Part shown: one piece after another, positions 1 to 64,000 of the stretch
How positions within the stretch are numbered: the stretch's first letter is position 1
Layout of the letters: each line of letters begins with the position of its first letter
Origin: Thauera terpenica 58Eu
GTDB taxonomy: Bacteria > Pseudomonadota > Gammaproteobacteria > Burkholderiales > Rhodocyclaceae
NCBI RefSeq assembly: GCF_000443165.1
Contig: NZ_ATJV01000048.1
Span: 186,001-250,000, forward strand
DNA: 64,000 nucleotides
Direction: 5' to 3'
Translations under genes and position numbers: made by a program
The notes under the pieces: model-generated
What the model was told of the DNA's origin: nothing
Database searches by the model: none
Seen by the model: the letters and a program-made list of their open reading frames with translations, nothing else

Positions 1-1
1 C

Positions 2-1237
<1,236 letters not shown>

Positions 1238-1255
1238 GGACCAAGGAGAAAATAC

Positions 1256-2034
<779 letters not shown>

Positions 2035-2038
<4 letters not shown>

Positions 2039-3345
2039 GTACCATCGACACCTGGGTTGGTCGCCATCACGAGCGCGCCGCCAGCCTGCCCGGCGCCGCC
2101 CTGCCCTGGCTGCTCAGGCGCCGCGCCGATGCGATCGCACGCTTCGCCGAACTGGGCTGGCCGACGACCCGCCTCGAGCCCTGGCGCCATACCTCGCTCA
2201 GCTTTCTCGAACAACATGAACTGCAAGCGCCCGAGTCAGCCCCCCATCCGGCGGCGACCCTGGCCGCCGTGCGCAGCGAATTCGGCGACGGCGGCCACTG
2301 GCTGGTATTCGTGGATGGGCGTTTCGAGCGCACCTTGTCCGTGCTCGGTGGCCTGCCGGCAGGCGTCGTGTGCACACCACTGTCCGAGGCCCTGAGCAAA
2401 CATGCCGAGGCGGTGGAAGCCGCATTCGGCACCGCCGATGAGGCCGCCAGCCCCTACGCGCTCAACCTTGCCCTGTGCACCGACGGCGCCTTCGTGCGCC
2501 TGGCGCGCGGCACCGCCCTTGGCGCACCCTTGCACCTTGTCTTCATCGGTGCCACCGGCGCTGCCGACACCCACCTGCGCAACCTGATCGTGGCCGAAGC
2601 CAACACCGAAGCCAGCATCATCGAGCACCATCTCGGCGGTGGCAGCACCCTGGGCACCACCGTCACCCTGGTGCACACCGCGCAGGACGCGCGCATCACC
2701 CACCTCAAGCTGCAACAACAGGATGCCACGGCCATCCATCTGGCTCAGATCAAGGCCGAACAGGCGCGCGGCTCCTACTTTGCGTCACACTCGCTGTCCT
2801 TCGGCGCCCGCCTGGCACGCAACGACATCCACACCCGCTTCGATGGCGAAGGCTGCGAGACCCTGCTCAACGGTCTCTACCACGTCGATGGCCGTCGCCA
2901 TGTGGACCACCACACCCTGATCGAACACGCGAGCCCGCTGGGCATCAGCCGCGAGTACTACCGTGGCCTGGTCGATGACAATGCGCGCGGCGTGTTCTCC
3001 GGGCGCATCATCGTCGCCCAGGATGCGCAGCGCACCGACGCCGTGCAGCGCTGCGACAACCTGCTGCTGTCGCGCATGGCCGAAGCCGATGCGCGCCCCG
3101 AACTCGAGATCTACGCCGACGACGTCAAATGCGCGCACGGCGCCACCGTGGGCCAGATGGACGAAGACGCGCTGTTCTACCTGCGCACGCGCGGCATCGA
3201 TGAGATCCGGGCGCGCCAGCTGCTGACCTACGCCTTTGCCGCCGAGGTGCTCGACCGTATCGCGCTCGCGTCGCTGCGCAGCAGCGCCCGCGCCACCCTG
3301 CTCGCCCGCCTGCCGGGCGGTGCCTTGCTGGAGGAACTGCTGTGA
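2035..3345 (+). CDS. sufD: SufD, Fe-S cluster scaffold subunit
   Basis: SufD is the SufB paralogue that completes the SufBC2D scaffold. The protein has 436 residues with the family's beta-helix core and a conserved C-terminal block ([20 protein letters not shown], then RGI and a helical tail) where the Cys and His used at the SufB-SufD interface lie. The N-terminal part is poorly conserved, as usual for SufD. It overlaps sufC upstream by ATGA and sufS downstream by GTGA, so it sits in the middle of one transcript. Confidence 0.95.
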
Positions 3346-4613
3346 GTGAGACCGTCACCACTGCCCCGCGTCGCAAAATAGACGCCGAACTGCCGGCGCT
3401 CGATCTGGCGTCCGACTTTCCCATCCTCGCGCGCCCGGTCAACGGCCGCCGGCTGGCCTATCTGGACAACGGCGCGACCACGCAGAAGCCGGACGCGGTG
3501 ATCGATGCCGAGAGCCGCTTCTACCGCGAATCGAACGCCAACATCCACCGCGGCGTGCATTGGCTGTCGCAACACGCCACCGAGCTCTACGACGACGCGC
3601 GCGTGACCGTGCAGCAGTTCATCAATGCCGCACATGCGGAAGAGATCGTGTTCACCCGCGGCACCACCGAATCCATCAATCTCGTGGCGCAAAGCTGGGG
3701 GCGGGCCGAGCTGCGCGCCGGCGACGAGATCCTCATCACCGCGATGGAGCACCACTCCAACATCGTGCCCTGGCAGCTGCTGTGCCAGCAGACGGGCGCG
3801 ATATTGAAGGTGGCACCGGTGAATGACGCCGGCGAGCTTGATCTTGAGGCCTTCGACGCCTTGCTCAACGACAACACCCAGCTGGTGGCGATCAGCCACG
3901 TATCAAACGCGCTGGGCAGCATCAACCCAGTCGCGGCGCTGTGTGCGCGTGCGCGCGCCGCCGGTGCGGTGGTGCTGGTGGACGGCGCCCAGGCGGTGGC
4001 CCACCAGGCGGTGGACGTGCAGGCCCTGGATTGCGACTTCTACGCCTTTTCCGGCCACAAGCTCTACGGCCCGACCGGCATCGGCGTGCTCTATGGGCGG
4101 CGCAGCGTGCTCAAGTCCATGCCGCCGTGGCAGGGCGGCGGCGACATGATCGTCACCGTCGCCTTCGATCGCAGCACCTATGCCGACGTGCCGCAACGCT
4201 TCGAGGCCGGCACGCCCAACATCGCCGGCGCCATTGGCCTGGCGGCGGCGATCGACTACCTGAGCGAGATCGGCATGGCGCGCATCGCCGCGCACGAAAA
4301 CGCCCTCCTCGACTACGCCACCGCAGCGGTGGGCGCCATCGGCGGCGTGAAGCTGATCGGCACCGCGCAGCACAAGGCCAGCATCCTGTCCTTCCTCGTC
4401 GACGGCATCCACCCGCATGACCTGGGCACCATCCTCGACACCGAAGGCGTGGCAATCCGCGCCGGCCACCACTGCGCCATGCCGCTCATGACACGGCTGG
4501 GCATCCCAGGCACGGCGCGCGCGTCGCTGGCGCTGTACAACACCCGCGCCGACATCGACGCGCTGGTCGCCGCCATCCACAAGGCGCAAGACATCTTCGG
4601 CGTGCGCGCATGA
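3342..4613 (+). CDS. sufS: SufS, cysteine desulfurase
   Basis: SufS is a PLP-dependent group II cysteine desulfurase that takes sulfur from L-cysteine as a persulfide and passes it to SufU. The PLP lysine lies in FSGHKLYGPTGIG and the catalytic cysteine in IRAGHHCAMPLM, both intact. Other fold I landmarks include YLDNGATTQKP near the N-terminus and the EHHSNIVPW block. The length of 423 residues is normal. The start is a GTG overlapping the sufD stop by four bases, and sufU overlaps its end. The SufS plus SufU pairing suggests the zinc-dependent SufU type of sulfur transfer rather than SufE. Confidence 0.96.
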   Translation: MSETVTTAPRRKIDAELPALDLASDFPILARPVNGRRLAYLDNGATTQKPDAVIDAESRFYRESNANIHRGVHWLSQHATELYDDARVTVQQFINAAHAEEIVFTRGTTESINLVAQSWGRAELRAGDEILITAMEHHSNIVPWQLLCQQTGAILKVAPVNDAGELDLEAFDALLNDNTQLVAISHVSNALGSINPVAALCARARAAGAVVLVDGAQAVAHQAVDVQALDCDFYAFSGHKLYGPTGIGVLYGRRSVLKSMPPWQGGGDMIVTVAFDRSTYADVPQRFEAGTPNIAGAIGLAAAIDYLSEIGMARIAAHENALLDYATAAVGAIGGVKLIGTAQHKASILSFLVDGIHPHDLGTILDTEGVAIRAGHHCAMPLMTRLGIPGTARASLALYNTRADIDALVAAIHKAQDIFGVRA

Positions 4614-5077
4614 GGACGAAGACCATGAACCCCGGCGCCCCCGACCTGCGCGAGCTGTATCAGGAGGTGATTTTCGATCACAACCGCAAGCCGCGTAACT
4701 ACCGCCCCATGGCCGACGCCAATCGCCACGCCGACGGTCACAACCCGCTGTGTGGCGACCAGCTCACGGTGTACCTGCACATCGAGGACGAAATCGTGCG
4801 CGACGTCAGCTTCGTCGGTCAGGGCTGCGCCATCTCCACCGCCTCCGCTTCCTTGATGACCGAGGCCGTCAAGGGCAAGCCGGTGGCCGAGGTCGAAGCG
4901 CTGTTCCAGGACTTCCACACGCTGCTCACCAGCACAGCGCCCGAGCGCGACTTCGGCAAGCTCGCGGCGCTGTCGGGGGTACGTGAATTTCCCGCAAGGG
5001 TGAAGTGCGCAACGCTGGCCTGGCACACCTTGCACAACGCCATCATCGGTGCGCAAGACCCTGCGCGCACCGAATAA
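4610..5077 (+). CDS. sufU: SufU, sulfur acceptor/scaffold-like protein
   Basis: SufU is an IscU-fold protein that accepts persulfide sulfur from SufS, usually with a zinc ion held by its cysteines. The expected ligands are present: Cys-Gly-Asp in NPLCGDQL, Cys in GQGCAIS, and Cys in ARVKCATLAWH. The 155-residue reading starts at the ATG that overlaps the sufS stop. A second ATG at 4625 has AGGA eight bases upstream and gives the shorter N-terminus typical of the family, so it is a real alternative start. Next to sufS this is a firm assignment. Confidence 0.94.
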   Translation: MRTKTMNPGAPDLRELYQEVIFDHNRKPRNYRPMADANRHADGHNPLCGDQLTVYLHIEDEIVRDVSFVGQGCAISTASASLMTEAVKGKPVAEVEALFQDFHTLLTSTAPERDFGKLAALSGVREFPARVKCATLAWHTLHNAIIGAQDPARTE

Positions 5078-5097
5078 CATCAAGCACGGAGAAGATC

Positions 5098-5667
5098 ATG
5101 GGTGACCGCTACGGCGAAACCGAATCACGCGTACTGAGTCGCGAATGCGACGTGGTGAGCGTGCCCTGGGGACGCCACGAAACTCTGCCCGAAGGCAGCT
5201 ATGCCCTCATCACACAACGCCTTGGCAGCTCCATCACGGTGATGTCAGGTGGCAATCTGTACCGCATCGCCGAGCGTGACGCCGACGCGCTGGGGCTGGA
5301 GCCTCAGCTCGCCAGCGTGGAGTCAATGCACGCCGAGGGTGAAATCACCGCCGAATCCGTCGAACAGGCGGCGTGGAAGACACTGGGCACCTGCTACGAC
5401 CCCGAGATTCCGATCGACATCGTCAATCTGGGGCTGGTCTATGCCTGCACCGCCGAGCCCCTGGAAGATGGCAGCTTTCGGTTGATGGTGAACATGACGC
5501 TGACCGCACCCGGTTGCGGCATGGGCACCATGATCGCCGACGAAGCGAGCGACAAACTGATGATGCTGCCCGGGGTGTCGGATGCCATCGTCGACCTGGT
5601 GTGGGATCCGCCCTGGTGCCGGGAGATGATGAGCGAAGCGGCGCGACTCGAGATGGGTCTGTTGTAA
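5098..5667 (+). CDS. sufT: SufT, Fe-S cluster maturation factor
   Basis: This is a DUF59/MIP18-family protein of the SufT type, an accessory factor in Fe-S protein maturation. The C-terminal half (about residues 85-189) is the DUF59 domain, with CYDPEIPIDIVNLGLVY, TAPGCGMG and the Pro-Pro-Trp-Cys near the end. The N-terminal part is the extension typical of SufT. The start chosen is the ATG at 5098, preceded by GGAGAAG; a longer frame opening at 5005 would run through the end of sufU. It closes the suf operon, and the next gene is on the opposite strand 16 bases away. Confidence 0.93.
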   Translation: MGDRYGETESRVLSRECDVVSVPWGRHETLPEGSYALITQRLGSSITVMSGGNLYRIAERDADALGLEPQLASVESMHAEGEITAESVEQAAWKTLGTCYDPEIPIDIVNLGLVYACTAEPLEDGSFRLMVNMTLTAPGCGMGTMIADEASDKLMMLPGVSDAIVDLVWDPPWCREMMSEAARLEMGLL

Positions 5668-5683
5668 GCCCGCGCCGGAGGAC

Positions 5684-8600
5684 TCAGCGCAGCGCGAACC
5701 GCAGCTGCCCTGCCGCAGTCGCGGCCTCGACCTTGGCTTCGAGCACGAAGATACGCTCGCTCGCCACCGCGCCCTCGCCCACCAGCCAGTCGCGCACGGT
5801 TTGCGCGCGCTGCTGCGCCAGGGCATGCAACTCGCGCTCGCCAAGTTCGGTATTGGCGAGGATCAGCGCCTCCATGTCGGCAAGCGGGATATCCTTGATC
5901 ATGCCGATGAAGTTGGTCGGCTTCTCGAAGTCACCCGCGCGATAGGCCTTCTTGAGCAGTTCGGGGTATTCCGCCTCACTCAGCTCGATGTCATCCAGCG
6001 AAGGCGCGGCCTCGCCCTTCGCCACCAGGGCCTTGAGTTTTTCCGCCTTCACCCTGCGCTGCAAAGCCGACTTCCTGAGCACCTCGGTGTCGAGCGCGGG
6101 GTCGGCGCTGGCGGCGATATCGAGCTTGAGCGCGGGGCGCTCAACGAGCGCCCTGGCCAGGGTGGCGAGCTTGGCCAGCTGCTTGTCACCCAGTTCGGCG
6201 CTGCCGGGCGCGAACTCGAGCTGTGACAACTCCTCCTCCCCCCCCAGCACCGAACCGAGCAGCGCAAACGGCGAGGTGATCGCCTTGCCGATGAGGTTGA
6301 ACAACATCTTGACGACCAGCCCGGAGACACTGAACTCGGGGTCGTCGAGGGTGCCGCTGATCGGCAGGCGCAGATCGATCTCGCCCCGGCTGTTCTTGAG
6401 CAGGGACACCGCAAGCTGCACCGGCAGGTCCACCGCATCGGGGCTGTCCACCTTGTCGCCGAAGTCGAGCTGATCAAGAAAGATCTGGTTGGTGGCGGTG
6501 AGCTTGCGGTCCTCGATCGTGTAGTGGAGTTCGGCCGAGAGCTTGCCGCGGGCGACGCCGTAGCCCACATACTTGCCCGCATAGCTCGACAGGCCGGTGA
6601 GCTCGAAGTCCTTCACCGAGGCGAGGATGTCGAGATGCGCGTCCTGGCGGAAGGGGTTGAGCTCGCCGCTGACCTTGACCGGCGCCGCCTTGTCCACCCG
6701 GCCGCTCAGATCGAGCTTGGCAATGGTGTCAGGACTGGTCGACAGGCCGATGAGCGTACCCGCCATGTCGGTCAGATTGACGTTGTAGTTCGGACGCACG
6801 AAGCGATCGCTGAAAGCGATGTTGCCGCGCTTGATCTCGATGCGATCGACGCGGATGGGCGGCGGCGGCGCACTGGGCGGCGCCAGCTCGGCCGTGCGCT
6901 GACCCTCGCCCTGGCCACGCCGCTCCTCATCACGCTCCCCTGCCAGACGATTATCGAGGCCGGGCTGGGCCAGGGGCGCATCTGCCGTGGCCTTGTCCTC
7001 TACGGGCGTGCCGCCCTGAATCTCGCGCAGATTGAGCCGGCCTTGCTCATCGAGGATGAGTCGGGTGTAGAAGTCGTCGAGCATGACGCGCTGCACCGCG
7101 AGCGAGAAGGGCTCGAGGCGAGCGTTGATGCCACCCACACGCAGCGTGCGCCAGCGCACGAAATCAGTGGCATTGAGTGTGTCGATGGAGGCGAAGTCGC
7201 CCACGCTGAGGTCACCGCGAAAATCCGCCAGCACGCCCCCATCGCGAGCGCTGCCAAGCTTGAGCTGGCCCTGCGTGCTGACATTGCCGCGCGAAATCGC
7301 GATCTTGGCCTGTTCCAGCGCGTAGGGCTGGATCGGCAACAGATCGACGTTGCGCACATCGAGCTTGAGATCGGCCTTGAGTGGGTCAAGCCCCAGACTG
7401 CCTGAGACGCCGAGCTTGCCGTTCTTGTTGATGCGCGAGTCGAACTTGAGCTGGCTGAGCACATCCTTCGCGGTCGAGAAGCCGTCGACTTCGAGACCGA
7501 TGTCATCGACCGCCAGCACCACCGGCCGGCCCACGCTGCGATCCTCGACACGCACCGATGCGGCCTGCAGCGCAAGCTTGTCGGCCACCAGCGTCCACGG
7601 AGCTGCGTCTGATTTGCTCTTGCTGGACGGCCCGAGCAGGCTGAGCAGATCGAGCTCACCGTTCTTGAGCCTTACCGCGGCGACGCTCGCCCCCTTCATG
7701 CTCAATTCGCCAAAGGTGACGCGCTGCGCATCAAAGTCGAGCACGGCGGCGCGCACATCGAGTTCAGGCACTTTCAGCGCTGACTCCTTGGCACCCTTGA
7801 GCGCGAGCGCAAAGTCACGCAGCGCCAGGCCGTCGCTGCTGAGGTCGATTTCGGATTCGCCCTTGTCGTCGAGCGTGATGCGATAGCGCAAATTACCGCT
7901 CAGCGTGCCGCTGCGCAGCTCGCTGCCTGGCAGCGCCGCCGCCAGATAGGGCGCGTAACGTGGCCCTGCGATCGACTCGAAGCTGAGCAAACCCTCGTAC
8001 TCGAAGGGCTGCAGAAGCAGCCTATCCTCGTGCACGAACTTCTCACCGGCGTCCGTCACGTAGTCGAGGCGGATTTCTGCGGGCAGATCGGAGACGGTCG
8101 CCAGGTCGCGCAGATCGAGATTGATCGCCTCGACACGGGTCTTGAAGGGCTGTGCCATGCGATCCTCGAAGCGCAGCACACCGTCGCGGATGCGCGCATG
8201 CGCGAGCAGGAAGTCGGGCTCCATCGCGGCCGGATCCTCCGCCTGCACAGCCGCCGTCGGCGCGCCCTCCGTCAGTGCGCCCTCCGTCAGTGCGCCTTCC
8301 GTTTGTGCCCCCTGGCCCTGCACCGCAGCGGAAGCGCTGGCTGCCTTGCTGGCCTTGGCCCCCTTGCGTCCAGCGGCCTTTTTGGCGCTCGGCGGTGCTT
8401 TGGCTTTGTGCGCAGGCGCCGGTAACAACTGCGCCAGATTGAGGCCGCCATCCTTCAGGCGCACGAGGTCGAGCTCAGGCTGGGCCAGTCGCAGGCGGGT
8501 GAAGTGCCAGCGTCCGATCAGCGGCTGCACATCGGCGAGTTCGAGTTCGAATTCGGGAATGCTCGCCACCGTAACGCCGTCCTTGTCCTGCAACAGCAAT

Positions 8601-9484
8601 TGCTCGAGCTTGATCGGCCCCTGCAGCGACAGCACCGGCGCGCCATCGACCGGCTGCGTGAAGCTCAGCTCGATCTTGCTGGTGAGCAAGGCCGAGGGCA
8701 GGCGGAATGCGGGCTCGAAAGGCGCGTAAGCGATCCAGGGCGCGAGATCGAACTTGTCCAGCACGACATCGAGCACGGTTTGCTGCGCTTCAGCAAAGGG
8801 CTTGAGACGGGCGTTCATCTTCAGCGCATTGCCATCGAGCGTGGCCGACAAGCTCGGTTCGATGAACACGTCAACCTTCACCGGCAGGTTCGACACGAAG
8901 GGCAGGCCCAGTTCGAAATCGACCACTTCGTGCGTCAGCGCGCGCGGCTTGTCATCGACTTGAATGCGACCACCGCTGACGCGAATGTTGCCCACCGAAA
9001 ACAGCGCACCACGCCCGTCCGTCTCCGTGGCCGTCTCCTGCTGCTCGGCAGCCCGTGCCGCGATGCGCTCGACAACGTCGCTCCAGCTATGGCGTCCGTC
9101 CTCGTCGATCACCACGTTCAGGCGCGGCCCGACCAAGCTCACTTCATGCACCACGGCACCGCGCTGCAGCAGGGATTGGACCAGCTCGAAATTGGCGCGC
9201 AGCGCATCGAAAGCGAAGGCCTCCGACTGTGCATCGGCAGAAAGCACCTTGAGCCCGCGCACCTGCACCGTGAGCGAGAATGGGTTGAGCTCGATGGCAC
9301 CGACCTTGACCGGCCTGCCCAGCGTTTCACCCAGAATCTTCACGGTGTAATGCATGGCAACCGGCGGCACGACAAAGAAACCAAGCGCAGCGATCACGAT
9401 CACAGCACCCGCGGCCCACAACGCCGGACGAACAAGACTCCATTTTCGGGAAGGCGTGTTCGGGCCGGTGGTGGTATCGGTCAT
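5684..9484 (-). CDS. DUF748/AsmA-like envelope protein with OmpA-like C-terminus
   Basis: This large protein of about 1266 residues has one N-terminal membrane segment (near residues 20-45) followed by a long, repetitive beta-rich region. That is the layout of DUF748 proteins, distant relatives of the AsmA/YhdP group that bridge the periplasm and are linked to outer-membrane lipid transport. The last 200 residues contain an OmpA-like stretch around FAPGSAELGDKQLAKL. A low-complexity Ala/Lys-rich linker near the middle carries a short tandem repeat. The ATG at 9484 has GGAG upstream; a TTG at 9496 is the only other choice. The gene converges on sufT. The family call is good, the exact function unknown. 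Confidence 0.85.
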   Translation of the reverse strand: MTDTTTGPNTPSRKWSLVRPALWAAGAVIVIAALGFFVVPPVAMHYTVKILGETLGRPVKVGAIELNPFSLTVQVRGLKVLSADAQSEAFAFDALRANFELVQSLLQRGAVVHEVSLVGPRLNVVIDEDGRHSWSDVVERIAARAAEQQETATETDGRGALFSVGNIRVSGGRIQVDDKPRALTHEVVDFELGLPFVSNLPVKVDVFIEPSLSATLDGNALKMNARLKPFAEAQQTVLDVVLDKFDLAPWIAYAPFEPAFRLPSALLTSKIELSFTQPVDGAPVLSLQGPIKLEQLLLQDKDGVTVASIPEFELELADVQPLIGRWHFTRLRLAQPELDLVRLKDGGLNLAQLLPAPAHKAKAPPSAKKAAGRKGAKASKAASASAAVQGQGAQTEGALTEGALTEGAPTAAVQAEDPAAMEPDFLLAHARIRDGVLRFEDRMAQPFKTRVEAINLDLRDLATVSDLPAEIRLDYVTDAGEKFVHEDRLLLQPFEYEGLLSFESIAGPRYAPYLAAALPGSELRSGTLSGNLRYRITLDDKGESEIDLSSDGLALRDFALALKGAKESALKVPELDVRAAVLDFDAQRVTFGELSMKGASVAAVRLKNGELDLLSLLGPSSKSKSDAAPWTLVADKLALQAASVRVEDRSVGRPVVLAVDDIGLEVDGFSTAKDVLSQLKFDSRINKNGKLGVSGSLGLDPLKADLKLDVRNVDLLPIQPYALEQAKIAISRGNVSTQGQLKLGSARDGGVLADFRGDLSVGDFASIDTLNATDFVRWRTLRVGGINARLEPFSLAVQRVMLDDFYTRLILDEQGRLNLREIQGGTPVEDKATADAPLAQPGLDNRLAGERDEERRGQGEGQRTAELAPPSAPPPPIRVDRIEIKRGNIAFSDRFVRPNYNVNLTDMAGTLIGLSTSPDTIAKLDLSGRVDKAAPVKVSGELNPFRQDAHLDILASVKDFELTGLSSYAGKYVGYGVARGKLSAELHYTIEDRKLTATNQIFLDQLDFGDKVDSPDAVDLPVQLAVSLLKNSRGEIDLRLPISGTLDDPEFSVSGLVVKMLFNLIGKAITSPFALLGSVLGGEEELSQLEFAPGSAELGDKQLAKLATLARALVERPALKLDIAASADPALDTEVLRKSALQRRVKAEKLKALVAKGEAAPSLDDIELSEAEYPELLKKAYRAGDFEKPTNFIGMIKDIPLADMEALILANTELGERELHALAQQRAQTVRDWLVGEGAVASERIFVLEAKVEAATAAGQLRFALR
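8262..8306. repeat. Three tandem 15-bp units in the DUF748 gene
   Basis: Two identical copies of GCGCCCTCCGTCAGT (8262-8276 and 8277-8291) are followed by a degraded third copy (8292-8306). The unit is a multiple of three, so it adds the peptide repeat ALTEG in the flexible linker without breaking the frame. This is a likely site of length variation. Confidence 0.85.
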
Positions 9485-9630
9485 AGAGCGCTCCAACGAA
9501 CTGATATTCTGGGGTTGGTGATTTCATCCCGCGCGGCCGCCATGCAAGGCGGGGCAGGATTATTGATGAAAATTGCCGCTTCGCAGCACGGCGCGTATTC
9601 TGCGCCGCTTTCATTATCTCAGGTACTCAC

Positions 9631-10878
9631 GTGGCGCACCCAGCCCCTTCGACTTCGCCAGCCCCCGCGCGGCACTACGATGTGCTGATCATCGGTGCGG
9701 GCGCGGCCGGCATGATGTGTGCCGCCACCGCCGGCCAACGCGGGCGGCGCGTGTTGCTGGTCGATCACGCCACAAAGCTCGCCGAAAAGATCCGCATTTC
9801 GGGCGGTGGCCGGTGCAACTTCACCAATCGTCGCGTCGGCCCGGAACACTTCCTCAGCCGCAACCCGCACTTTGTCCGCTCCGCCCTGTCGCGCTACACC
9901 GCGGCGGACTTCATCGAGCTCGTGCAGCGTCACGGCATCGCCTTCCACGAAAGGGATTGGGGCCAGCTGTTCTGCGACGACTCGGCGCAGCAGATCATCG
10001 ACATGTTGCGCGCCGAGTGCAATGACGGCGGCGTCGACTGGGCGATGCCGGCGCAAGTGCTGACGGTGTCCGCAGCGGAGGCAGAACACCCGCAGGGCGC
10101 GCGCTACCTGGTCGATACCAGCGTCGGTCGCTTCAGCGCACATAGCCTGGTCATTGCCACCGGTGGCCTGTCGATTCCCAAGATCGGCGCCAGCCCGCTG
10201 GGCTACCAGTTGGCGGCGCAATTCGGCCTTGCGGTGATCGCACCGCGGCCGGCACTGGTGCCGCTGACCCTGGCGCCCGAAACCCTGTCGCGACTCGCGC
10301 CGCTGGCGGGGCTCTCGCTCGAGGTGGAAGCACACTGCCGCGGCCCGGTGTTCCGCGAGGCCGCACTGATCACGCACCGCGGCCTGTCCGGCCCTTCCAT
10401 CCTGCAGGTGTCGAACTACTGGCAGGCCCAGGCCTACACCGACGACAGCCGGGAGCCGGTGGCGCTCAATCTGCTGCCAGGCGTCGATGCCGAACACTGG
10501 CTGCTCGAGCACGCGAGCGCGCGCACCCTGCTGGCCAACCTGTTGTCCGAACGCCTGCCGCGCCGCTTTGCGCACGCCTGGTGCGAGCTCCATGGGTGGA
10601 CAAAGCCGATGAACGAATTCCGCCATGCCGAGCTGCGCCTCATCGCCAGCACGCTGTCGGGCTGGCAATTGGCCCCTTCGGGCACCCAAGGCTATGCCAA
10701 GGCCGAAGTCACGCTCGGCGGGGTCGATACCAGGGACTTGTCCTCGCGCACGATGGAAGCCCGCGCCTGCCCGGGCCTGTACTTCATCGGCGAGGTCATG
10801 GACGTCACTGGCCATCTCGGTGGCTACAACTTCCAGTGGGCATGGTCGTCGGGCGTGGCCTGCGGCCAGGCCGCCTGA
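9631..10878 (+). CDS. BaiN/HI0933-family NAD(P)/FAD-dependent oxidoreductase
   Basis: This 415-residue flavoprotein belongs to the HI0933-like (BaiN/YhiN) family. The dinucleotide fold is at the N-terminus (YDVLIIGAGAAGMMCA), followed by the family block EKIRISGGGRCNFTN. The C-terminal FAD contact reads YFIGEVMDVTGHLGGYNFQWA, which is diagnostic. The physiological substrate of most members is not known; the name BaiN comes from a bile-acid reductase candidate. The start is a GTG with no clear Shine-Dalgarno, but a later start would remove the FAD fold. It is transcribed away from the DUF748 gene and converges on the MFS gene. Confidence 0.88.
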   Translation: MAHPAPSTSPAPARHYDVLIIGAGAAGMMCAATAGQRGRRVLLVDHATKLAEKIRISGGGRCNFTNRRVGPEHFLSRNPHFVRSALSRYTAADFIELVQRHGIAFHERDWGQLFCDDSAQQIIDMLRAECNDGGVDWAMPAQVLTVSAAEAEHPQGARYLVDTSVGRFSAHSLVIATGGLSIPKIGASPLGYQLAAQFGLAVIAPRPALVPLTLAPETLSRLAPLAGLSLEVEAHCRGPVFREAALITHRGLSGPSILQVSNYWQAQAYTDDSREPVALNLLPGVDAEHWLLEHASARTLLANLLSERLPRRFAHAWCELHGWTKPMNEFRHAELRLIASTLSGWQLAPSGTQGYAKAEVTLGGVDTRDLSSRTMEARACPGLYFIGEVMDVTGHLGGYNFQWAWSSGVACGQAA

Positions 10879-10887
10879 CCGCAGCGC

Positions 10888-12150
10888 CTACTCCTGGTCG
10901 GCGCCCGGCGACTGCGCCCTCACCCGCCTGCGCCACCGGCCCAACCAGTGCCGCGGCAGCAAGGGCAGAAAGCTGATGAACTGCAGCACCAGCAGCACCG
11001 CGAAGGCAAAGCGCAGCGCAGCGGGCATCGTCCACTCATTTGCGCGCAACAGGTCGAGCACCAGGCCTATGCCCCATTGCACGACAAAGGCGCCGGCAAA
11101 AGCCATCAGATTGATCGAGGTGCTGACGCGGCCGAACATCTCACGCGGGAACTGGCTTGCCGACGCCAGATAGGCCTGCGAATTCACTGCCGACAGTGCA
11201 CCGAGCAAGAACCACTTCACCACCACCGGCCCCACCCCGAACACGATCGCCGCCTGCACCAGCAACAGCCCGGCGTAACCGAAGTGCAGCATGCGCAGCG
11301 GCTCCACCCCACGACGCACCAGACGCACACCAAACACGCCGATCGACAACTGCCCGATCAGCATGCCGAAGTTGAGCAGTAGCAGAATGCGTGCCGTCGC
11401 CGCCAGGTCCAGCCCCTCGACCTCCATCAGCCAGGGCACTGCCCACAGACTCTGCAGCGCCATGAATCCACCGACAAAAAACAGCGAGGAGCCGGCAAAC
11501 CTGAGAAAGGCCGGCGCCACAAAGATCGCGCCCACACTCCTGAGCACCGCCCCGAGGTCGGCCTGTCCGCCCGCGCGCTCCTCGCGCGGCAGGCTGCGCA
11601 CCAGCGTGTACGCGGCAAGCACGGCCACCACCGCGATTCCCCAGAACACGCCGCGCCAGCCCACCAGGGGCATCATCAGCTCGAGCGGTGCGCTCGCCGT
11701 GAGCGCCCCCATGGCGCCACTGGCCATGATGAAACCCGTCATCGAGCTTTGACGCTCGGGCGGATACCACAGCGCCAAACCCTTCAGCGCGCCCATCAGG
11801 CAGGCAGAAACGCCCATCCCGATCAGCGCCCGCGCCAGGCCCAGACTGGCCATCGAATCACCGAGCGCAAACAGCACCGACCCGAGCGCGGTCACCAACA
11901 ACAGCGCGCTCTCGACCCGGCGTGGACCATAGCGGTCGAGCGCGATGCCGACCGGAATCTGGGCCAGACCGAAGGCCAGAAAGTACATGCTGGTCAGCAA
12001 GCCCAGCTGCGCCGCAGAGAGCCCGAGCTCATCGGTCAGCGCGGGTGAAATCACCGCATTGACGGTGCGCAGCAGGTAAGACAGGTAGTAGCCAAGCGCA
12101 AAGGGTAGAAATATCCGCACCCAGGCGCCGGGTGGAGCATCGCGGGACAT
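10888..12150 (-). CDS. MFS transporter
   Basis: The 420-residue protein has about twelve hydrophobic segments and the major facilitator loop motif between TM2 and TM3 (GIALDRYGPRRVES), so it is an inner-membrane secondary transporter. Nothing in the sequence fixes the substrate. It lacks the nitrate-binding signature motifs of NarK, although it is divergent to a probable NO-responsive operon. GGAGG lies four bases before the ATG. Its start codon is about 90 bases from the FNR-like site at 12240, which faces the other way. Confidence 0.85.
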   Translation of the reverse strand: MSRDAPPGAWVRIFLPFALGYYLSYLLRTVNAVISPALTDELGLSAAQLGLLTSMYFLAFGLAQIPVGIALDRYGPRRVESALLLVTALGSVLFALGDSMASLGLARALIGMGVSACLMGALKGLALWYPPERQSSMTGFIMASGAMGALTASAPLELMMPLVGWRGVFWGIAVVAVLAAYTLVRSLPREERAGGQADLGAVLRSVGAIFVAPAFLRFAGSSLFFVGGFMALQSLWAVPWLMEVEGLDLAATARILLLLNFGMLIGQLSIGVFGVRLVRRGVEPLRMLHFGYAGLLLVQAAIVFGVGPVVVKWFLLGALSAVNSQAYLASASQFPREMFGRVSTSINLMAFAGAFVVQWGIGLVLDLLRANEWTMPAALRFAFAVLLVLQFISFLPLLPRHWLGRWRRRVRAQSPGADQE

Positions 12151-12239
12151 GCCGCCTCCAGTCGAAACAAGAGCTGCGATTGTGCACCTGCAGCACCCAA
12201 ATCGCCAGATCCACCGCTATTTGGCTGCAAGTTCTCAAC

Positions 12240-12280
12240 TTGACTCGTATCAATGCCGTGCGCGCGGGGCTGCGGAGAAT
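12240..12280 (+). promoter_or_regulatory. FNR/DNR-type box and -10 for the hemerythrin operon
   Basis: Bases 12240-12253 read TTGAC-N4-ATCAA, one base from the FNR/ANR/DNR consensus TTGAT-N4-ATCAA. A -10-like GAGAAT lies at 12275-12280. A transcript starting near 12287 would put the box centre close to -41, the classic class II activator position. Which Crp/Fnr family regulator acts here cannot be told from the site. Confidence 0.72.
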
Positions 12281-12308
12281 GCGTTCAATCCTCACCGGAG
12301 CCCCCACC

Positions 12309-12764
12309 ATGAGCACGATTGCCGAATTGATGACCCACGACCATCGCGCCTGCGACCACGACTTCGCGCGTGCCGAGACCCTCGCCGCCAAAGCCGACTG
12401 GAGCGGCGCAGCCGAAGCCCTGGACGCCTTCGCGCGCGCGCTGAACGCCCATTTCGATGCAGAGGAGCAGCACCTCTTCCCCGCCTTTGAAGCCGCCACC
12501 GGCATGACCCATGGACCCACCCATGTCATGCGTGCTGAACATCGGGACATGCGTGACGCACTCGAACGCCTGCAGGCGGCGCTGCGTGCACAGGATGGCG
12601 ACGATTTCGCCGGCGAAGCCGAGACCTTGCTGATCATGATGCAGCAGCACAACATGAAGGAAGAGAACATGCTCTACCCGATGTGTGAGGCCCACCTCGC
12701 CAGGGTGCAGGATGAGCTCTGCACCCTGCTCTCACAGGCACTCGCTGCGGAGCACACAGCATGA
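12309..12764 (+). CDS. Hemerythrin HHE domain protein
   Basis: This 151-residue cytoplasmic protein is one hemerythrin (HHE) four-helix bundle that should bind a di-iron centre. The ligand pattern is visible: His in MTHDHRACD near the start, HFDAEEQHLFP in the second helix, AEHRDM in the third and QQHNMKEENMLYP in the fourth. Such stand-alone proteins are linked to nitric oxide, oxygen or iron handling. The ATG at 12309 has GGAG eight bases upstream; the longer open frame has no support. The stop overlaps the next start (ATGA). The upstream FNR-type box argues for low-oxygen or NO induction. Confidence 0.9.
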   Translation: MSTIAELMTHDHRACDHDFARAETLAAKADWSGAAEALDAFARALNAHFDAEEQHLFPAFEAATGMTHGPTHVMRAEHRDMRDALERLQAALRAQDGDDFAGEAETLLIMMQQHNMKEENMLYPMCEAHLARVQDELCTLLSQALAAEHTA

Positions 12765-12979
12765 ACATGCCGATTGTCGACGCCCGCGGCCTCGAGCCGC
12801 CAGAGCCCTTCGAGCACGCCATGGAAGCCCTCGCCAATCTGCAGGCCGGCGAGCAGTTCACCCTCCTGCTCGACCGCATGCCCCACCCCTTGCTACGCCT
12901 GCTCGAGCGTGACGGCTACCGTCACGACGTGAGCTTTCGCGACGACGGCTGCGTGGCAATCCTGATCGGTCGCCCATGA
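12761..12979 (+). CDS. DUF2249 protein
   Basis: A 72-residue protein of the DUF2249 family, small TusA-like domains often found beside hemerythrin and denitrification genes. It shows the family opening DARGLEPPEPF and a central HPLLRLLERDGY block, but no obvious catalytic cysteine. It is locked between its neighbours by four-base overlaps at both ends, so all three genes are almost certainly one unit. The biochemical function is not established. Confidence 0.85.
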   Translation: MNMPIVDARGLEPPEPFEHAMEALANLQAGEQFTLLLDRMPHPLLRLLERDGYRHDVSFRDDGCVAILIGRP

Positions 12980-14280
12980 GCAAGGCCAAGGCGAATCCCG
13001 GGCTCGCCTACGAGGACACGCCGCCGCTGTCCGCACCCCTGCGTTTTTTCCTCACCGCCCCCCTGTTCGGCATCTGCGCCGGCCTGGTGCTGATCTTCGG
13101 CGACGATGTCCTGAGCTCGCGATGGACGCCGGGGGCGCTCGCCGTCGTGCATCTGTTCGCCGCCGGCTTCATGCTGCAGGTCATGGTCGGCGCCTTGCAG
13201 CAGATCCTGCCGGTGGTCGCCGGCGCCCGCTTCCCGGCGCCAATGAGCATCGCGGCAATCAGCCACGTCTTGCTGCTGCTTGGCGCCTCAGGGCTTGCCG
13301 GCGGATTCGCGCTGGGCGTGGTGGACGCCCTCATCGGTGGCGCGGTGCTGCTCGTCACCGGCATCAGCGTGTTTCTGGTCGCCGGACTCATCAGCCTGCT
13401 GCGCTCGCCCTCACTGAAGACCAACAGCCATGCCCCGCGCGACCTGCGCCTGGCGCTGGTCGGCCTGGGCGTGACTGCAGTGCTCGGCCTCATCCTTGCC
13501 CTCACTCTGGGGGCCGGGCTGAGCCTGCCCCTGCCCTTGCCCACCGTGGTCGACATGCACGCCGCCTGGGGCTGGCTGGGCTGGGGCGGCACGCTGCTCG
13601 CCGCCACCAGCTGGGTGGTGGTGCCGATGTTCCAGATCACCCCGGGCTACCCCGCGCGCTTCACGCGCTGGTGGGCACCCGGCGTGCTCGCGGGGCTGGT
13701 CCTGTGGTCGCTGGCGCACGCGCTCGAGACCAAGGTCACCGGCATGGTGCTCGGCGTGGCGCTGGTCGCGGTGTTCGCCGCCTTTGCGCTGCTCACCCTG
13801 CACTTGCAGTCGCGCACCCGCCGCAGCACGCCCGATGCGCCCTTTCGCGCGTTTCGGGGTGCAATGGGTGCAATGCTTGCCGGCCTGCTCGCGCTCAGCA
13901 TCAACCTGGTGCACGACGCCGATCACTGGAGCGTGCTGGCGGGCGTGCTGATCCTGCACGGCGGCTTTGGTGGCGCGATCAGCTCCATGCTGTACAAGAT
14001 CGTCCCCTTCCTTGCCTGGCTGCATCTGACCCAGGCCGGGGTGCGCGCACCCAACATGAAGAAGCTGCTGCCGGATACGCCGGTGCGCCAGCAGCTGAGA
14101 CTCCACCTCGCGGTGCTCCTCGCCCTCGTGCTTGCGGTGTTCGTCAGCGCCCTGGGGCCGCTGGCGGGCATGCTGATGGTGCTCGAGTTCGGCTGGCTGC
14201 TGTTCAACCTGGTGCGCGTGCTGCATGCCTGGAAAAGCGCACGCGAGGCCGACGAGCCATTGCGCGCGCGGCCGTCTTGA
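12976..14280 (+). CDS. Polytopic membrane protein, NnrS/oxidase subunit I-like
   Basis: This 434-residue inner-membrane protein has about twelve transmembrane helices. Helix-embedded histidines occur in AVVHLFAAGFMLQVMVGA, in VDMHAAWGWLGWGG and in LILHGGFGGA, a pattern reminiscent of NnrS and of heme-copper oxidase subunit I proteins. It does not carry the full heme-copper ligand set, so a catalytic oxidase is unlikely. NnrS-type proteins are linked to resistance to nitrosative stress, which fits the hemerythrin and DUF2249 partners and the FNR-type box. The family call is tentative; the membrane topology is clear. Confidence 0.7.
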   Translation: MSKAKANPGLAYEDTPPLSAPLRFFLTAPLFGICAGLVLIFGDDVLSSRWTPGALAVVHLFAAGFMLQVMVGALQQILPVVAGARFPAPMSIAAISHVLLLLGASGLAGGFALGVVDALIGGAVLLVTGISVFLVAGLISLLRSPSLKTNSHAPRDLRLALVGLGVTAVLGLILALTLGAGLSLPLPLPTVVDMHAAWGWLGWGGTLLAATSWVVVPMFQITPGYPARFTRWWAPGVLAGLVLWSLAHALETKVTGMVLGVALVAVFAAFALLTLHLQSRTRRSTPDAPFRAFRGAMGAMLAGLLALSINLVHDADHWSVLAGVLILHGGFGGAISSMLYKIVPFLAWLHLTQAGVRAPNMKKLLPDTPVRQQLRLHLAVLLALVLAVFVSALGPLAGMLMVLEFGWLLFNLVRVLHAWKSAREADEPLRARPS

Positions 14281-14305
14281 CTACCGGGAGTCTCCAATTA
14301 GTATG

Positions 14306-14342
14306 AGGATCATGCGCCGTACATCTTATGGCGCATGATCCT
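14306..14342. repeat. Perfect 13-bp inverted repeat, 11-base loop
   Basis: The arms AGGATCATGCGCC (14306-14318) and its exact complement (14330-14342) flank an 11-base AT-rich loop. It starts 26 bases after the membrane-protein stop and lies 85 bases before the next gene. There is no T-run, so it could be a weak terminator, an RNA-stability hairpin or an operator for the downstream gene. Confidence 0.8.
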
Positions 14343-14426
14343 GGCACAGCGCGCACCGAGAGCTGCGATTCGGCTGCGCGCGAGACGCCCATCGTCTTGG
14401 CCATGCATGCAAAGGAGACTCAAAAA

Positions 14427-14780
14427 ATGAAAACCAGGCAAGTCACGCAACAGAAATCCGTACGCAACCGCTTCCTCATGCTGCCTGCCCTGGCTGCAAG
14501 CCTGCTGCTGGGCGGTATCGGCGGCGCCAGCGCTGAAGACAAGCCCGCACCCAAACCCGCCGGCCTCACCTCGCTGATCGTCGAGACCCCGGAGGACGGT
14601 TTCGCGCTCGCGATCAAGCTGTCGCAGAAGGCCGTTGGCGCCACGCAGAAGGATGTCGAAGTGCGCAAGTCCCTGCGCCCGATCTACGCCAACGACCCCA
14701 ACAGCCTGATCGCGGTCTCGCACGTGGTGGCGACCCACTTCCAGACCATCTCCGCGGCGAACAATTACTGGCGCAAGTGA
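14427..14780 (+). CDS. Small exported protein of unknown function
   Basis: A 117-residue protein with a clear signal peptide: basic start MKTRQ...RNR, hydrophobic core PALAASLLLGGIGG and a likely cleavage after ASA. The mature part of about 80 residues is soluble, contains no cysteine and belongs to no family I recognise. AAAGGAG at 14411-14417 supports the ATG at 14427; an earlier in-frame open stretch runs through the inverted repeat and is unlikely to be coding. A strong hairpin follows. It appears to be a single-gene transcript. Confidence 0.75.
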   Translation: MKTRQVTQQKSVRNRFLMLPALAASLLLGGIGGASAEDKPAPKPAGLTSLIVETPEDGFALAIKLSQKAVGATQKDVEVRKSLRPIYANDPNSLIAVSHVVATHFQTISAANNYWRK

Positions 14781-14832
14781 GCACCTGACACAGGCTCCAC
14801 GGGCACATTTCAGCCCGTCTAACTTTCCCTTC

Positions 14833-14876
14833 AGGCGGCGTTTGATGCCTCACAGTTCTGCTCTCAAACGCCGCCT
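14833..14876 (+). terminator. Hairpin after the small exported protein gene
   Basis: A perfect 13-bp stem (AGGCGGCGTTTGA at 14833-14845 with its complement at 14864-14876) encloses an 18-base loop. There is only a short T-rich tail, so it is a terminator-like or transcript-end hairpin. Confidence 0.65.
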
Positions 14877-14942
14877 TCTGCACCCTTTCGGCATGCACCC
14901 TGCATTACGCGCAGTGCAGACAAAAAAATCTTCGAAAGATAT

Positions 14943-14971
14943 TTGACGCGGTGACCTCCCCTCTGTATAGT
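14943..14971 (+). promoter_or_regulatory. Sigma-70 promoter of the tRNA cluster
   Basis: TTGACG at 14943-14948 and TATAGT at 14966-14971 are separated by 17 bases, and the first tRNA starts 11 bases later. The discriminator after the -10 is GC-rich, as in stringently controlled stable-RNA promoters. Confidence 0.85.
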
Positions 14972-14981
14972 TCGCGGCTCT

Positions 14982-15058
14982 CGGGGTGTAGCGCAGTCCG
15001 GTAGCGCGCTTGCTTTGGGAGCAAGATGTCGGGGGTTCGAATCCCTCCACCCCGACCA
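14982..15058 (+). tRNA. tRNA-Pro (anticodon TGG)
   Basis: A complete cloverleaf can be folded: acceptor CGGGGTG pairs with CACCCCG, the anticodon stem CTTGC/GCAAG encloses TTTGGGA, and the T arm has the usual TTCGAAT loop. The 3' CCA is encoded. The anticodon TGG reads proline codons. It is the first gene of a three-tRNA transcript. Confidence 0.97.
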
Positions 15059-15085
15059 GCTCACACTCCGAATGCCCGCGGGAAT

Positions 15086-15162
15086 CTGCCCGTAGCTCAA
15101 TTGGATAGAGCACCGGCCTTCTAAGCCGGGGGTTGCAGGTTCGATCCCTGCCGGGCAGGCCA
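15086..15162 (+). tRNA. tRNA-Arg (anticodon TCT)
   Basis: The acceptor CTGCCCG pairs fully with CGGGCAG, the T stem is GCAGG/CCTGC, and the anticodon loop CTTCTAA gives TCT, reading the rare arginine codons AGA and AGG. CCA is encoded. It lies 27 bases after tRNA-Pro. Confidence 0.97.
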
Positions 15163-15214
15163 GGATTGAGTTGGTTTTTGTTTCTTGGCTTCGGCTTTGC
15201 CGGAGTCTGGTAGT

Positions 15215-15291
15215 GGCGGCATTAGCTCAGTTGGTAGAGCACTGGATTGTGGCTCCAGTTGTCACCGGTTCGATCCCGGTATGTCGCCCCA
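15215..15291 (+). tRNA. tRNA-His (anticodon GTG)
   Basis: The acceptor GCGGCAT pairs with ATGTCGC with one G-T wobble. An extra 5' G faces the discriminator C, the identity mark of tRNA-His. The anticodon loop is TTGTGGC and CCA is encoded. It is the last tRNA before the terminator at 15371. Confidence 0.97.
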
Positions 15292-15370
15292 AGAATTCAA
15301 GCACCTCGAAGCGTTTCCCGCTCGGTGCGAGTTGTTGAAGCTTACACAAGCGGAAACAGCTAAAAAATCA

Positions 15371-15400
15371 AAAAGCTCGCGTTTATCGCGAGCTTTTTTT
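15371..15400 (+). terminator. Rho-independent terminator of the tRNA cluster
   Basis: The stem AAAAGCTCGCG/CGCGAGCTTTT has a five-base loop and runs into eight T residues, a textbook intrinsic terminator. The 79 bases between tRNA-His and the hairpin hold nothing else I recognise. Confidence 0.93.
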
Positions 15401-15484
15401 CGTCTCATGAAAGCCCTTGAGGCGCAATCAGGCGAGCGCTATCCTGCTCCCCTTCATCCGCACTCGCACCCAAGGGACTTCAGC

Positions 15485-15853
15485 ATGAAGCAGATCGACC
15501 ACGACAAACTCGACCGTATCGTCGCCCAGGCGCGCAAGGCGGCGGACACCCGCAGCGACGGCTATCGTGAGCGCGCACTGAAGATCTACCCCTGGGTATG
15601 CGGGCGCTGCACGCGTGATTTCACCCTCGCCAACCTGCGCGAATTGACCGTTCATCACCGCGACCACAATCACGACAACAACCCGCCCGACGGCAGCAAC
15701 TGGGAACTGTTGTGCATTTATTGCCACGACAACGAACACCAGCGCCAACTGGAAGCTCAGGCGGGGACGAGCATCGTCACCGATGTGGGCAGCGTCGCCA
15801 CCCACTCCCCGTTTGCCCAGCTCAAGTCTCTGATGTCGCCCGGCAAGAAGTAG
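15485..15853 (+). CDS. YajD-like HNH endonuclease-domain protein
   Basis: A 122-residue protein with an HNH fold: two CxxC zinc pairs (VCGRC and CIYC) flank a beta-beta-alpha core with LTVHHRDHNHDNNPPDG and a C-terminal CHDNEHQ. This matches the small YajD family found singly in many proteobacteria. The DNA target and role are unknown. The ATG at 15485 has AAGGGA upstream; a longer open frame starting at 15185 runs through tRNA-His and the terminator and is an artefact. A 7-bp GC-rich dyad follows the stop. Confidence 0.87.
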   Translation: MKQIDHDKLDRIVAQARKAADTRSDGYRERALKIYPWVCGRCTRDFTLANLRELTVHHRDHNHDNNPPDGSNWELLCIYCHDNEHQRQLEAQAGTSIVTDVGSVATHSPFAQLKSLMSPGKK

Positions 15854-15875
15854 CCGCGGCTTTGATCACCGCGGC
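15853..15875. terminator. Short GC hairpin between convergent genes
   Basis: The 7-bp arms GCCGCGG (15853-15859) and CCGCGGC (15869-15875) lie between the HNH gene and the convergent exported-protein gene. There is no T-run, so terminator function is only likely from its position. Confidence 0.45.
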
Positions 15876-15881
15876 CTTGAA

Positions 15882-16331
15882 TCAGGCTTCGGCCGTAAAG
15901 CGCAGATAAGGCAGCGTATCAGGGCCGAGGCGCAACTGCTGCACCTCGGTCAAGCCATTGCGACTCAACAACACGGTGTAGCTGCCGTGCGCCAACGGCC
16001 CCACGCTCGCCTCACCGTCCAGTGTGAGCTGGGTCACGCTGCGGCCGGCGCCATCCAGAACGCGCAGGCGCACGGACCTGCCCTGCGGCACATACCCCTG
16101 GGCGTGCTCGCCGGCATCCTCATACAGCGCAATCGAATGCAGATAAAGGCCGCTGACAGCCTCGCTGCGCGCATGCGCGGACACCCCGTCCTCACTGCGA
16201 TAAGTCGCAGCACGCCCTTCCTCCATATCGGCAAGTACCGGACTGGTCCCCATGCCGATTGCCAGGCTGGCAGCGGCGAGTTGCAGGAAGTGCTTGATCG
16301 TGCGCCGTGCAATACGGTGTCTGGCTTTCAT
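15882..16331 (-). CDS. Exported protein of unknown function
   Basis: A 149-residue protein with a signal peptide (basic MKARHRIARR, hydrophobic LAAASLAIGMG, likely cleavage after VLA). The mature part looks like a small beta-sandwich: the stretch VRLRVLDGAGRSVTQLTLDG and the HGSYTVLLSRNG segment resemble carrier-type Ig-like or carboxypeptidase-regulatory folds, but I cannot name the family. GAGGAGA before the ATG at 16331 decides the start. It lies 86 bases downstream of the protease gene on the same strand and may be read from it. Confidence 0.7.
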   Translation of the reverse strand: MKARHRIARRTIKHFLQLAAASLAIGMGTSPVLADMEEGRAATYRSEDGVSAHARSEAVSGLYLHSIALYEDAGEHAQGYVPQGRSVRLRVLDGAGRSVTQLTLDGEASVGPLAHGSYTVLLSRNGLTEVQQLRLGPDTLPYLRFTAEA

Positions 16332-16417
16332 TTCTTTCTCCTCGCAGTGTTTGGCAAACAAATGGGCGCGGATAGATCGCATCCCCAGCGACCCCCATGC
16401 GCCTTGGGGGTGAACGC

Positions 16418-17875
16418 TCAGCCGAGCTCGATGGGCACGAAGATGCGCGCGTCGTTGCGCTGGATCAGCAGTGCCACCCGCTTGCCGGCGGCATCGATCA
16501 ATTTGTGCAGGGCGTCCACGCTTTGCACCGGCTTGCCATTGACCGACAGGATCACATCACCGGCACGGATGCCAGCGTGGGCGGCAGGTCCGCTCGACTC
16601 CAGCACCAGCAGACCCTTGGTTTCGGCCTCCTGCTCCTCTCTGGGGTCGAGCGCGCGCACGGCCACGCCCAGCCGGCCCTTGTCGGCGGCGAGCTTGTTG
16701 TCCCCAGCCGGCTGCGCCTGCGGCAGTTCGCCGACGATGACGTCCAGCGTGCGCACCTCGCCCTTGTGCCAGACCTCAAGCCTGGCCTTGGTTCCGGGGG
16801 CGATCGCCGCCACCTTCGCCGGCAACTCCGCCGAGGCGCTGACGGGCTGACCGTTGAACTTCAGGATCACGTCGCCGACTTCGAGCCCGGCGGCAGCAGC
16901 CGGACTTGCGTCTTCCACCCGGCTCACCAGCGCCCCTTGCGCACGGTCCAGACCAAAGGACTCGGCCAGCGCCTGGTTGACCTCCTGGATGACCACCCCC
17001 AGGCGGCCGCGCGTCACCTTGCCGTGCGCCAGCAGTTGGTCCTTGACCTGGGCGGCGACGTTGATCGGGATGGCAAAGGACAGCCCCTGATAACCACCCG
17101 AGCGGCTGAAGATCTGCGAGTTGATACCGATCACCTCGCCTCGCATGTTGAGCAGCGGGCCACCCGAGTTGCCCGGGTTGATCGCCACATCGGTCTGCAG
17201 GAAGGGCACATAGCCCTCATCGGGCAGGGAGCGCGACTTGGCCGACACGATTCCTGCGGTGACGCTGTTCTCGAAACCAAAGGGCGAGCCGATGGCCAGC
17301 ACCCAGTCACCCACCTCGGTCTGTGCCGGATCACCCAGCGGCACGATGGGCAAGTTGGTGGCCTCGATCTTCAGCACCGCAATGTCGGTCGGCTTGTCGA
17401 CGCCGAGCACGGTGGCCTTGAATTCGCGCTTGTCGGTGAGCTTGACGCTGACCTGGTCGGCGCCTTCAACGACGTGCGCGTTGGTCAGGATGATGCCATC
17501 CGCGCTGACGATGAAGCCCGAGCCCTGCCCGCGCTTCGTCTGCTCGCCAGGCGGCACCTGGAACTGCGGCCCGAAGCGGCGCAGGAAGTCGGAGAAGGGA
17601 TCATCGGGGTCGATCTGCGCAAACGGTGACTGCCCTGGCGCCGCCGCTGATTTCACCGTGCCTTCCACGCTGATGTTCACCACCGCAGGGCCATATTTTT
17701 CGACGATGCCGCGAAAATTCGGCAGCGCGATCGCCGGCATGCTGGCGACGGCAACCGCGGGTGGCGTCGATTGAGCCTGCGCCGAGCGGGTGAAATAGCT
17801 CTCACCCGAGGCGCCGAGGGTGATTCCAGTGATCGCCGCGGCGAGAATGCCGAGTTTTAGGACCTTGGCTTGCAT
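16418..17875 (-). CDS. HtrA/Do-family periplasmic serine protease
   Basis: This is a DegP/DegQ/MucD-type protease and chaperone that degrades damaged periplasmic proteins. The 485-residue protein has a signal peptide, a trypsin-like domain with His in LTNAHVVEG, Asp in KPTDIAVLKI and Ser in INPGNSGGPLLN, then two PDZ domains (the first around RGRLGVVIQEV, the second around GRLGVAVRAL). AGGAGG seven bases before the ATG at 17875 fixes the start. It lies downstream of the sensor kinase on the same strand, and a PmrA/QseB-like box sits in the gap, so it may belong to that regulon. Confidence 0.93.
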   Translation of the reverse strand: MQAKVLKLGILAAAITGITLGASGESYFTRSAQAQSTPPAVAVASMPAIALPNFRGIVEKYGPAVVNISVEGTVKSAAAPGQSPFAQIDPDDPFSDFLRRFGPQFQVPPGEQTKRGQGSGFIVSADGIILTNAHVVEGADQVSVKLTDKREFKATVLGVDKPTDIAVLKIEATNLPIVPLGDPAQTEVGDWVLAIGSPFGFENSVTAGIVSAKSRSLPDEGYVPFLQTDVAINPGNSGGPLLNMRGEVIGINSQIFSRSGGYQGLSFAIPINVAAQVKDQLLAHGKVTRGRLGVVIQEVNQALAESFGLDRAQGALVSRVEDASPAAAAGLEVGDVILKFNGQPVSASAELPAKVAAIAPGTKARLEVWHKGEVRTLDVIVGELPQAQPAGDNKLAADKGRLGVAVRALDPREEQEAETKGLLVLESSGPAAHAGIRAGDVILSVNGKPVQSVDALHKLIDAAGKRVALLIQRNDARIFVPIELG

Positions 17876-17938
17876 GACTGCCTCCTGTGCAGGTGCGGGC
17901 AGGAACACCCGCGATGCCTGCACAGTAAAAGGCGTCGA

Positions 17939-17955
17939 CTTAAAGCAGACTTAAG
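17939..17955 (-). promoter_or_regulatory. PmrA/QseB-like box upstream of the HtrA protease
   Basis: Read on the minus strand the site is CTTAAG-N5-TTTAAG, close to the direct-repeat box bound by PmrA/QseB-type response regulators (YTTAAK-N5-YTTAAK). It is 63 bases upstream of the protease ATG. A regulator of this family is encoded next door at 19375-20037. Confidence 0.65.
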
Positions 17956-18035
17956 CCCGAGCGATGCACTTGTAAGTGGATGCGTGTGCGTGCAAACACG
18001 CAGCAAGCGCTTGCAGGTGCCCGATCACGCCCTGC

Positions 18036-19367
18036 TCAGCCCCCTTGCGAGTGCGCCGGAAAGCCCACCGCCACCCGCAGCCCACCCAGCGGAGAGGCAT
18101 CCAGCACCAGGCTTGCGCCATGGCGCTCGGCGATGCTGCGCACGATGGCCAGACCGAGCCCGGTACCGGATTCGGCCTGGCCCGGCCGGCGGTAGAAGCG
18201 GTCGAACACACGCTCGCGCTCCTCTGGCGGTATCCCCGGTCCGCTGTCGCACACCGTCAGCCAGTAGCGCGCCTGCCCGTCCTCAGCCTCGCGGTGCACG
18301 CTGACGTCGACCTGCCCGCCCTCGGGGGTGTAATGAATGGCGTTGTCGACCAGATTGCTGGCCAGCGTGTGCAGCGCCGCCGCCTCAGCGTGCACCACCA
18401 GTTCATCGTCGAGCTCAGTCGCACCGAGGTCGATGCGGCGTGCATCCGCAAGCTGGGCATGATCAGCGAGGGTCTGACGCGCGACCTCGGCCAGGCGTAC
18501 CGGCGCCTGCGGCGAGGGCGGCGTGGCGCCGGGCTCCTGGCGCGCCAGGGTCAGCAACTGCTGCACCATGTGGGTGGCGCGCTGCAGCCCGGCACGCAGC
18601 TCCATCATTGACGCGGCACGGCTCTGCGCGTCGCTCGCGCGCTCGCACAGTTGGAGCTGGATCTGCAGCGCGGCCAACGGGGTGCGCAGCTCGTGGGCGG
18701 CGTCGGCAACGAAGGCGCGCTGCGCGGCGAGCGTGCTGTCGAGTCGGCCCAGCAGCTGGTTGAGGGCATGGACGATGGGCTGCGCCTCCTCGGGCACGTG
18801 CTCGGCCAGCAAAGGCTGCAGGGCGTCGGGCCGACGCGATGCCACGTCGCGCGCCAGCCGCTTGAGCGGCTGCAGTCCACGGCCGACGAGATACCAGATC
18901 AGCACCGCAAACAAGGGAATCGCCGCCAGCAGCGGCAGCAAGGTGCGCAGCGCGGCATCGGCCGCCATGCGGTTGCGCACCGCCATCGGCTGCGCCACCT
19001 GCACCACGCGATCGCGCAGCGGAATGGCAAAGGTGCGCCACTCGCCCTCGGGCGTCTGCATCACGCTGTAGCCCAACTGGGCCAGCGCCGGCAGCACGCT
19101 ATGGGGTCGCGACAGGTAGAGCTGGACACCGCTGTTATCCCAGACCTGGATGATGAAATCGAGCGACTCCTCCGGTGCCACCGCCGGCGCAACCGGGCGA
19201 CCGAAGAGCGGGTCGCGCAGCGATAGCGCGAGCTGGCGCAGCTGATAGTCCATCAGATCGTCGATCTCGGCCCTTGCGGTCATGAAGGTGGCAAAGCCGG
19301 CACCGACAAAGACCGCGACCAGCGCGCCCAGCAGGGATAACAACAGGGTACGGCGCAGGGAACGCAT
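18036..19367 (-). CDS. Two-component sensor histidine kinase (QseC/PmrB type)
   Basis: A 443-residue inner-membrane kinase. TM1 is near residues 8-28, a periplasmic sensor domain of about 120 residues follows, and TM2 ends at LLAAIPLFAVLIWYLVGRG before a HAMP region. The phospho-acceptor His is in DAAHELRTPLAAL, the N box is LVDNAIHYTPEGG, and the ATP lid reads SGPGIPPEERERVFDRF then GTGLGLAIVRSI. The ATG at 19367 lies eight bases past the regulator stop; the longer open frame overlaps the regulator and is rejected. With the neighbouring EptA and MprF it probably senses envelope or cationic stress. Confidence 0.92.
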   Translation of the reverse strand: MRSLRRTLLLSLLGALVAVFVGAGFATFMTARAEIDDLMDYQLRQLALSLRDPLFGRPVAPAVAPEESLDFIIQVWDNSGVQLYLSRPHSVLPALAQLGYSVMQTPEGEWRTFAIPLRDRVVQVAQPMAVRNRMAADAALRTLLPLLAAIPLFAVLIWYLVGRGLQPLKRLARDVASRRPDALQPLLAEHVPEEAQPIVHALNQLLGRLDSTLAAQRAFVADAAHELRTPLAALQIQLQLCERASDAQSRAASMMELRAGLQRATHMVQQLLTLARQEPGATPPSPQAPVRLAEVARQTLADHAQLADARRIDLGATELDDELVVHAEAAALHTLASNLVDNAIHYTPEGGQVDVSVHREAEDGQARYWLTVCDSGPGIPPEERERVFDRFYRRPGQAESGTGLGLAIVRSIAERHGASLVLDASPLGGLRVAVGFPAHSQGG

Positions 19368-19374
19368 GAGCGGC

Positions 19375-20037
19375 TCAGCTTTGCGGCGGGACGTAATAGC
19401 CCACGCCACGCAGGTTGCGTATCCACTCAGCGCCGAGCTTGCGGCGCAGGGCGTGGATGTGAACTTCGATGGTATTGCTTTCGACCTCCTGATCCCAGCC
19501 GTAGATGCGCTCCTCAAGCTGCGCGCGGGACAGCGGCTTGCCGGGCTGCTCGGCCAGCGCACACAACAGGGCGAACTCACGCGCGGCCAGGCGCACCGGC
19601 TTGGCGTCCAGCGTCACCTGGTGGCTTGCGGGGTCGATCTGCAGGCTGCCGATGCTGATCAGCGGCGATGCCGTGCCGCGCTGGCGGCGCTGCAGGGCGC
19701 GCACGCGGGCGCTCAGTTCATCGAGATCGAAAGGCTTGACCAGGTAGTCGTCAGCCCCGGCATCCAGGCCGCGAATGCGGTCGGCCACCGCGTCACGCGC
19801 AGTCATGATCAGCACCGGGATGGTGTTGCCCGCGCTGCGCAATTGTTCCAGCAAGCTGATGCCGTCACGGCGCGGCAGGCCCAGATCGAGCAGCACCACC
19901 GCATAGGGATTGCCCGCAATGGCCAGTTCCGCGGCCACGCCATCGTGCACCCAATCGACCGTGTAGCCCTCGTCGCGCAAGGCACGCTGCACACCGGCAC
20001 CGATCATCGGGTCATCTTCAACAAGAAGCAGGCGCAT
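19375..20037 (-). CDS. OmpR/PhoB-family response regulator (QseB/PmrA type)
   Basis: A 220-residue DNA-binding regulator. The receiver domain shows the acidic pair in VEDDPM, the phospho-acceptor Asp in VVLLDLGLPRRDG and Lys in YLVKPFDL. The C-terminal winged helix ends VESNTIEVHIHALRRKLG then IRNLRGVGYY. GGAG before the ATG at 20037 sets the start; an upstream extension in the open frame has no support. It is co-transcribed with the kinase. The PmrA-type sites near the protease and mprF genes are its most obvious targets. Confidence 0.93.
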   Translation of the reverse strand: MRLLLVEDDPMIGAGVQRALRDEGYTVDWVHDGVAAELAIAGNPYAVVLLDLGLPRRDGISLLEQLRSAGNTIPVLIMTARDAVADRIRGLDAGADDYLVKPFDLDELSARVRALQRRQRGTASPLISIGSLQIDPASHQVTLDAKPVRLAAREFALLCALAEQPGKPLSRAQLEERIYGWDQEVESNTIEVHIHALRRKLGAEWIRNLRGVGYYVPPQS

Positions 20038-20250
20038 TCTGTTCTCCGCAAGAAATCGGCCTCTCCTTGCACCTGAAGCTGCACGCCACAGGTACACACC
20101 ACTTAGCCAGATCAGACATGGCTGACAAGGCGGCAAGGACCGGCATTGTGCGCTCAAGCCTGCGCGGTTTTCACGTTTTTATCACACCGCCTTGACGCCC
20201 ACCTCACACGCTGCAGCCTAGATTGCGCACCTTGAACTCCATCTGCGCAC

Positions 20251-21987
20251 GTGAGCATGTCCGAACACAAGCTGTCCCTCAGTTGCGCCCCCTTGACGGG
20301 CACCCGGCACACACGCAGTCCCGCACTCCCTGCCCGGCGCACGCTTCGAGCATGGCTCAACTGGCGCCCGCAGGTGTCGACCGAATCCCTGCTGCTGGGC
20401 GTGAGCCTGTACCTCACGCTCGTGTTCAACACCCCGTTCTGGCGTGCGCTGCTGGCCGGACGTAGCGCGCAGGACGGAACCTTCACCTACGTCCTCGCCG
20501 TCGGCGTCGCGCTCACTGCGCTGCACTTCGTCCTGCTCGCGCCACTGCTCAACCGCTGGACCACCAAAGCCCTGCTCGGCGCGCTGATCCTGATCGCGGC
20601 CATCGCCAGCCACTATGCGGGCCAGTACGGCGTCTACTTCGACCCCGACATGTTGCGCAACGTCGTTCGTACCGACTCCGCCGAGGCCCGCGAACTCCTC
20701 ACCCCAGGCTTTTTCATCCACCTCCTCGTGCTGGCGCTACCCCCCTTGCTCGTCCTGCAGCGCGCACAGCTGCGCCGCCGGCGCGCGAGCCGGGCGTTCA
20801 TGGTGCGCACAGCCTGCAGCGTGCTTGCCCTCGTCGTCGCCCTGGCGGCACTGGGCAGCGTGTTCAAGGACTTCTCGGGCGAGATGCGCCAGCACAAGGA
20901 AATCCGCTACCTGATCACACCCGCCGCAGCGCTGTGGTCGCTAGGGCGCGTGCTGACCCACGATGTGAGTGCCGCCAATACCCCACGCCGCGCTATCGGC
21001 ACCGACGCCCAACTCGGCGCGAGCTGGCAGACGGCGCACAAGCCCATGCTCTTCGTCATCACCGTGGGCGAGACCGCACGCGCGGCAAACTGGGGCCTGA
21101 ACCAGTCCGCCGCCGAGCGTGCAGTGCGTGACACCACCCCCGAACTCGCCCGTCATGAGGTGATCAACTTCCCGGACGTCAGCAGTTGCGGCACCAATAC
21201 CGAAGTCTCGCTGCCCTGCATGTTTTCCGTGCAAGGGCGCCGTCACTATGACGAAGATGCCATCCAGAACAGCGAGTCGCTGCTCAACGTGCTGCAGCAC
21301 GCCGGCTTGCGCGTGGTGTGGAACGACAACCAGTCGGGCTGCAAGGGCGTCTGCACCGGACTGGAAACCATCCGCCCCGACCCGGCAGCACTCCCCGCGC
21401 TGTGTACGGACGGTCATTGCCTGGACGAAGCCCTGGTCGAGCGCAGCCGCAGCCTGTTGCGCGATGCACAGGGCAATCTCGTCCTCGTGCTGCACCAGCT
21501 CGGCAACCACGGCCCATCCTATTTCCGCCGCTATCCGCAGGCCTTCCGCCGCTTCACCCCGACCTGTGACGACGACGATCTGTCGAAGTGCAGCCGTGAG
21601 CAGATTGCCAACAGCTACGACAACGCCCTGGCCTACACCGATCACGTCGTCGCACGCACCATCGAGCTGCTCAAGGAAGTCGAAGACAGATACGACACCG
21701 CCTTGCTCTACGTCTCCGACCATGGCGAATCGCTCGGCGAGAACGGAATCTACCTGCACGGCCTGCCCTACTCGATCGCCCCTGCACAGCAGACCCAGGT
21801 GCCGATGGTGATGTGGTTCTCGCCTGGCTTCGCCGCGCGCAACCGGCTCGATCTTGCCTGCCTGCGTCGCCAGGCCGAGCAGCCGACGACTCACGACGCG
21901 CTCTTTCACACCGTGCTGGGACTGGTCGATGTCACCACCACTATCCACGAGCCGGCGCTGGACATCGGTGGCGCCTGCCGGCGCTGA
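20251..21987 (+). CDS. eptA: EptA-like phosphoethanolamine transferase
   Basis: An inner-membrane enzyme that adds phosphoethanolamine to lipid A, lowering the negative charge of the outer membrane and raising resistance to cationic peptides. About five N-terminal helices are followed by a periplasmic alkaline-phosphatase-fold domain. The nucleophile Thr is in VGETARAANWG, the conserved block SSCGTNTEVSLPCMFS follows, and metal ligands occur in SDHGESLGENG and YLHGLPY. The start is given at a GTG; an ATG at 20257 is equally possible and neither has a good Shine-Dalgarno. It diverges from the two-component genes across a 213-base gap in which I see no PmrA-type box. Confidence 0.92.
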   Translation: MSMSEHKLSLSCAPLTGTRHTRSPALPARRTLRAWLNWRPQVSTESLLLGVSLYLTLVFNTPFWRALLAGRSAQDGTFTYVLAVGVALTALHFVLLAPLLNRWTTKALLGALILIAAIASHYAGQYGVYFDPDMLRNVVRTDSAEARELLTPGFFIHLLVLALPPLLVLQRAQLRRRRASRAFMVRTACSVLALVVALAALGSVFKDFSGEMRQHKEIRYLITPAAALWSLGRVLTHDVSAANTPRRAIGTDAQLGASWQTAHKPMLFVITVGETARAANWGLNQSAAERAVRDTTPELARHEVINFPDVSSCGTNTEVSLPCMFSVQGRRHYDEDAIQNSESLLNVLQHAGLRVVWNDNQSGCKGVCTGLETIRPDPAALPALCTDGHCLDEALVERSRSLLRDAQGNLVLVLHQLGNHGPSYFRRYPQAFRRFTPTCDDDDLSKCSREQIANSYDNALAYTDHVVARTIELLKEVEDRYDTALLYVSDHGESLGENGIYLHGLPYSIAPAQQTQVPMVMWFSPGFAARNRLDLACLRRQAEQPTTHDALFHTVLGLVDVTTTIHEPALDIGGACRR

Positions 21988-22058
21988 TGGCATGCCCGAA
22001 TGCACGTCCCGAGGCATGTCCCGAAGCGCGCCCAAACACAGGGCAATCCGCCGCACCC

Positions 22059-22075
22059 CTTAAGCCCAGCTTAAG
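22059..22075 (+). promoter_or_regulatory. PmrA/QseB-like box upstream of mprF
   Basis: CTTAAG-N5-CTTAAG, a perfect direct repeat with five-base spacing, 88 bases before the mprF ATG. A -10-like CTTATG follows at 22085-22090. This is the strongest match in the window to the box of PmrA/QseB-type regulators. Confidence 0.72.
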
Positions 22076-22163
22076 TCTCACGCCCTTATGCTTGACTCAT
22101 CCGGACCCAGGCTCTGACGCTGGCCCCGGCTCCCAAGCTGATCCAACACCCTGAACACACAAA

Positions 22164-24785
22164 ATGAGTCTCGAACATGGCGTGGAGCCTGGTGACATGA
22201 CGACACCCGCAAGCGCAGTCGAGACCCCCGATTCAGGCACCGAGCCGGGGCGCATCCTGCGCCGCCTCGTGGTCCCGACCCTCACCGTGCTGCTGCTCGC
22301 GCTGGCCTGGTTTGCCGTGCGCCGTCTGGCGGCAGACGTTTCCTATGAAAGCCTGCAGTCCGCCATCGCCAGCATCCCGGTCGCCACCCTGATCGCCGCG
22401 CTGGCCCTGACCGCGCTCAGCTTTGCCGCCCTGACCGTCTACGACCTCGGCGCGCTGGCCTTCGTCGGCCGCCAGCTGCCTCTGCCCATCGTCGCGCTGA
22501 CCTCCTTCTCCGCCTACGCGGTGGGCAACACGGTGGGTTTCGGCGCACTCACCGCGGGCGCCATCCGCTATCGCTTCTACACCTCGCAAGGCATCGAACC
22601 CGAGGAGATCGGCGGCATCGTCGCCTTCGTCACGGTGTCCTTCGGCCTCGGGCTCGCGGGCGTGGCCGGCCTGGGCATGCTCGCGGCCGCGGGCGAATTC
22701 GCCCATCTGCCACTGCCGGCGAGCAGCATCAAATGGATGGGCGCGGCGCTGGTGGCGAGTCTGGCCGCGCTGGTGCTGGCTGCGGGCGAAGGCCGTGACG
22801 TGCGCCTCCTGGGGCGTGCATGGCGCCTGCCCTCGCGCCACCTGATGCTGCGCCAGTTTCTCGCCACCGCCGTCGACGTCAGCGCATCGGCCGCCGTGCT
22901 GTGGGTGCTGCTGCCCGCAAACAGCGTGGACCTGCCCGCCGTCATCGCGCTCTATGCGGTGGCTGTCGGCCTGGGTGTGCTCAGCCATGTGCCCGCTGGT
23001 CTGGGCGTGTTCGAGACCGTCATCGTTGCCGGACTCGGCGAACAGGTGGGCATAGACGCCGTGCTCGGCGCCCTGGTGCTGTATCGGGTCATCTACCACC
23101 TGGTGCCGCTGGTGCTGGCGGTGCTGCTCGTCTCCGTGCTGGAGATGCGCCGCGTCGCCGGCAGCCCGCTGGCCACGCTGGCCCTGCGCGCCGCCACCCG
23201 CATGGCGCCACCGCTCATCGGCGCCTTCACCCTGGTGCTGAGTGCGACCCTCATCCTCTCCGGCGTGACCCCGGTTGGCGAAGACTCGCTCGGGCTGCTC
23301 GAAGGCGTGCTGCCGCTGCCGGTGGTGGAAGGCGCGCACTTCCTCGGCAGCGTGCTCGGCGTGGTGCTGCTGCTGGTGGCGCGCGGCCTGGTGTTCCGCC
23401 TCGACGGCGCATGGTGGATGGCGATGGTGCTGGTGCCGCTGTCGATGCTGCTGTCGATGGCGAAGGGCATTGCCGTGGGCGAGACCGTCCTGCTCGGCAC
23501 CTTGCTGCTGGCCCTGGTCGCCGCACGCCGCGAGTTTTCCCGCCCCGCCTCCCTCGTGCATCAGGCGCTGTCGCCAGGCTGGCTGCTGGCGGTGGGCACG
23601 CTGATCGTGACCGCCGCCGCGGTGTTCTTCTTTGTCTATCAGGAGGTCGCTTACTCGCACGAGCTGTGGTGGCAGTTCGAGCTCTCGGGCGAAGCCCCAC
23701 GCAGCCTGCGCGCCATGATGGGCATCGTGCTGACCGCGGGTTTTGGCGCCGGCTGGCTGCTGCTGCGGCCCTTCACAGCCAACAGCGCGCTGCCCACACG
23801 CGAAGAACTCGATCACGCCCTGCACATCGTCGCCACCCAGCCGCGCACCGAGGCCTGCCTGGTGGGGATGGGTGACAAGCGCCTGCTGTTCTCGGACGAC
23901 GGCCGCGCCTTCATCATGTATGGCCGTCAGGGGCGCTCCTGGGTGGCGCTGTCCGATCCGGTCGGCCCACGCGAGTGCTGGCCCGAGCTGGTGTGGCGTT
24001 TCTGCGAGTTGGCCGGTCAGGCCGGCGGGCGTGCGGTGTTCTATCAGGTGGGCGCGGATTCGCTGGCGCTGTATGCCGATGCCGGGCTGATGGCCTTCAA
24101 GATGGGCGAGGAAGCAGGCGTTGCTCTTGCCGACTTCGATGTGAAGGGCGGAAAACGAGCAGGCCTGCGTCAGGCGCTCAACCGCGCCGAGCGCGAACGC
24201 ATGGTGTTCGCAATCCTCACGCCCGCCGAGGCCGAGGGCGCGATGGCGGAGTTGAGCGCGGTGTCGGCGGCCTGGCTGGCCCATCACAAGGTGCGCGAGA
24301 AGCGCTTTTCGCTGGGCGCCTTCGACCCCGACTACCTGCGCGGCCAGCCGGTCGCGGTGCTGCGCCAGGACGATCGCATCATCGCGTTTTCCAATCTGCT
24401 GCTGACCGGACTGCAGGACGAGGCCAGCATCGACCTCATGCGCTTCGTGCCGGACGCGCCCAATGGGGTGATGGAAGTCCTGCTCACCCATCTCATGCTG
24501 CACTTCCGGGCCGCGGGCTACGCCCGCTTCAACCTTGGCATGGCACCGCTGTCCGGCCTGTCGGCGAGCGGCGCGGCACCGGTGTGGCATCGCGTCGGGC
24601 GCGCGGTGTTCGAACACGGCGAGCGTTACTACAACTTCGCCGGTCTGCGCGCATTCAAGGCCAAGTTTCGCCCCGACTGGCAGCCACGCTACCTCGCCGT
24701 CAGCGGCGGCATCAATCCCATGCTGGCCCTGACCGACATCACCATCCTGATCAGCGGCGGGCTCAAGGGCGTGATCGGACGATGA
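22164..24785 (+). CDS. mprF: MprF, lysyl-phosphatidylglycerol synthase/flippase
   Basis: An 873-residue fusion that makes aminoacylated (usually lysyl) phosphatidylglycerol and flips it to the outer leaflet. Residues from about 25 to 530 form some 13-14 transmembrane helices (flippase); the rest is the cytosolic DUF2156 GNAT-fold synthase, with FNLGMAPLSGL and ERYYNFAGLRAFKAKF typical of the catalytic end. The cationic lipid protects against peptides and acid. A second possible start is the ATG at 22197. acvB follows on the same strand. The PmrA-like box upstream suggests control by the adjacent two-component system. Confidence 0.92.
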   Translation: MSLEHGVEPGDMTTPASAVETPDSGTEPGRILRRLVVPTLTVLLLALAWFAVRRLAADVSYESLQSAIASIPVATLIAALALTALSFAALTVYDLGALAFVGRQLPLPIVALTSFSAYAVGNTVGFGALTAGAIRYRFYTSQGIEPEEIGGIVAFVTVSFGLGLAGVAGLGMLAAAGEFAHLPLPASSIKWMGAALVASLAALVLAAGEGRDVRLLGRAWRLPSRHLMLRQFLATAVDVSASAAVLWVLLPANSVDLPAVIALYAVAVGLGVLSHVPAGLGVFETVIVAGLGEQVGIDAVLGALVLYRVIYHLVPLVLAVLLVSVLEMRRVAGSPLATLALRAATRMAPPLIGAFTLVLSATLILSGVTPVGEDSLGLLEGVLPLPVVEGAHFLGSVLGVVLLLVARGLVFRLDGAWWMAMVLVPLSMLLSMAKGIAVGETVLLGTLLLALVAARREFSRPASLVHQALSPGWLLAVGTLIVTAAAVFFFVYQEVAYSHELWWQFELSGEAPRSLRAMMGIVLTAGFGAGWLLLRPFTANSALPTREELDHALHIVATQPRTEACLVGMGDKRLLFSDDGRAFIMYGRQGRSWVALSDPVGPRECWPELVWRFCELAGQAGGRAVFYQVGADSLALYADAGLMAFKMGEEAGVALADFDVKGGKRAGLRQALNRAERERMVFAILTPAEAEGAMAELSAVSAAWLAHHKVREKRFSLGAFDPDYLRGQPVAVLRQDDRIIAFSNLLLTGLQDEASIDLMRFVPDAPNGVMEVLLTHLMLHFRAAGYARFNLGMAPLSGLSASGAAPVWHRVGRAVFEHGERYYNFAGLRAFKAKFRPDWQPRYLAVSGGINPMLALTDITILISGGLKGVIGR

Positions 24786-24897
24786 ACGCACACCTGCTGC
24801 AATCGAGCGCACGATGAGCCGGCAAACCATGAATCCGCCAACGATGAACGGGCTGACCGTGATCGGACTGAAGCTGAACCCCTCGCGCGGACCGCTC

Positions 24898-26301
24898 ATG
24901 CGCCGCGCCCTACTCACCGCCTGCCTGCTGTGCAGCGCCGCAGCCGGGGCCGCCGGCCCCACACTCGCGGCCCAGCCCATGATAGGTAGCCCCGAAATCG
25001 TGCTGCCCCACAGCGCCCCGACCGGCGCAGTCGTGCTGTTCTCAGGCACAGGGGGCTGGGGAGAAACCGAGCGCGGCCTGGCCAGAACACTGGCCGGGCG
25101 CGGCCAGATCGTCATCGGGGTCGATCTGCCGTCGACGCTGCAGCACATGGCGGCAAGCGCTAACCCCTGCGCCACCCTCATTGGCGAGGTGGAGGCCGTC
25201 AGCCACCAGATCCAGCGCGACGCGAAGGCACAGGCCTACCACTTCCCTGTTCTGGCGGGCATGCAGGCCGGCGCGACCATGGCCCTCGGCGTCGCCGGCC
25301 AGGCGTCCACCGCCACCATCGCGCGCGTGCTCGCAGTCGACCCCGAACCCACGCTGCCCGGCCACAAAGCCCTGTGCAGCGAGCTGCCGCAAACGCACAG
25401 CAAGAGGATGTCCAGCTATGCGCTGCCCTCAGGCCCCCTGCCCTACGGCGTGGACCTTGTGCTCAGCACCGCGGCCACGGCCGAGGTACGTCAGCGCGCG
25501 ACCGAATTCGCCCACGGACGCAGCGAAATCCGTCTCAGCACTGAGCCAGAAGCCGCGCCCGCGCAAGCGCTGCTGCACGGTCTGGCCCAGGATGCAGCGC
25601 AAATTGGCACGGTGGCCGGGGTCGGAGTGACTGGAGCCGAGCTGACGCCGAGCGCGCAGACGCCGACCGAACCGACGCTCACCGACCTGCCCCTGATCGA
25701 GCTCCCCCTTGCCCATCCCAGCGATACGCTCGCCATCCTGTATTCGGGCGATGGTGGCTGGCGCGATCTGGACAAACAGCTCGCCGCCATCCTGCAGCAG
25801 GATGGCCTGCCGGTCGTCGGCGTGGACGTCCTGCGCTACTTCTGGAAACAGCGCGATCCGGAGCAGTGCGCGCAGGACCTGGGCCGCATCATCGAGGCCT
25901 ATCGGCACAAATGGGGCGCGCGCAAGGTGGTGCTGATCGGTTATTCCTTCGGCGCCGACGTCCTGCCCGCGCTCTACAACCGCCTCGCGCCCAGCGCGCG
26001 CGCCGCGGTGGTGCAGATCTCCCTGCTCGGCTTTGCCGCCAGCGCGGACTTCGAAGTCACCGTCGCCGGCTGGCTGCAGCAGCACAGCGGCAACGCGCTG
26101 CCCACGCTGCCCGAAGTGCGGCGCATAGCCCCGCAGCTGCTGCAGTGCTTTTATGGCGAGGACGACGACGACTCCGCGTGCACCCGGATCGGCACCGACA
26201 TCGAGCTCATTCGCACCACCGGCAGCCATCACTTCGACGGCGACTATCCCGCCCTGGCGCGGCGGATCATGCAGGGTCTGCAGCAGCGCAAGCTGCCCTG
26301 A
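24898..26301 (+). CDS. acvB: AcvB/VirJ-family periplasmic hydrolase
   Basis: An alpha/beta-hydrolase-like protein of the AcvB/VirJ family. In Agrobacterium AcvB hydrolyses lysyl-phosphatidylglycerol and is encoded with the MprF homologue LpiA. Two related halves are seen: GTGGWGETERGLA early, and YSGDGGWRDLDKQL in the second half followed by the nucleophile motif IGYSFGADVLPALY and a late GSHHFDGDY. The ATG at 24898 gives a compact signal peptide (MRRALLTACLLCSAAAG); starts at 24814, 24829 and 24844 would add a long hydrophilic leader. It ends only six bases from the convergent hsdR stop. Confidence 0.87.
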   Translation: MRRALLTACLLCSAAAGAAGPTLAAQPMIGSPEIVLPHSAPTGAVVLFSGTGGWGETERGLARTLAGRGQIVIGVDLPSTLQHMAASANPCATLIGEVEAVSHQIQRDAKAQAYHFPVLAGMQAGATMALGVAGQASTATIARVLAVDPEPTLPGHKALCSELPQTHSKRMSSYALPSGPLPYGVDLVLSTAATAEVRQRATEFAHGRSEIRLSTEPEAAPAQALLHGLAQDAAQIGTVAGVGVTGAELTPSAQTPTEPTLTDLPLIELPLAHPSDTLAILYSGDGGWRDLDKQLAAILQQDGLPVVGVDVLRYFWKQRDPEQCAQDLGRIIEAYRHKWGARKVVLIGYSFGADVLPALYNRLAPSARAAVVQISLLGFAASADFEVTVAGWLQQHSGNALPTLPEVRRIAPQLLQCFYGEDDDDSACTRIGTDIELIRTTGSHHFDGDYPALARRIMQGLQQRKLP

Positions 26302-26307
26302 GCCGGC

Positions 26308-29300
26308 TCACTGCGACCATTCGTTCGACAATGACTCCGCCTGCTTGAGCACCAGCTCGACCGCATCGGCTTGGCTGTCGGGCGGGTACTTCCACTTCTG
26401 CAAGCAGCGCCGTACCAGGATTCGCAGCCGCGCACGCACGCTCTCACGCACCTGCCAGTCCACCGTGGTGCTGGCCCTGAGTTTTTCGGTGATCTCGACC
26501 GCGATCTTCTTCAGGATGTCGTCGCCCAGCTCGCGCACTGCGCTTTCGTTGTTGGCCAACGCGTCGTAGAAGGCGATCTCGTCCTGCCCCAGACCCAGCG
26601 CCGCTTCGCGCTCCAGCACGGCCTGAAATTCCTTGGCCATCTGAATCAGCTCCTCGATGACCTGGGCCGTCTCGATGGCGCGGTTGTGGTACTTGCGCAG
26701 GGTTTCCAGCAAGCGCTCGCCGTACTTCTTCTCCTGCACCACGTTGTTGCGTGCGCGCGCCTTGATCTCGTCGCGCAGCAGCTTTTCCAGCAACTCGACC
26801 GCCAGATTGCGGCTCTCCATCTGGCGTACATCTTGCAAAAACTCGTCCGACAGCAAGCCGATATTGGGCTTGTCCAAGCCCGCAAGCGCAAAGATGTCGG
26901 CCACGCCGTCGGCGACGATGGCGTTGTCGAGGATCTGTTTCAGCGCGCTGTTCTGCTCTGCCGTGGAGCGCTTCTTGTCCACCGTGGTGTACTTGGCGAT
27001 GGCCGCCTTGATGGCCGCGAAGAAGGCGATTTCCTTGCGCAGCGCAGCCGCCTCATCCAGCGTGCCGCACAGCGAATAGGCCTTGGCCACCGCCACCATG
27101 GTGTCGAGAAAACGTGACTTGCCATCCTTCAGGCCCAGCAGGTGGTTGGCGCAGGGCACCAGCAGGGCCGCGGCTCGGGTCTCGAAACCGCTGTAGTCGC
27201 AGCCGTGCATCATGCCGCGCACGACGTCCATCTTCTCCAGCAAGACGGCCAGGGCTTCGGCCGCGTTGTGCGTGGGGTCGCCCTTGCCCTTGGCTTCGGT
27301 GTAAGTCTTGAGCGCCGCCTTGAGCTCGCTGGCAATGCCGATGTAGTCCACCACCAGGCCACCGGGCTTGTTCTTGAACACCCGGTTCACACGCGCAATG
27401 GCCTGCATGAGGTTGTGGCCCTTCATCGGCTTGTCCACATACATCGTGTGGCAGCACGGGGCATCAAAGCCGGTCAGCCACATGTCGCGCACAATCACCA
27501 GCTTGAGCGGGTCGCTGGCGTCCTTGAAGCGCGATTCCAGGCGCTTTTTCACCTGGCGGCTGGTCAGGTGGGGCTGCAGCAGCTCCTTGTCCGCCGCAGA
27601 GCCGGTCATCACCACCTTGATCGCGCCCTTTTCCGGGTCGTCGTCATGCCAGTGCGGGCGCAGGGAGACGATGGCGGTGTAGAGCTGGGCGCAGATGTCG
27701 CGGCTCATGCCGACGATCATGGCCTTGCCCTCCAGCGCTGCGCTGCGGGTCTCGAAGTGCTCGACCAGGTCCTTCGCCACCTGCGCCAGGCGCGGCGCGG
27801 CCCCCACCAGCTTTTCCAGCGCGGCCCAGTCGCTCTTGGTCTTCTCGCGGCTGGCGAGGTCCTCTTCGTCTTCCACCACCTCATCGACCTGTGCGTTGAG
27901 CGCGTCGATCTCGCTCTGCTTCACGTCCAGCCTGGCCAGACGGCTTTCGTAAAAGATGGGCACGGTGGCGCCATCGTCCACCGCATCCTGAATGTCGTAG
28001 ATGCTGACGTAGTCACCAAACACCGCCCGCGTGTCCTTGTCTTCCAAGGCAATCGGCGTGCCGGTAAAGCCGATGAAGGTGGCGTTCTTCAGCGCATCGC
28101 GCAGGTGCTTGGCGTAGCCGAACACATACCGGCCCGACTTCTGCACCAAGCGCCCCTTCATGCCGTACTGGCTGCGGTGCGCTTCGTCGGAGATCACCAC
28201 GATGTTGGCGCGTTCGGACAGCAGCGGGTGTTCGTCTTCCGCGTCCAGCAGGGCGAACTTCTGCACCGTGGTGAAGATGATGCCGCCGGCCTGGCGCGAG
28301 GCCAGCATCTCGCGCAACTCGTCGCGGCTTCCGGCCTGCAGCGGCGTGGTCTTGAGCAGATCAGCCGCCGCGCAAAAGGTGGCAAACAACTGCCCGTCCA
28401 GATCGTTGCGGTCGGTCACCACCACCAGCGTCGGGTTCTTCATCTGCGCCTGTTGCAGCAACTTGCCCGCGTAGCAAGCCATGGTGATGCTCTTGCCCGA
28501 GCCCTGGGTGTGCCACACCACGCCCGCCTTGCGCGAGCCCGGCTTCACTTCCTTGCCATAGGTGGCGCGCTCTTCGCGCACCTCGAGCACGCCCTTGGCG
28601 GGCGAACTGGCCGCAATCACCGTCGCGCGCACCGCCTCACGCACGGCGTGAAACTGGTGGTAGCCCGCAATCTTCTTGATGACGGCATCGCCGTCCTGCT
28701 CGAACAGCACGAAGTGACGGATGTAATCAAGGAACAGCTCGGGCGCAAAGAAACCGCGCACCACGGTTTCCAGCTCCAGTTGCACACAGGGGCGGTCGTC
28801 TTCGTTGGCAAGGGTGCGCCAGGGCAACATGCGCTCGGCGTTGGCGGTCAGCGAGCCCACGCGCGCCGTCCAGCCATCGCTCACCACCAGCGCCACGTTG
28901 CTGTTGAACAGCGCGCTGATCTCGTCCTTGTAGGTCTGCAGCTGATTGAAGGCATCCCACACGTCGGTGTGTTCGTTGGCCGGGTTCTTGAGCTCGATCA
29001 CCGCCAGCGGCAGACCGTTGATGAAGGCCACCAGATCAGGCCGCCGCGGCTGCTTGCTGCCGGCGACGGTGAACTGGTTGATCACCACAAATTCATTGAG
29101 TTGCGGATTGGCAAAGTCGATCAGGTGCACCAGATCGGTCTTCTTCGCCTCCCCATCGGCAAACTCAAGCGCCACGCCCGAAAGCAGCAAGCGGTGAAAG
29201 CTGCGGTTGCGCACCACCATCTGTGGCGCGCTGAGGGTGTGCACGGCGTGCACGGCTTGTTCCAGTGCCGCCGCGGGCATGTGCGGGTTGATGCGCGCCA

Positions 29301-29466
29301 GCGCCGCCAGCAGGCGGTCGCGCAAGATCACCTGACGGTAATCGGCACGCTCCGGGTGGATGCCCTCGGGGGCGATCTCCGGCCCGTGCACAAACTGCCA
29401 GCCCGCTTCCTGAAACCAGCCTATGCAGTGTTGTTCGAGTTGCTGTTCGTTCAGCATGACTGTCAT
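26308..29466 (-). CDS. hsdR: HsdR, type I restriction endonuclease subunit
   Basis: The motor and nuclease subunit of a type I restriction system, 1052 residues. The N-terminal PD-(D/E)XK nuclease is in RPDLVAFI...LAVIELKNP; the SF2 helicase domains follow with Walker [19 protein letters not shown] in [12 protein letters not shown] and the SAT-like FIGFTGTPI block. The C-terminal helical region that docks on HsdM is present, so the gene looks intact. The start is the ATG overlapping the stop of the RhuM-Doc gene; an ATG nine bases later (MLNEQQL) is the alternative. It is the last gene of the hsd operon. Confidence 0.94.
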
Positions 29467-30449
29467 TCCACCTTCAGCAGCACAAACTGCTCGATCAGCC
29501 GCACCATCAAGGCTTTTTGGTCGGGCGCACTTTCCGCCACCAGCAGCGCCAGCGCAACCAGGGTGTTGTCGTTTATCAACTGCGCCACCGGCTTGGCCAG
29601 CAAATGCTGGTTCAGCTGCAGATACCACAGAAACAGAAAGGAGCCGGTGCGCTTGTTGCCGTCGCTCAAGGGGTGGTTCTTGATGACGAAATACAGCAGG
29701 TGCGCCGCGCGGCTGGCCACATTCGGGTAGAACAATTCGTCGCCAAAGCCCTGCTCGATGGTGGCAATGCTCGATGCCAGCCCATCACCACGCAACTGCC
29801 CGAACAGCGCCGTGGCCTCGCCCTTGGCGATCAGCGCGGCCTTGAGCTGCGCCACGGCGCTCAGCACCTCATCAAGATGCAAGGTCCGCATGCCACTTTG
29901 CTGGCCGGTCTGCCCGCTCAGGCTCTGCTCGTCGTAGGCTTGCAGCAGGCTCCAGCTGCGGGCGTAATCGGCAATCACCGCCAGCACCGCCGCACCGTCA
30001 GCATTCACCAGTTGCTGGTTGGCCAGGGTACGGCTGAGCAAGGCAAGTGCCTGCTCAAACTCGATGCCGCGCTCAGCCAAGCGACGCTGGTTCAGGGTGT
30101 AGCCCTGCACCAGATGCTCTTTGAGCGTGCGCGTCGCCCACTGCCGAAACTGCACGCCACGTCGGGATTTGACCCGATAGCCCACCGAGATGATGACGTC
30201 GAGGTTGTAGTAGTCCACCTGGTAGGTTTTGCCGTCGGCGGCAGTTGTTGCATTTTTTGCAACAACTGCCTTGCGCTCCAGTTCACCCTCGGCGAACACA
30301 TTTCGCAGGTGGCGAGAAATCACCGATTTGTCGCGTTCGAACAGCTGAACCATTTGATCCAGACTGAGCCAGACCGTTTCCTTGTCGATGGAAACGGATA
30401 ACTGCACCTGCCCATCGGCTGCGGTGAAAAGCTGAACGGCGTGACTCAT
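29463..30449 (-). CDS. RhuM-Doc fusion protein within the hsd operon
   Basis: A 328-residue two-domain protein. The first 150 residues match the RhuM virulence-protein family ([36 protein letters not shown]), which resembles phage antirepressor-type domains. The C-terminal half is a Fic/Doc fold with the active loop [11 protein letters not shown], of the Doc type that modifies targets such as EF-Tu. It overlaps hsdS and hsdR by four bases on each side, so it is translated with them. No antitoxin gene is visible unless the RhuM part acts as one. It may be a second layer of defence or a restriction-linked toxin. Confidence 0.88.
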
Positions 30450-31864
30450 GTCTCGGTCTCGGCAATGGCCTCAGCAACGGAGAGTTCACCGGAGAGGAGT
30501 TTGGGGAGAAGGGAGTCGCGGAGGGCCGCGAGATCGACGCTCTCTTTCTCACCAACAACGATTCTGGAGAACAGAAGCTCCACTCGTTTTAGAAATTCAC
30601 CAAGCAACTCATTCGACGGCTTGAGCGCAACAAGTGGACGAAAAGCTTTTTTGCTAATCTCAAGAAACGTTGATCCATTCGCGTTTCCCTTGATCGACTC
30701 GATATTCTCTTTACACCAGAAATAGATATAATGCGGCGGCAATTTTCCGCCCGGCAGCATTGCAATGTAACCCTGATTGATCGCAGCGGGTATATTCAAA
30801 ATAGCAAGATAACCAATCGGTGCACGCGAAGACATTAATAGCGTCCCTACTGGCAACAGGCCAGAACCGATTTTTTCCAAACCTTTTTTCGATATTTTTC
30901 GCTCCGTACTCAACAAAACAGGCGAGTTGGCACCAGAAAGATCTTTAGGTGTGGTCCACGCGTATTCTCCCGGCTCCCAGAATTCAGGATTCTTGGTGTC
31001 TGGCGTGGTGCCGCCAAGGCATTCCACAAGACTCCCTATCGGCTCGACGCCCCACCCTCTCGGAATTTCCCCCAGCTCCGACGTTTCCATCTCATCTGGA
31101 AACAGCGCCGCAGTAGCAGCAAGTTGCCCGAATTGCTCGCGCAGCAGGGCGTCGAGTTCGGCATCGGACTTGCCACTGATGGCGCTCATGGCGGCGCGCA
31201 GCGGGTCTCGGCCCTCCTGAATGGCGGCGATCTTGGCTTTGACCGGATCGAAATCGACAAACCACGACTTGAAGAGAGCTTGCGCCATGGCTTCGAGGGT
31301 CTGGTTGATGCGACGGTTGAGATCAATTTTGTCGTCCAAGCTCGCCAAGATCCTCGCAATCGATTTCTGCCTATTTAACGACGGGAGTCTAACGGGCGTT
31401 TTTTTCAAAATACCGAGATTAGTATGCGGAACGCCTGTCTGAATGGCATTCGTTCTGATGAATTCCTGTTGTTCTGCACCTGTAAAAACATAGTAAAGAA
31501 ACAACGCATCAGCTTTCCTTGAGTCGACAGTAAGCTTCATCTGGCTCTGAGAAACCAGATAGCGCTCCGTTGTACCGTTAGGGATCAATGCAACTTGCCC
31601 AAGAGTGCCTCGTTGCGTGAAGATAATATCTCCAGCTCTAGCACAATTCGATGAAAGAGAGTCAGCCTTCTCGTTTGTTACGTATACAAATTCACCAGAG
31701 ACCCATCGTCCGTAGCCCATATTTGCCCCGCGAATCACAGGGACGCCTGAAAGAACGTAGTCTTTGGAAACCAAGTCGGACCCGAACGGTCCTCCCACGA
31801 TGGCATTACGGGCGTTTGCCGCGATATCCTCGACCAAGCACTCAAGGAATTTATCAGAGGCCAT
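30446..31864 (-). CDS. hsdS: HsdS, type I specificity subunit
   Basis: The DNA-recognition subunit, 472 residues, with two target-recognition domains (about residues 20-160 and 270-420) separated by the conserved helix RINQTLEAMAQALFKSWFVDFDPV and ended by a similar one (LAALRDSLLPKLLSGEL). The TRD-coding stretches (about 30,550-30,950 and 31,380-31,850) are visibly richer in A and T than the surroundings, which is usual for swapped TRDs. The ATG at 31864 overlaps the end of hsdM by 11 bases; upstream in-frame sequence lies within hsdM. The target sequence cannot be read from the protein by eye. Confidence 0.94.
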   Translation of the reverse strand: MASDKFLECLVEDIAANARNAIVGGPFGSDLVSKDYVLSGVPVIRGANMGYGRWVSGEFVYVTNEKADSLSSNCARAGDIIFTQRGTLGQVALIPNGTTERYLVSQSQMKLTVDSRKADALFLYYVFTGAEQQEFIRTNAIQTGVPHTNLGILKKTPVRLPSLNRQKSIARILASLDDKIDLNRRINQTLEAMAQALFKSWFVDFDPVKAKIAAIQEGRDPLRAAMSAISGKSDAELDALLREQFGQLAATAALFPDEMETSELGEIPRGWGVEPIGSLVECLGGTTPDTKNPEFWEPGEYAWTTPKDLSGANSPVLLSTERKISKKGLEKIGSGLLPVGTLLMSSRAPIGYLAILNIPAAINQGYIAMLPGGKLPPHYIYFWCKENIESIKGNANGSTFLEISKKAFRPLVALKPSNELLGEFLKRVELLFSRIVVGEKESVDLAALRDSLLPKLLSGELSVAEAIAETET

Positions 31865-33572
31865 AACCCAGGCCCGCCAGGTTCTTCCTGATCTCGCCTT
31901 CCAGCTTCGCACTCTCGGCAAACTGCTCGGCCAGTTGCGCCGTCAGGCGCGCCATCTTGTCGGCGAAGACCTCGCCGTCTTCCTCTTGCGCTTGGGCGCC
32001 CACGTAGCGCCCCGGCGTGAGCACGTGCTCATGCTTGCGAATGTCGTCCACCGAAGCCGAATAACAGAAGCCGGGCACGTCCTCATAGCCCTTGCTCCCT
32101 TCTTTTTCCATTTGCCAGGCGTGGAAGGTGTCGGCCACGCGGCGGATGTCGTCCGCGGTGAAGTCGCGCAGCACGCGGTCTTTCATGTAGCCGAGCTGGC
32201 GCGCGTCGATGAACAGGAACTGGCCGCGGCGGTCGCGCTTGGTTTTATTGAGCGCCAGACCATTACGTTTGTCTTTGGTGAGTAACCAGATGCAGGCCGG
32301 GATCTGGGTGTTGGTGAACAGCTGGCCGGGCAGCGCGACCATGCACTCCACATAGTCGTCTTCTATCAGTCTCTTGCGAATCTCGCCTTCGTTATTGGTG
32401 TTGGAGCTCATCGAGCCGTTGGCCAGCAGCAGGGCCAGGCTGCCTGCGGGGGCCAGGTGGTAGAGCATGTGCTGCAGCCAGGCGAAGTTGGCGTTGCCCT
32501 GCGGCGGGGTGCCGGCGATCCAGCGCGGGTCGCTGGCCAGTTTTTCGTTCCACCACTCCTTCATGTTGAAGGGCGGGTTGGCCATGACGAAGTCGGCGCG
32601 CAGGTCGGGATGCAGGTCGTTCAACAAGGTGTCGCCAGGCCCGCCGCCGAAGTTGAAGTCGATGCCGCGGATGGCCATGTTCATCGCGGCCAGGCGCCAG
32701 GTGGTGGGGTTGCTCTCCTGGCCGTAGACGCTGATCTGGCCGCTCTTGCCGTTGGCCACCTTGCCGCCGTGCTGTTCGATGAATTCTTCGCTCTGCACGA
32801 AGAAGCCGCCCGAGCCCATGGCCGGGTCGTACACACGGCCCTTGAAGGGCTGCAGCATTTCGACGATCAGGGTGACGATGCTTTTGGGCGTGTAGTACTG
32901 GCCACCTTTCTTGCCTTCGGCCAGGGCGAACTGGCCGAGAAAGTATTCGTACACGTGGCCGAGGATGTCTTTGCTTTTCAGGTTCAGCGGCTGGCCGTTG
33001 TAGTCCTTGCGGTTGAAATCGGTGTCGGAAAAATGTGCGATCAGGTCGGCCAGCTTGTGGCTGCCGATCTGCGTGCGCGCAAAATCCTTGTTGAGCACGT
33101 TCTTGAGCTTCTTCTCGTTCTCGCGCTCGATGGCTTCCATGGCGTTGTCGATCAGCCAGCCCACGCTGCGCATCTCTTCGGGCTCAGCCTTGCCGGGTTT
33201 GTTCCACGGCAGCGCCGCTTTGGGCGGGAGCTGGGCGCAGTCGCGCAGGGTTTGCCAGCGCGCTTCCAGCGGCACCCAGAACACGTTTTTCTCGGTGTAG
33301 TAGTCGCGTACTTCCAGCTCGGCGGCGAGGTGACCCTGGTAATCGTCGGCGTAGTCCGCCGGCGCCATGTAGTAGTCATGGTCCGGGTTCTGGAACTGCT
33401 CGCGCAATTCCTTCTGGCGCTCTTCGAAGGCGTCGGAGACGTACTTGAGGAAGATCAGGCCCAGCACCACGTGCTTGTAGACAGAGGCGTCCAGACTGGA
33501 GCGCAGCTTGTCCGCGGCGGTCCACAGCTTTTTTTCGAGCTCGTTGAAGAACTGTTGTTCGATGGGGTTCAT
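31854..33572 (-). CDS. hsdM: HsdM, type I N6-adenine methyltransferase subunit
   Basis: The modification subunit, 572 residues. An N-terminal HsdM helical domain (MNPIEQQFFNELEKKLW) is followed by the methyltransferase with SAM motif VYDPAMGSGGFFV and catalytic NPPF in FVMANPPFNMKEWW, marking N6-adenine methylation. The ATG at 33572 gives the standard N-terminus; the upstream open frame is rejected. It is the first gene of the operon hsdM-hsdS-rhuM/doc-hsdR. The 100 bases before it must hold the promoter, though I see no strong consensus match. Confidence 0.95.
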   Translation of the reverse strand: MNPIEQQFFNELEKKLWTAADKLRSSLDASVYKHVVLGLIFLKYVSDAFEERQKELREQFQNPDHDYYMAPADYADDYQGHLAAELEVRDYYTEKNVFWVPLEARWQTLRDCAQLPPKAALPWNKPGKAEPEEMRSVGWLIDNAMEAIERENEKKLKNVLNKDFARTQIGSHKLADLIAHFSDTDFNRKDYNGQPLNLKSKDILGHVYEYFLGQFALAEGKKGGQYYTPKSIVTLIVEMLQPFKGRVYDPAMGSGGFFVQSEEFIEQHGGKVANGKSGQISVYGQESNPTTWRLAAMNMAIRGIDFNFGGGPGDTLLNDLHPDLRADFVMANPPFNMKEWWNEKLASDPRWIAGTPPQGNANFAWLQHMLYHLAPAGSLALLLANGSMSSNTNNEGEIRKRLIEDDYVECMVALPGQLFTNTQIPACIWLLTKDKRNGLALNKTKRDRRGQFLFIDARQLGYMKDRVLRDFTADDIRRVADTFHAWQMEKEGSKGYEDVPGFCYSASVDDIRKHEHVLTPGRYVGAQAQEEDGEVFADKMARLTAQLAEQFAESAKLEGEIRKNLAGLGYGL

Positions 33573-33672
33573 TGATTTTTCTCTGATGAATGCGCTTGCG
33601 CACAGGCAAGGCCACAGACAGCTTGCCCGAAGCCTGATCGTAGCGGCTCCCGGTTCGCACTTCGCACGCATT

Positions 33673-34203
33673 TTAAGCGCGATGCGACGCACCAAGATCG
33701 AGCCTTGGCGCTGAGGCCGGGTCGCCGTTCGGGCGCCGAAAGCCGCGCACCGCCACCATGTGCAGCACGACCGGGCTGATGCTGTGGCACACGATGCGCT
33801 GCGCGCCGAGTTGAGGAGCCAGCGCCATGACGTGTTCGAACAGCGCCCGCCCCAGTCCGCGCTGGCGACAGGCTGGGATCACGCTCAGGCCAAAATCGAG
33901 CTCGCCCGCGCGCAGCGCAACATGCGCCAGGGCGACGACCTCGCCGTTTGAGGCGCTCAGGCCATGCACATGGTCGCGCTTGAAGTCGATGCCGGCCACG
34001 TAGGCGACGATGCCTTCGCGGCGAATGCCGTGGCCAAAGCGCAGCATGCGATCGTCCGCATCGAGCGTCAGCAGATGCGCGAGTACGCGCGGCGCATCGG
34101 TGGCCAGAAAGCGAGGCAGCGGGCTCGCAGCAGTGGCCGGAGAGGTGGTGGCCGGAGAGGTGGTGGCGGGATTTGTGGTGGCGGCAATTGCGATGGCAGA
34201 CAT
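33673..34203 (-). CDS. GNAT-family acetyltransferase
   Basis: A 176-residue protein. After a low-complexity Thr/Pro/Ala N-terminus, the rest is a GNAT fold with the acetyl-CoA loop in CRQRGLGRALFEHVM and a C-terminal VLHMVAVRGFRRP. The substrate cannot be told. It is the first full-size gene downstream of the cobalamin riboswitch on the same strand, at a distance of about 175 bases, which makes it a possible but unexpected riboswitch target. The ATG at 34203 is used; a longer frame reaches to 34269. Confidence 0.75.
   Translation of the reverse strand: MSAIAIAATTNPATTSPATTSPATAASPLPRFLATDAPRVLAHLLTLDADDRMLRFGHGIRREGIVAYVAGIDFKRDHVHGLSASNGEVVALAHVALRAGELDFGLSVIPACRQRGLGRALFEHVMALAPQLGAQRIVCHSISPVVLHMVAVRGFRRPNGDPASAPRLDLGASHRA
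34133..34162. repeat. Tandem 15-bp repeat at the 5' end of the GNAT gene
   Basis: Two exact copies of GTGGCCGGAGAGGTG (34133-34147 and 34148-34162) and a degenerate third encode the peptide repeat TTSPA in the flexible N-terminus. The unit length keeps the frame, so copy-number change would be tolerated. Confidence 0.85.
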
Positions 34204-34293
34204 GGTGGAGACCCGGTGCGAACGGGGCGGATCTCCAACGGGCGCGCGCAAAGCCTCAGCGCAAGGCAAATGCCCTGCGCGAGCGCCGAACCA

Positions 34294-34377
34294 TCAGGAA
34301 AACGAGCAAGTGAAATGGTGTGAGCCATGCCTCTTGTCAGGGACACCCCGCCCCAAACTGTTGAAGGTGATGTGCAT
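34294..34377 (-). CDS. Possible 27-codon leader ORF right after the riboswitch
   Basis: An ATG directly abutting the riboswitch opens a 27-codon frame (beginning MHITFNSLGRG, rich in His) with AGGAG of the riboswitch 3' end in Shine-Dalgarno position. It could be a regulated leader peptide, the remnant of a lost gene, or chance. No homologue is known to me. Confidence 0.3.
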   Translation of the reverse strand: MHITFNSLGRGVPDKRHGSHHFTCSFS

Positions 34378-34553
34378 GGCAGGTCTCCTGGCTCACGGGT
34401 CATCACCTTGCGCCAGCCTTCCCGGATCAATTCCAGTGGCTAGAGGGGGCGCAGGACTCGCCGATTACAGTTGCGGGGGCAGCTTCGGGATTCGCGCCAA
34501 GGCGTGTCACCGAATTCCCTTTTCATGTCTGCCGGTTCGGGCAGACAACCATG
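34378..34553 (-). ncRNA. Cobalamin riboswitch
   Basis: Read on the minus strand, the conserved elements of the adenosylcobalamin riboswitch occur in order: AAAAGGGAATTCGGTG, then GCTGCCCCCGCAACTGTAA, GCCACTG, CGGGAAGG, GATGACCC and finally AGCCAGGAGACCTGCC. These are the core J6/3, P4-P6 and B12-box sequences of the family, so the aptamer looks intact. It normally shuts off cobalamin synthesis or uptake genes when B12 is plentiful. No such gene follows here, only a tiny frame and a GNAT gene. Confidence 0.92.
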
Positions 34554-34564
34554 AACAGTGCGGC

Positions 34565-34619
34565 AGCCTAGCGATCGCCTATGAGGCTGTCAAACCAGGC
34601 TGTCAAACAGGGCTGTCAA
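34565..34619 (-). promoter_or_regulatory. Triple TTGACA promoter region of the riboswitch transcript
   Basis: On the minus strand GTTTGACAGCC occurs three times with a 13-base period, putting TTGACA at 34614-34619, 34601-34606 and 34588-34593. A -10-like TAGGCT (34565-34570) lies 17 bases after the last one, and the riboswitch begins about ten bases beyond it. The repeat also touches the downstream flank of the SDR gene. Confidence 0.6.
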
Positions 34620-34638
34620 ACGCGGCGACCGTCAATGC

Positions 34639-35463
34639 CTATCGCCCGGCCACCTGCCCGCCGTCGACGCTGTAGAACTGGCCGCTGATCCATTCGCCCT
34701 GTTTGCTGCACAGGTAGACGACCATGCTGCCGATCTCTGCAGGTGCGCCGGCACGCTTCAAAGGCACATAGGTGTTGATGATCGCTTCCCACTGCGCGGG
34801 CGACAGATCATCCAGGCGGGAGGTGGAGACGATGCCCGGGCAAATCGCATTGACGCGAATGCCATATTGACCCACCTCGCCCGCCATCGCCGCGGTCAAG
34901 GCATGCAGCCCGGCCTTGCTCGCGGCATAGGCGGCGGTGCTGGGCGCCATCAGCTTTCCGCCCACCGACGAGATATTGATGATGGCGCCGCCCTCTCCCT
35001 GCTCGATGAGCTTGCGACCGAACACCTGGCTCATGTAGAAGCTGCCGTTCAGATTGACATCGATCACATTGCGCCAGGCCACCGGGTCGACATCGACCAC
35101 CGGCGCCCGGTCGCCCGCGCGCGCGGCGCCGGCATTGTTGATGACGAAATCCACTCGGCCGAATTCCTGCACCACCTTATCGGCCAGCAGCTTCACCGCC
35201 TCCAGGTCGGCCACGTTGCTGATCAGCGGCAGCGCACGCCTGCCGAGGGCGCGAATCTCCTCCGCCACCGACTCGATATCGCGCCAGCCGGCTTTCTTTT
35301 CGTCATCGGGAAACGCGTCGGGGGAACGGCCACTGCCGGTGATGACGACATCACAACCGGCCTTTGCCAGCTCCAACGCAATCGAGCGCCCAATGCTGCG
35401 CATTCTTCCCGCCCCGGTGACGACGGCGATCTTGCCTTCCAGACCGGTCAATTCGTAGCTCAT
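34639..35463 (-). CDS. Short-chain dehydrogenase/reductase
   Basis: A 274-residue classical SDR that should oxidise or reduce a hydroxyl/keto group with NAD(P). The cofactor motif is TGAGRMRSIGR (a variant with inserted residues, as in FabI-like or long-loop SDRs), NNAG is present, and the catalytic set is Ser in NISSVGG with YxxxK in AAYAASK. It ends in the usual GGQ. It is the last gene of a minus-strand run that includes the OYE-like and ETF:quinone oxidoreductase genes, so an alcohol/ketone step in the same pathway is likely. The stereochemistry and substrate are unknown. Confidence 0.88.
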   Translation of the reverse strand: MSYELTGLEGKIAVVTGAGRMRSIGRSIALELAKAGCDVVITGSGRSPDAFPDDEKKAGWRDIESVAEEIRALGRRALPLISNVADLEAVKLLADKVVQEFGRVDFVINNAGAARAGDRAPVVDVDPVAWRNVIDVNLNGSFYMSQVFGRKLIEQGEGGAIINISSVGGKLMAPSTAAYAASKAGLHALTAAMAGEVGQYGIRVNAICPGIVSTSRLDDLSPAQWEAIINTYVPLKRAGAPAEIGSMVVYLCSKQGEWISGQFYSVDGGQVAGR

Positions 35464-35481
35464 CGCTGATCTTCTCGCTTG

Positions 35482-36576
35482 TCAGTCTGCCAGCGGGTAA
35501 TCCGTGTAGCCGGCGGGGCCGGCGGTGTACAAGGTGCGCCGATCGAAGCCGGCCAGGGGCAGGCCTTCGCGCAGGCGGCGGACCAGATCGGGGTTGCCGA
35601 TGAAGAGGCGGGCAAAGGACACCGCCTGGCCTTCGCCACGCGCCAGCGCCTGTTCGGCGGAAGCGGGGTCGAAGCCGTCGTTGAGGATGAGGCGGCCGGC
35701 AAAGTGCTGTGCAGCCATGCCAAAGGCGTCGATGTCGGACACCGGCGCGCGCATCACGTGTACATAGGCAAGGCCCAGCGGTGCCGCCTGGCGCAGCAGC
35801 TCGGCATGGGTGGCGGCCGAATCCGCGTCATGGGCGTCGTTGAAGGCGTTACCGGGGTTGACCCGGAAGCCCACGCGCCCGGCGCCGATTGCCTCCGCCA
35901 TCACACGCAGGCAATCGACCGCGAAACGCACCCGATTTTCGACCGGACCGCCGTATTCGTCGCTGCGCTGGTTGGTGCCGGTGTACATGAACTGCATGGG
36001 CAGGTAGCCGCTGGTGCAGTGCAGCTCGACGCCATCAAAGCCCGCTTCACGGGCACGCAGCGCGGCGCGGCGGTGGGCGTCGATGGCCGCGCGCACATCG
36101 TCTGCGCTCATTTCGCGGGGCAGGTCAAAAGGCTGCATGCCCGCGGCGTCGGTGAAGATCTGGCCCTGAGCCTGAATCGCCGACGGCGCCAGCGTCTCCA
36201 CGCCGGCCGGCTTGATGTGGACGCTGCCGATGCGGCCCGCGTGCATGATCTGCAGCACGATGCGCCCGCCCTTTGCGTGCACCGCTTCGACCACCTTGCG
36301 CCAGCCCGCGACCTGCGCGTCGGTGACGATGCCCGGCTGGCGGCAGTAGCCCTGGCCTTCCGCGCACGGCCACGCGCCCTCGGCCACGATCAGGCCGGCC
36401 TCAGCGCGCGCGGCGTAGTGTTCGACCATGATCTCGCCGGGCACGCCTTCGGCATCGGCCCGGTTACGCGTCATCGGCGCCATCACGATGCGGTTGGCGA
36501 GCTCAAGCTCGCCCAGCTGCAGCGCTTGAAACAGGAGGCTGGCGTCCGCCCCGGACGCTGCGCTATCGATAGGCAT
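35482..36576 (-). CDS. Old Yellow Enzyme-family ene-reductase
   Basis: A 364-residue FMN-dependent TIM-barrel enzyme of the NADH:flavin oxidoreductase/NemA type, expected to reduce activated C=C bonds. FMN contacts are seen in VMAPMTRNRA near the start and in the late Gly-rich segment; the family block QRSDEYGGPVENR is intact. The substrate-binding pair normally His-x-x-Asn/His reads HCTS, so the second ligand is Ser, which is unusual. AGGAG nine bases before the ATG at 36576 supports the start. It lies 18 bases from the SDR gene and just after the ETF:quinone oxidoreductase gene. Confidence 0.87.
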   Translation of the reverse strand: MPIDSAASGADASLLFQALQLGELELANRIVMAPMTRNRADAEGVPGEIMVEHYAARAEAGLIVAEGAWPCAEGQGYCRQPGIVTDAQVAGWRKVVEAVHAKGGRIVLQIMHAGRIGSVHIKPAGVETLAPSAIQAQGQIFTDAAGMQPFDLPREMSADDVRAAIDAHRRAALRAREAGFDGVELHCTSGYLPMQFMYTGTNQRSDEYGGPVENRVRFAVDCLRVMAEAIGAGRVGFRVNPGNAFNDAHDADSAATHAELLRQAAPLGLAYVHVMRAPVSDIDAFGMAAQHFAGRLILNDGFDPASAEQALARGEGQAVSFARLFIGNPDLVRRLREGLPLAGFDRRTLYTAGPAGYTDYPLAD

Positions 36577-36589
36577 CTCTTCAGTGCTC

Positions 36590-36606
36590 CTTAATGAACG
36601 CTTAAG
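36590..36606 (-). promoter_or_regulatory. PmrA-box-like repeat between the Fe-S protein and OYE genes
   Basis: CTTAAT-N5-CTTAAG on the plus strand, the same spacing as the boxes at 17939 and 22059. It covers the stop codon of the Fe-S protein gene and the ribosome-binding region of the OYE gene, and relative to the OYE gene it is in reverse orientation, so function is doubtful. Confidence 0.3.
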
Positions 36607-38605
36607 CGTCGGCAGGCAGAACCTCGGCCGGCTTCCCGCTACCGTGCTTTTCCCCCAGTGAATCGGCAACCAGCTCGGCGATGTCGAACACCTTGCGCTC
36701 GGGTCCGTCGCGGGTCGCGCTCGAGGTCAGCATCAGCAGGCAGAAGGAGCACGAGGTGGCGATCTTGGCCGCGCCGGTATCGATCGCTTCGCGGGTGCGC
36801 ACGTCACTGATGCGCGGCGTGCCGGGTTTGTTGGTGCTCCAGTAGTTGCAGCCGCCGGCGCCACAGCACATTGCCTCTTTCTTGTTGCGCGGCATCTCGA
36901 TCAGCTTGCCCACTGCGGACACGACCGTGCGCGGCTCCTCGACGATGTCGTTGTGGCGCGCGAGATAGCACGGGTCGTGGAAGGTGATGAGCTCGGCCTC
37001 GTCACGCTCGACCTGCAGCCGGCCCTGGCCGATGAGTTCCTCGATCAGCATGGCGTGCGGGATGGTCACCCAGTCCGCGCCCAGCTCAGGGTAGTAGCGA
37101 TCGAAGCTGTTGTAGCAGTGCGCACACATGGTGATGACTTTCTGGATCTTGCGCTCGCGGAAGGCCTCGATGTTGTCCTGCGCCATTTCCACGAACTGAA
37201 TCTCGTTGCCACCCATCTTCGCCGGGTCGCCGGTGCAGCGCGCCTCACCCAGGATGCCGTAGGACACGCCTGCGGCCTCGAGGATGCGCACCATGGCGCG
37301 GGCCACTTCCTGCGCGCGCTCCTCGTAGGTCACCGCGCAGCCCAGCCACAGCAGGTATTCGGTTTCGCCGGCCTCGAACAAGGGCACATCCAGGCCCTTC
37401 TTCCAGTCGTCCGGGTTGGCCGCGGTGCCGGCGAAGGGATGGCCGCGCGACTCCAGATTGCGGTTCACCATCGCCAGCGAATCGGGCATCTCGGAGCGAT
37501 CCATGACCAGATGGCGCCGCATCTCGAGGACGATTTCAGCCGGGCTGTTGCTCACCGGGCACTCTTCCACACAGGCCGCACAGGTGGTGCAGTCGAAGAT
37601 GGCCTCGGCGCCGATGTCGTCGATCATCTGCGCGTCGTCGATCTTGCCCTGGGCGAGGTAATCGGCGCAGGCCAGCATCACCGTCTTGGGCGACAACGCC
37701 TTGCCCGTCTGTGCGGCTGGACAGGCCTCCTGGCAGCGCCCGCAACCGACGCAGGCGGACAGGTCGAGCAGGCTCTTTTGCGACAGGTCAACAATGCGGC
37801 TGGCGCCCAGCCGCAACTCTTCGTCCTCGGAGTCGAAATCGATCGGCGCGAGCTGGATGCCCGGGCGCTTGCGCACCAGTGCCGAATTGGCCGGGCCAAG
37901 CAACATGTGCGATAGCGGCGTGTAGGCGATGAGGCTGATGAAGGCCACGCCCAGCAAGCCATGCCCCCACCACATCAGCATCTCGCCACGTGTCACGGCC
38001 TCGGCACCCAGCCCACCGAGGCCGGCCGCCAGCATGTTGCCGATGAACTCGCCCGACGAACTGTCCGGCAGCGTGGCCAGGCGGAAGCCCTCGGCGACAA
38101 AGCCGGCGATCACCGTCACCAGCAGCAACACCTCCATCGCCAGAAAGCCCTTGCGCTCGCCGCCCTTGATCAGACGCTCGAGGCCGCTGAGGCGGCGCAC
38201 GAGGAAAAACACCACCCCCAGCAGCATCGCCAGGCCGGCGAGCTCACGCCCCCAGCGCATCAGCACCGTCCCGATCCAGCCCGAATACACCTCGACGCCG
38301 ACAAAGCTGAGCGCAAAGAGCGCATGGCCGAGGATGGCCACCACCGCACCGCCCAGCAGCAGCGTGTGCGCCAGGCCGGCAGCCGGTCGCTTCCACAGGC
38401 GTTCGGTGAGCAGCGCGCGGTGTACGAAGGTGTTGGCGTTGAACGAACGCCCGAACAGGAGCGCGCTCTCCTCGGCCGCAGGCTGCTCCACCAGGCCTTG
38501 CGCGATGCGCAGGCGATGCCGGCGCATGCCCACCACAAGCGCCGCGAAAGCGCCAATGAGCAGCAGCCCGAGAATGAAGTATGCAGTCAGCGACGGAGAG
38601 GACAT
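36602..38605 (-). CDS. Membrane Fe-S ETF:quinone oxidoreductase (HdrDE-like, EMO type)
   Basis: A 667-residue protein that probably moves electrons from reduced ETF to membrane quinone. The N-terminal 240 residues hold about five to six helices like a NarI/HdrE cytochrome b domain. Two [4Fe-4S] ferredoxin motifs follow (CVGCGRCQEACP and CTTCAACVEECP), then two CCG domains (CAHCYNSFDRY; DPCYLARHNDIVEEPR with EAMCCGAGGGxN-like EAMCCGAGGCNYW). This is the layout of the EMO/FadF-like family found with acyl-CoA dehydrogenases and EtfAB. It is the electron outlet of the cluster. Upstream lies a thiolase-DUF35-EtfA run on the same strand. Confidence 0.88.
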   Translation of the reverse strand: MSSPSLTAYFILGLLLIGAFAALVVGMRRHRLRIAQGLVEQPAAEESALLFGRSFNANTFVHRALLTERLWKRPAAGLAHTLLLGGAVVAILGHALFALSFVGVEVYSGWIGTVLMRWGRELAGLAMLLGVVFFLVRRLSGLERLIKGGERKGFLAMEVLLLVTVIAGFVAEGFRLATLPDSSSGEFIGNMLAAGLGGLGAEAVTRGEMLMWWGHGLLGVAFISLIAYTPLSHMLLGPANSALVRKRPGIQLAPIDFDSEDEELRLGASRIVDLSQKSLLDLSACVGCGRCQEACPAAQTGKALSPKTVMLACADYLAQGKIDDAQMIDDIGAEAIFDCTTCAACVEECPVSNSPAEIVLEMRRHLVMDRSEMPDSLAMVNRNLESRGHPFAGTAANPDDWKKGLDVPLFEAGETEYLLWLGCAVTYEERAQEVARAMVRILEAAGVSYGILGEARCTGDPAKMGGNEIQFVEMAQDNIEAFRERKIQKVITMCAHCYNSFDRYYPELGADWVTIPHAMLIEELIGQGRLQVERDEAELITFHDPCYLARHNDIVEEPRTVVSAVGKLIEMPRNKKEAMCCGAGGCNYWSTNKPGTPRISDVRTREAIDTGAAKIATSCSFCLLMLTSSATRDGPERKVFDIAELVADSLGEKHGSGKPAEVLPADA

Positions 38606-38655
38606 CTGCCTAATCCTTTTTTCGGCTTACGTTCGGGCGCTCGCGCACGGCGATT

Positions 38656-39849
38656 TCAGCGCTTGAGGATGGCGGCGGTGGCGTTGCCGCCGAGGCCATT
38701 GGTCTGCGCCAGACCGACGCGCGCATTGGGCACCTGGCGCGCACCGGCTTCACCACGCAACTGCCAGGTGAGTTCCGCAATCTGGAACACGCCCATGGCG
38801 GTGGTGGCCTCACCGAAGGACACGAAGCCGCCCGAGGGGTTGATCGGCATGCGCCCGGTGGGTGCGGTCTCGCCGGCCTCGACCAGACGCTCGGCCTCAC
38901 CCTCGGCGCACAGCCCCCACTCTTCGGGAAAGGCCAGTTCGTAGTAGCAGGTATTGTCCTGCAATTCGGTGAAGCTTATCTCGCTCGGGCCGATACCGGA
39001 ACGCTCGAAGGCACGCATCACCGCCGATTTTGCCTCGGTGTGGAAGCTCGGACCGGAAGGTACAGGCCCTGCCAGGCTGCGCGGCAGCGCATCGTCGAAG
39101 GAGATCGTGGCCACGGTGCTGGTTGCCACCGTGATCGGCTTGCGCGTGAAGCGCCGTGCCATGGCGGCCGAACAGATGATCGCAGCGGCGGCGCCGTTGG
39201 ACACCGGGCAGATCTCGAACAGGCGCAGCGGGTCGCTGACATAGGGCGAGGCCAGCACCTCTTCCACCGTCACGGCCTTCTGGAAGCGCGCATACGGATT
39301 GCCCACCGCACACTGACGCGCCTTGACCGTCACCTTGGCCATCTGCTCTTCGGTGGTGCCGTAGTCGTACATGCGACGGCGCGCCAGCGTGGACCAGAAG
39401 GTCGGCCCCGGCATGCCCACGCAACGCTGACGCAGGTACTCAGGATCATTGACATCGTCCAGGCCGGAGGTCTGGATCATGCCCTTGGGCATCACTTCGC
39501 CACCCACCACCAGCACCATGTCGTGAATGCCACCGGCCACCAGCGAGTAGCCGATGTTGAAGGCGTTGCCGCCTGCAGCGCAACCGGCTGACAGGTTGTA
39601 CACCGGAATACCGGTGCTCCCCATGTCCTCGACGATGTCGTTGCCATTCAGGCCCCAGCCCTTGCCCCCGGAGAAACGGGAACTCGCCGCCGACACCGCC
39701 TCGATCTGGCGCCAGGACACACCCGCATCCTTGAGCGCCATATCCACCGCCGCACGGCACAGTTCGGTGACCGACTTGTTGCCCACGATGGCATCACCGG
39801 TCTTGCCGAAACGGTGCATGCCCACACCCAGCACTACGACTTCCTGCAT
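38656..39849 (-). CDS. SCP2-type thiolase, GHP histidine replaced
   Basis: A 397-residue thiolase-fold protein of the SCPx/lipid-transfer type. The nucleophile region NLSAGCAAGGNA keeps Cys90. The C-terminal block INPSGGFVSFGEATTAMG aligns with the INPSGG...GHPLGATG of SCP2 thiolases but has Glu-Ala in place of the catalytic His-Pro. The DUF35 gene follows directly upstream in the operon, a pairing typical of thiolases and thiolase-like aldolases of steroid and other branched-chain pathways. It could be a thiolytic or retro-aldol enzyme; the altered active site leaves this open. Confidence 0.83.
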   Translation of the reverse strand: MQEVVVLGVGMHRFGKTGDAIVGNKSVTELCRAAVDMALKDAGVSWRQIEAVSAASSRFSGGKGWGLNGNDIVEDMGSTGIPVYNLSAGCAAGGNAFNIGYSLVAGGIHDMVLVVGGEVMPKGMIQTSGLDDVNDPEYLRQRCVGMPGPTFWSTLARRRMYDYGTTEEQMAKVTVKARQCAVGNPYARFQKAVTVEEVLASPYVSDPLRLFEICPVSNGAAAAIICSAAMARRFTRKPITVATSTVATISFDDALPRSLAGPVPSGPSFHTEAKSAVMRAFERSGIGPSEISFTELQDNTCYYELAFPEEWGLCAEGEAERLVEAGETAPTGRMPINPSGGFVSFGEATTAMGVFQIAELTWQLRGEAGARQVPNARVGLAQTNGLGGNATAAILKR

Positions 39850-39862
39850 GTTGTGTACTCCC

Positions 39863-40276
39863 TCAAGCCAGCCTGAACTTCCAGGACGTGAAAGCCTTCC
39901 CGTCCTCGTGATAGATCGGATCGATCACCAGGTCGACGCGCGCACCCACGCGCATGTCCGCCGCCGCGCCTATCATCTGCCCCACCACGCGCAAGCCCTG
40001 ATCCAGATCGACGACCCCGATCACATAAGGCTTGAAGGGCGCATCGAACTGGTGCGGCGGCGGCGGCGGGAAATTCGCCACCGAGTAGCTCCACAGCACA
40101 CCGCCGCCACTGAAGGCCTGGGGCTCGAGGTCAGAGCCGGCGCAATCGGGACTGCGACAGTGCGACGGGGTCGGGAAATAGGGCGTGCCGCAGCACCGGC
40201 AACGGGCGCCGAGCAGGCTCGCGCCGTTTTCCTCGCTGAACAGGCCGGGTACGCAGGGTTCGCGCAATGTACTCAT
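39863..40276 (-). CDS. DUF35 OB-fold zinc protein, thiolase partner
   Basis: A 137-residue protein with the DUF35 layout: an N-terminal zinc ribbon (CRCCGTPYFPTPSHC, with a further Cys) and an OB-fold ending in TSWKFRLA. In known systems these proteins bind to thiolase-like partners and are needed for activity. The start is set at 40276, where GAGGAG stands seven bases upstream; a second ATG directly before it is possible. It lies between etfA and the thiolase gene with gaps of 10-13 bases. Confidence 0.88.
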   Translation of the reverse strand: MSTLREPCVPGLFSEENGASLLGARCRCCGTPYFPTPSHCRSPDCAGSDLEPQAFSGGGVLWSYSVANFPPPPPHQFDAPFKPYVIGVVDLDQGLRVVGQMIGAAADMRVGARVDLVIDPIYHEDGKAFTSWKFRLA

Positions 40277-40286
40277 CATTGTCTCC

Positions 40287-41234
40287 TCAGCCCTTGGCCG
40301 CACGAATCAGTTCGGGCAGCAGCTCGACGCAATCGCCCACCACGCCGAAGCGCGCGTAGCGAAAGATGGAGGCGTCCGGATCCTTGTTGATGGCGATGAT
40401 GGTCTTCGCCGCCGAGCAACCCGCCATGTGCTGGCTTGCGCCCGAGATGCCCGCCGCAATGTAGAGACCGGGACGGGTGATCTTGCCGGTAAGGCCGACC
40501 TGGCGCGAAGAGTCGATCCAGCCGTCATCGACAATCGCGCGCGAACCGCCCCACATGCCACCCAGCGCCTCGGCCATCTGCTTGACGAGCTCGAAGTTCT
40601 CCTGCTTGCCCAGGCCGCGCCCACCGGCGACGATGATCTCTGCATCTTCCAGGCGCTGCGCCTGTACCTTGGGCGCAGACACCACCTCGAAACCGGCCGT
40701 GGGCGCGCCAACATCCACGCTCACACGCTTGGTCTCGACCGCAGCAGGCGCGGCAGCCGCACGTGCCACCAGCCCGGTGGTGACGACCGACAGCACATTG
40801 CGCGGCGCGCTCAGCACGTATTCGGCGCGCGTGTCACCGCCATAGGCGCTGGCCTCGGCCTTGATGCTGCCACCCGCGTTCGACAGCGCCACCACGTTGG
40901 CCAGCACCGGCAGGCCAAGGCGACCCGCCACCCGCGCCGCGATCACGCGGCCTTCGACTGACTGGTTGAACAGGATCAGGTCGGACGCGGTGACGCGGCA
41001 ATAGCCGGCAAACACTGCAACCCGTGCATCGACGCCATCCGCGGCGGTGTCGATCACGTCGACATGGCGCACGCCATGATGGGCCGCAAGCGCGACCGCT
41101 TCTTGCTCAAGCTCGGCCGTCACCGCCCAGCGCATCTCGGCGCCGCGTTCAGTGGCCTGATCGAGGGCAAAGGTCAGGGCCTCGGCGGTGCCGCCCTCGA
41201 TGCTCTTACCCCAGGAAAACAGAACGACAGTCAT
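40287..41234 (-). CDS. etfA: Electron transfer flavoprotein alpha subunit
   Basis: A 315-residue EtfA. The C-terminal FAD domain shows IVAGGRGLG, VDDGWIDSSRQVGLTGK and YIAAGISGASQHMAG, the standard FAD-binding set. EtfA takes electrons from acyl-CoA dehydrogenases only as a dimer with EtfB. No EtfB gene is seen beside it or anywhere in the window, so the partner must be encoded elsewhere. AAGGAG eight bases before the ATG at 41234 fixes the start. It is the first gene of the minus-strand run to the SDR gene and is divergent to the acyl-CoA dehydrogenase operon. Confidence 0.9.
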   Translation of the reverse strand: MTVVLFSWGKSIEGGTAEALTFALDQATERGAEMRWAVTAELEQEAVALAAHHGVRHVDVIDTAADGVDARVAVFAGYCRVTASDLILFNQSVEGRVIAARVAGRLGLPVLANVVALSNAGGSIKAEASAYGGDTRAEYVLSAPRNVLSVVTTGLVARAAAAPAAVETKRVSVDVGAPTAGFEVVSAPKVQAQRLEDAEIIVAGGRGLGKQENFELVKQMAEALGGMWGGSRAIVDDGWIDSSRQVGLTGKITRPGLYIAAGISGASQHMAGCSAAKTIIAINKDPDASIFRYARFGVVGDCVELLPELIRAAKG

Positions 41235-41755
41235 CGCATTCGCTCCTTGCTTCGTGTGCATTAAATATGGAATCGGCCGCTGGACCGCTGCCGCGATTCC
41301 GCATTACCTGCAGCGAAGTCTAGTGGAGCCCGCTGTATCGGGAGACGCACCCTCGAGTCAGATGGGGCCTTTGCCATTTCATTTGCGGACAGCCGGAAAC
41401 ACCCCCGGAAACGCCCCCTCGCACGCACCGAAAATGACACGACACGGAGCATGCCAGCGCGCACAAGACACCCCGCCACATCCTCCCGAAACACGCGCAG
41501 AGCGCGCCTGGCCTGCGCTCAGGCCGCGCCCATCGCGGCGCGCGCCGTGCTGCGCCACGCGCGCAAGAGCCTGACTGGACGAAGCTGCAAGCTCACAGCG
41601 CAATTGTCCGCATCTGCCATTACTCCGGCCACTTACGAAACCCGGTGGGCAGATTCACGTTTTTAACGCTGGCTAGAATGAATCACCGCAGCAAGGGGTA
41701 CGCGACGCAAATATCCCGCGCACCGAATTTTTCAGGAATCACCGAGAGGGCAATC
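41235..41755. promoter_or_regulatory. Divergent control region between etfA and the acyl-CoA dehydrogenase operon
   Basis: This 521-base gap has no convincing gene. Towards etfA a 7-bp dyad GGAATCG/CGATTCC (41269-41275 and 41294-41300) lies just upstream of an AT-rich -10-like stretch near 41261-41268, so it could be an operator. Towards the dehydrogenase a -10-like TAGAAT lies at 41674-41679, and the direct repeat GAATCACCG occurs at 41680-41688 and 41736-41744. No regulator gene is nearby. Confidence 0.45.
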
Positions 41756-42937
41756 ATGGATTTTGAGTTTTCGGAACAGGAGCGTGAATTCCTGCGCGAG
41801 GTCGATCAGTTCCTCGTCGAGAATTATGACCCGAACGTAATGGACGTGACGCGCGAGAACATGGCGCAGGTGTGCGATACACCCGAGCGTCGCGCCTTCA
41901 TGAAGAAACTCGCCGCCCGCGGCTGGCTGGGGATCACCTGGCCCAAGGATTGCGGCGGTCAGGATGGCGCCGGCTTCTACGAATATCTGCTCAACGAGAA
42001 GCTGTCGTCCGTGGGCGCGCCGCAGATCGGCAAGGGCGTCGGCATCATCGGCAAGACACTGATCAAGGTCGGCAATGACAAGCTGAAGGCCGAGTTCCTG
42101 CCCAAGATCCTGGACGCCTCGGTTGAATTCGCGGTGGGTTACTCCGAGCCCAGCGCCGGCTCGGACGCCGCTGCGATGCGCCTCAAGGCCGAACGCAAGG
42201 ATGACGGCTGGCTGCTCAATGGGCAGAAAGTGTTCACCACCTCGGCGCACTTCGCCGACTGGTACTGGGTGGGCGCCCGCACCGACCCCAACGCACGCAA
42301 GCACAACGCCATTTCGCTCTTCCTGGTGCGCATGGACGACCCCGGCCTCACCATCCATCCGATGTACACGATGGGCAACGAGCGCACCAACGCAGTGTTT
42401 TTCGACAACGTCTTCGTGCATGACGACTATCGCGTCGGCGAGCTCAACAAGGGCTTTCAGTACATCGCCGAGGCGCTCGACATCGAACGCTTCACCATGT
42501 TCACCCTGTCGCCGATTCGTGGCCGCATGGAGCTGCTGTGCGATTACGTACGTGACACGGTGCGCGACGGCAAGCCGCTGCGCGAAGATCCCATCATCCG
42601 CCAGCGCATCGCCCAGCTCGCCACCGAATGCGAAGTGGCGCGCGTGCTCAGCATCAAGTTTGTGGACGCGGCGCTCAACAGCGACAAGACCCCAACCAAC
42701 GAAGCCTCGCAGTACAAGCTCTATGCCACCGAGCTGTCGCGGCGCATCGCCGACGCCACCATGGACATCGTCGGACCGGGCGGGCAACTGGCGCTGGGCA
42801 CCGAGGACGCACCGCTGCGCGGCCGTGGCGAGAGCTGCTACACCTACACCGTGATCGACACCATCGGCGGTGGCTCGTCCGAAGTGCAGAAGAACATCAT
42901 CGCCAAGCGCAAGCTTGATCTGCCGAAGAACTTCTGA
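41756..42937 (+). CDS. Acyl-CoA dehydrogenase 1
   Basis: A 393-residue FAD enzyme that should introduce an alpha,beta double bond into an acyl-CoA and pass electrons to ETF. FAD contacts include YSEPSAGSDAAAM and KVFTTSAHFADW. The site that holds the catalytic Glu in MCAD-like enzymes reads DTIGGGSSEVQ, without Glu, but a Glu in ALDIERF lies where isovaleryl-CoA dehydrogenase keeps its base. The ATG at 41756 has GAGAGGG upstream; a longer frame from 41645 runs through the control region. It is the first gene of a long plus-strand operon. Confidence 0.9.
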   Translation: MDFEFSEQEREFLREVDQFLVENYDPNVMDVTRENMAQVCDTPERRAFMKKLAARGWLGITWPKDCGGQDGAGFYEYLLNEKLSSVGAPQIGKGVGIIGKTLIKVGNDKLKAEFLPKILDASVEFAVGYSEPSAGSDAAAMRLKAERKDDGWLLNGQKVFTTSAHFADWYWVGARTDPNARKHNAISLFLVRMDDPGLTIHPMYTMGNERTNAVFFDNVFVHDDYRVGELNKGFQYIAEALDIERFTMFTLSPIRGRMELLCDYVRDTVRDGKPLREDPIIRQRIAQLATECEVARVLSIKFVDAALNSDKTPTNEASQYKLYATELSRRIADATMDIVGPGGQLALGTEDAPLRGRGESCYTYTVIDTIGGGSSEVQKNIIAKRKLDLPKNF

Positions 42938-42952
42938 GCCAGGACGACGGAC

Positions 42953-44113
42953 ATGGCCGCCATGAAGGATCTCATCGTTCTCGACCTCGCCAGCGTCGGC
43001 CCGGCAGCGCGCGCCTCGCGCCTGCTGGCCGATTTCGGCATGCAGGTGATCAAGGTCGCCCCGGTTCGCGCCAAGGGCGCAAAGCAGGTCGATCCCGTCT
43101 TTCATGCCTACGGAGCGGGACGCGGCATGCGCCGCATGCGTGTCGATCTGAAGGCGCCGAACGGGCGCACGCTGATTCGTCACCTCGCCTCCTGCGCCGA
43201 CGTCCTCATCGAAAGCTACCGCCCGGGCGTCGCCGCCCGGCTGGGAATCGGTCATGAGGAGCTGTGCGCGCTCAACCCACGCCTGGTGTATTGCTCGACC
43301 AGCGGCTACGGCCAGGACGGTCCCTACGCCGGCTGGGTGGGGCATGACATCAACTACCAGGCCGTCAGCGGCTACCTCGCCTGCACCGCACTCGATGCAG
43401 ACGGGATTCCCGCACTGCCGGGGGCGACCATCGCCGACGGCGCCGGCGGCGGCATGCATGCGGCGCTGTCCATCCTCGCCGCGCTGCTCGAGCGCACGCA
43501 CAGCGGGCAGGGCAAGTATCTCGACGTCTCGGTCACCGACGGCATGCTCAACCTCATGTCGCTCTACGTCGACCAGTTCCTCGCCACCGGAGAAGAAACT
43601 CATCCGGGCTCGGGCGTACTGACCGGCAAGTACGCCTGGTATGGCGTGTATGCGGCACGCGACGGCAAGTTCGTCTCGGTCGGTGCGATCGAAGGCCACT
43701 TCTTTCGCAACCTGTGCAAGCTGCTCGAGCTCGAGCAGTTCGCCGATCGGCAGTATGACGACAGCGCCCAGGGCGAGATGCGTGAGGCCTTCCGTACGCG
43801 CTTCCTCAGCCGTGATCGCGACCAATGGGTGGCGCTGCTGGCCGCGGCCGACACCTGCATCGCACCGGTGCTGTCGGTGGCCGAAGTGTGCAGCGACCCA
43901 CACCTGCGTGCGCGGCAGAACTTCACCTCCGCGCTCCATCCGCAACGGGGTGAATTCGAGCAACTCGCCGCGCTCCTCGCCGGCAGCGCACGCGACACCC
44001 CCCAGCACGTCGTCGCTGCGCCCGAGCACACCGACACCAACGAGATCCTGCGCGCGGCAGCACTGAGCGAGGCCGAGATCACCCGCCTGCGCGACGAGGG
44101 CTGCATCGAATGA
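42953..44113 (+). CDS. Alpha-methylacyl-CoA racemase-like class III CoA-transferase family protein
   Basis: A 386-residue member of the CaiB/BaiF family. Unlike the other three in this cluster it carries the racemase signature: His in GHDINYQAVSG and Asp in IADGAGGG, matching the acid/base pair of alpha-methylacyl-CoA racemases (AMACR/MCR). These enzymes invert the methyl-bearing alpha carbon of branched acyl-CoAs such as steroid side chains, bile-acid precursors or terpenoid chains. AGGA nine bases before the ATG supports the start. It follows acyl-CoA dehydrogenase 1 by 15 bases. Confidence 0.87.
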   Translation: MAAMKDLIVLDLASVGPAARASRLLADFGMQVIKVAPVRAKGAKQVDPVFHAYGAGRGMRRMRVDLKAPNGRTLIRHLASCADVLIESYRPGVAARLGIGHEELCALNPRLVYCSTSGYGQDGPYAGWVGHDINYQAVSGYLACTALDADGIPALPGATIADGAGGGMHAALSILAALLERTHSGQGKYLDVSVTDGMLNLMSLYVDQFLATGEETHPGSGVLTGKYAWYGVYAARDGKFVSVGAIEGHFFRNLCKLLELEQFADRQYDDSAQGEMREAFRTRFLSRDRDQWVALLAAADTCIAPVLSVAEVCSDPHLRARQNFTSALHPQRGEFEQLAALLAGSARDTPQHVVAAPEHTDTNEILRAAALSEAEITRLRDEGCIE

Positions 44114-44156
44114 GCGCCGCCGTCCTTACTGCCAATCCACTCTGGAGCGAAGCCTG

Positions 44157-44678
44157 ATGAGCGCAGCAGACACGCTGCCGGACGCCGTCCGGAACATGAT
44201 CGACACGCCGCTGTACGAGGAGCGCACCGAGTTCCCGATCGAGATCGGCTACGTCTACAACACCTGCGCGGCGGTCGAAAACGGCAACCCGCTGTACTGG
44301 GACGAAGAGCTGGCGCGCACCCTCGTCGGCAAGCGCATCGCCCCACCCACCATGCTCTCGGTGTGGTTCAGACCGCACTACTGGGCGCCCGGCGCAAGCG
44401 GCGAGCGCAAGGCCTTGCAGGCGCACTTCGACCTCAAGGACTTGCTCGGCCTGCCCGAAGCAGTGGTCGCCAGCAACGAGGCCAGCTTCGGCGAACCGGT
44501 CGCCATGGGCGACGTGCTCACCACCTGCCAGATCGTGCGTTCGGTCGGCCCATTCAAGAAGACCCGGCTTGGCACCGGCCGCTTCTGGACGGTGGATGTG
44601 CGCACCACGAACCAGAACGGTGACTGGGTGGGCACCGAGAGCTACACCTTCCTCGGCTACGGGAGACCCGAACAATGA
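44157..44678 (+). CDS. MaoC-like hot-dog protein (first of a pair)
   Basis: A 173-residue hot-dog-fold protein of the FAS1/MaoC N-terminal dehydratase type (EIGYVYNTCAAVENGNPLYW, KRIAPPTMLSVW). It lacks the plain Asp-x4-His hydratase motif, so it may be the non-catalytic half. Its stop overlaps the start of a second hot-dog gene (ATGA). Such heteromeric pairs act as enoyl-CoA hydratases on bulky substrates, for example ChsH1-ChsH2 in steroid side-chain degradation. The pair lies between the racemase-like and second dehydrogenase genes. Confidence 0.82.
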   Translation: MSAADTLPDAVRNMIDTPLYEERTEFPIEIGYVYNTCAAVENGNPLYWDEELARTLVGKRIAPPTMLSVWFRPHYWAPGASGERKALQAHFDLKDLLGLPEAVVASNEASFGEPVAMGDVLTTCQIVRSVGPFKKTRLGTGRFWTVDVRTTNQNGDWVGTESYTFLGYGRPEQ

Positions 44679-45163
44679 GCACCACCTGTACTCCGCAGCT
44701 GCTCTTCGGCGAACTGAAGGTCGGCGACCGCCTGCCCGCACTGCGCCATCAGGTGACGGCCACGACCGTGGTGCTGGGCGCGCTCGCCAGCCGCGACTGG
44801 CGGCCCATGCACCACGACAAGGAGTTCGCCGTCAATCGCAACGGCACGCCCGACATCTTCATCAACACGCCCAACAACGCTGCCTGGTTCGAACGCTACA
44901 TCACCGACTGGACAGGCCCGCTCGGTCGTCTCGGGCGCCTCAGCTTCCAGATGAAGACGCCGGTTTTCCCCGGTGACGAGATGCTCTTCGGCGCCGAAAT
45001 CAAGGCCCTCAGCACCGACGACGCCGGCTGCCACTGGGCCGACCTTGAACTCAGCATCAGTGTCGACGGCCAGCCCCGCACCGTCGGCAAGGCACGCGTC
45101 GCCATCCCCGGCGAACCCTCGGATAACCCCTGGAGCCGCAAGGGCGCACGCTGGAAACCCTGA
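44675..45163 (+). CDS. MaoC-like enoyl-CoA hydratase (second of a pair)
   Basis: A 162-residue hot-dog protein with the likely catalytic motif in ASRDWRPMHHDKEFA (Asp followed by His, as in R-specific MaoC hydratases), then NTPNNAAWFERYITDW. It probably pairs with the preceding protein to hydrate an unsaturated acyl-CoA made by one of the two dehydrogenases in the operon. The start overlaps the previous stop by four bases. The product of hydration and the stereochemistry cannot be told. Confidence 0.84.
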   Translation: MSTTCTPQLLFGELKVGDRLPALRHQVTATTVVLGALASRDWRPMHHDKEFAVNRNGTPDIFINTPNNAAWFERYITDWTGPLGRLGRLSFQMKTPVFPGDEMLFGAEIKALSTDDAGCHWADLELSISVDGQPRTVGKARVAIPGEPSDNPWSRKGARWKP

Positions 45164-45243
45164 ACCGGCAACCCTGAACTGGCAATCCTGACTCGTCGGC
45201 CACCGCCAGACGAACCCATCACGAACATAGATAGAGGCCACCC

Positions 45244-46404
45244 ATGGATCTGAAGTTTACCGACGAGCAAAACATGCTCCGCGACATGACCCGCGACCTG
45301 TGCAGCGACTACAGCGACGTCGCCGTGGTGCGCAAGATGGAAAACGACCCCATCGGCATCCCCACCGAGCTGTGGGCGCAGATGCAGGGCACCGGCTTGC
45401 TCGGCATGCGCATCCCCGAAGCACACGGCGGCATGGGTCTGAGCCTGCTCGACTGCGCCGTCATCTATGAGCAGCTGGGCCGCTTCCTGGCCCCCGGCCC
45501 TTACTTCGACAGCACCGCCATGAGCGCCGGTGCGCTGGTGCACTCGGGTGACGCAAACTGGCAGGCCAAGCTGCTGCCGGCCATCGCCACCGGCGACAGC
45601 ATCGTCGTGCCGGCCTGGCTCGAGCCCGACAACGGCTTCGGCGCGATCGGTGTGCAGCTGCGTGCACGCCGCGACGGTGACGACTACGTGCTCGACGGCG
45701 TCAAGCGCCATGTGTTCTATGCCCGCGCCGCGCACAAGCTGCTGGTGCTGGCGCGCACCGGCGATGAGGACGAGTCCATCTCGCTCTTCATCGTCGATGC
45801 CGACAGCGCCGGGCTGAGCTACGAGCAGCAGCGCACGATGGCCTCCGACACCCAGTACAAGCTCACTTTCAAGCAGGTGCGCGTGCCGCAGTCGGCCCTC
45901 GTCGGCGCCGAGAACTCGGGCTGGAAGACCTGGACCACTGCGCTGCAGGAAAACTTGGTGCTGCTTGCGGCCTGGGCCGTCGGCGGCGCCGACCGTGCGC
46001 TCGAGATCACGGTCCAGTACTCGAAGGATCGCGAACAGTTCGACAAGCCGATCGGCGCCTTCCAGGCCCTGGCCCACTACATGGCCGATGCCAGCACGGT
46101 CGTCGAAGGCGCCAAGGTGCTGGTGCTCGAGGCGGCCTGGGCACACACCGAAGGCAAGTCCATCGCCCGCCTCGCGCCGATGGCCAAGCTGTTCGGCTGC
46201 AAGGCCTTCCGCGATGTCACCGCGATGGCCCAACAAGTCCATGGCGGCATCGGCTTCACCCTCGACTACGACATCCAGCTCTTCTACCGCCGCGCCAAGC
46301 AGCTGCAGATGAACTGGTGGGACTCGCGCTACCTCGAGGAGCTCATCGCCAGCGAGATTCTCGACGGCAGCGGTCGCAGCATCGACGACCCCTTCACGGT
46401 CTAA
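45244..46404 (+). CDS. Acyl-CoA dehydrogenase 2
   Basis: A 386-residue acyl-CoA dehydrogenase-fold protein. It has the FAD region (VPAWLEPDNGFGAIGVQ) in a less canonical form than dehydrogenase 1 and a C-terminus QVHGGIGFTLDYDIQLFYRR typical of the FadE types of steroid and CoA-ligated ring degradation. The usual late catalytic Glu is not seen; a Glu in TALQENLVLL occupies the alternative helix position. Steroid-type FadE enzymes are often heterotetramers of two unlike subunits, so it may pair with dehydrogenase 1. It stands 80 bases after the MaoC pair with its own ribosome-binding site. Confidence 0.88.
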   Translation: MDLKFTDEQNMLRDMTRDLCSDYSDVAVVRKMENDPIGIPTELWAQMQGTGLLGMRIPEAHGGMGLSLLDCAVIYEQLGRFLAPGPYFDSTAMSAGALVHSGDANWQAKLLPAIATGDSIVVPAWLEPDNGFGAIGVQLRARRDGDDYVLDGVKRHVFYARAAHKLLVLARTGDEDESISLFIVDADSAGLSYEQQRTMASDTQYKLTFKQVRVPQSALVGAENSGWKTWTTALQENLVLLAAWAVGGADRALEITVQYSKDREQFDKPIGAFQALAHYMADASTVVEGAKVLVLEAAWAHTEGKSIARLAPMAKLFGCKAFRDVTAMAQQVHGGIGFTLDYDIQLFYRRAKQLQMNWWDSRYLEELIASEILDGSGRSIDDPFTV

Positions 46405-46440
46405 GCCGCTACGCGGACGCAGAACGGAGCGAACATCAAC

Positions 46441-47196
46441 ATGGCCAATCCCAACCCGCTTTACGGCACGGGCATCTTCCGCCGGCGCATCCACCTGCGT
46501 GCCGACGACAATGCCGTCGCCGTCGAACTCGAGGACGGCAACCATGGCTTTCGCATCGTGCTGCGCCACGACGGTGAGCAGGTAAGCGGCATCGACGTCG
46601 ATGCCGTGCGCCACCCCTTCAACACCTGCCCCGAGGCCGCCGTCCCGCTGCAGCGCATCGTCGGCCAGCGCCTCGACATCAGCGCCCAGACCCTGCGCGA
46701 CCGCCTCGTTCCGGGTGAGAACTGCACCCACATGTTCGACATGGCAGCCCTCGCCCTCAGTCACGCCCGGGGCAACGGCAGCGCGCTCGAATACGACATG
46801 GCGGTGGAGGATGAGGTGGACGGACGCGCATCCCGCGTGGAGATTTCGCGCGACGGCCGCAGCGTGCACGCCTGGCAAGTGCAGGCGCACCACATCGTGG
46901 CGCCGGCGGCGCTGGCCGGCCTGCCCATGATGCGCGGCTTTCACGCCTGGGCCTCACGCCAGTTCGAGGGTGCCGAGCTCGAAGCCGCGATTGCCCTGCA
47001 GCGTGCCTATTTCGTGGCGCAGAGCCGTCGCTTCAGCTTCGACCCTCCCGAAGCCAACCCTGGCATCGGCGATGGCATGCCGCAAGGCAGCTGCTACTCG
47101 TACAACCACGGCGCAGTGGAGCGCGCCCTGCGCAGCACCAACACCGTGCGCGACTTCACCCACACCCCCGAGAAACTGCTGCGTTTCGAACCCTGA
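46441..47196 (+). CDS. DUF2889 family protein
   Basis: A 251-residue soluble protein of the DUF2889 family (GIFRRRIHLRADDNAVAVEL, VRHPFNTCPEAAVPLQRI, GENCTHMFDMAALA). Two conserved Cys, in NTCPEA and ENCTHM, and several His could bind a metal. The function is unknown. The position between acyl-CoA dehydrogenase 2 and a CoA-transferase, with short gaps, indicates a role in the pathway. GGAG upstream supports the ATG. Confidence 0.8.
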   Translation: MANPNPLYGTGIFRRRIHLRADDNAVAVELEDGNHGFRIVLRHDGEQVSGIDVDAVRHPFNTCPEAAVPLQRIVGQRLDISAQTLRDRLVPGENCTHMFDMAALALSHARGNGSALEYDMAVEDEVDGRASRVEISRDGRSVHAWQVQAHHIVAPAALAGLPMMRGFHAWASRQFEGAELEAAIALQRAYFVAQSRRFSFDPPEANPGIGDGMPQGSCYSYNHGAVERALRSTNTVRDFTHTPEKLLRFEP

Positions 47197-47211
47197 GCAA
47201 GGAACACCGAC

Positions 47212-48444
47212 ATGACCAGCGGCACCGATTCAAGGAGCCCAGGCGCGCTCGCCGGCCTGCGCGTGATCGACTTTGGCCAGGGCGTCTCCGCCCCCCATTG
47301 CGCCCGTCTGTTCGCGGACTACGGCGCCGACGTGATCAAGGTCGAACCCCGCACGGGCGATGCCGCACGCCACAGCGGCCCCTACCCGGGCGACCTGCCC
47401 GACCAGGAACGCAGCGGTCTGTTCTTCTTCCACAACACCAACAAGCGCGGCGTCACCTGCCAGGTCGAGCACCCGGAGGGCCGCCGCCTGTTCCTCGATC
47501 TGGTGAGCAAGGCCGACGTGCTGATCGAGAACAACCTGCCCGCGCAGATGCGCGCCTGGAAACTGGACTACGCCACCCTGGCCGCGCACAACCCGCGCCT
47601 GGTGATGATCTCGATCACGCCTTTCGGCCAGACCGGTCCCTACAGCGAGTGGAACGGCTCCGACCTCAACGCCTACCACCTCTCCGGCGCCAGTGCGCGC
47701 TATTGCGGGCGCCCGCATGAGATGCCGCTCGAACACGGCACCTTCTCCGCCGACTACTTCGGCTCGGTCACCGGCGCGGCCTGGGGGCTTGGCGCCGTAT
47801 TCGGACGCGATCTGGTGGGCGGCGGGCAGCACGTCGACGTCTCCAGCGCAGAAGCCATCGCCGCCGCCTTCGTCGGTGGGCAGAACATCGGCGGTCTTGC
47901 CCAGGATGGGCGCTCGGACTCGCGCACCGGCGTGGGCATGCCGCTGGGCGCACCCGCCACCATCCTGCCGTGCAAGGACGGCCACGTCTGGATGCTCGCC
48001 CTCGAGCCCGGCCAATGGAAGGGCTTGCGCAAGGTGATGGGCGACCCCGAGTGGGCCAACCTCGAGATGTTCAACGACATGTACACCCGGGCGCAGAACG
48101 CAGACCTGATCTACGAGCTCATGGCCGACTGGCTGATGGCCCACGGCAAGATGGAACTCATGGAGATGTGTCAGGCCGCGGGCTGCCCGGTGACCGCGGT
48201 GTTCACCATCGAAGAGGCCGCGCGCCACCCCCACCTGCAGGCACGCGACTACTTCGTCGACATCGAGCACCCCGCCCTGGGCCGCGTGCACAGTCTGGGC
48301 GCGCCCTTCAAGCTGCCCGCCAGCCCGGGCGGGCCGCACTCGCCCGCGCCCCTGCTGGGGCAGCACAACCAGGAAGTCTACGGCGGCCTGCTGGGCCTGT
48401 CGGCAGCCGAGATCGAACGCCTGCAGGCGCTCGGCGCCCTCTGA
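47212..48444 (+). CDS. Class III (CaiB/BaiF) CoA-transferase A
   Basis: A 410-residue family III CoA-transferase, expected to move CoA between an acyl-CoA donor and the free acid substrate. The catalytic Asp is likely the one in HGTFSADYFGSVTGAAW; the fold opening LAGLRVIDFGQGVSAPHCAR and the KVEPRTGDAAR loop are typical. It lies between the DUF2889 gene and a second CoA-transferase 22 bases downstream. Two adjacent, clearly different family members may form a heteromer, as in benzylsuccinate CoA-transferase, or act on different intermediates. Confidence 0.88.
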   Translation: MTSGTDSRSPGALAGLRVIDFGQGVSAPHCARLFADYGADVIKVEPRTGDAARHSGPYPGDLPDQERSGLFFFHNTNKRGVTCQVEHPEGRRLFLDLVSKADVLIENNLPAQMRAWKLDYATLAAHNPRLVMISITPFGQTGPYSEWNGSDLNAYHLSGASARYCGRPHEMPLEHGTFSADYFGSVTGAAWGLGAVFGRDLVGGGQHVDVSSAEAIAAAFVGGQNIGGLAQDGRSDSRTGVGMPLGAPATILPCKDGHVWMLALEPGQWKGLRKVMGDPEWANLEMFNDMYTRAQNADLIYELMADWLMAHGKMELMEMCQAAGCPVTAVFTIEEAARHPHLQARDYFVDIEHPALGRVHSLGAPFKLPASPGGPHSPAPLLGQHNQEVYGGLLGLSAAEIERLQALGAL

Positions 48445-48466
48445 AAATGGAAACAGGATCACGGCC

Positions 48467-49687
48467 ATGACCAATACGCTCCCCCTGAAAGGCATTCGCG
48501 TCATCAACTTCGGCTGGGTCTGGGCCGGGCCGGTGGTCGGTCAGACCCTCGGCTTTCTGGGCGCCGAAGTGCTCAAGATCGAGTCACGTGCGCGCATCGA
48601 CATGACGCGCAACCTGCCGCCCTTCGCCGAAGGCATCCCCGGCCCTGACCGCAGCCTGTCCAACCATGCGTGCTGGGCCGGTAACGGTTCGGTGACGCTG
48701 GACCTCAAGCACGCCGAAGGCCTCGAGCTGGCGCTGCGGCTGATTGCCGAGTCCGACGTCGTGATCGAGAACTTCGGCCCCGGCGTGATGGAACGTCTGG
48801 GCATCGGCTACGAGTCGCTGCGCGCGGTCAAGCCCGACATCATCCTGTTTTCGATGCCGGCCGCCGGCCTCTACGGTCCACTCGAGCATGTACGCACCTA
48901 CGGCCTCAGCCTGACCTCGCTCACCGGCCTGGATAGCCTGGTGGGCTACAAGGGTGAAACCCCGATCCCGGTCGAGAACGCCTATTCCGACCCCTTTGCC
49001 GGCATCTTCGGCAGCTTCGCCATCCTCACCGCGCTCACGCATCGGCGCAACAGCGGCGAAGGCCAGCACATCGACTTCTCGCAGCAGGAAGCGGTGATGC
49101 AGATGGTGGGGCCAGCCTATATGGACTACGCCCTCAACGGTCGCTCCGGCAAACCCAAGGGCAACGAGCATCCGACTGCGGCGGCCGCACCGCACGGCGT
49201 GTTTCCGTGCAGCGGCGACGACCGCTGGGTCGCCATCGCCATCGGCAGCGACGCCGAGTGGGCGGCGCTGGTGGCGGAGATGGGCGCACCGGCCTGGGCC
49301 ACCGAGCCCGCCCTGGCCACCCTTGCCGGCCGCGTGCAGGCCATCGACCAGCTCCATGCGGAGATTGCGAAATGGACACGCAGCCACCATGACCGTGCCC
49401 TCACCGACCGCCTGCAGGCGGTGGGCATCGCCGCCACGCCGGTGCTGAAGGTGGCCGACCTGCTCGACGACCCCCACTACCGTGCGCGCGACACCTTCAT
49501 CGAGGTGCGCCACCCGCTGGGCTTCGACGAAACCATCTACGGCGGCTACGTGAAGATGAGCCGCACGCCTGCGGTGGTGAAGCCCGGTCCGGTCATGGGC
49601 CAGGACAACGATCACGCCTTCCTCAACATCCTCGGCCTGGGCGAGGAGGAATATCAAAGGCTGAAGGAATCCCGGGTGATCTACTGA
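48467..49687 (+). CDS. Class III (CaiB/BaiF) CoA-transferase B
   Basis: A 406-residue class III CoA-transferase with the catalytic Asp in VENAYSDPFAGIFG, the start LKGIRVINFGWVWAGPVVG and the CoA loop KIESRARIDMTRN. It directly follows CoA-transferase A. The substrate is unknown. The next gene, encoding an LLM flavoprotein, starts 71 bases downstream on the same strand. Confidence 0.88.
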   Translation: MTNTLPLKGIRVINFGWVWAGPVVGQTLGFLGAEVLKIESRARIDMTRNLPPFAEGIPGPDRSLSNHACWAGNGSVTLDLKHAEGLELALRLIAESDVVIENFGPGVMERLGIGYESLRAVKPDIILFSMPAAGLYGPLEHVRTYGLSLTSLTGLDSLVGYKGETPIPVENAYSDPFAGIFGSFAILTALTHRRNSGEGQHIDFSQQEAVMQMVGPAYMDYALNGRSGKPKGNEHPTAAAAPHGVFPCSGDDRWVAIAIGSDAEWAALVAEMGAPAWATEPALATLAGRVQAIDQLHAEIAKWTRSHHDRALTDRLQAVGIAATPVLKVADLLDDPHYRARDTFIEVRHPLGFDETIYGGYVKMSRTPAVVKPGPVMGQDNDHAFLNILGLGEEEYQRLKESRVIY

Positions 49688-49758
49688 GCACCCAGCCGTA
49701 GCGGCGCAGACAGCCGCTGCCCCCTGTCGGACCGAGATCCATACGGAGACACCTGACC

Positions 49759-50682
49759 ATGAAGTTCGCACTCGCAACACCCGCCCTCAACACCTACCCG
49801 GCCGCGATGGCGCCTTGGGAGCCGAAAGCCGGCGGGCCGGAAATCCTGCGCTATGCGCGCAAGGCAGACTCGCTGAGCTGGGACTGGCTCACCCTTCCCG
49901 AGCATCTGGTCATGCCCACCGAGATGGCCGAGCACATGGGTTCACGCTGGGCCGAGAGCATCACGGCCGCGGCGACGCTGATGGGCGCCACCGAGCGCAT
50001 CCACATGCTCACCTACATCCTGCCACTGCCCTACCGCCACCCGCTGTTGCTGGCCAAGCAGATCGCGACCATGGAGTTTCTTGCCGGCGGGCGCTTCACC
50101 CTTGGCACCGCGGTCGGCCATCTCGAGAAAGAGTTCGAGGTGCTGGGCGTACCCTTCAACAAGCGCGGCGCGATGACCGACGAATACCTTGCGGCGATCA
50201 AGGTCGCATGGACATCGGACAAGCCCGAGTTCGAGGGTGAGTTCGTGCGCTTCAAGGACATCACCATCGAGCCCAAGCCGATCCAGAAGCCGCACCCGCC
50301 CATCTTCATCGGCGGCAACTCCAAGGCTGCCATGAAGCGCGCCGCCGAGCACGGCGACGGCTGGATTCCATGGCTGGTCACGAGTGAAGAGCTGCCTGAC
50401 TGCATCGCCTACATGAAGAGCCTGCCCGCCTACGCCGCCAAGGCCGACCGCTTCGAGATCCTCGTCACCACCACCGCCTATCAGGTCGAGGACTACTCGC
50501 ACGCTGAAAGCGGCGCCACCCAGATCGCCGGCGACCGCGACAGCGTGCTGCGTGAGATCGAGTCGCTGCGCAAGGCCGGTGCAACTTCGGTGCAAGTCAT
50601 GCCGCCGCGTGTCGAGACGCTCGAGGAGAGCCTGGACTGGATCGAGTGGTACGACCAGGAAATCATCCCCCAATTCCGCTGA
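49759..50682 (+). CDS. LLM-class flavin-dependent oxidoreductase
   Basis: A 307-residue luciferase-like TIM-barrel protein of the F420-type LLM family (AKQIATMEFLAGGRFTLGTA, PPIFIGGNSKAAMKRAAEHG). Members use FMN or F420 for hydride transfer or oxygenation; which one applies here cannot be decided. If oxygen-dependent, it would be the only candidate monooxygenase in the cluster; if F420- or NADH-linked it could be a reductase or dehydrogenase. A weak ribosome-binding site precedes the ATG at 49759. Confidence 0.85.
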   Translation: MKFALATPALNTYPAAMAPWEPKAGGPEILRYARKADSLSWDWLTLPEHLVMPTEMAEHMGSRWAESITAAATLMGATERIHMLTYILPLPYRHPLLLAKQIATMEFLAGGRFTLGTAVGHLEKEFEVLGVPFNKRGAMTDEYLAAIKVAWTSDKPEFEGEFVRFKDITIEPKPIQKPHPPIFIGGNSKAAMKRAAEHGDGWIPWLVTSEELPDCIAYMKSLPAYAAKADRFEILVTTTAYQVEDYSHAESGATQIAGDRDSVLREIESLRKAGATSVQVMPPRVETLEESLDWIEWYDQEIIPQFR

Positions 50683-50743
50683 AAACAGCCTGGGCGCTGC
50701 GTCCGAACGCGGTGCCCGACCCCATGTGCACGAGGACTTTCGC

Positions 50744-51574
50744 ATGACCGAAGAACTGCGTTACATCCAATTCCGCATCGAAGACAACGTCGGCATCATC
50801 ACCCTGAACCGCCCCGAGAAACTCAACGCCCTGAGCTGGGAGCTGGTCGAGGAGCTCGCCGCGCTCTTGCGCCGTCTGCGCTATGTGGACGAGGTCCGCG
50901 CCATCCTGCTGCATGGCGCCGGGCGCTCGTTCTGTGCCGGCGGCGACGTGGACTGGATCGCGGGCGAGAGCGATCGCCCGATGCCCGGTACCTCGGACGC
51001 CTCGATTCCGATCCCGCGCTCGCAGCGCATGACCCCGGGCGGCCCCTTCATGGACGTAACCCGCCAGATGGTGGCGGTGGACAAGCCCATCATCGCCGCC
51101 CTTCACGGCCATGCGGTCGGTGCCGGCCTGGCCTACGCCATCGTCTGTGACCGCCGCTTCGGTGACAGCACGACCAAGATGTCGGCCATCTTCACCAGCG
51201 TCGGCGTGGCGCCGGACTGCGGCCTGTCCTGGTATCTGCCGCGCGTGGTCGGCCTGCCCACTGCACTGATGATGGTGGAGACCGGCAAGATGTTCAAAGC
51301 CGAAGAATGCAAGGCGCTGGGCCTCATCGACGAGCTCGTGCCCGAGGGCAAGAGTTTCGAGGCCGCCTTCGACTACGCCCGCAACCTGGCCAGCCGTGCC
51401 AGCGTCGCAGTGTCGATGGCACGGCGCATGGTGCTGATGGGACAGACCGCGACCCTCGAGCAGATCCTGGATTACGAGGGCATCGCCGGCGTCATCGTGG
51501 CCTCGACCTTCGACGCCCGCGAAGGCACGCAGTCCTTCCTCGAGAATCGCAAACCGACCTACCGCGGCATCTAA
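50744..51574 (+). CDS. Enoyl-CoA hydratase/isomerase family protein 1
   Basis: A 276-residue crotonase-fold protein. The oxyanion-hole segments are GRSFCAGGDVDW and HGHAVGAGLAYAIVCD. The position of the first hydratase Glu reads IFTSVGVAPDCG, with no Glu, so simple hydration is unlikely; isomerase, ring-opening or retro-Claisen type chemistry, which uses other residues, is more plausible. GAGGA eight bases before the ATG at 50744 sets the start; the open frame begins earlier inside the LLM gene. Confidence 0.87.
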   Translation: MTEELRYIQFRIEDNVGIITLNRPEKLNALSWELVEELAALLRRLRYVDEVRAILLHGAGRSFCAGGDVDWIAGESDRPMPGTSDASIPIPRSQRMTPGGPFMDVTRQMVAVDKPIIAALHGHAVGAGLAYAIVCDRRFGDSTTKMSAIFTSVGVAPDCGLSWYLPRVVGLPTALMMVETGKMFKAEECKALGLIDELVPEGKSFEAAFDYARNLASRASVAVSMARRMVLMGQTATLEQILDYEGIAGVIVASTFDAREGTQSFLENRKPTYRGI

Positions 51575-51589
51575 GCAAGGAAGCCCACC

Positions 51590-52228
51590 ATGAAATCCCT
51601 CTCGCTACGCGCCGGAGCCGTGCTCGCCAGTTGCTGCGCCCTCCTGTTCACCGCGCCGCCGGCCCTTGCCGACAGCGACGCTGCCACCCTCGCCGAGCTG
51701 CAGCAGCAGGTGCGCGAGCTGCGCGACATCGAAGCGATCAAGCGCGTCAAGCACGCCTATTTCCGCGCCATCGACAGCGCAGACCTGAAGCTGCTGGCCA
51801 GTCTGGTCACCGACGACGTGGAGGTGCGTTTCATCGGTGGCGGTTACGACTGGAAACTGAAAGGGCGCGACGAATACGTCGAGGCCGTGGCCCGCAACTT
51901 CAACTCCTCGAGCATCGCCGAACACAACGGCAACCATCCCGAGATCAACATCCTCAGCGCGACCGAGGCCGAAGGCATCTGGTACCTGCACGACAACTTC
52001 TACAGCTTGAGCAAGAAGATCTTCACCACCGGCAGCGCCTTCTATCACGACCGTTATCGCAAGGTGGACGGCCAGTGGCGCATCGCCAGAACCGAGTACA
52101 AACGCCACTACGAGATCGTCACACCCTTCGACAAGATGCCCAACGTCACCGTACACTACCTCGGCACCCACGGTCGCGTGGTCGACCGCGACTGCAGTAC
52201 CGACGCGTTGTGCCGTGACTCCGAGTAA
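51590..52228 (+). CDS. Exported SnoaL/NTF2-fold protein
   Basis: A 212-residue protein with a signal peptide (hydrophobic ASCCALLFTAP, likely cleavage after ALA) followed by a SnoaL-like cone fold (IKRVKHAYFRAIDSADLKLL, VRFIGGGYDWKLKGRDEYVE). Such domains bind hydrophobic small molecules and in some cases isomerise or hydrate them. A periplasmic location is unusual for a catabolic SnoaL protein and suggests an early step or substrate binding outside the cytoplasm. It lies 15 bases after the crotonase gene. Confidence 0.78.
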   Translation: MKSLSLRAGAVLASCCALLFTAPPALADSDAATLAELQQQVRELRDIEAIKRVKHAYFRAIDSADLKLLASLVTDDVEVRFIGGGYDWKLKGRDEYVEAVARNFNSSSIAEHNGNHPEINILSATEAEGIWYLHDNFYSLSKKIFTTGSAFYHDRYRKVDGQWRIARTEYKRHYEIVTPFDKMPNVTVHYLGTHGRVVDRDCSTDALCRDSE

Positions 52229-52357
52229 GACTGCGCTGCGGCCGCAAGCACTGCGCCGCTGACCGAGGGTTCACACGTACGGGTGATGCGCGCTCAGCAC
52301 ATCACCCGTATCGTCGACCAACGATGTCGAACCGCCTGCTAGCCCAAGGATGAAGCG

Positions 52358-53233
52358 ATGAAACCGGCCCCCTTCGATTACCACGCACCCGCGACGCTCG
52401 ACGAGGCAGTCGCCCTTCTGACCCGGCTTGAGGACGAAGGCTGCGACATGAAGATCATCGCCGGCGGCCAGAGCCTGATGCCCATGCTCGCGCTGCGCGT
52501 TGCCCGCCCCGAGGCGCTTGTCGACCTGCGTCGCCTCGACACCCTCAACTACATCCGTGACGACGCCGGCACCCTGGCCATCGGCGCCATGACGAGCAAG
52601 CAGGCCGCGGCCGACTCCGCCCTGGTGAAGCGCGCCCAGCCCTTGTTCCACGCCGCCACCGAACTCGTCGGCCACCGCCAGATCCGTAACCGTGGCAGCG
52701 TCGGCGGCTCCTTCGCCCACGCGGACCCGGCATCCGAATACCCGGCGGTCGCCCTCGTGCTCGACACCGAGTTCGAGGCTGTCGGCCCGGACGGCGCACG
52801 CACGATCCCGGCAGACGAGTTCTTCGTCACCTACATGACCACCAGTCTGGAAACGACCGAGGTCCTCACCGCGGTGCGCTTCGCCCCCTTCGCGCCGCAG
52901 CGGCGCTGGGCAATTCAGGAATTCGCCCGCCGCAATGGTGATCTCGCCCTCGCCGGTGTCGCCCTGACGCTCAACGTCGACGGCGGACTGTGCCGCGACG
53001 TGCGCATCGCCGCCTTCGGCGTCGAGGCCACCGCCGTGCGCCTGACTGCAGCCGAGCAGCTGCTCGAAGGCCAGCCCGCGCAGGCCGCCCAGTTCGAGCA
53101 GGCCGGCAAGGCCGGGGCCGCGCAACTTGACGATCCGATGAGCTGCATCCACGCCTCGTCCGCCTACCGCCGTCACCTGATCGGCGTCCTCACCACGCGC
53201 GCGCTCGGTGAAGCCGCTGCGCGCACGCACTGA
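52358..53233 (+). CDS. Molybdenum hydroxylase, FAD subunit (CoxM/XDH-like)
   Basis: The medium FAD-binding subunit of a xanthine-oxidase-family enzyme, 291 residues. FAD contacts are IIAGGQSLMPMLALR and RNRGSVGGSFAHADPASEYP. It lacks the cysteine-bearing insert that holds the extra [4Fe-4S] cluster in 4-hydroxybenzoyl-CoA reductase, so that identity is unlikely. The Fe-S and Mo subunits follow. These enzymes hydroxylate with water instead of oxygen. In anaerobic testosterone degradation a related three-subunit enzyme (AtcABC) hydrates and oxidises ring A; that parallel is only suggestive. Confidence 0.9.
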   Translation: MKPAPFDYHAPATLDEAVALLTRLEDEGCDMKIIAGGQSLMPMLALRVARPEALVDLRRLDTLNYIRDDAGTLAIGAMTSKQAAADSALVKRAQPLFHAATELVGHRQIRNRGSVGGSFAHADPASEYPAVALVLDTEFEAVGPDGARTIPADEFFVTYMTTSLETTEVLTAVRFAPFAPQRRWAIQEFARRNGDLALAGVALTLNVDGGLCRDVRIAAFGVEATAVRLTAAEQLLEGQPAQAAQFEQAGKAGAAQLDDPMSCIHASSAYRRHLIGVLTTRALGEAAARTH

Positions 53234-53255
53234 CCAACCACCCGAGGAAGCATTC

Positions 53256-53750
53256 ATGTCGAGCAAACAGCGCATTGAAGTCCGGGTCAATGGCACCCGC
53301 TACGTCCGCGAGGTGGAAGCCCGCCTCACCCTGGCCGATTTCCTGCGCCACGAGCTGAGCCTGGGCGGCACCCACGTCGGCTGCGAACACGGCATCTGCG
53401 GCGCGTGCACCGTGCTCATCAACGATCAAAGCGCGCGCTCCTGCCTGACCCTGGCGGTACAGGCCGACGACTGTGACATCACCACCGTCGAGAACCTGCG
53501 CAACCCCGAAACCGGCGCGCTGCACCCGATCCAGCAGTCCTTCGTGGACGCGCACGGCCTGCAGTGCGGCTTCTGCACCCCGGGCTTCATGATGACCACG
53601 CTTGAGCTCCTGCGTGAGAACCCCGACCCCAGCGACGAGCAGATCAAGGAAGCACTGGGCGGCAACCTGTGCCGTTGCACCGGCTACCAGTCGATCATGG
53701 ATTCGGTGCGGCTGGCCGCGCAACGAATGAAATCCAGCACCTTGGGCTAA
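53256..53750 (+). CDS. Molybdenum hydroxylase, 2Fe-2S subunit
   Basis: A 164-residue small subunit with two [2Fe-2S] clusters: the plant-type set in CEHGICGACTVL with a further Cys in ARSCLTL, and the four-helix set CGFCTPGFMM with CRCTGYQ. It shuttles electrons between the Mo centre and FAD. GAGGAAG before the ATG at 53256 fixes the start; the open frame extends into the FAD gene. A short degenerate repeat fills the gap to the Mo subunit gene. Confidence 0.95.
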   Translation: MSSKQRIEVRVNGTRYVREVEARLTLADFLRHELSLGGTHVGCEHGICGACTVLINDQSARSCLTLAVQADDCDITTVENLRNPETGALHPIQQSFVDAHGLQCGFCTPGFMMTTLELLRENPDPSDEQIKEALGGNLCRCTGYQSIMDSVRLAAQRMKSSTLG

Positions 53751-53832
53751 AGCTCAGATTCGGTCTGAAGCTCTGATTCAGCCTGAAACTCAGCTCCTGC
53801 ACGACCGCGAACACCAGCGAGGCAACACCACC

Positions 53833-56253
53833 ATGGCGATCGAGATCCACACCCTGCCCGAGCACATGCCCAACGACGCCCTGCGCTACGTCGGCAAGCC
53901 GGTCAACCGCGTCGAAGACCCGGCCCTCGTGTCGGGCACCGTCCAGTTCATCGACAACCTGTCCCTGCCCGGCATGTTGCACTGCGCCATCCTGCGCAGC
54001 CCGCACCCGCACGCCCGCATCGTGTCGGTGGACGTCAGCGCCGCGCTGGCCGCCGAAGGCGTGGTAGCGGTGATCAGCGGCGAAGACGTCAAGCGCTGGT
54101 GCGTGCCCGGCTTCACCGCACCCGAAGGCTGGGGCAATTACTGCATGGCGGTGGACAAGGTACGCTTCGTCGGCGAACCGGTCGCCGCCGTCGCCGCCAC
54201 CAGCCGCTACCTGGCCGAGGACGCGCTCGAGCTGCTGCACATCGAGTACGAAACCCTGACCCCAGTGTGCAACCCGGAACAGGCCATGGCACCCGACGCC
54301 CCGGTGGTGTTCGAGGAGCGCGGCACCAACGTCATGCTCCACCGCGACTACACCTGGGGCGAGGTCGATCGCGTGTTCGCCGAGGCCGACCACATCATCA
54401 GCCGCCGCTTTCGCTGGAACCGCGTCGGCGCCAACCCGACCGAAACCTTCGGCTGCATCTGCCAGTGGGACCTCGCCGACAACAGCCTGACCTGTCACGG
54501 CGCCTATCAGACGCCGCGCTTCATGGCCATCGGCCGCGCCGCCTCGCTCCAACTGCCGGCCAACCGCGTGCGCATCGTCACCCATCCGCAAGGCGGTGGC
54601 TTCGGTGGCAAGGGCGGTCCGCGTGGCACGGACATCGCCGCCTTGCTCTCGCGCAAGTCGAACGGGCGGCCGGTGAAGTACATCGAAGACCGCATGGAAT
54701 ACCTCCTCGCCGGAGGTGGGCAGTCCTGGGACCGCTATTACGATGCCGCGCTGGCGGTGAAGGCGGACGGCACCGTGACCGGCTTTCGTGTCCATCTGGT
54801 CGATGACCAGGGCGCGGGCGCCGAGGGCTACGGCACCATCTCCGCGGCCAAGCCGCTGGCTGCCTTCACTGGCAACTACCGCATCGAGGCGGCGTCCTAC
54901 GACCTCACTCTGGTCGCCACCAACCGTGCGCCCACCTATCCCTACCGTGGCTATGGCCCCCCACCGCACAACTTGGTGCTCGAGTCGCTGATGGACTGCA
55001 CCGCGCGCGAGCTGGGTATGGACCCGGCCGAGTTGCGCCGCCAAAACTTCATCCGCCCCGAGCAGTTCCCCTACACCGTGCCCAGCGGCAATGAATACGA
55101 CAGCGGCAACTACGAAGCCGTGCTCGACCGCGTGCTCGAGATTGCCGACTACCCCGCCCTGCGCGCACGCCAGGCCGCGGCGCGCGCCGAAGGCCGGCTG
55201 GTCGGCATCGGCGTGGTCGGCACGGTGGAGCCGGGTGTGTTCGACTGGAACGCCTACGCCACCGTCGGCGTGCCCGGCGTCGGTGTGCCCGAAGGTGTCA
55301 AGGTCGGGCTCGACGTGTTCGGCAATGTCAGCGTGGCGGTGGGCTTCAGCCTGCAAGGCCAGGGCCAGTTCACCGTCGCCGCACAGGTGGTGGCCGACTA
55401 CCTCGGCGTCGACATGGCCCAGGTCAAGATCAGCACCGCCTCATCCGACGTCGCCCTGCCGCACTTCGGCCAGGGCGGCAGCCGCCTCGGGGTAGCCGTC
55501 ACCGGCGCCATCCTGGGTGCCTGCGAGAAGCTCAACGCCATGTTCTGCAAGGTGGTCGCGCACGTCATGCAGGCACCGGAAGAGAGCATCGTGCTGCGCA
55601 ACGGCCGCTTGTACCGCGTCGACGCCCCCGAGCACGGCATGTCGCTGGCCGAGATCGCCGGTCTCATGCTGTCGCGCAGCGATCTGCTGCCCCCGGGCGT
55701 GGAGCCCTGCCCCGAAGCCACCTATGTGTGGACCTCCCCCAACCGCAACGCACCCGACGATCAGGGGCGCTGCCGCAGCTACCTGACCGCGGCCAATGCC
55801 ACCCACGTGGCTCTGGTGGAGATCGACCGCGACACCGGGCGCACCCACATCCTCGACTACTGCATCGTCGATGACTGCGGCACACGCCTGAATCCGGCCA
55901 ACGTCGAAGGCCAGTTGCAAGGCGGCGTGGCCCAGGGCGTGGGCGCCGCGCTGTACGAGGAATACGTCTACAACGACGAGTGTCAGCCCCTGGTGAGCAC
56001 CTTCGTCGATTACCTCATGCCCACCATCCACGAGGTGCCGATGACGCGCAAGGACCACATCGTCACGCCCTCTCCGGTGTCGCCGCTGGGTGCCAAGGGT
56101 TGCGGTGAAGGCGCCATGCACACCACACCGGCAACCATCCTGTGTGCGATCAACGATGCGCTCGCGCCCCTGGGCAAGGAAATGCTGGAGACGCCCGCGT
56201 CGCCGCATCGCTTGTGGAAGCTGCTGCACGAGGACCAGGCCACGAGCGCCTGA
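53833..56253 (+). CDS. Molybdenum hydroxylase, catalytic Mo subunit
   Basis: The 806-residue catalytic subunit. The molybdopterin-cytosine-dinucleotide contacts are HPQGGGFGGKGG and PYRGYGPPPHN, and the catalytic Glu lies in GAKGCGEGAMHTT near the C-terminus. It lacks the CoxL active-site loop VAYRCSFR, so it is not a CO dehydrogenase. Substrate specificity cannot be read directly; it should be a water-derived hydroxylase or a hydratase/dehydrogenase acting on a ring or side-chain carbon. It is the third gene of the trio and is followed by a CoA-transferase. Confidence 0.92.
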   Translation: MAIEIHTLPEHMPNDALRYVGKPVNRVEDPALVSGTVQFIDNLSLPGMLHCAILRSPHPHARIVSVDVSAALAAEGVVAVISGEDVKRWCVPGFTAPEGWGNYCMAVDKVRFVGEPVAAVAATSRYLAEDALELLHIEYETLTPVCNPEQAMAPDAPVVFEERGTNVMLHRDYTWGEVDRVFAEADHIISRRFRWNRVGANPTETFGCICQWDLADNSLTCHGAYQTPRFMAIGRAASLQLPANRVRIVTHPQGGGFGGKGGPRGTDIAALLSRKSNGRPVKYIEDRMEYLLAGGGQSWDRYYDAALAVKADGTVTGFRVHLVDDQGAGAEGYGTISAAKPLAAFTGNYRIEAASYDLTLVATNRAPTYPYRGYGPPPHNLVLESLMDCTARELGMDPAELRRQNFIRPEQFPYTVPSGNEYDSGNYEAVLDRVLEIADYPALRARQAAARAEGRLVGIGVVGTVEPGVFDWNAYATVGVPGVGVPEGVKVGLDVFGNVSVAVGFSLQGQGQFTVAAQVVADYLGVDMAQVKISTASSDVALPHFGQGGSRLGVAVTGAILGACEKLNAMFCKVVAHVMQAPEESIVLRNGRLYRVDAPEHGMSLAEIAGLMLSRSDLLPPGVEPCPEATYVWTSPNRNAPDDQGRCRSYLTAANATHVALVEIDRDTGRTHILDYCIVDDCGTRLNPANVEGQLQGGVAQGVGAALYEEYVYNDECQPLVSTFVDYLMPTIHEVPMTRKDHIVTPSPVSPLGAKGCGEGAMHTTPATILCAINDALAPLGKEMLETPASPHRLWKLLHEDQATSA

Positions 56254-56364
56254 GCCGCCCTGCGCCACGCCCCACCCACTGACTGAAAGCAGCGGGCGAA
56301 CGCGGCCGCCGCGCATCCTGAATGCGAGGCCCTTGCAGTTCGCCCGTCAATGAGGAGCACGAAC

Positions 56365-57636
56365 TTGAATCCGACCGACCTGTCTGCCGGCCCGCTTGCC
56401 GGCCTGCGCGTACTTGACCTGTCCACCATGCTGGCAGGCCCCTACGGCGCCACCATTCTGGGCGACATGGGCGCCGATGTGATCAAGGTGGAGTCGCCCT
56501 ACGGCGACGAAAGCCGCCACCTCGGCCCCAAGCGCGGCGAGGAGCGCGGCCCCTACCTGAGCCTGAACCGCAGCAAGCGCGACATGGTGCTCGACCTGCA
56601 GCAGCCCGACGCGCAGGCCGTGTTCCAACGCCTGGCCGAAACCACCGACATCCTCATCACCAACATCCGCGAGCCGGCGCTGAGCAAGCTCGGTCTGGAT
56701 TACGAGCAGGTGCGCAAGCACAAGCCCGACATCATCTGGATCCGCGTCACCGCCTTCGGCGCCGACGGCCCCTACGCCGGCCGCCCCGGCATCGACTTTC
56801 TCGCCCAGGGCTACACCGGGGTGCTGATGCTCAATGGCACGCCCGATGGCGAACCGGTACGCACCGGCTTTCCCGCGGTCGACGTCATGACCTCGCTGCT
56901 GGTGAGCAACGCCGCACTCGCCGCCCTGCGCGCCCGCGAACTCACCGGTGAAGGTCAGCGCATCGAAGTGTCGCTGCTCGATGCCCTCATGCATGCACAG
57001 GCCAGCTCGATCGGCACCTATCTGGCCACCGGCGACCGCCCGCAGCGCACCGGCAATCGCAGCCTGTACTTCGCCCCTTCGGGCGTGTATCCGACGCGCG
57101 ACGGCAAGCATGTGGTCATCACCACGCCGGGCGAAAAATTCTTCGCCAAGGTCTGCCGCGCACTCGACAGCGACTGGGACACCGACCCGCGCTTCCACGA
57201 CATCAATGCCCGCCTCACCAACCAGGACGAGCTCGATCGTGTGATGAGCGAGGCCACGCGCCGCTTCGACCGCGAGGAGCTGGTGGCCAAGCTGGTCGCC
57301 GCTGATGTGCTCACCGCGCCGATCAATGACGTCGAAGAAGTGGTGAAAGACCCGCAGATCCTGCACAACCGCATGATCGTCCCGGTCGAACACCCCGAGC
57401 TGGGCCGTATCGACGTCACCGGCATCCCGATCCGCTTCTACGGTACCCCGGTCGAAGTGCGCAAGCACCCGCCCATGCAGGGCGAGCACACGCGCGAAGT
57501 GCTGGCCGAACTGGGCTACGGCGCTGCCGAGATCGAGACCCTGATTGGCGCAGGACTGGTCGCCGACCATATCGAACTCAGGCGCCAGCGCGCCGAGCGC
57601 CGCGCCAAGCGCGCGGCGGCAGCCGACCCCAGCTGA
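56365..57636 (+). CDS. Class III (CaiB/BaiF) CoA-transferase C
   Basis: A class III CoA-transferase of about 423 residues with the catalytic Asp in TGFPAVDVMTSLL and an Arg/Ala-rich C-terminal tail. The start was set at the TTG at 56365 because AGGAG stands eight bases upstream; an in-frame ATG at 56350 overlaps that AGGAG and has no ribosome-binding site of its own, and would add five residues. It is the last plus-strand gene of the operon and is followed by a strong hairpin. Confidence 0.87.
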   Translation: MNPTDLSAGPLAGLRVLDLSTMLAGPYGATILGDMGADVIKVESPYGDESRHLGPKRGEERGPYLSLNRSKRDMVLDLQQPDAQAVFQRLAETTDILITNIREPALSKLGLDYEQVRKHKPDIIWIRVTAFGADGPYAGRPGIDFLAQGYTGVLMLNGTPDGEPVRTGFPAVDVMTSLLVSNAALAALRARELTGEGQRIEVSLLDALMHAQASSIGTYLATGDRPQRTGNRSLYFAPSGVYPTRDGKHVVITTPGEKFFAKVCRALDSDWDTDPRFHDINARLTNQDELDRVMSEATRRFDREELVAKLVAADVLTAPINDVEEVVKDPQILHNRMIVPVEHPELGRIDVTGIPIRFYGTPVEVRKHPPMQGEHTREVLAELGYGAAEIETLIGAGLVADHIELRRQRAERRAKRAAAADPS

Positions 57637-57656
57637 GTACAAGCTCCCTGGAATAC

Positions 57657-57693
57657 GCGGGGCCGGGCGCACATGCGCCGCCGGCCCCGCTTT
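57657..57693. terminator. GC-rich hairpin at the end of the plus-strand operon
   Basis: GCGGGGCCGG (57657-57666) pairs with CCGGCCCCGC (57681-57690) around an inner GCGC/GCGC stem, followed by TTTC. It lies between convergent genes and may end transcription in both directions. The rest of the gap to 57832 holds nothing I recognise. Confidence 0.7.
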
Positions 57694-57832
57694 CACGTTC
57701 ACGCCGGGCGCAGCCATCTCCGCGTACGGGGACAGCTGCGCCCACGCGCGGGTCACAAGGTGAGGGCGGAATGCAGGCGAAACCGGAAAGGATGCGGCTG
57801 AGGTCTCTCAACGCGCCTGGCTCTTGCAGAAT

Positions 57833-59068
57833 TCAGCGCGGTGCGCGCCGCGCCATGCGCCGCGCCAGCAGCCACGCGATCACCATCGCCAGCACGGTGA
57901 CGACGATCGCCATGTCACCCACACGCTCGAAGCCACTCACCCGCCCGGACTCATCGAACGCGATCATCGCCCCCGCAGCGAGTGCGCCCACGCCCATGCT
58001 GAGCTGGGTGACGACGCCGTTGACCATCATGAAGCCGCCGCGCTGGCTGGCTGAAGGCCATTCGGAGAGCAGCGCGAGCGCCGGAATCCAGCGTCCATAG
58101 ACGATGACGAAGAAGCCTGCGCCCAGCACCACTGCGAGCCACAGCGGCAAGGGTCCACTGCGGCTCATGAAGGCGATGATGGGCAAGGACAGCAGCGCCG
58201 CGCCGGTAAACACCTGCAGCCGGCCCCAACGGTCGGCGAGGCGGCCGATACGGGGTGAGGTGAACAGACTGAGCGCACCGGAGGCGAGAAAGACGAAGGG
58301 CAGTTCGGCCTCGCTGACGCCGACGTTGCCCACCCAGTAGGGGGCGAAATAGGAACCCAGGGCGTAGGCCGATGCGCTCACCGCGAAGGTGAGCGCGAAC
58401 GCGGGCGACAAGGCCGCGAGCCCGCGCAATCTCGTGCTCAGGCCGCTGGCTGCGCCGGCTGCCTCGGGCGCGTGCGCCGCCGGCGCCACCCCCGGCACAT
58501 GGCGGGCGATGGCGATCATCAGCGGCACCACCAGCACCAGCACGAGCGCGAACGAGGCCCGCCAGCTGGACGCCGAAGCCACTGCCAGCCCAAGGGGCAC
58601 GCCGATCACCGAGGCCAGGGCGTGGCCGGTCATCACCGTACCGAGCGCGGCGGCGCGACGCTCGAGCGGCACGTAGTCGGCCACCGTGGCCTGCACCAGC
58701 GAGGACAACACCCCGCCGCAGGCGCCGGCGATGACGCGCGCGAGCAAGAGCGCGCCAAAGCCGCTCGCGGTCACGGTGAGCAGCAGCGACACGGCAAAGC
58801 CGGCATACACGCCGAGCAGTAGCCGGCGTCGGGAAAAACGATGGAGCGTGGCGCCCAGCGCCAAGCCCGCAACACCCGCGCTCACGGTGTAGGCAAAGAT
58901 GAGCTGCCCGAGCGCGGTGAGCGGCATGTCGAAGGTCCGCAGCAGTTGCGGACCCAGCGGCATGAAGATCATGAAGTCCACCAGATGGGTCATGTGCACC
59001 CATCTCAGGACATTGGTCAGGCGCTGTGCAGCGCCTGCCTCGTCCGCCGTGACTTCAGGCTGCCTCAC
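57833..59068 (-). CDS. MFS transporter of the catabolic cluster
   Basis: A 411-residue major facilitator protein with about twelve helices and the TM2-3 type loop (RIGRLADRWGRLQ appears in the second half). It resembles the arabinose-efflux/aromatic-uptake group, and its place in the minus-strand operon suggests uptake of the substrate or export of an intermediate. The start is a GTG overlapping the end of the isomerase-like gene by 14 bases; an ATG around residue 26 is the alternative. Confidence 0.82.
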   Translation of the reverse strand: MRQPEVTADEAGAAQRLTNVLRWVHMTHLVDFMIFMPLGPQLLRTFDMPLTALGQLIFAYTVSAGVAGLALGATLHRFSRRRLLLGVYAGFAVSLLLTVTASGFGALLLARVIAGACGGVLSSLVQATVADYVPLERRAAALGTVMTGHALASVIGVPLGLAVASASSWRASFALVLVLVVPLMIAIARHVPGVAPAAHAPEAAGAASGLSTRLRGLAALSPAFALTFAVSASAYALGSYFAPYWVGNVGVSEAELPFVFLASGALSLFTSPRIGRLADRWGRLQVFTGAALLSLPIIAFMSRSGPLPLWLAVVLGAGFFVIVYGRWIPALALLSEWPSASQRGGFMMVNGVVTQLSMGVGALAAGAMIAFDESGRVSGFERVGDMAIVVTVLAMVIAWLLARRMARRAPR

Positions 59069-59468
59069 TGACCGGCATCATCGACACGTCGTCCGGCGCC
59101 CAGTACGCGCGCATGCGGGTGACCTTCAGCGTGGGGTCGAACTCGAGCACCTCGACCACCGCAATGCACATCTCCCCCTGCGGGGTATTGACGTGAACGT
59201 TGAAGGCCATCGCCGCAGCGAGGCCGTGCGAAGCGCGGATCGGCGTCACCAGCTCGATGCGGGCACCCATCGCCACCGCGCGCTCGTAAAACTCCGTGAT
59301 AGCCGTGCGCCCGCGCACCGGCTCGGTGCCGACGGGGTCCTCCACCGTGGCATCCTCGGCGTAATGGCCGACGATGCGCTTGACATCGCCCGCCGCGAGG
59401 GCATCGATGATGTCCTGCACGATGCGACGCATCTTCTGTGGTGTGTCCTGCGCTGCAGCTGTATCCAT
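59055..59468 (-). CDS. Ketosteroid isomerase-like NTF2-fold protein
   Basis: A 137-residue cone-fold protein strikingly close to delta5-3-ketosteroid isomerase of Comamonas: the stretch EDATVEDPVGTEP aligns almost residue for residue, keeping the catalytic base Asp (Asp44 here, Asp38 in KSI). The oxyanion-hole Tyr14 is replaced by Ile20 and Asp99 by Glu106, so activity on a plain ketosteroid may be altered. AGGAGAG before the ATG at 59468 decides the start. It lies between the EthD-like and MFS genes and is the best hint that the substrate is steroid-like. Confidence 0.87.
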   Translation of the reverse strand: MDTAAAQDTPQKMRRIVQDIIDALAAGDVKRIVGHYAEDATVEDPVGTEPVRGRTAITEFYERAVAMGARIELVTPIRASHGLAAAMAFNVHVNTPQGEMCIAVVEVLEFDPTLKVTRMRAYWAPDDVSMMPVSEAA

Positions 59469-59499
59469 GTCTCTCTCCTGATCTCGCCGCCGTCCTCGC

Positions 59500-60210
59500 T
59501 CAGGCCGGCGCCTTGAGCACATACTGGCTGGTCTGCACGACGTCGATCGTGCGGTAGTCAATGAAACGTTCGCAGCTCTCGCGCATCAGCTGCTGATTGC
59601 GTGCGCTCTTGTCGAGGTCACCCGCAGCATCGAAAAAGGCATCGGTGTTGCCGAAGGCCGCAGGCGGGAAGCCCTCCTCGACGATCGCATCGTAGGCCGG
59701 GGCGTCAAAGCCGAGCGGGCGGGCGACGATGTTCTGCACGTAGAGAAAGGTGTCCTGGGTGTCGATCGCGAGCTGGGTGTGCGACTCCAGCCAGATCTCT
59801 AGCCAGGCCCGGTAGTCGAGCTGCGCAGGCCGACGAAACAGCGCGACCTGGGCAAACCCCGGCGTGCGCTCGCCGCTGGCGACCACAAAGCGGGTGTTGT
59901 GCATCGGCCGCGACTCGCCGACAACATAGCCCGCCACCCGCCCACCGAGACTGCCAAGCTGCTTGTCGAAGGGTTTGCGCCATGCGCCATTGGCCGAATC
60001 GATCCAGATCGAGACGAAAGCCTCCATCTGCGGGCGGCAGGCGCCAAAGCTCGGCGCCGCACCCCGGGCATCGGCGTCGGCGACATTCACCTGCACGCCG
60101 TGCGCACCGAGCTCGACCAGACCCGCCCCGACCTCCTCGCGGACACGGCGACAGAAAGTCGCCGAGTCCATCCGGGGGTCGCGCCACAAGGCATAGACGA
60201 GCTTTTGCAT
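59500..60210 (-). CDS. EthD-like ferredoxin-fold protein
   Basis: A 236-residue protein with two dimeric alpha-beta barrel-like halves (KLVYALWRDPRMDSATFCRR; VALFRRPAQLDYRAWLEIWL), as in the EthD group. These are often accessory or small-molecule-binding proteins of catabolic and antibiotic operons. I see no clear catalytic motif. Its start overlaps the stop of the amidohydrolase gene (ATGA), so the two are coupled. Confidence 0.75.
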   Translation of the reverse strand: MQKLVYALWRDPRMDSATFCRRVREEVGAGLVELGAHGVQVNVADADARGAAPSFGACRPQMEAFVSIWIDSANGAWRKPFDKQLGSLGGRVAGYVVGESRPMHNTRFVVASGERTPGFAQVALFRRPAQLDYRAWLEIWLESHTQLAIDTQDTFLYVQNIVARPLGFDAPAYDAIVEEGFPPAAFGNTDAFFDAAGDLDKSARNQQLMRESCERFIDYRTIDVVQTSQYVLKAPA

Positions 60211-61190
60211 CAGGCTTTCTTGGGCACGCGCTTGGTCGGCTCGATGCCGGTCAGACGCGCGAGGTTGAGGCCGAGGATGTTGGCCTTGTCCTGCTCGGTG
60301 AGCTGGGCGTAACCCCAGTTTTCCTGCAGCTCTTCGGGCATGTCGAAGTAGCGGATGTAATCGGTGACGCGGTTGAGGTCGTCGAACGGCAGGTCGAAAC
60401 CGAGCACGATCTTGTCCGAATTCATCCACTGCAGCGCGGTGCCGATGGCGTGGTAGCCACGATACGGCGCACGCTGATACCAGCCGATGATGCCGGAGAT
60501 GCTCATGTACAGATTCTTGTGCTTGCCGCACAGACCGATCAGCTCCTCGGTGTCGGGCCAGCCCGCGTGGTAGGCGATGATCTTGAGATCGGGGAAGTCG
60601 AGCAGCACGTCGTCGAGCTGGCCCACGGCGCAGTGGTTGCTGGGCTGCGGGCAGACATAGCTCATGCCGGTGTGAATGGTGAGCGGCACGCCGAGCTCGG
60701 AGGCCTTCTCGTAGAACGGCCACAGGCGACGATCATTGATCGCGCCGTCATCTTCGGGCGTGTACAGCTTGCACAGGCGCGCATCGCGCTCCTTGACCAG
60801 GTACTCCAGCTCCCAGTTGGCGTGCTTGATGCCGCGCTTGATCACCGGGCCGACGTTGGCCTCGAGATACATGCGCTCGGGATAGGGCTCGATCTGCTGC
60901 AACATGAAGCCGTTGGTGGACATCGACACCGTGCCGCCGGTGATGTCCATCATCGGCTCGCGCAGGCAGAAGGCCACGTCCACGTTGGCCGAATCCATAT
61001 GCCCGATCAGCGAACTCGCGATCGGCGACGGCCACTCGCTGTCCAGATCGCGACCGGCCCAGGCCTTGAGCACGCCATTGACGCTGTCGTGGAAGTGCTG
61101 CATGCCGGGGTAATAGCCGATTTCACTCATGGTCTGCAGGTTCATGAAGTGGAATTCGGTCATCGCGACGAAATAGTCTTGGTCTGCCAT
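60210..61190 (-). CDS. Amidohydrolase family protein
   Basis: A 326-residue metal-dependent TIM-barrel protein of the amidohydrolase_2 (ACMSD-like) group, with metal or catalytic residues in TIHTGMSYV, IIAYHAGWPDTEEL and GFDLPFDDLN. The usual N-terminal HxH pair is not clear (EFHFMN). These enzymes hydrolyse C-C or C-N bonds or decarboxylate. AGGAGAAG before the ATG at 61190 supports the start. In this cluster a ring-cleavage or decarboxylation step is possible. Confidence 0.82.
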   Translation of the reverse strand: MADQDYFVAMTEFHFMNLQTMSEIGYYPGMQHFHDSVNGVLKAWAGRDLDSEWPSPIASSLIGHMDSANVDVAFCLREPMMDITGGTVSMSTNGFMLQQIEPYPERMYLEANVGPVIKRGIKHANWELEYLVKERDARLCKLYTPEDDGAINDRRLWPFYEKASELGVPLTIHTGMSYVCPQPSNHCAVGQLDDVLLDFPDLKIIAYHAGWPDTEELIGLCGKHKNLYMSISGIIGWYQRAPYRGYHAIGTALQWMNSDKIVLGFDLPFDDLNRVTDYIRYFDMPEELQENWGYAQLTEQDKANILGLNLARLTGIEPTKRVPKKA

Positions 61191-61227
61191 GTTCGCTTCT
61201 CCTTTGGTGAAAGTGAGGCCGGGTTTC

Positions 61228-62007
61228 TCAGCGCCCGGTATATACAGGCTTGCGCTTCTCGGCAAAGGCACGTGGGCCTTCCTGCGCATCATCGGACGCG
61301 AACACGCGGGCCGACATGGTTTTCTCGAGCACGAAGGCGGGCTCGTTGTTGAGCGCGCGCACGGCGATTTCCTTGGCGGTGCGCACCGCCAGCGGGCCGT
61401 TCTCGCAGATGCGCTGGGCATAGGCGAGGGCTTCGTCCATGAGCTTGTCGGCGGGCACGACCTTGTTGATGAGGCCGACTTCGTAGGCACGTTTGGCGTC
61501 GATGGTGTTGCCGGTCAGCAGCATCTCCATCGCGATTGCCCATGGCACCTGCTGCGGCAGACGAATGTGCGAGCCCCCCGCCGGCACCACCGCCCAGCGC
61601 ACTTCGGCGAGGCCGAACTTGGCGTGCTCGGCGGCAATGCGGATGTCGGTGCCGAGCATGAACTCCAGCCCGCCGGCCACGCACACGCCGTTAACGGCGG
61701 TGATGATGGGCTTGAAATTGCGCTGGAATGGCCGCTTGGCGGGGTCTTCGTAGCCCATTGCGTCGCCGTCATTGAGCGCCGGCAGGGCGACCTTGAGGTC
61801 GAGACCGGTGCAGAACGCACGCTCGCCGGCACCGGTGAAGATGGCCACGTGCAGCGCAGGGTCGGCCTCGAAGTCATCGAAGGCGGCCTCCAGGCCGATG
61901 AGCATCTCCTTGGTGAGCGAGTTCATCGCTTCGGAGCGATTCATGGTGATGATCGCGATCGGGCCACGTTTTTCGTAGACCACGCTTTCGGGCAGATTCA
62001 GTTCCAT
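61228..62007 (-). CDS. Enoyl-CoA hydratase/isomerase family protein 2
   Basis: A 259-residue crotonase with the oxyanion-hole segments ERAFCTGLDLKV and VNGVCVAGGLEFMLG. A Glu in FGLAEVRWAVVP stands at the first catalytic position; the second Glu position is unclear. It may hydrate or isomerise an unsaturated CoA ester. The start is placed at 62007 with AGGAG upstream; an ATG immediately before it is possible. A further partial crotonase lies at the window end. Confidence 0.87.
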   Translation of the reverse strand: MELNLPESVVYEKRGPIAIITMNRSEAMNSLTKEMLIGLEAAFDDFEADPALHVAIFTGAGERAFCTGLDLKVALPALNDGDAMGYEDPAKRPFQRNFKPIITAVNGVCVAGGLEFMLGTDIRIAAEHAKFGLAEVRWAVVPAGGSHIRLPQQVPWAIAMEMLLTGNTIDAKRAYEVGLINKVVPADKLMDEALAYAQRICENGPLAVRTAKEIAVRALNNEPAFVLEKTMSARVFASDDAQEGPRAFAEKRKPVYTGR

Positions 62008-62072
62008 CATTTCTCCTGTCGTCAGTGCTTGCTGGTCGCCTTCGCGGCAAGCGCCGCGACCGCCACCCACGT

Positions 62073-62498
62073 TCAATCCTTGCTGCGTCTGAAGTAAGGC
62101 AACCACACCTGGTCGCTGACCTGGGTCAGCACCAACTCGACCGCCATCCCGATCGCCAGCTCACCCGCTGCGCAATCGACCACCCTGCTCAGCATGCGCA
62201 CGCCTTCGTCGAGCTCGACGATCACCGGCGCGTAAGGGGCATCTTCGGCGAAAGCCGGATGCAGCGGGCGCACCACATCGGTCCACGAAAACACCATGCC
62301 ACGTCCACTGGAGCGTGCCCACACCCATTTGGATGAGGCGCAGTGCGCGCACAGCTCGCGCGGCACGTGGCGGTGGCGCCCGCAGTCCTCACAGCGCTGG
62401 AAGCGCAGCTCGCCTTGTGCGCACCAACGATAGAATTCACCCGCCAGCCCCGTCAGCGCGGGCAAGGGTTTGGCGTGATCGGCGCGTGCTGCATTCAT
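62073..62498 (-). CDS. DUF35 OB-fold zinc protein, second thiolase partner
   Basis: A 141-residue DUF35 protein: zinc ribbon CEDCGRHRHVPRELCAHC and an OB-fold (VFSWTDVVRPLHPAFAEDAP). It follows the second thiolase-like gene by 25 bases. The repeat of the thiolase/DUF35 pairing in one cluster points to two different carbon-carbon cleaving complexes. Confidence 0.87.
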   Translation of the reverse strand: MNAARADHAKPLPALTGLAGEFYRWCAQGELRFQRCEDCGRHRHVPRELCAHCASSKWVWARSSGRGMVFSWTDVVRPLHPAFAEDAPYAPVIVELDEGVRMLSRVVDCAAGELAIGMAVELVLTQVSDQVWLPYFRRSKD

Positions 62499-62523
62499 GT
62501 CCGGTTCCTTCTTCACTGCAGGC

Positions 62524-63687
62524 TCAGCGCCGCAGGATGGCGATGCTGCCATCACCAAAATCGCCCCAGCCGGTGACCACGCCGATCTCGGCATTCGTCA
62601 CCTGGCGCGCATCGGCCTGGCCGCGCAACTGGCGCACGGCCTCGACCACATGGCTGATGCCCAGCACATGGGCCTGCGACAACAGGCCGCCGTGGGTGTT
62701 GACGGGCAGGCGCCCGCCGAGCTCGATGCCGCCATTCTCGACGAAGGCGCCGCCTTCGCCGCGCGCGCAGAAACCGGCCTCCTCGAGCTGCTGGATGACC
62801 TCGAAGGTGAAGCAGTCGTAGATCTGCGCGAAATCGACGTCCTCGGGCTTGACCCCGGCCATGCGAAAGGCCTCGGGTGCGGCGGTGGAGAGGCCGATGC
62901 GATGAAAGTCGGGACGGCCGCAGATCTCGTCTGCCGGATAGGGCTGACTGGCGGCCGCGCCCATGATGAACACCGGGTCCTGGCGCAGGTCGCGCGCGCG
63001 CTCGGCGCTGGTGACCACGAAGGCCGCGCCACCGTCGGTCTCCAGGCTGCAATCGAACAGGCGGTAGGGCGAGGAGATCATCGGCGAGGCGAGATATTGC
63101 TCCATCGTCAGCGGCTTGCCATACATGAGCGCGGCCGGGTTGAGCTGGGCATGACGGCGCATCGCGATCGCCACCGCGCCGAGTTGCTCCTCGGTGGTGC
63201 CGAATTCATGCATGTGGCGCCGTGCCATGAGCGCATACCACTGCGGCGGCGCGGTGAGGCCGAAAGGCAGGTAGAAGTCGCGCGCAATGGCGCCACCGGG
63301 GATGGAATTGAGGTCGTTGGCCGCAGTTTCGCGCACGCGCGCGCCGGAATAACCATTCCAGCCCCCGGGCACCAGCACGTAATCCGCCACGCCGCTCGCC
63401 ACCGCCATCGCCGCTGCGCGCAGCGAAGCCACCGGTGCTGCGCCGCCCATGTGCACGGTGGCGGCAAAGCGCAGATTGCTGCAACCCAGCTCGGCGGCAA
63501 AGGCCTCGGATTTGCCGACGTTGGGAAAGGGCAGGATGCCGTCGATCTGGGCCGGCTTGAGGCCGGCGTCCTCGATCGCGGCCAAGGCCGCCTGGAGCTG
63601 GATGCCCATCTCCGACAGGCCGGAACCTGGCTTGCGGCAGAACGGGGTTTCACCGATGCCGACGATGCAGGCCTTGTCGCGCAACAT
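62524..63687 (-). CDS. Thiolase-like protein without nucleophile Cys (Ltp2-like)
   Basis: A 387-residue thiolase-fold protein. Where thiolases carry the nucleophile Cys it reads VHMGGAAPVASLRAA, with none. The GHP-type position keeps His (SQAHVLGISH), and a YDCFTFEVIQQLEEAGFC block is present. Loss of the Cys and pairing with DUF35 match thiolase-like aldolases such as Ltp2, which cleave by retro-aldol reaction in steroid side-chain breakdown. It is the mirror image of the thiolase at 38656, which has the Cys but lacks that His. Confidence 0.86.
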   Translation of the reverse strand: MLRDKACIVGIGETPFCRKPGSGLSEMGIQLQAALAAIEDAGLKPAQIDGILPFPNVGKSEAFAAELGCSNLRFAATVHMGGAAPVASLRAAAMAVASGVADYVLVPGGWNGYSGARVRETAANDLNSIPGGAIARDFYLPFGLTAPPQWYALMARRHMHEFGTTEEQLGAVAIAMRRHAQLNPAALMYGKPLTMEQYLASPMISSPYRLFDCSLETDGGAAFVVTSAERARDLRQDPVFIMGAAASQPYPADEICGRPDFHRIGLSTAAPEAFRMAGVKPEDVDFAQIYDCFTFEVIQQLEEAGFCARGEGGAFVENGGIELGGRLPVNTHGGLLSQAHVLGISHVVEAVRQLRGQADARQVTNAEIGVVTGWGDFGDGSIAILRR

Positions 63688-63691
63688 CGTC

Positions 63692-64000
63692 TCAGCTCTC
63701 CTCGTCCTGCGGCTTGCTTTCGGCCTGATAGGCGTCGAGCAGCGCCTGGCGCGCGTCGGCCTCGCGTTCGCGCAGGCGCCAGAACTCGGGCTTGCGCTTG
63801 GCGAGGAAGGCAGCGCCGCCCTCCTTGCCTTCGGGCATGTCGAACCAGTCCGGATACATGGCGGCCGAGGTCACGCAGGATTCGCGATAGCCGTCCATCT
63901 CCTGGTCAAAGGAAGCCTTCAGCACTTCCAGGCAGCCCGGGCTCTTCTCGAGCAGTTCGGCGCACCAGCGTTCGACTTCGGCCTCGAGCTCGTCGAGCGG
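63692..64000 (-). CDS. Enoyl-CoA hydratase family protein, C-terminal part
   Basis: The last 102 residues of a crotonase-like protein whose start lies beyond the right edge. The visible part (beginning LDELEAEVERWCAELL) shows the usual C-terminal helices and EGGAAFLAKRKPEF, a common end of the family, followed by a charged tail. The frame is open to the last base of the window. It is upstream of the Ltp2-like gene in the same minus-strand operon with a 4-base gap. Confidence 0.8.
   Translation of the reverse strand, partial: PLDELEAEVERWCAELLEKSPGCLEVLKASFDQEMDGYRESCVTSAAMYPDWFDMPEGKEGGAAFLAKRKPEFWRLREREADARQALLDAYQAESKPQDEES

Follow-up and report, generated by a model that had tools for sequence, protein, structure and literature searches.

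A probable anaerobic 2,3-seco steroid gene island in Thauera terpenica 58Eu, with companion genes that suggest a part for cofactor F420

The closest described systems are the atcABC clusters of the oxygen-free testosterone 2,3-seco pathway in denitrifying bacteria. Purified AtcABC of Steroidobacter hydrates the C1=C2 bond of 1-testosterone and oxidizes the alcohol to the 1,3-dione, according to passages of PMC5554518. Excerpts of PMC9980454 report atcABC for T. terpenica 58Eu itself and for T. butanivorans NBRC 103042; the gene set is given for 3 of 26 Thauera genomes, as well as for Azoarcus and Aromatoleum. Passages of PMC6678751 name ring-A hydrolysis, CoA activation, and ring-B cleavage as 2,3-seco steps without a known enzyme or mechanism. 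They also describe the Sterolibacterium denitrificans acd3 cluster, with a CoA-transferase, AtcABC, and an ETF-beta gene, and list CofC, CofD, and CofE beside acyl-CoA synthetase 3 of this organism.

We analyzed a window of 64,000 nucleotides from T. terpenica 58Eu, and the island that fills its second part is in all probability this known 2,3-seco cluster. Like the clusters of Steroidobacter denitrificans, Thauera sp. GDN1, T. terpenica 58Eu, and T. butanivorans, it has an AtcABC orthologue and exact primer sites, with no difference shown in the core; Azoarcus and Aromatoleum are also among the AtcA-bearing genera found here. In relatives, a CoA-transferase and an ETF-beta type gene lie near AtcABC, as in acd3. 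Gene order differs from that of the Sterolibacterium acd clusters described in the excerpts, and here FbiC and CofC are on the island contig and CofD and CofE on another. Deazaflavin-type genes are not mentioned, and F420 occurs 0 times, in the available text of PMC9980454. The link to F420 is what looks new here.

Extent and gene content of the island

The catabolic island runs as one unit from window position 34639 to 63687 and through the next ~33 kb (Table 1). The window holds 27 complete genes from 34639 on and one cut by its end, which fits the figure of about 28 in an earlier note on this DNA, and the gene calls are backed by third-position GC. Blocks of its gene order were found again in relatives' genomes, so the island is not a product of chance. 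The families named in the earlier note are present, each above its Pfam cut-off apart from the second MaoC-type gene. Two labels have to be revised: the window has four family-III CoA-transferase genes (starts 42953, 47212, 48467, and 56350; more lie beyond it), of which the supposed AMACR is one, and what was read as an ETF:quinone oxidoreductase is a CCG/Fe-S membrane protein rather than the classical flavoprotein. This membrane protein is probably an EMO-like ETF-to-quinone electron carrier. Genes beyond that earlier list encode an LLM oxidoreductase, a DUF2889 protein, crotonase-fold proteins, an MFS transporter, and an amidohydrolase. After crotonase-fold protein 3 come CoA-transferases, a long OYE, a Ddn-like reductase, a second LLM protein, a CoA ligase, an ETF-beta type gene, CofC, and FbiC. 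The island genes scanned also encode LLM and NMO-family flavin proteins.

Table 1. Genes of the island, named from sequence. C48:x denotes positions on the window's own contig.
Feature	Position	Strand	Evidence
SDR dehydrogenase, last gene of left operon	34639..35463	-	PF13561 190.6 bits
OYE-family flavin reductase	35482..36669	-	PF00724 235.4 bits; 78% in G193
Membrane Fe-S/CCG protein	36602..38605	-	Two CCG stretches and 4Fe-4S dicluster domain; 76% in G193, 59-66% in other relatives where found
Thiolase-fold enzyme 1, partner of DUF35 gene 39863..40303	38656..39849	-	Best PDB match SCP2-thiolase 6hsj, 197.7 bits
DUF35 (ChsH2-type OB-fold) partner 1	39863..40303	-	PF01796 58.9 bits
Electron-transfer flavoprotein alpha	40287..41261	-	PF00766 112.6 bits
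Acyl-CoA dehydrogenase 1	41645..42937	+	PF00441 96.4 bits
Family-III CoA-transferase/racemase-like protein 1	42953..44113	+	PF02515 279.9 bits
Adjacent MaoC-fold hydratase pair, two genes	44157..45163	+	PF13452 41.9 bits; PF01575 24.5 bits (under cut-off 27)
Acyl-CoA dehydrogenase 2	45244..46404	+	PF00441 104 bits; IpdE2 model 143.9 bits (under cut-off 450)
DUF2889 protein	46441..47196	+	PF11136 33.6 bits (cut-off 25)
Family-III CoA-transferases 2 and 3	47212..49687	+	PF02515 324.1 and 331 bits
LLM-class oxidoreductase (LLM1), F420-type subfamily	49759..50682	+	TIGR03619 210.9 bits (cut-off 166.9)
Enoyl-CoA hydratase/crotonase-fold protein 1	50690..51574	+	PF00378 150.7 bits (scored on longer ORF 50552-51574)
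SnoaL_4 (ketosteroid-isomerase-like fold) protein	51590..52228	+	PF13577 82.9 bits
Atc FAD subunit	52358..53233	+	PF00941 151.6 bits
Atc 2Fe-2S subunit	53208..53750	+	PF01799 111.6 bits
AtcA, Mo-binding large subunit of 1-testosterone hydratase/dehydrogenase	53833..56253	+	Primers, clade, motif
Family-III CoA-transferase 4	56350..57636	+	PF02515 407.7 bits
MFS transporter	57833..59068	-	PF07690 136.4 bits
SnoaL_2 protein	59055..59561	-	PF12680 44 bits
Amidohydrolase	60210..61490	-	PF04909 100.1 bits
Enoyl-CoA hydratase/crotonase-fold protein 2	61228..62106	-	PF00378 201.6 bits
DUF35 partner 2	62073..62594	-	PF01796 70 bits; PF12172 37.1 bits
Thiolase-fold enzyme 2	62524..63687	-	Best PDB match 6ok1, 276.6 bits
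End of crotonase-fold protein 3	63692..64000	-	Continues to C48:250669
AMP-binding CoA ligase	C48:270425-272062		Downstream of window
ETF-domain gene without alpha domain (beta type)	C48:275389-276177		PF01012 86.5 bits (= L004:7389-8177)

Several genes are candidates for individual steps. The SDR protein, with matches of 30-35% at most in the relatives' regions fetched, may be a hydroxysteroid dehydrogenase; its OYE-family neighbor scored 115.5 bits against the BaiCD model, far under the cut-off of 825. CoA-transferase 4, a candidate activator of the ring-A acid, was found at 75-89% identity in 10 of the 12 relatives' regions fetched around AtcA, being absent in genome G162 and at the second copy of G129. 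The amidohydrolase, a candidate ring-A C-C hydrolase, lies near AtcA at 61-89% identity in 8 of 21 named loci; its start codon is probably further in, because 263 bases of the open reading frame are shared with the next gene. Thiolase 1 (64-92% in those fetched regions of relatives that yielded an orthologue) keeps Cys90 and lacks the GHP motif. Thiolase 2, which also lacks it and adjoins a DUF35 gene, has Val at the position in its N-terminal half where 6ok1 has Cys. The PDB lists 6ok1 as a lipid-transfer protein; it is the Ltp2-DUF35 steroid side-chain aldolase, and thiolase 2 may be an Ltp2-like aldolase.

Identity of the molybdenum enzyme

By the sequence tests made, the enzyme encoded at 52358-56253 is AtcABC, the 1-testosterone hydratase/dehydrogenase of the anaerobic 2,3-seco pathway. 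The three-gene xanthine-oxidase-family set is complete, with Mo, FAD, and 2Fe-2S subunits, and both published atcA primers match with 0 mismatches, at 53935-53957 (plus strand) and 55081-55107 (minus strand), for a predicted product of 1173 bp against the ~1100-1200 bp reported. The large subunit falls within a distinct clade of 22 sequences (support 1.0), separate from 67 other homologues; members are 60-88% identical, with a gap to outsiders of 60% versus 41%. The active-site motif GPPPH occurs in 22/22 clade members and 0/67 others. In 20 of the 21 other members the reverse primer site has at most 2 mismatches, and in 14 the forward site has at most 3; the same scan of 59 outsiders gave at least 5 at both sites. 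Sterolibacterium MAGs belong to the clade, and so does T. butanivorans NBRC 103042, a reported carrier of atcABC. Of the plasmid records, 33 match AtcA, none at 60% identity or above. A class-wide sample was uninformative: besides the window's own, none of its 368 genomes had AtcA (E<=1e-150).

These results uphold the steroid substrate class and oxygen independence proposed in the earlier note, and they bear on two other readings of the enzyme. One is that it acts on a small cyclic ketone in a pathway for monoterpenes such as menthol, cineole, or limonene. According to published excerpts, oxygenated monoterpenes served for the isolation of T. terpenica, which has many genes in common with the Castellaniella terpene island. 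The table excerpts give a T. terpenica homologue for one "molybdopterin-binding OR", and limonene-type substrates did not support growth of a mutant in molybdenum transport. Set against this are the placement of the large subunit alongside Sterolibacterium MAGs in the AtcA clade, its atcA primer sites, and the best PDB matches of thiolase 2 (6ok1) and acyl-CoA dehydrogenase 1 (6wy8 and 4x28, actinobacterial steroid acyl-CoA dehydrogenases), which are of steroid type. We consequently rejected a monoterpene pathway as the main function and regard it as improbable. Still less credible is a generic Mo hydroxylase of an aromatic or N-heterocycle pathway: the best PDB match of the large subunit is indeed quinoline 2-oxidoreductase, but at 420.7 bits, against a clade of 60-88% identity that leaves the 67 other homologues outside.

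The gene content agrees with the 2,3-seco assignment. As the earlier note had observed, no ring oxygenase is seen: genes scanned around AtcABC, where beta-oxidation and aldolase-type genes are present, include no Rieske or extradiol enzyme. The scan of window genes from 34639 on showed neither kstD/AcmB (the Delta1-dehydrogenase) nor kshAB and hsa of the aerobic 9,10-seco pathway. Where the earlier note took the absence of such genes to allow a different or new route, the evidence points instead to the 2,3-seco pathway already described, for which a ring oxygenase is not expected.

Deazaflavin-type companion genes

The companion genes of the island suggest that cofactor F420 takes part in the 2,3-seco pathway. 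FbiC, CofC, a Ddn-like reductase, two LLM proteins, and an Fno-like domain share its contig, and CofD and CofE are on another contig of the same genome. The producer set is complete, with all profile scores above curated cut-offs: FbiC (CofG+CofH) 1050 bits (1018), CofC 152.6 (105), CofD 290.5 (257.45), and CofE 235 (180.65). LLM2 scored 185.8 bits (166.9). The Ddn-like protein scored 94.6 bits against TIGR00026 (46.35), and both this family model and the nearest structure, 3r5l (97.6 bits over residues 78-190), are deazaflavin enzymes; 3r5l is Ddn, the deazaflavin-dependent nitroreductase, of M. tuberculosis. The Ddn-like protein has some 75 extra N-terminal residues, and it differs from Ddn at some of the residues that contact cofactor or substrate there. 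GRKSG is invariant in its alignment of 22 sequences, at least two of which are the same genome twice. Most of these genes lie outside the window, and the link to F420 was not visible to the earlier note.

We tentatively propose, at somewhat less than an even chance, a deazaflavin-driven anaerobic degradation of ring A, in which a Ddn-type F420H2 reductase and the long OYE carry out a reduction on which AtcABC depends, probably that of the delta-4 bond, F420H2 comes from LLM and Fno-like proteins, and DUF2889 is an unrecognized enzyme of the same pathway. Close to an even chance, in our estimate, is that the deazaflavin-type genes are bystanders of a 2,3-seco island, with the Ddn-like and LLM proteins using FMN or NADPH and F420 serving something else. 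LLM1 resembles mostly FMN-type monooxygenases in the PDB; G044, a one-contig atcA-positive genome with the Ddn-like protein and FbiC, has no CofD match; and F420 genes also occur in family genomes without AtcA (FbiC/CofH in 11/187 and CofD in 9/187 passing cut-offs), CofD being frequent in controls as well (12/18). A Ddn-like protein of at least 58% identity is missing from 6 of 21 atcA-positive genomes in a wider named set, which reaches outside the family. Within the family (199 genomes), however, such a protein occurs in 12/12 genomes with AtcA and 0/187 others, even though some 565 kb separate its gene from AtcA in G027 and the two are on different contigs in five drafts. FbiC in G027 and G087 follows the third gene block on the same strand at some 1-2 kb, and the Cof genes beside acyl-CoA synthetase 3 in the available account of Sterolibacterium likewise speak against bystanders. 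No Ddn-like match was found in plasmid records at E<=1e-20, nor in the class-wide sample of 368 genomes at E<=1e-30 besides the window's own.

The DUF2889 protein shows the same distribution (at least 48% identity in 12/12 AtcA-positive family genomes, one a partial match, and 0/187 others). Its predicted structure is poor (mean pLDDT 61.3), and the Foldseek matches, mostly MHC-like chains at a query TM of 0.20-0.26, were discarded as meaningless; a passage in the literature mentions a remote fold assignment, leaving the fold unnamed. In a PMC full-text search covering articles without supplements, F420 appeared in a steroid-cluster context, among the matches listed, only in a figure legend of PMC6678751, with three Cof genes. 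F420 and one search word also co-occur in PMC10100899, PMC9987714, PMC3685469, and PMC7253369, which are off topic judging by their titles. A review of F420, in the part available, draws on genomes for inferences about the cofactor in betaproteobacteria.

Proposed pathway and implications

The delta-4 double bond is reduced ahead of AtcABC, for which we propose the long OYE and the Ddn-like protein, encoded side by side downstream. The F420 for this step would be made by FbiC, CofC, CofD, and CofE and reduced by Fno-like or LLM proteins. AtcABC, assigned here by orthology, would add water to C1=C2 of 1-testosterone and oxidize the alcohol to the 1,3-dione, and a hydrolase, possibly the amidohydrolase or a crotonase-fold protein, would open ring A. 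The thioester may then be formed either by a family-III CoA-transferase or by the AMP-binding CoA ligase; acyl-CoA dehydrogenases with MaoC or crotonase hydratases would prepare it for cleavage, probably retro-aldol, by the thiolase-fold/DUF35 pairs. Electrons would pass through ETF and the Fe-S membrane protein to the quinone pool.

In sum, the 2,3-seco pathway clears steroid hormones where oxygen is absent, and the co-occurrence described here yields two concrete candidates for it, the Ddn-like reductase and the DUF2889 protein, as well as suggesting a use for F420 in betaproteobacteria.

Gene content of the island

The window corresponds to C48:186001-250000 of its own genome (4,145,786 bases in 135 contigs; GC 65%). 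From 34639 to its end lie 27 complete genes and one cut by the edge, with third-position GC of coding type. Pfam confirmed the gene families listed there by the earlier note, and the island extends rightward past the window (table).

Features of the window and its right flank
Feature	Position	Strand	Genes
Tandem tRNA genes	14982-15291		Pro, Arg, His
Type I restriction-modification system, left of island	26308-33695		HsdR, HsdS, HsdM
Edge of that system, left of island	33673-34269		GNAT-like gene
Left run		minus	SDR, OYE, Fe-S/CCG protein, thiolase 1, DUF35 1, ETF-alpha
383-base gap between divergent runs	41262-41644
Right run		plus	ACAD 1 through CoA-transferase 4
Forward atcA primer site	53935-53957
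Reverse atcA primer site	55081-55107
Right of window, first			crotonase-fold protein 3, two CoA-transferases, DUF1302, DUF1329, ferric-reductase-like protein
Right of window, next			long OYE, Ddn-like protein, AraC-type regulator, XdhC, LLM 2, hydrolase
Right of window, then			COXG-like, crotonase-fold, amidohydrolase-type, CoA-transferase, AMP-binding CoA-ligase genes
Right of window, last			further CoA-transferase, NMO-family protein, ETF-beta type gene, Fno-like-domain ORF, CofC, FbiC

A RhuM/Fic-domain gene sits inside the restriction-modification system; at 0.55, third-position GC is unusually low in the HsdS gene of that system. The adjoining DUF1302/DUF1329 pair (L003:4307-7469) recurs in two relatives, at 77% and 86% in G193 and at 66% and 68% in one stretch of G044.

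According to section 13 of a review (PMC6678751), the anaerobic 2,3-seco pathway starts with testosterone C1 desaturation and delta-4 reduction, after which AtcABC hydrates and oxidises at C1; a hydrolase that the review does not identify opens the product to 2,3-SAOA, which passes through a CoA ester, desaturation and hydration to aldolytic cleavage. The predicted gene content of the island fits this pathway. ACAD 1 matched PDB entries 6wy8 and 4x28, which we take to be actinobacterial steroid acyl-CoA dehydrogenases, and thiolase 2 matched 6ok1, presumably the Ltp2-DUF35 steroid side-chain aldolase. The GHP motif is absent from both thiolase-fold proteins; thiolase 2 moreover carries Val at the position of a 6ok1 Cys, and thiolase 1 retains Cys90. 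These features would favour a mode of cleavage distinct from ordinary thiolysis.

Across the relatives examined, three gene blocks are found repeatedly. The first is atcABC with CoA-transferase 4, which accompanies AtcA at varying distance in 10 of 12 regions. The second is ETF-alpha, DUF35 1 and thiolase 1, after which several relatives have the Ddn-like gene and the long OYE. The third consists of CoA-transferases 6 and 5, crotonase 3, thiolase 2, DUF35 2 and crotonase 2. The ACAD1-to-SnoaL4 block forms a single run in G193 and G044 and is also present from MaoC1 onward in four loci (L053, L056, L058, and L071); the remaining regions end too early for it or are without it.

Identity of the molybdenum enzyme

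No NCBIfam model matched the Mo large subunit over its cut-off, and the top PDB sequence match was quinoline 2-oxidoreductase. Both published degenerate atcA primers (excerpts of PMC5554518) matched with 0 mismatches and span 1173 bp, with mean matches of 0.01 and 0.00 in shuffled sequence. Scanning named genomes with an 11-orthologue alignment yielded at least 80 loci; those listed, eight further homologues and the window gave a tree of 89 sequences. Among the matches listed, 22 of the 89 had at least 60% identity (next, 41%) and formed one clade (support 1.0), with GPPPH in 22/22 members versus 0/67 others. Likewise among the matches listed, 20 of the 21 members besides the window had at most 2 mismatches at the reverse primer site and 14 of 21 at most 3 at the forward site, whereas the 59 non-clade loci of the named scan had at least 5 at both. 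The matches listed included T. butanivorans NBRC 103042 (87%), Aromatoleum, Azoarcus and Sterolibacterium MAGs. Of 26 Thauera genomes, three (GDN1, T. butanivorans and T. terpenica 58Eu) are credited with atcABC in excerpts of PMC9980454, which report the genes for Azoarcus and Aromatoleum as well. These names suggest that the window itself stems from a Thauera, perhaps T. terpenica 58Eu.

Clade membership, primer sites and the GPPPH motif support the earlier note's steroid-type, anaerobic reading; its suggestion of a new route is not supported, the island being a known kind of system.

Within the family sample, G129 has a second AtcA-like copy (70%). The AtcA match at G132:C185:6574-8852 is split (residues 21-517 and 536-800), which may reflect an interrupted gene or an assembly error in this draft.

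Co-occurrence with AtcA and a possible connection to F420

The genome carries what is, by model scores, a full F420 gene set, each member over its cut-off: FbiC (1050 bits; cut-off 1018), CofC (152.6; 105), CofE (235; 180.65) and CofD (290.5; 257.45). CofC and FbiC share the contig of atcA, 37-38 kb away. CofE and CofD lie on contig C70 beside an operon of the type II DMSO-reductase family, which includes ethylbenzene and steroid C25 dehydrogenases; its beta subunit exceeded the model's cut-off, with alpha (931.9 versus 984.75) and gamma (165.5 versus 169.85) narrowly below theirs. That locus (L133:4326-19999) also holds MFS, HsaD-like hydrolase, long BaiCD-like OYE, SnoaL-like, thiolase-like and sulfotransferase-like genes. 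Right of the window, the C-terminal part of one ORF matches F420-dependent NADP oxidoreductase (PF03807, 76.1 bits), and the Ddn-like protein exceeds the TIGR00026 cut-off, with Ddn as top PDB match.

AtcA was found at 69% or more in 12 of 199 family genomes (next best, 40%). Exactly these 12 also encode the Ddn-like protein with at least 58% identity (next best, 42%; Fisher 1.7e-19). Because relatives share genes, arrangements were also counted within the six genera concerned, giving 1 in 9000 with genus sizes taken among the matches listed. The two genes lie within about 20 kb in six of the genomes, about 565 kb apart in G027, and on separate contigs in five drafts. DUF2889 reached at least 48% in the same 12 genomes (one partial) and at most 38% in the others. 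CofD exceeded its cut-off in 10/12 AtcA genomes versus 9/187 others, and CofH/FbiC in 10/12 versus 11/187, the remaining two having partial matches. In G027 and G087, FbiC follows the third block by 1-2 kb on the same strand. G083 and G129 each have three FbiC/CofH matches over the cut-off.

Several observations weigh against the F420 link. The PDB sequences most like LLM 1 are largely FMN monooxygenases. G044, on one contig, gave no CofD match although AtcA, the Ddn-like gene and FbiC are present, and in G132 (81% complete) CofD likewise went unmatched, while FbiC is represented only by a fragment where a contig ends. Among 21 named AtcA genomes, at least four of them shared with the family sample, and 18 controls hand-picked from the 59 lower-identity loci, CofD was found in 21/21 (20 over cut-off) versus 12/18; outside the family, CofD alone therefore says little. 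In this set the Ddn-like protein reached at least 58% in 15/21 AtcA genomes versus 0/18 controls, and any Ddn-like match was present in 21/21 versus 6/18.

Further island genes may share the co-occurrence with AtcA, which shows shared pathway membership and not mechanism. The words steroid and cholesterol do not occur in an F420 review (PMC8498797), nor F420 in PMC9980454. What the analysis adds is a candidate connection of this pathway to F420, together with two candidate enzymes, the Ddn-like reductase and the DUF2889 protein.
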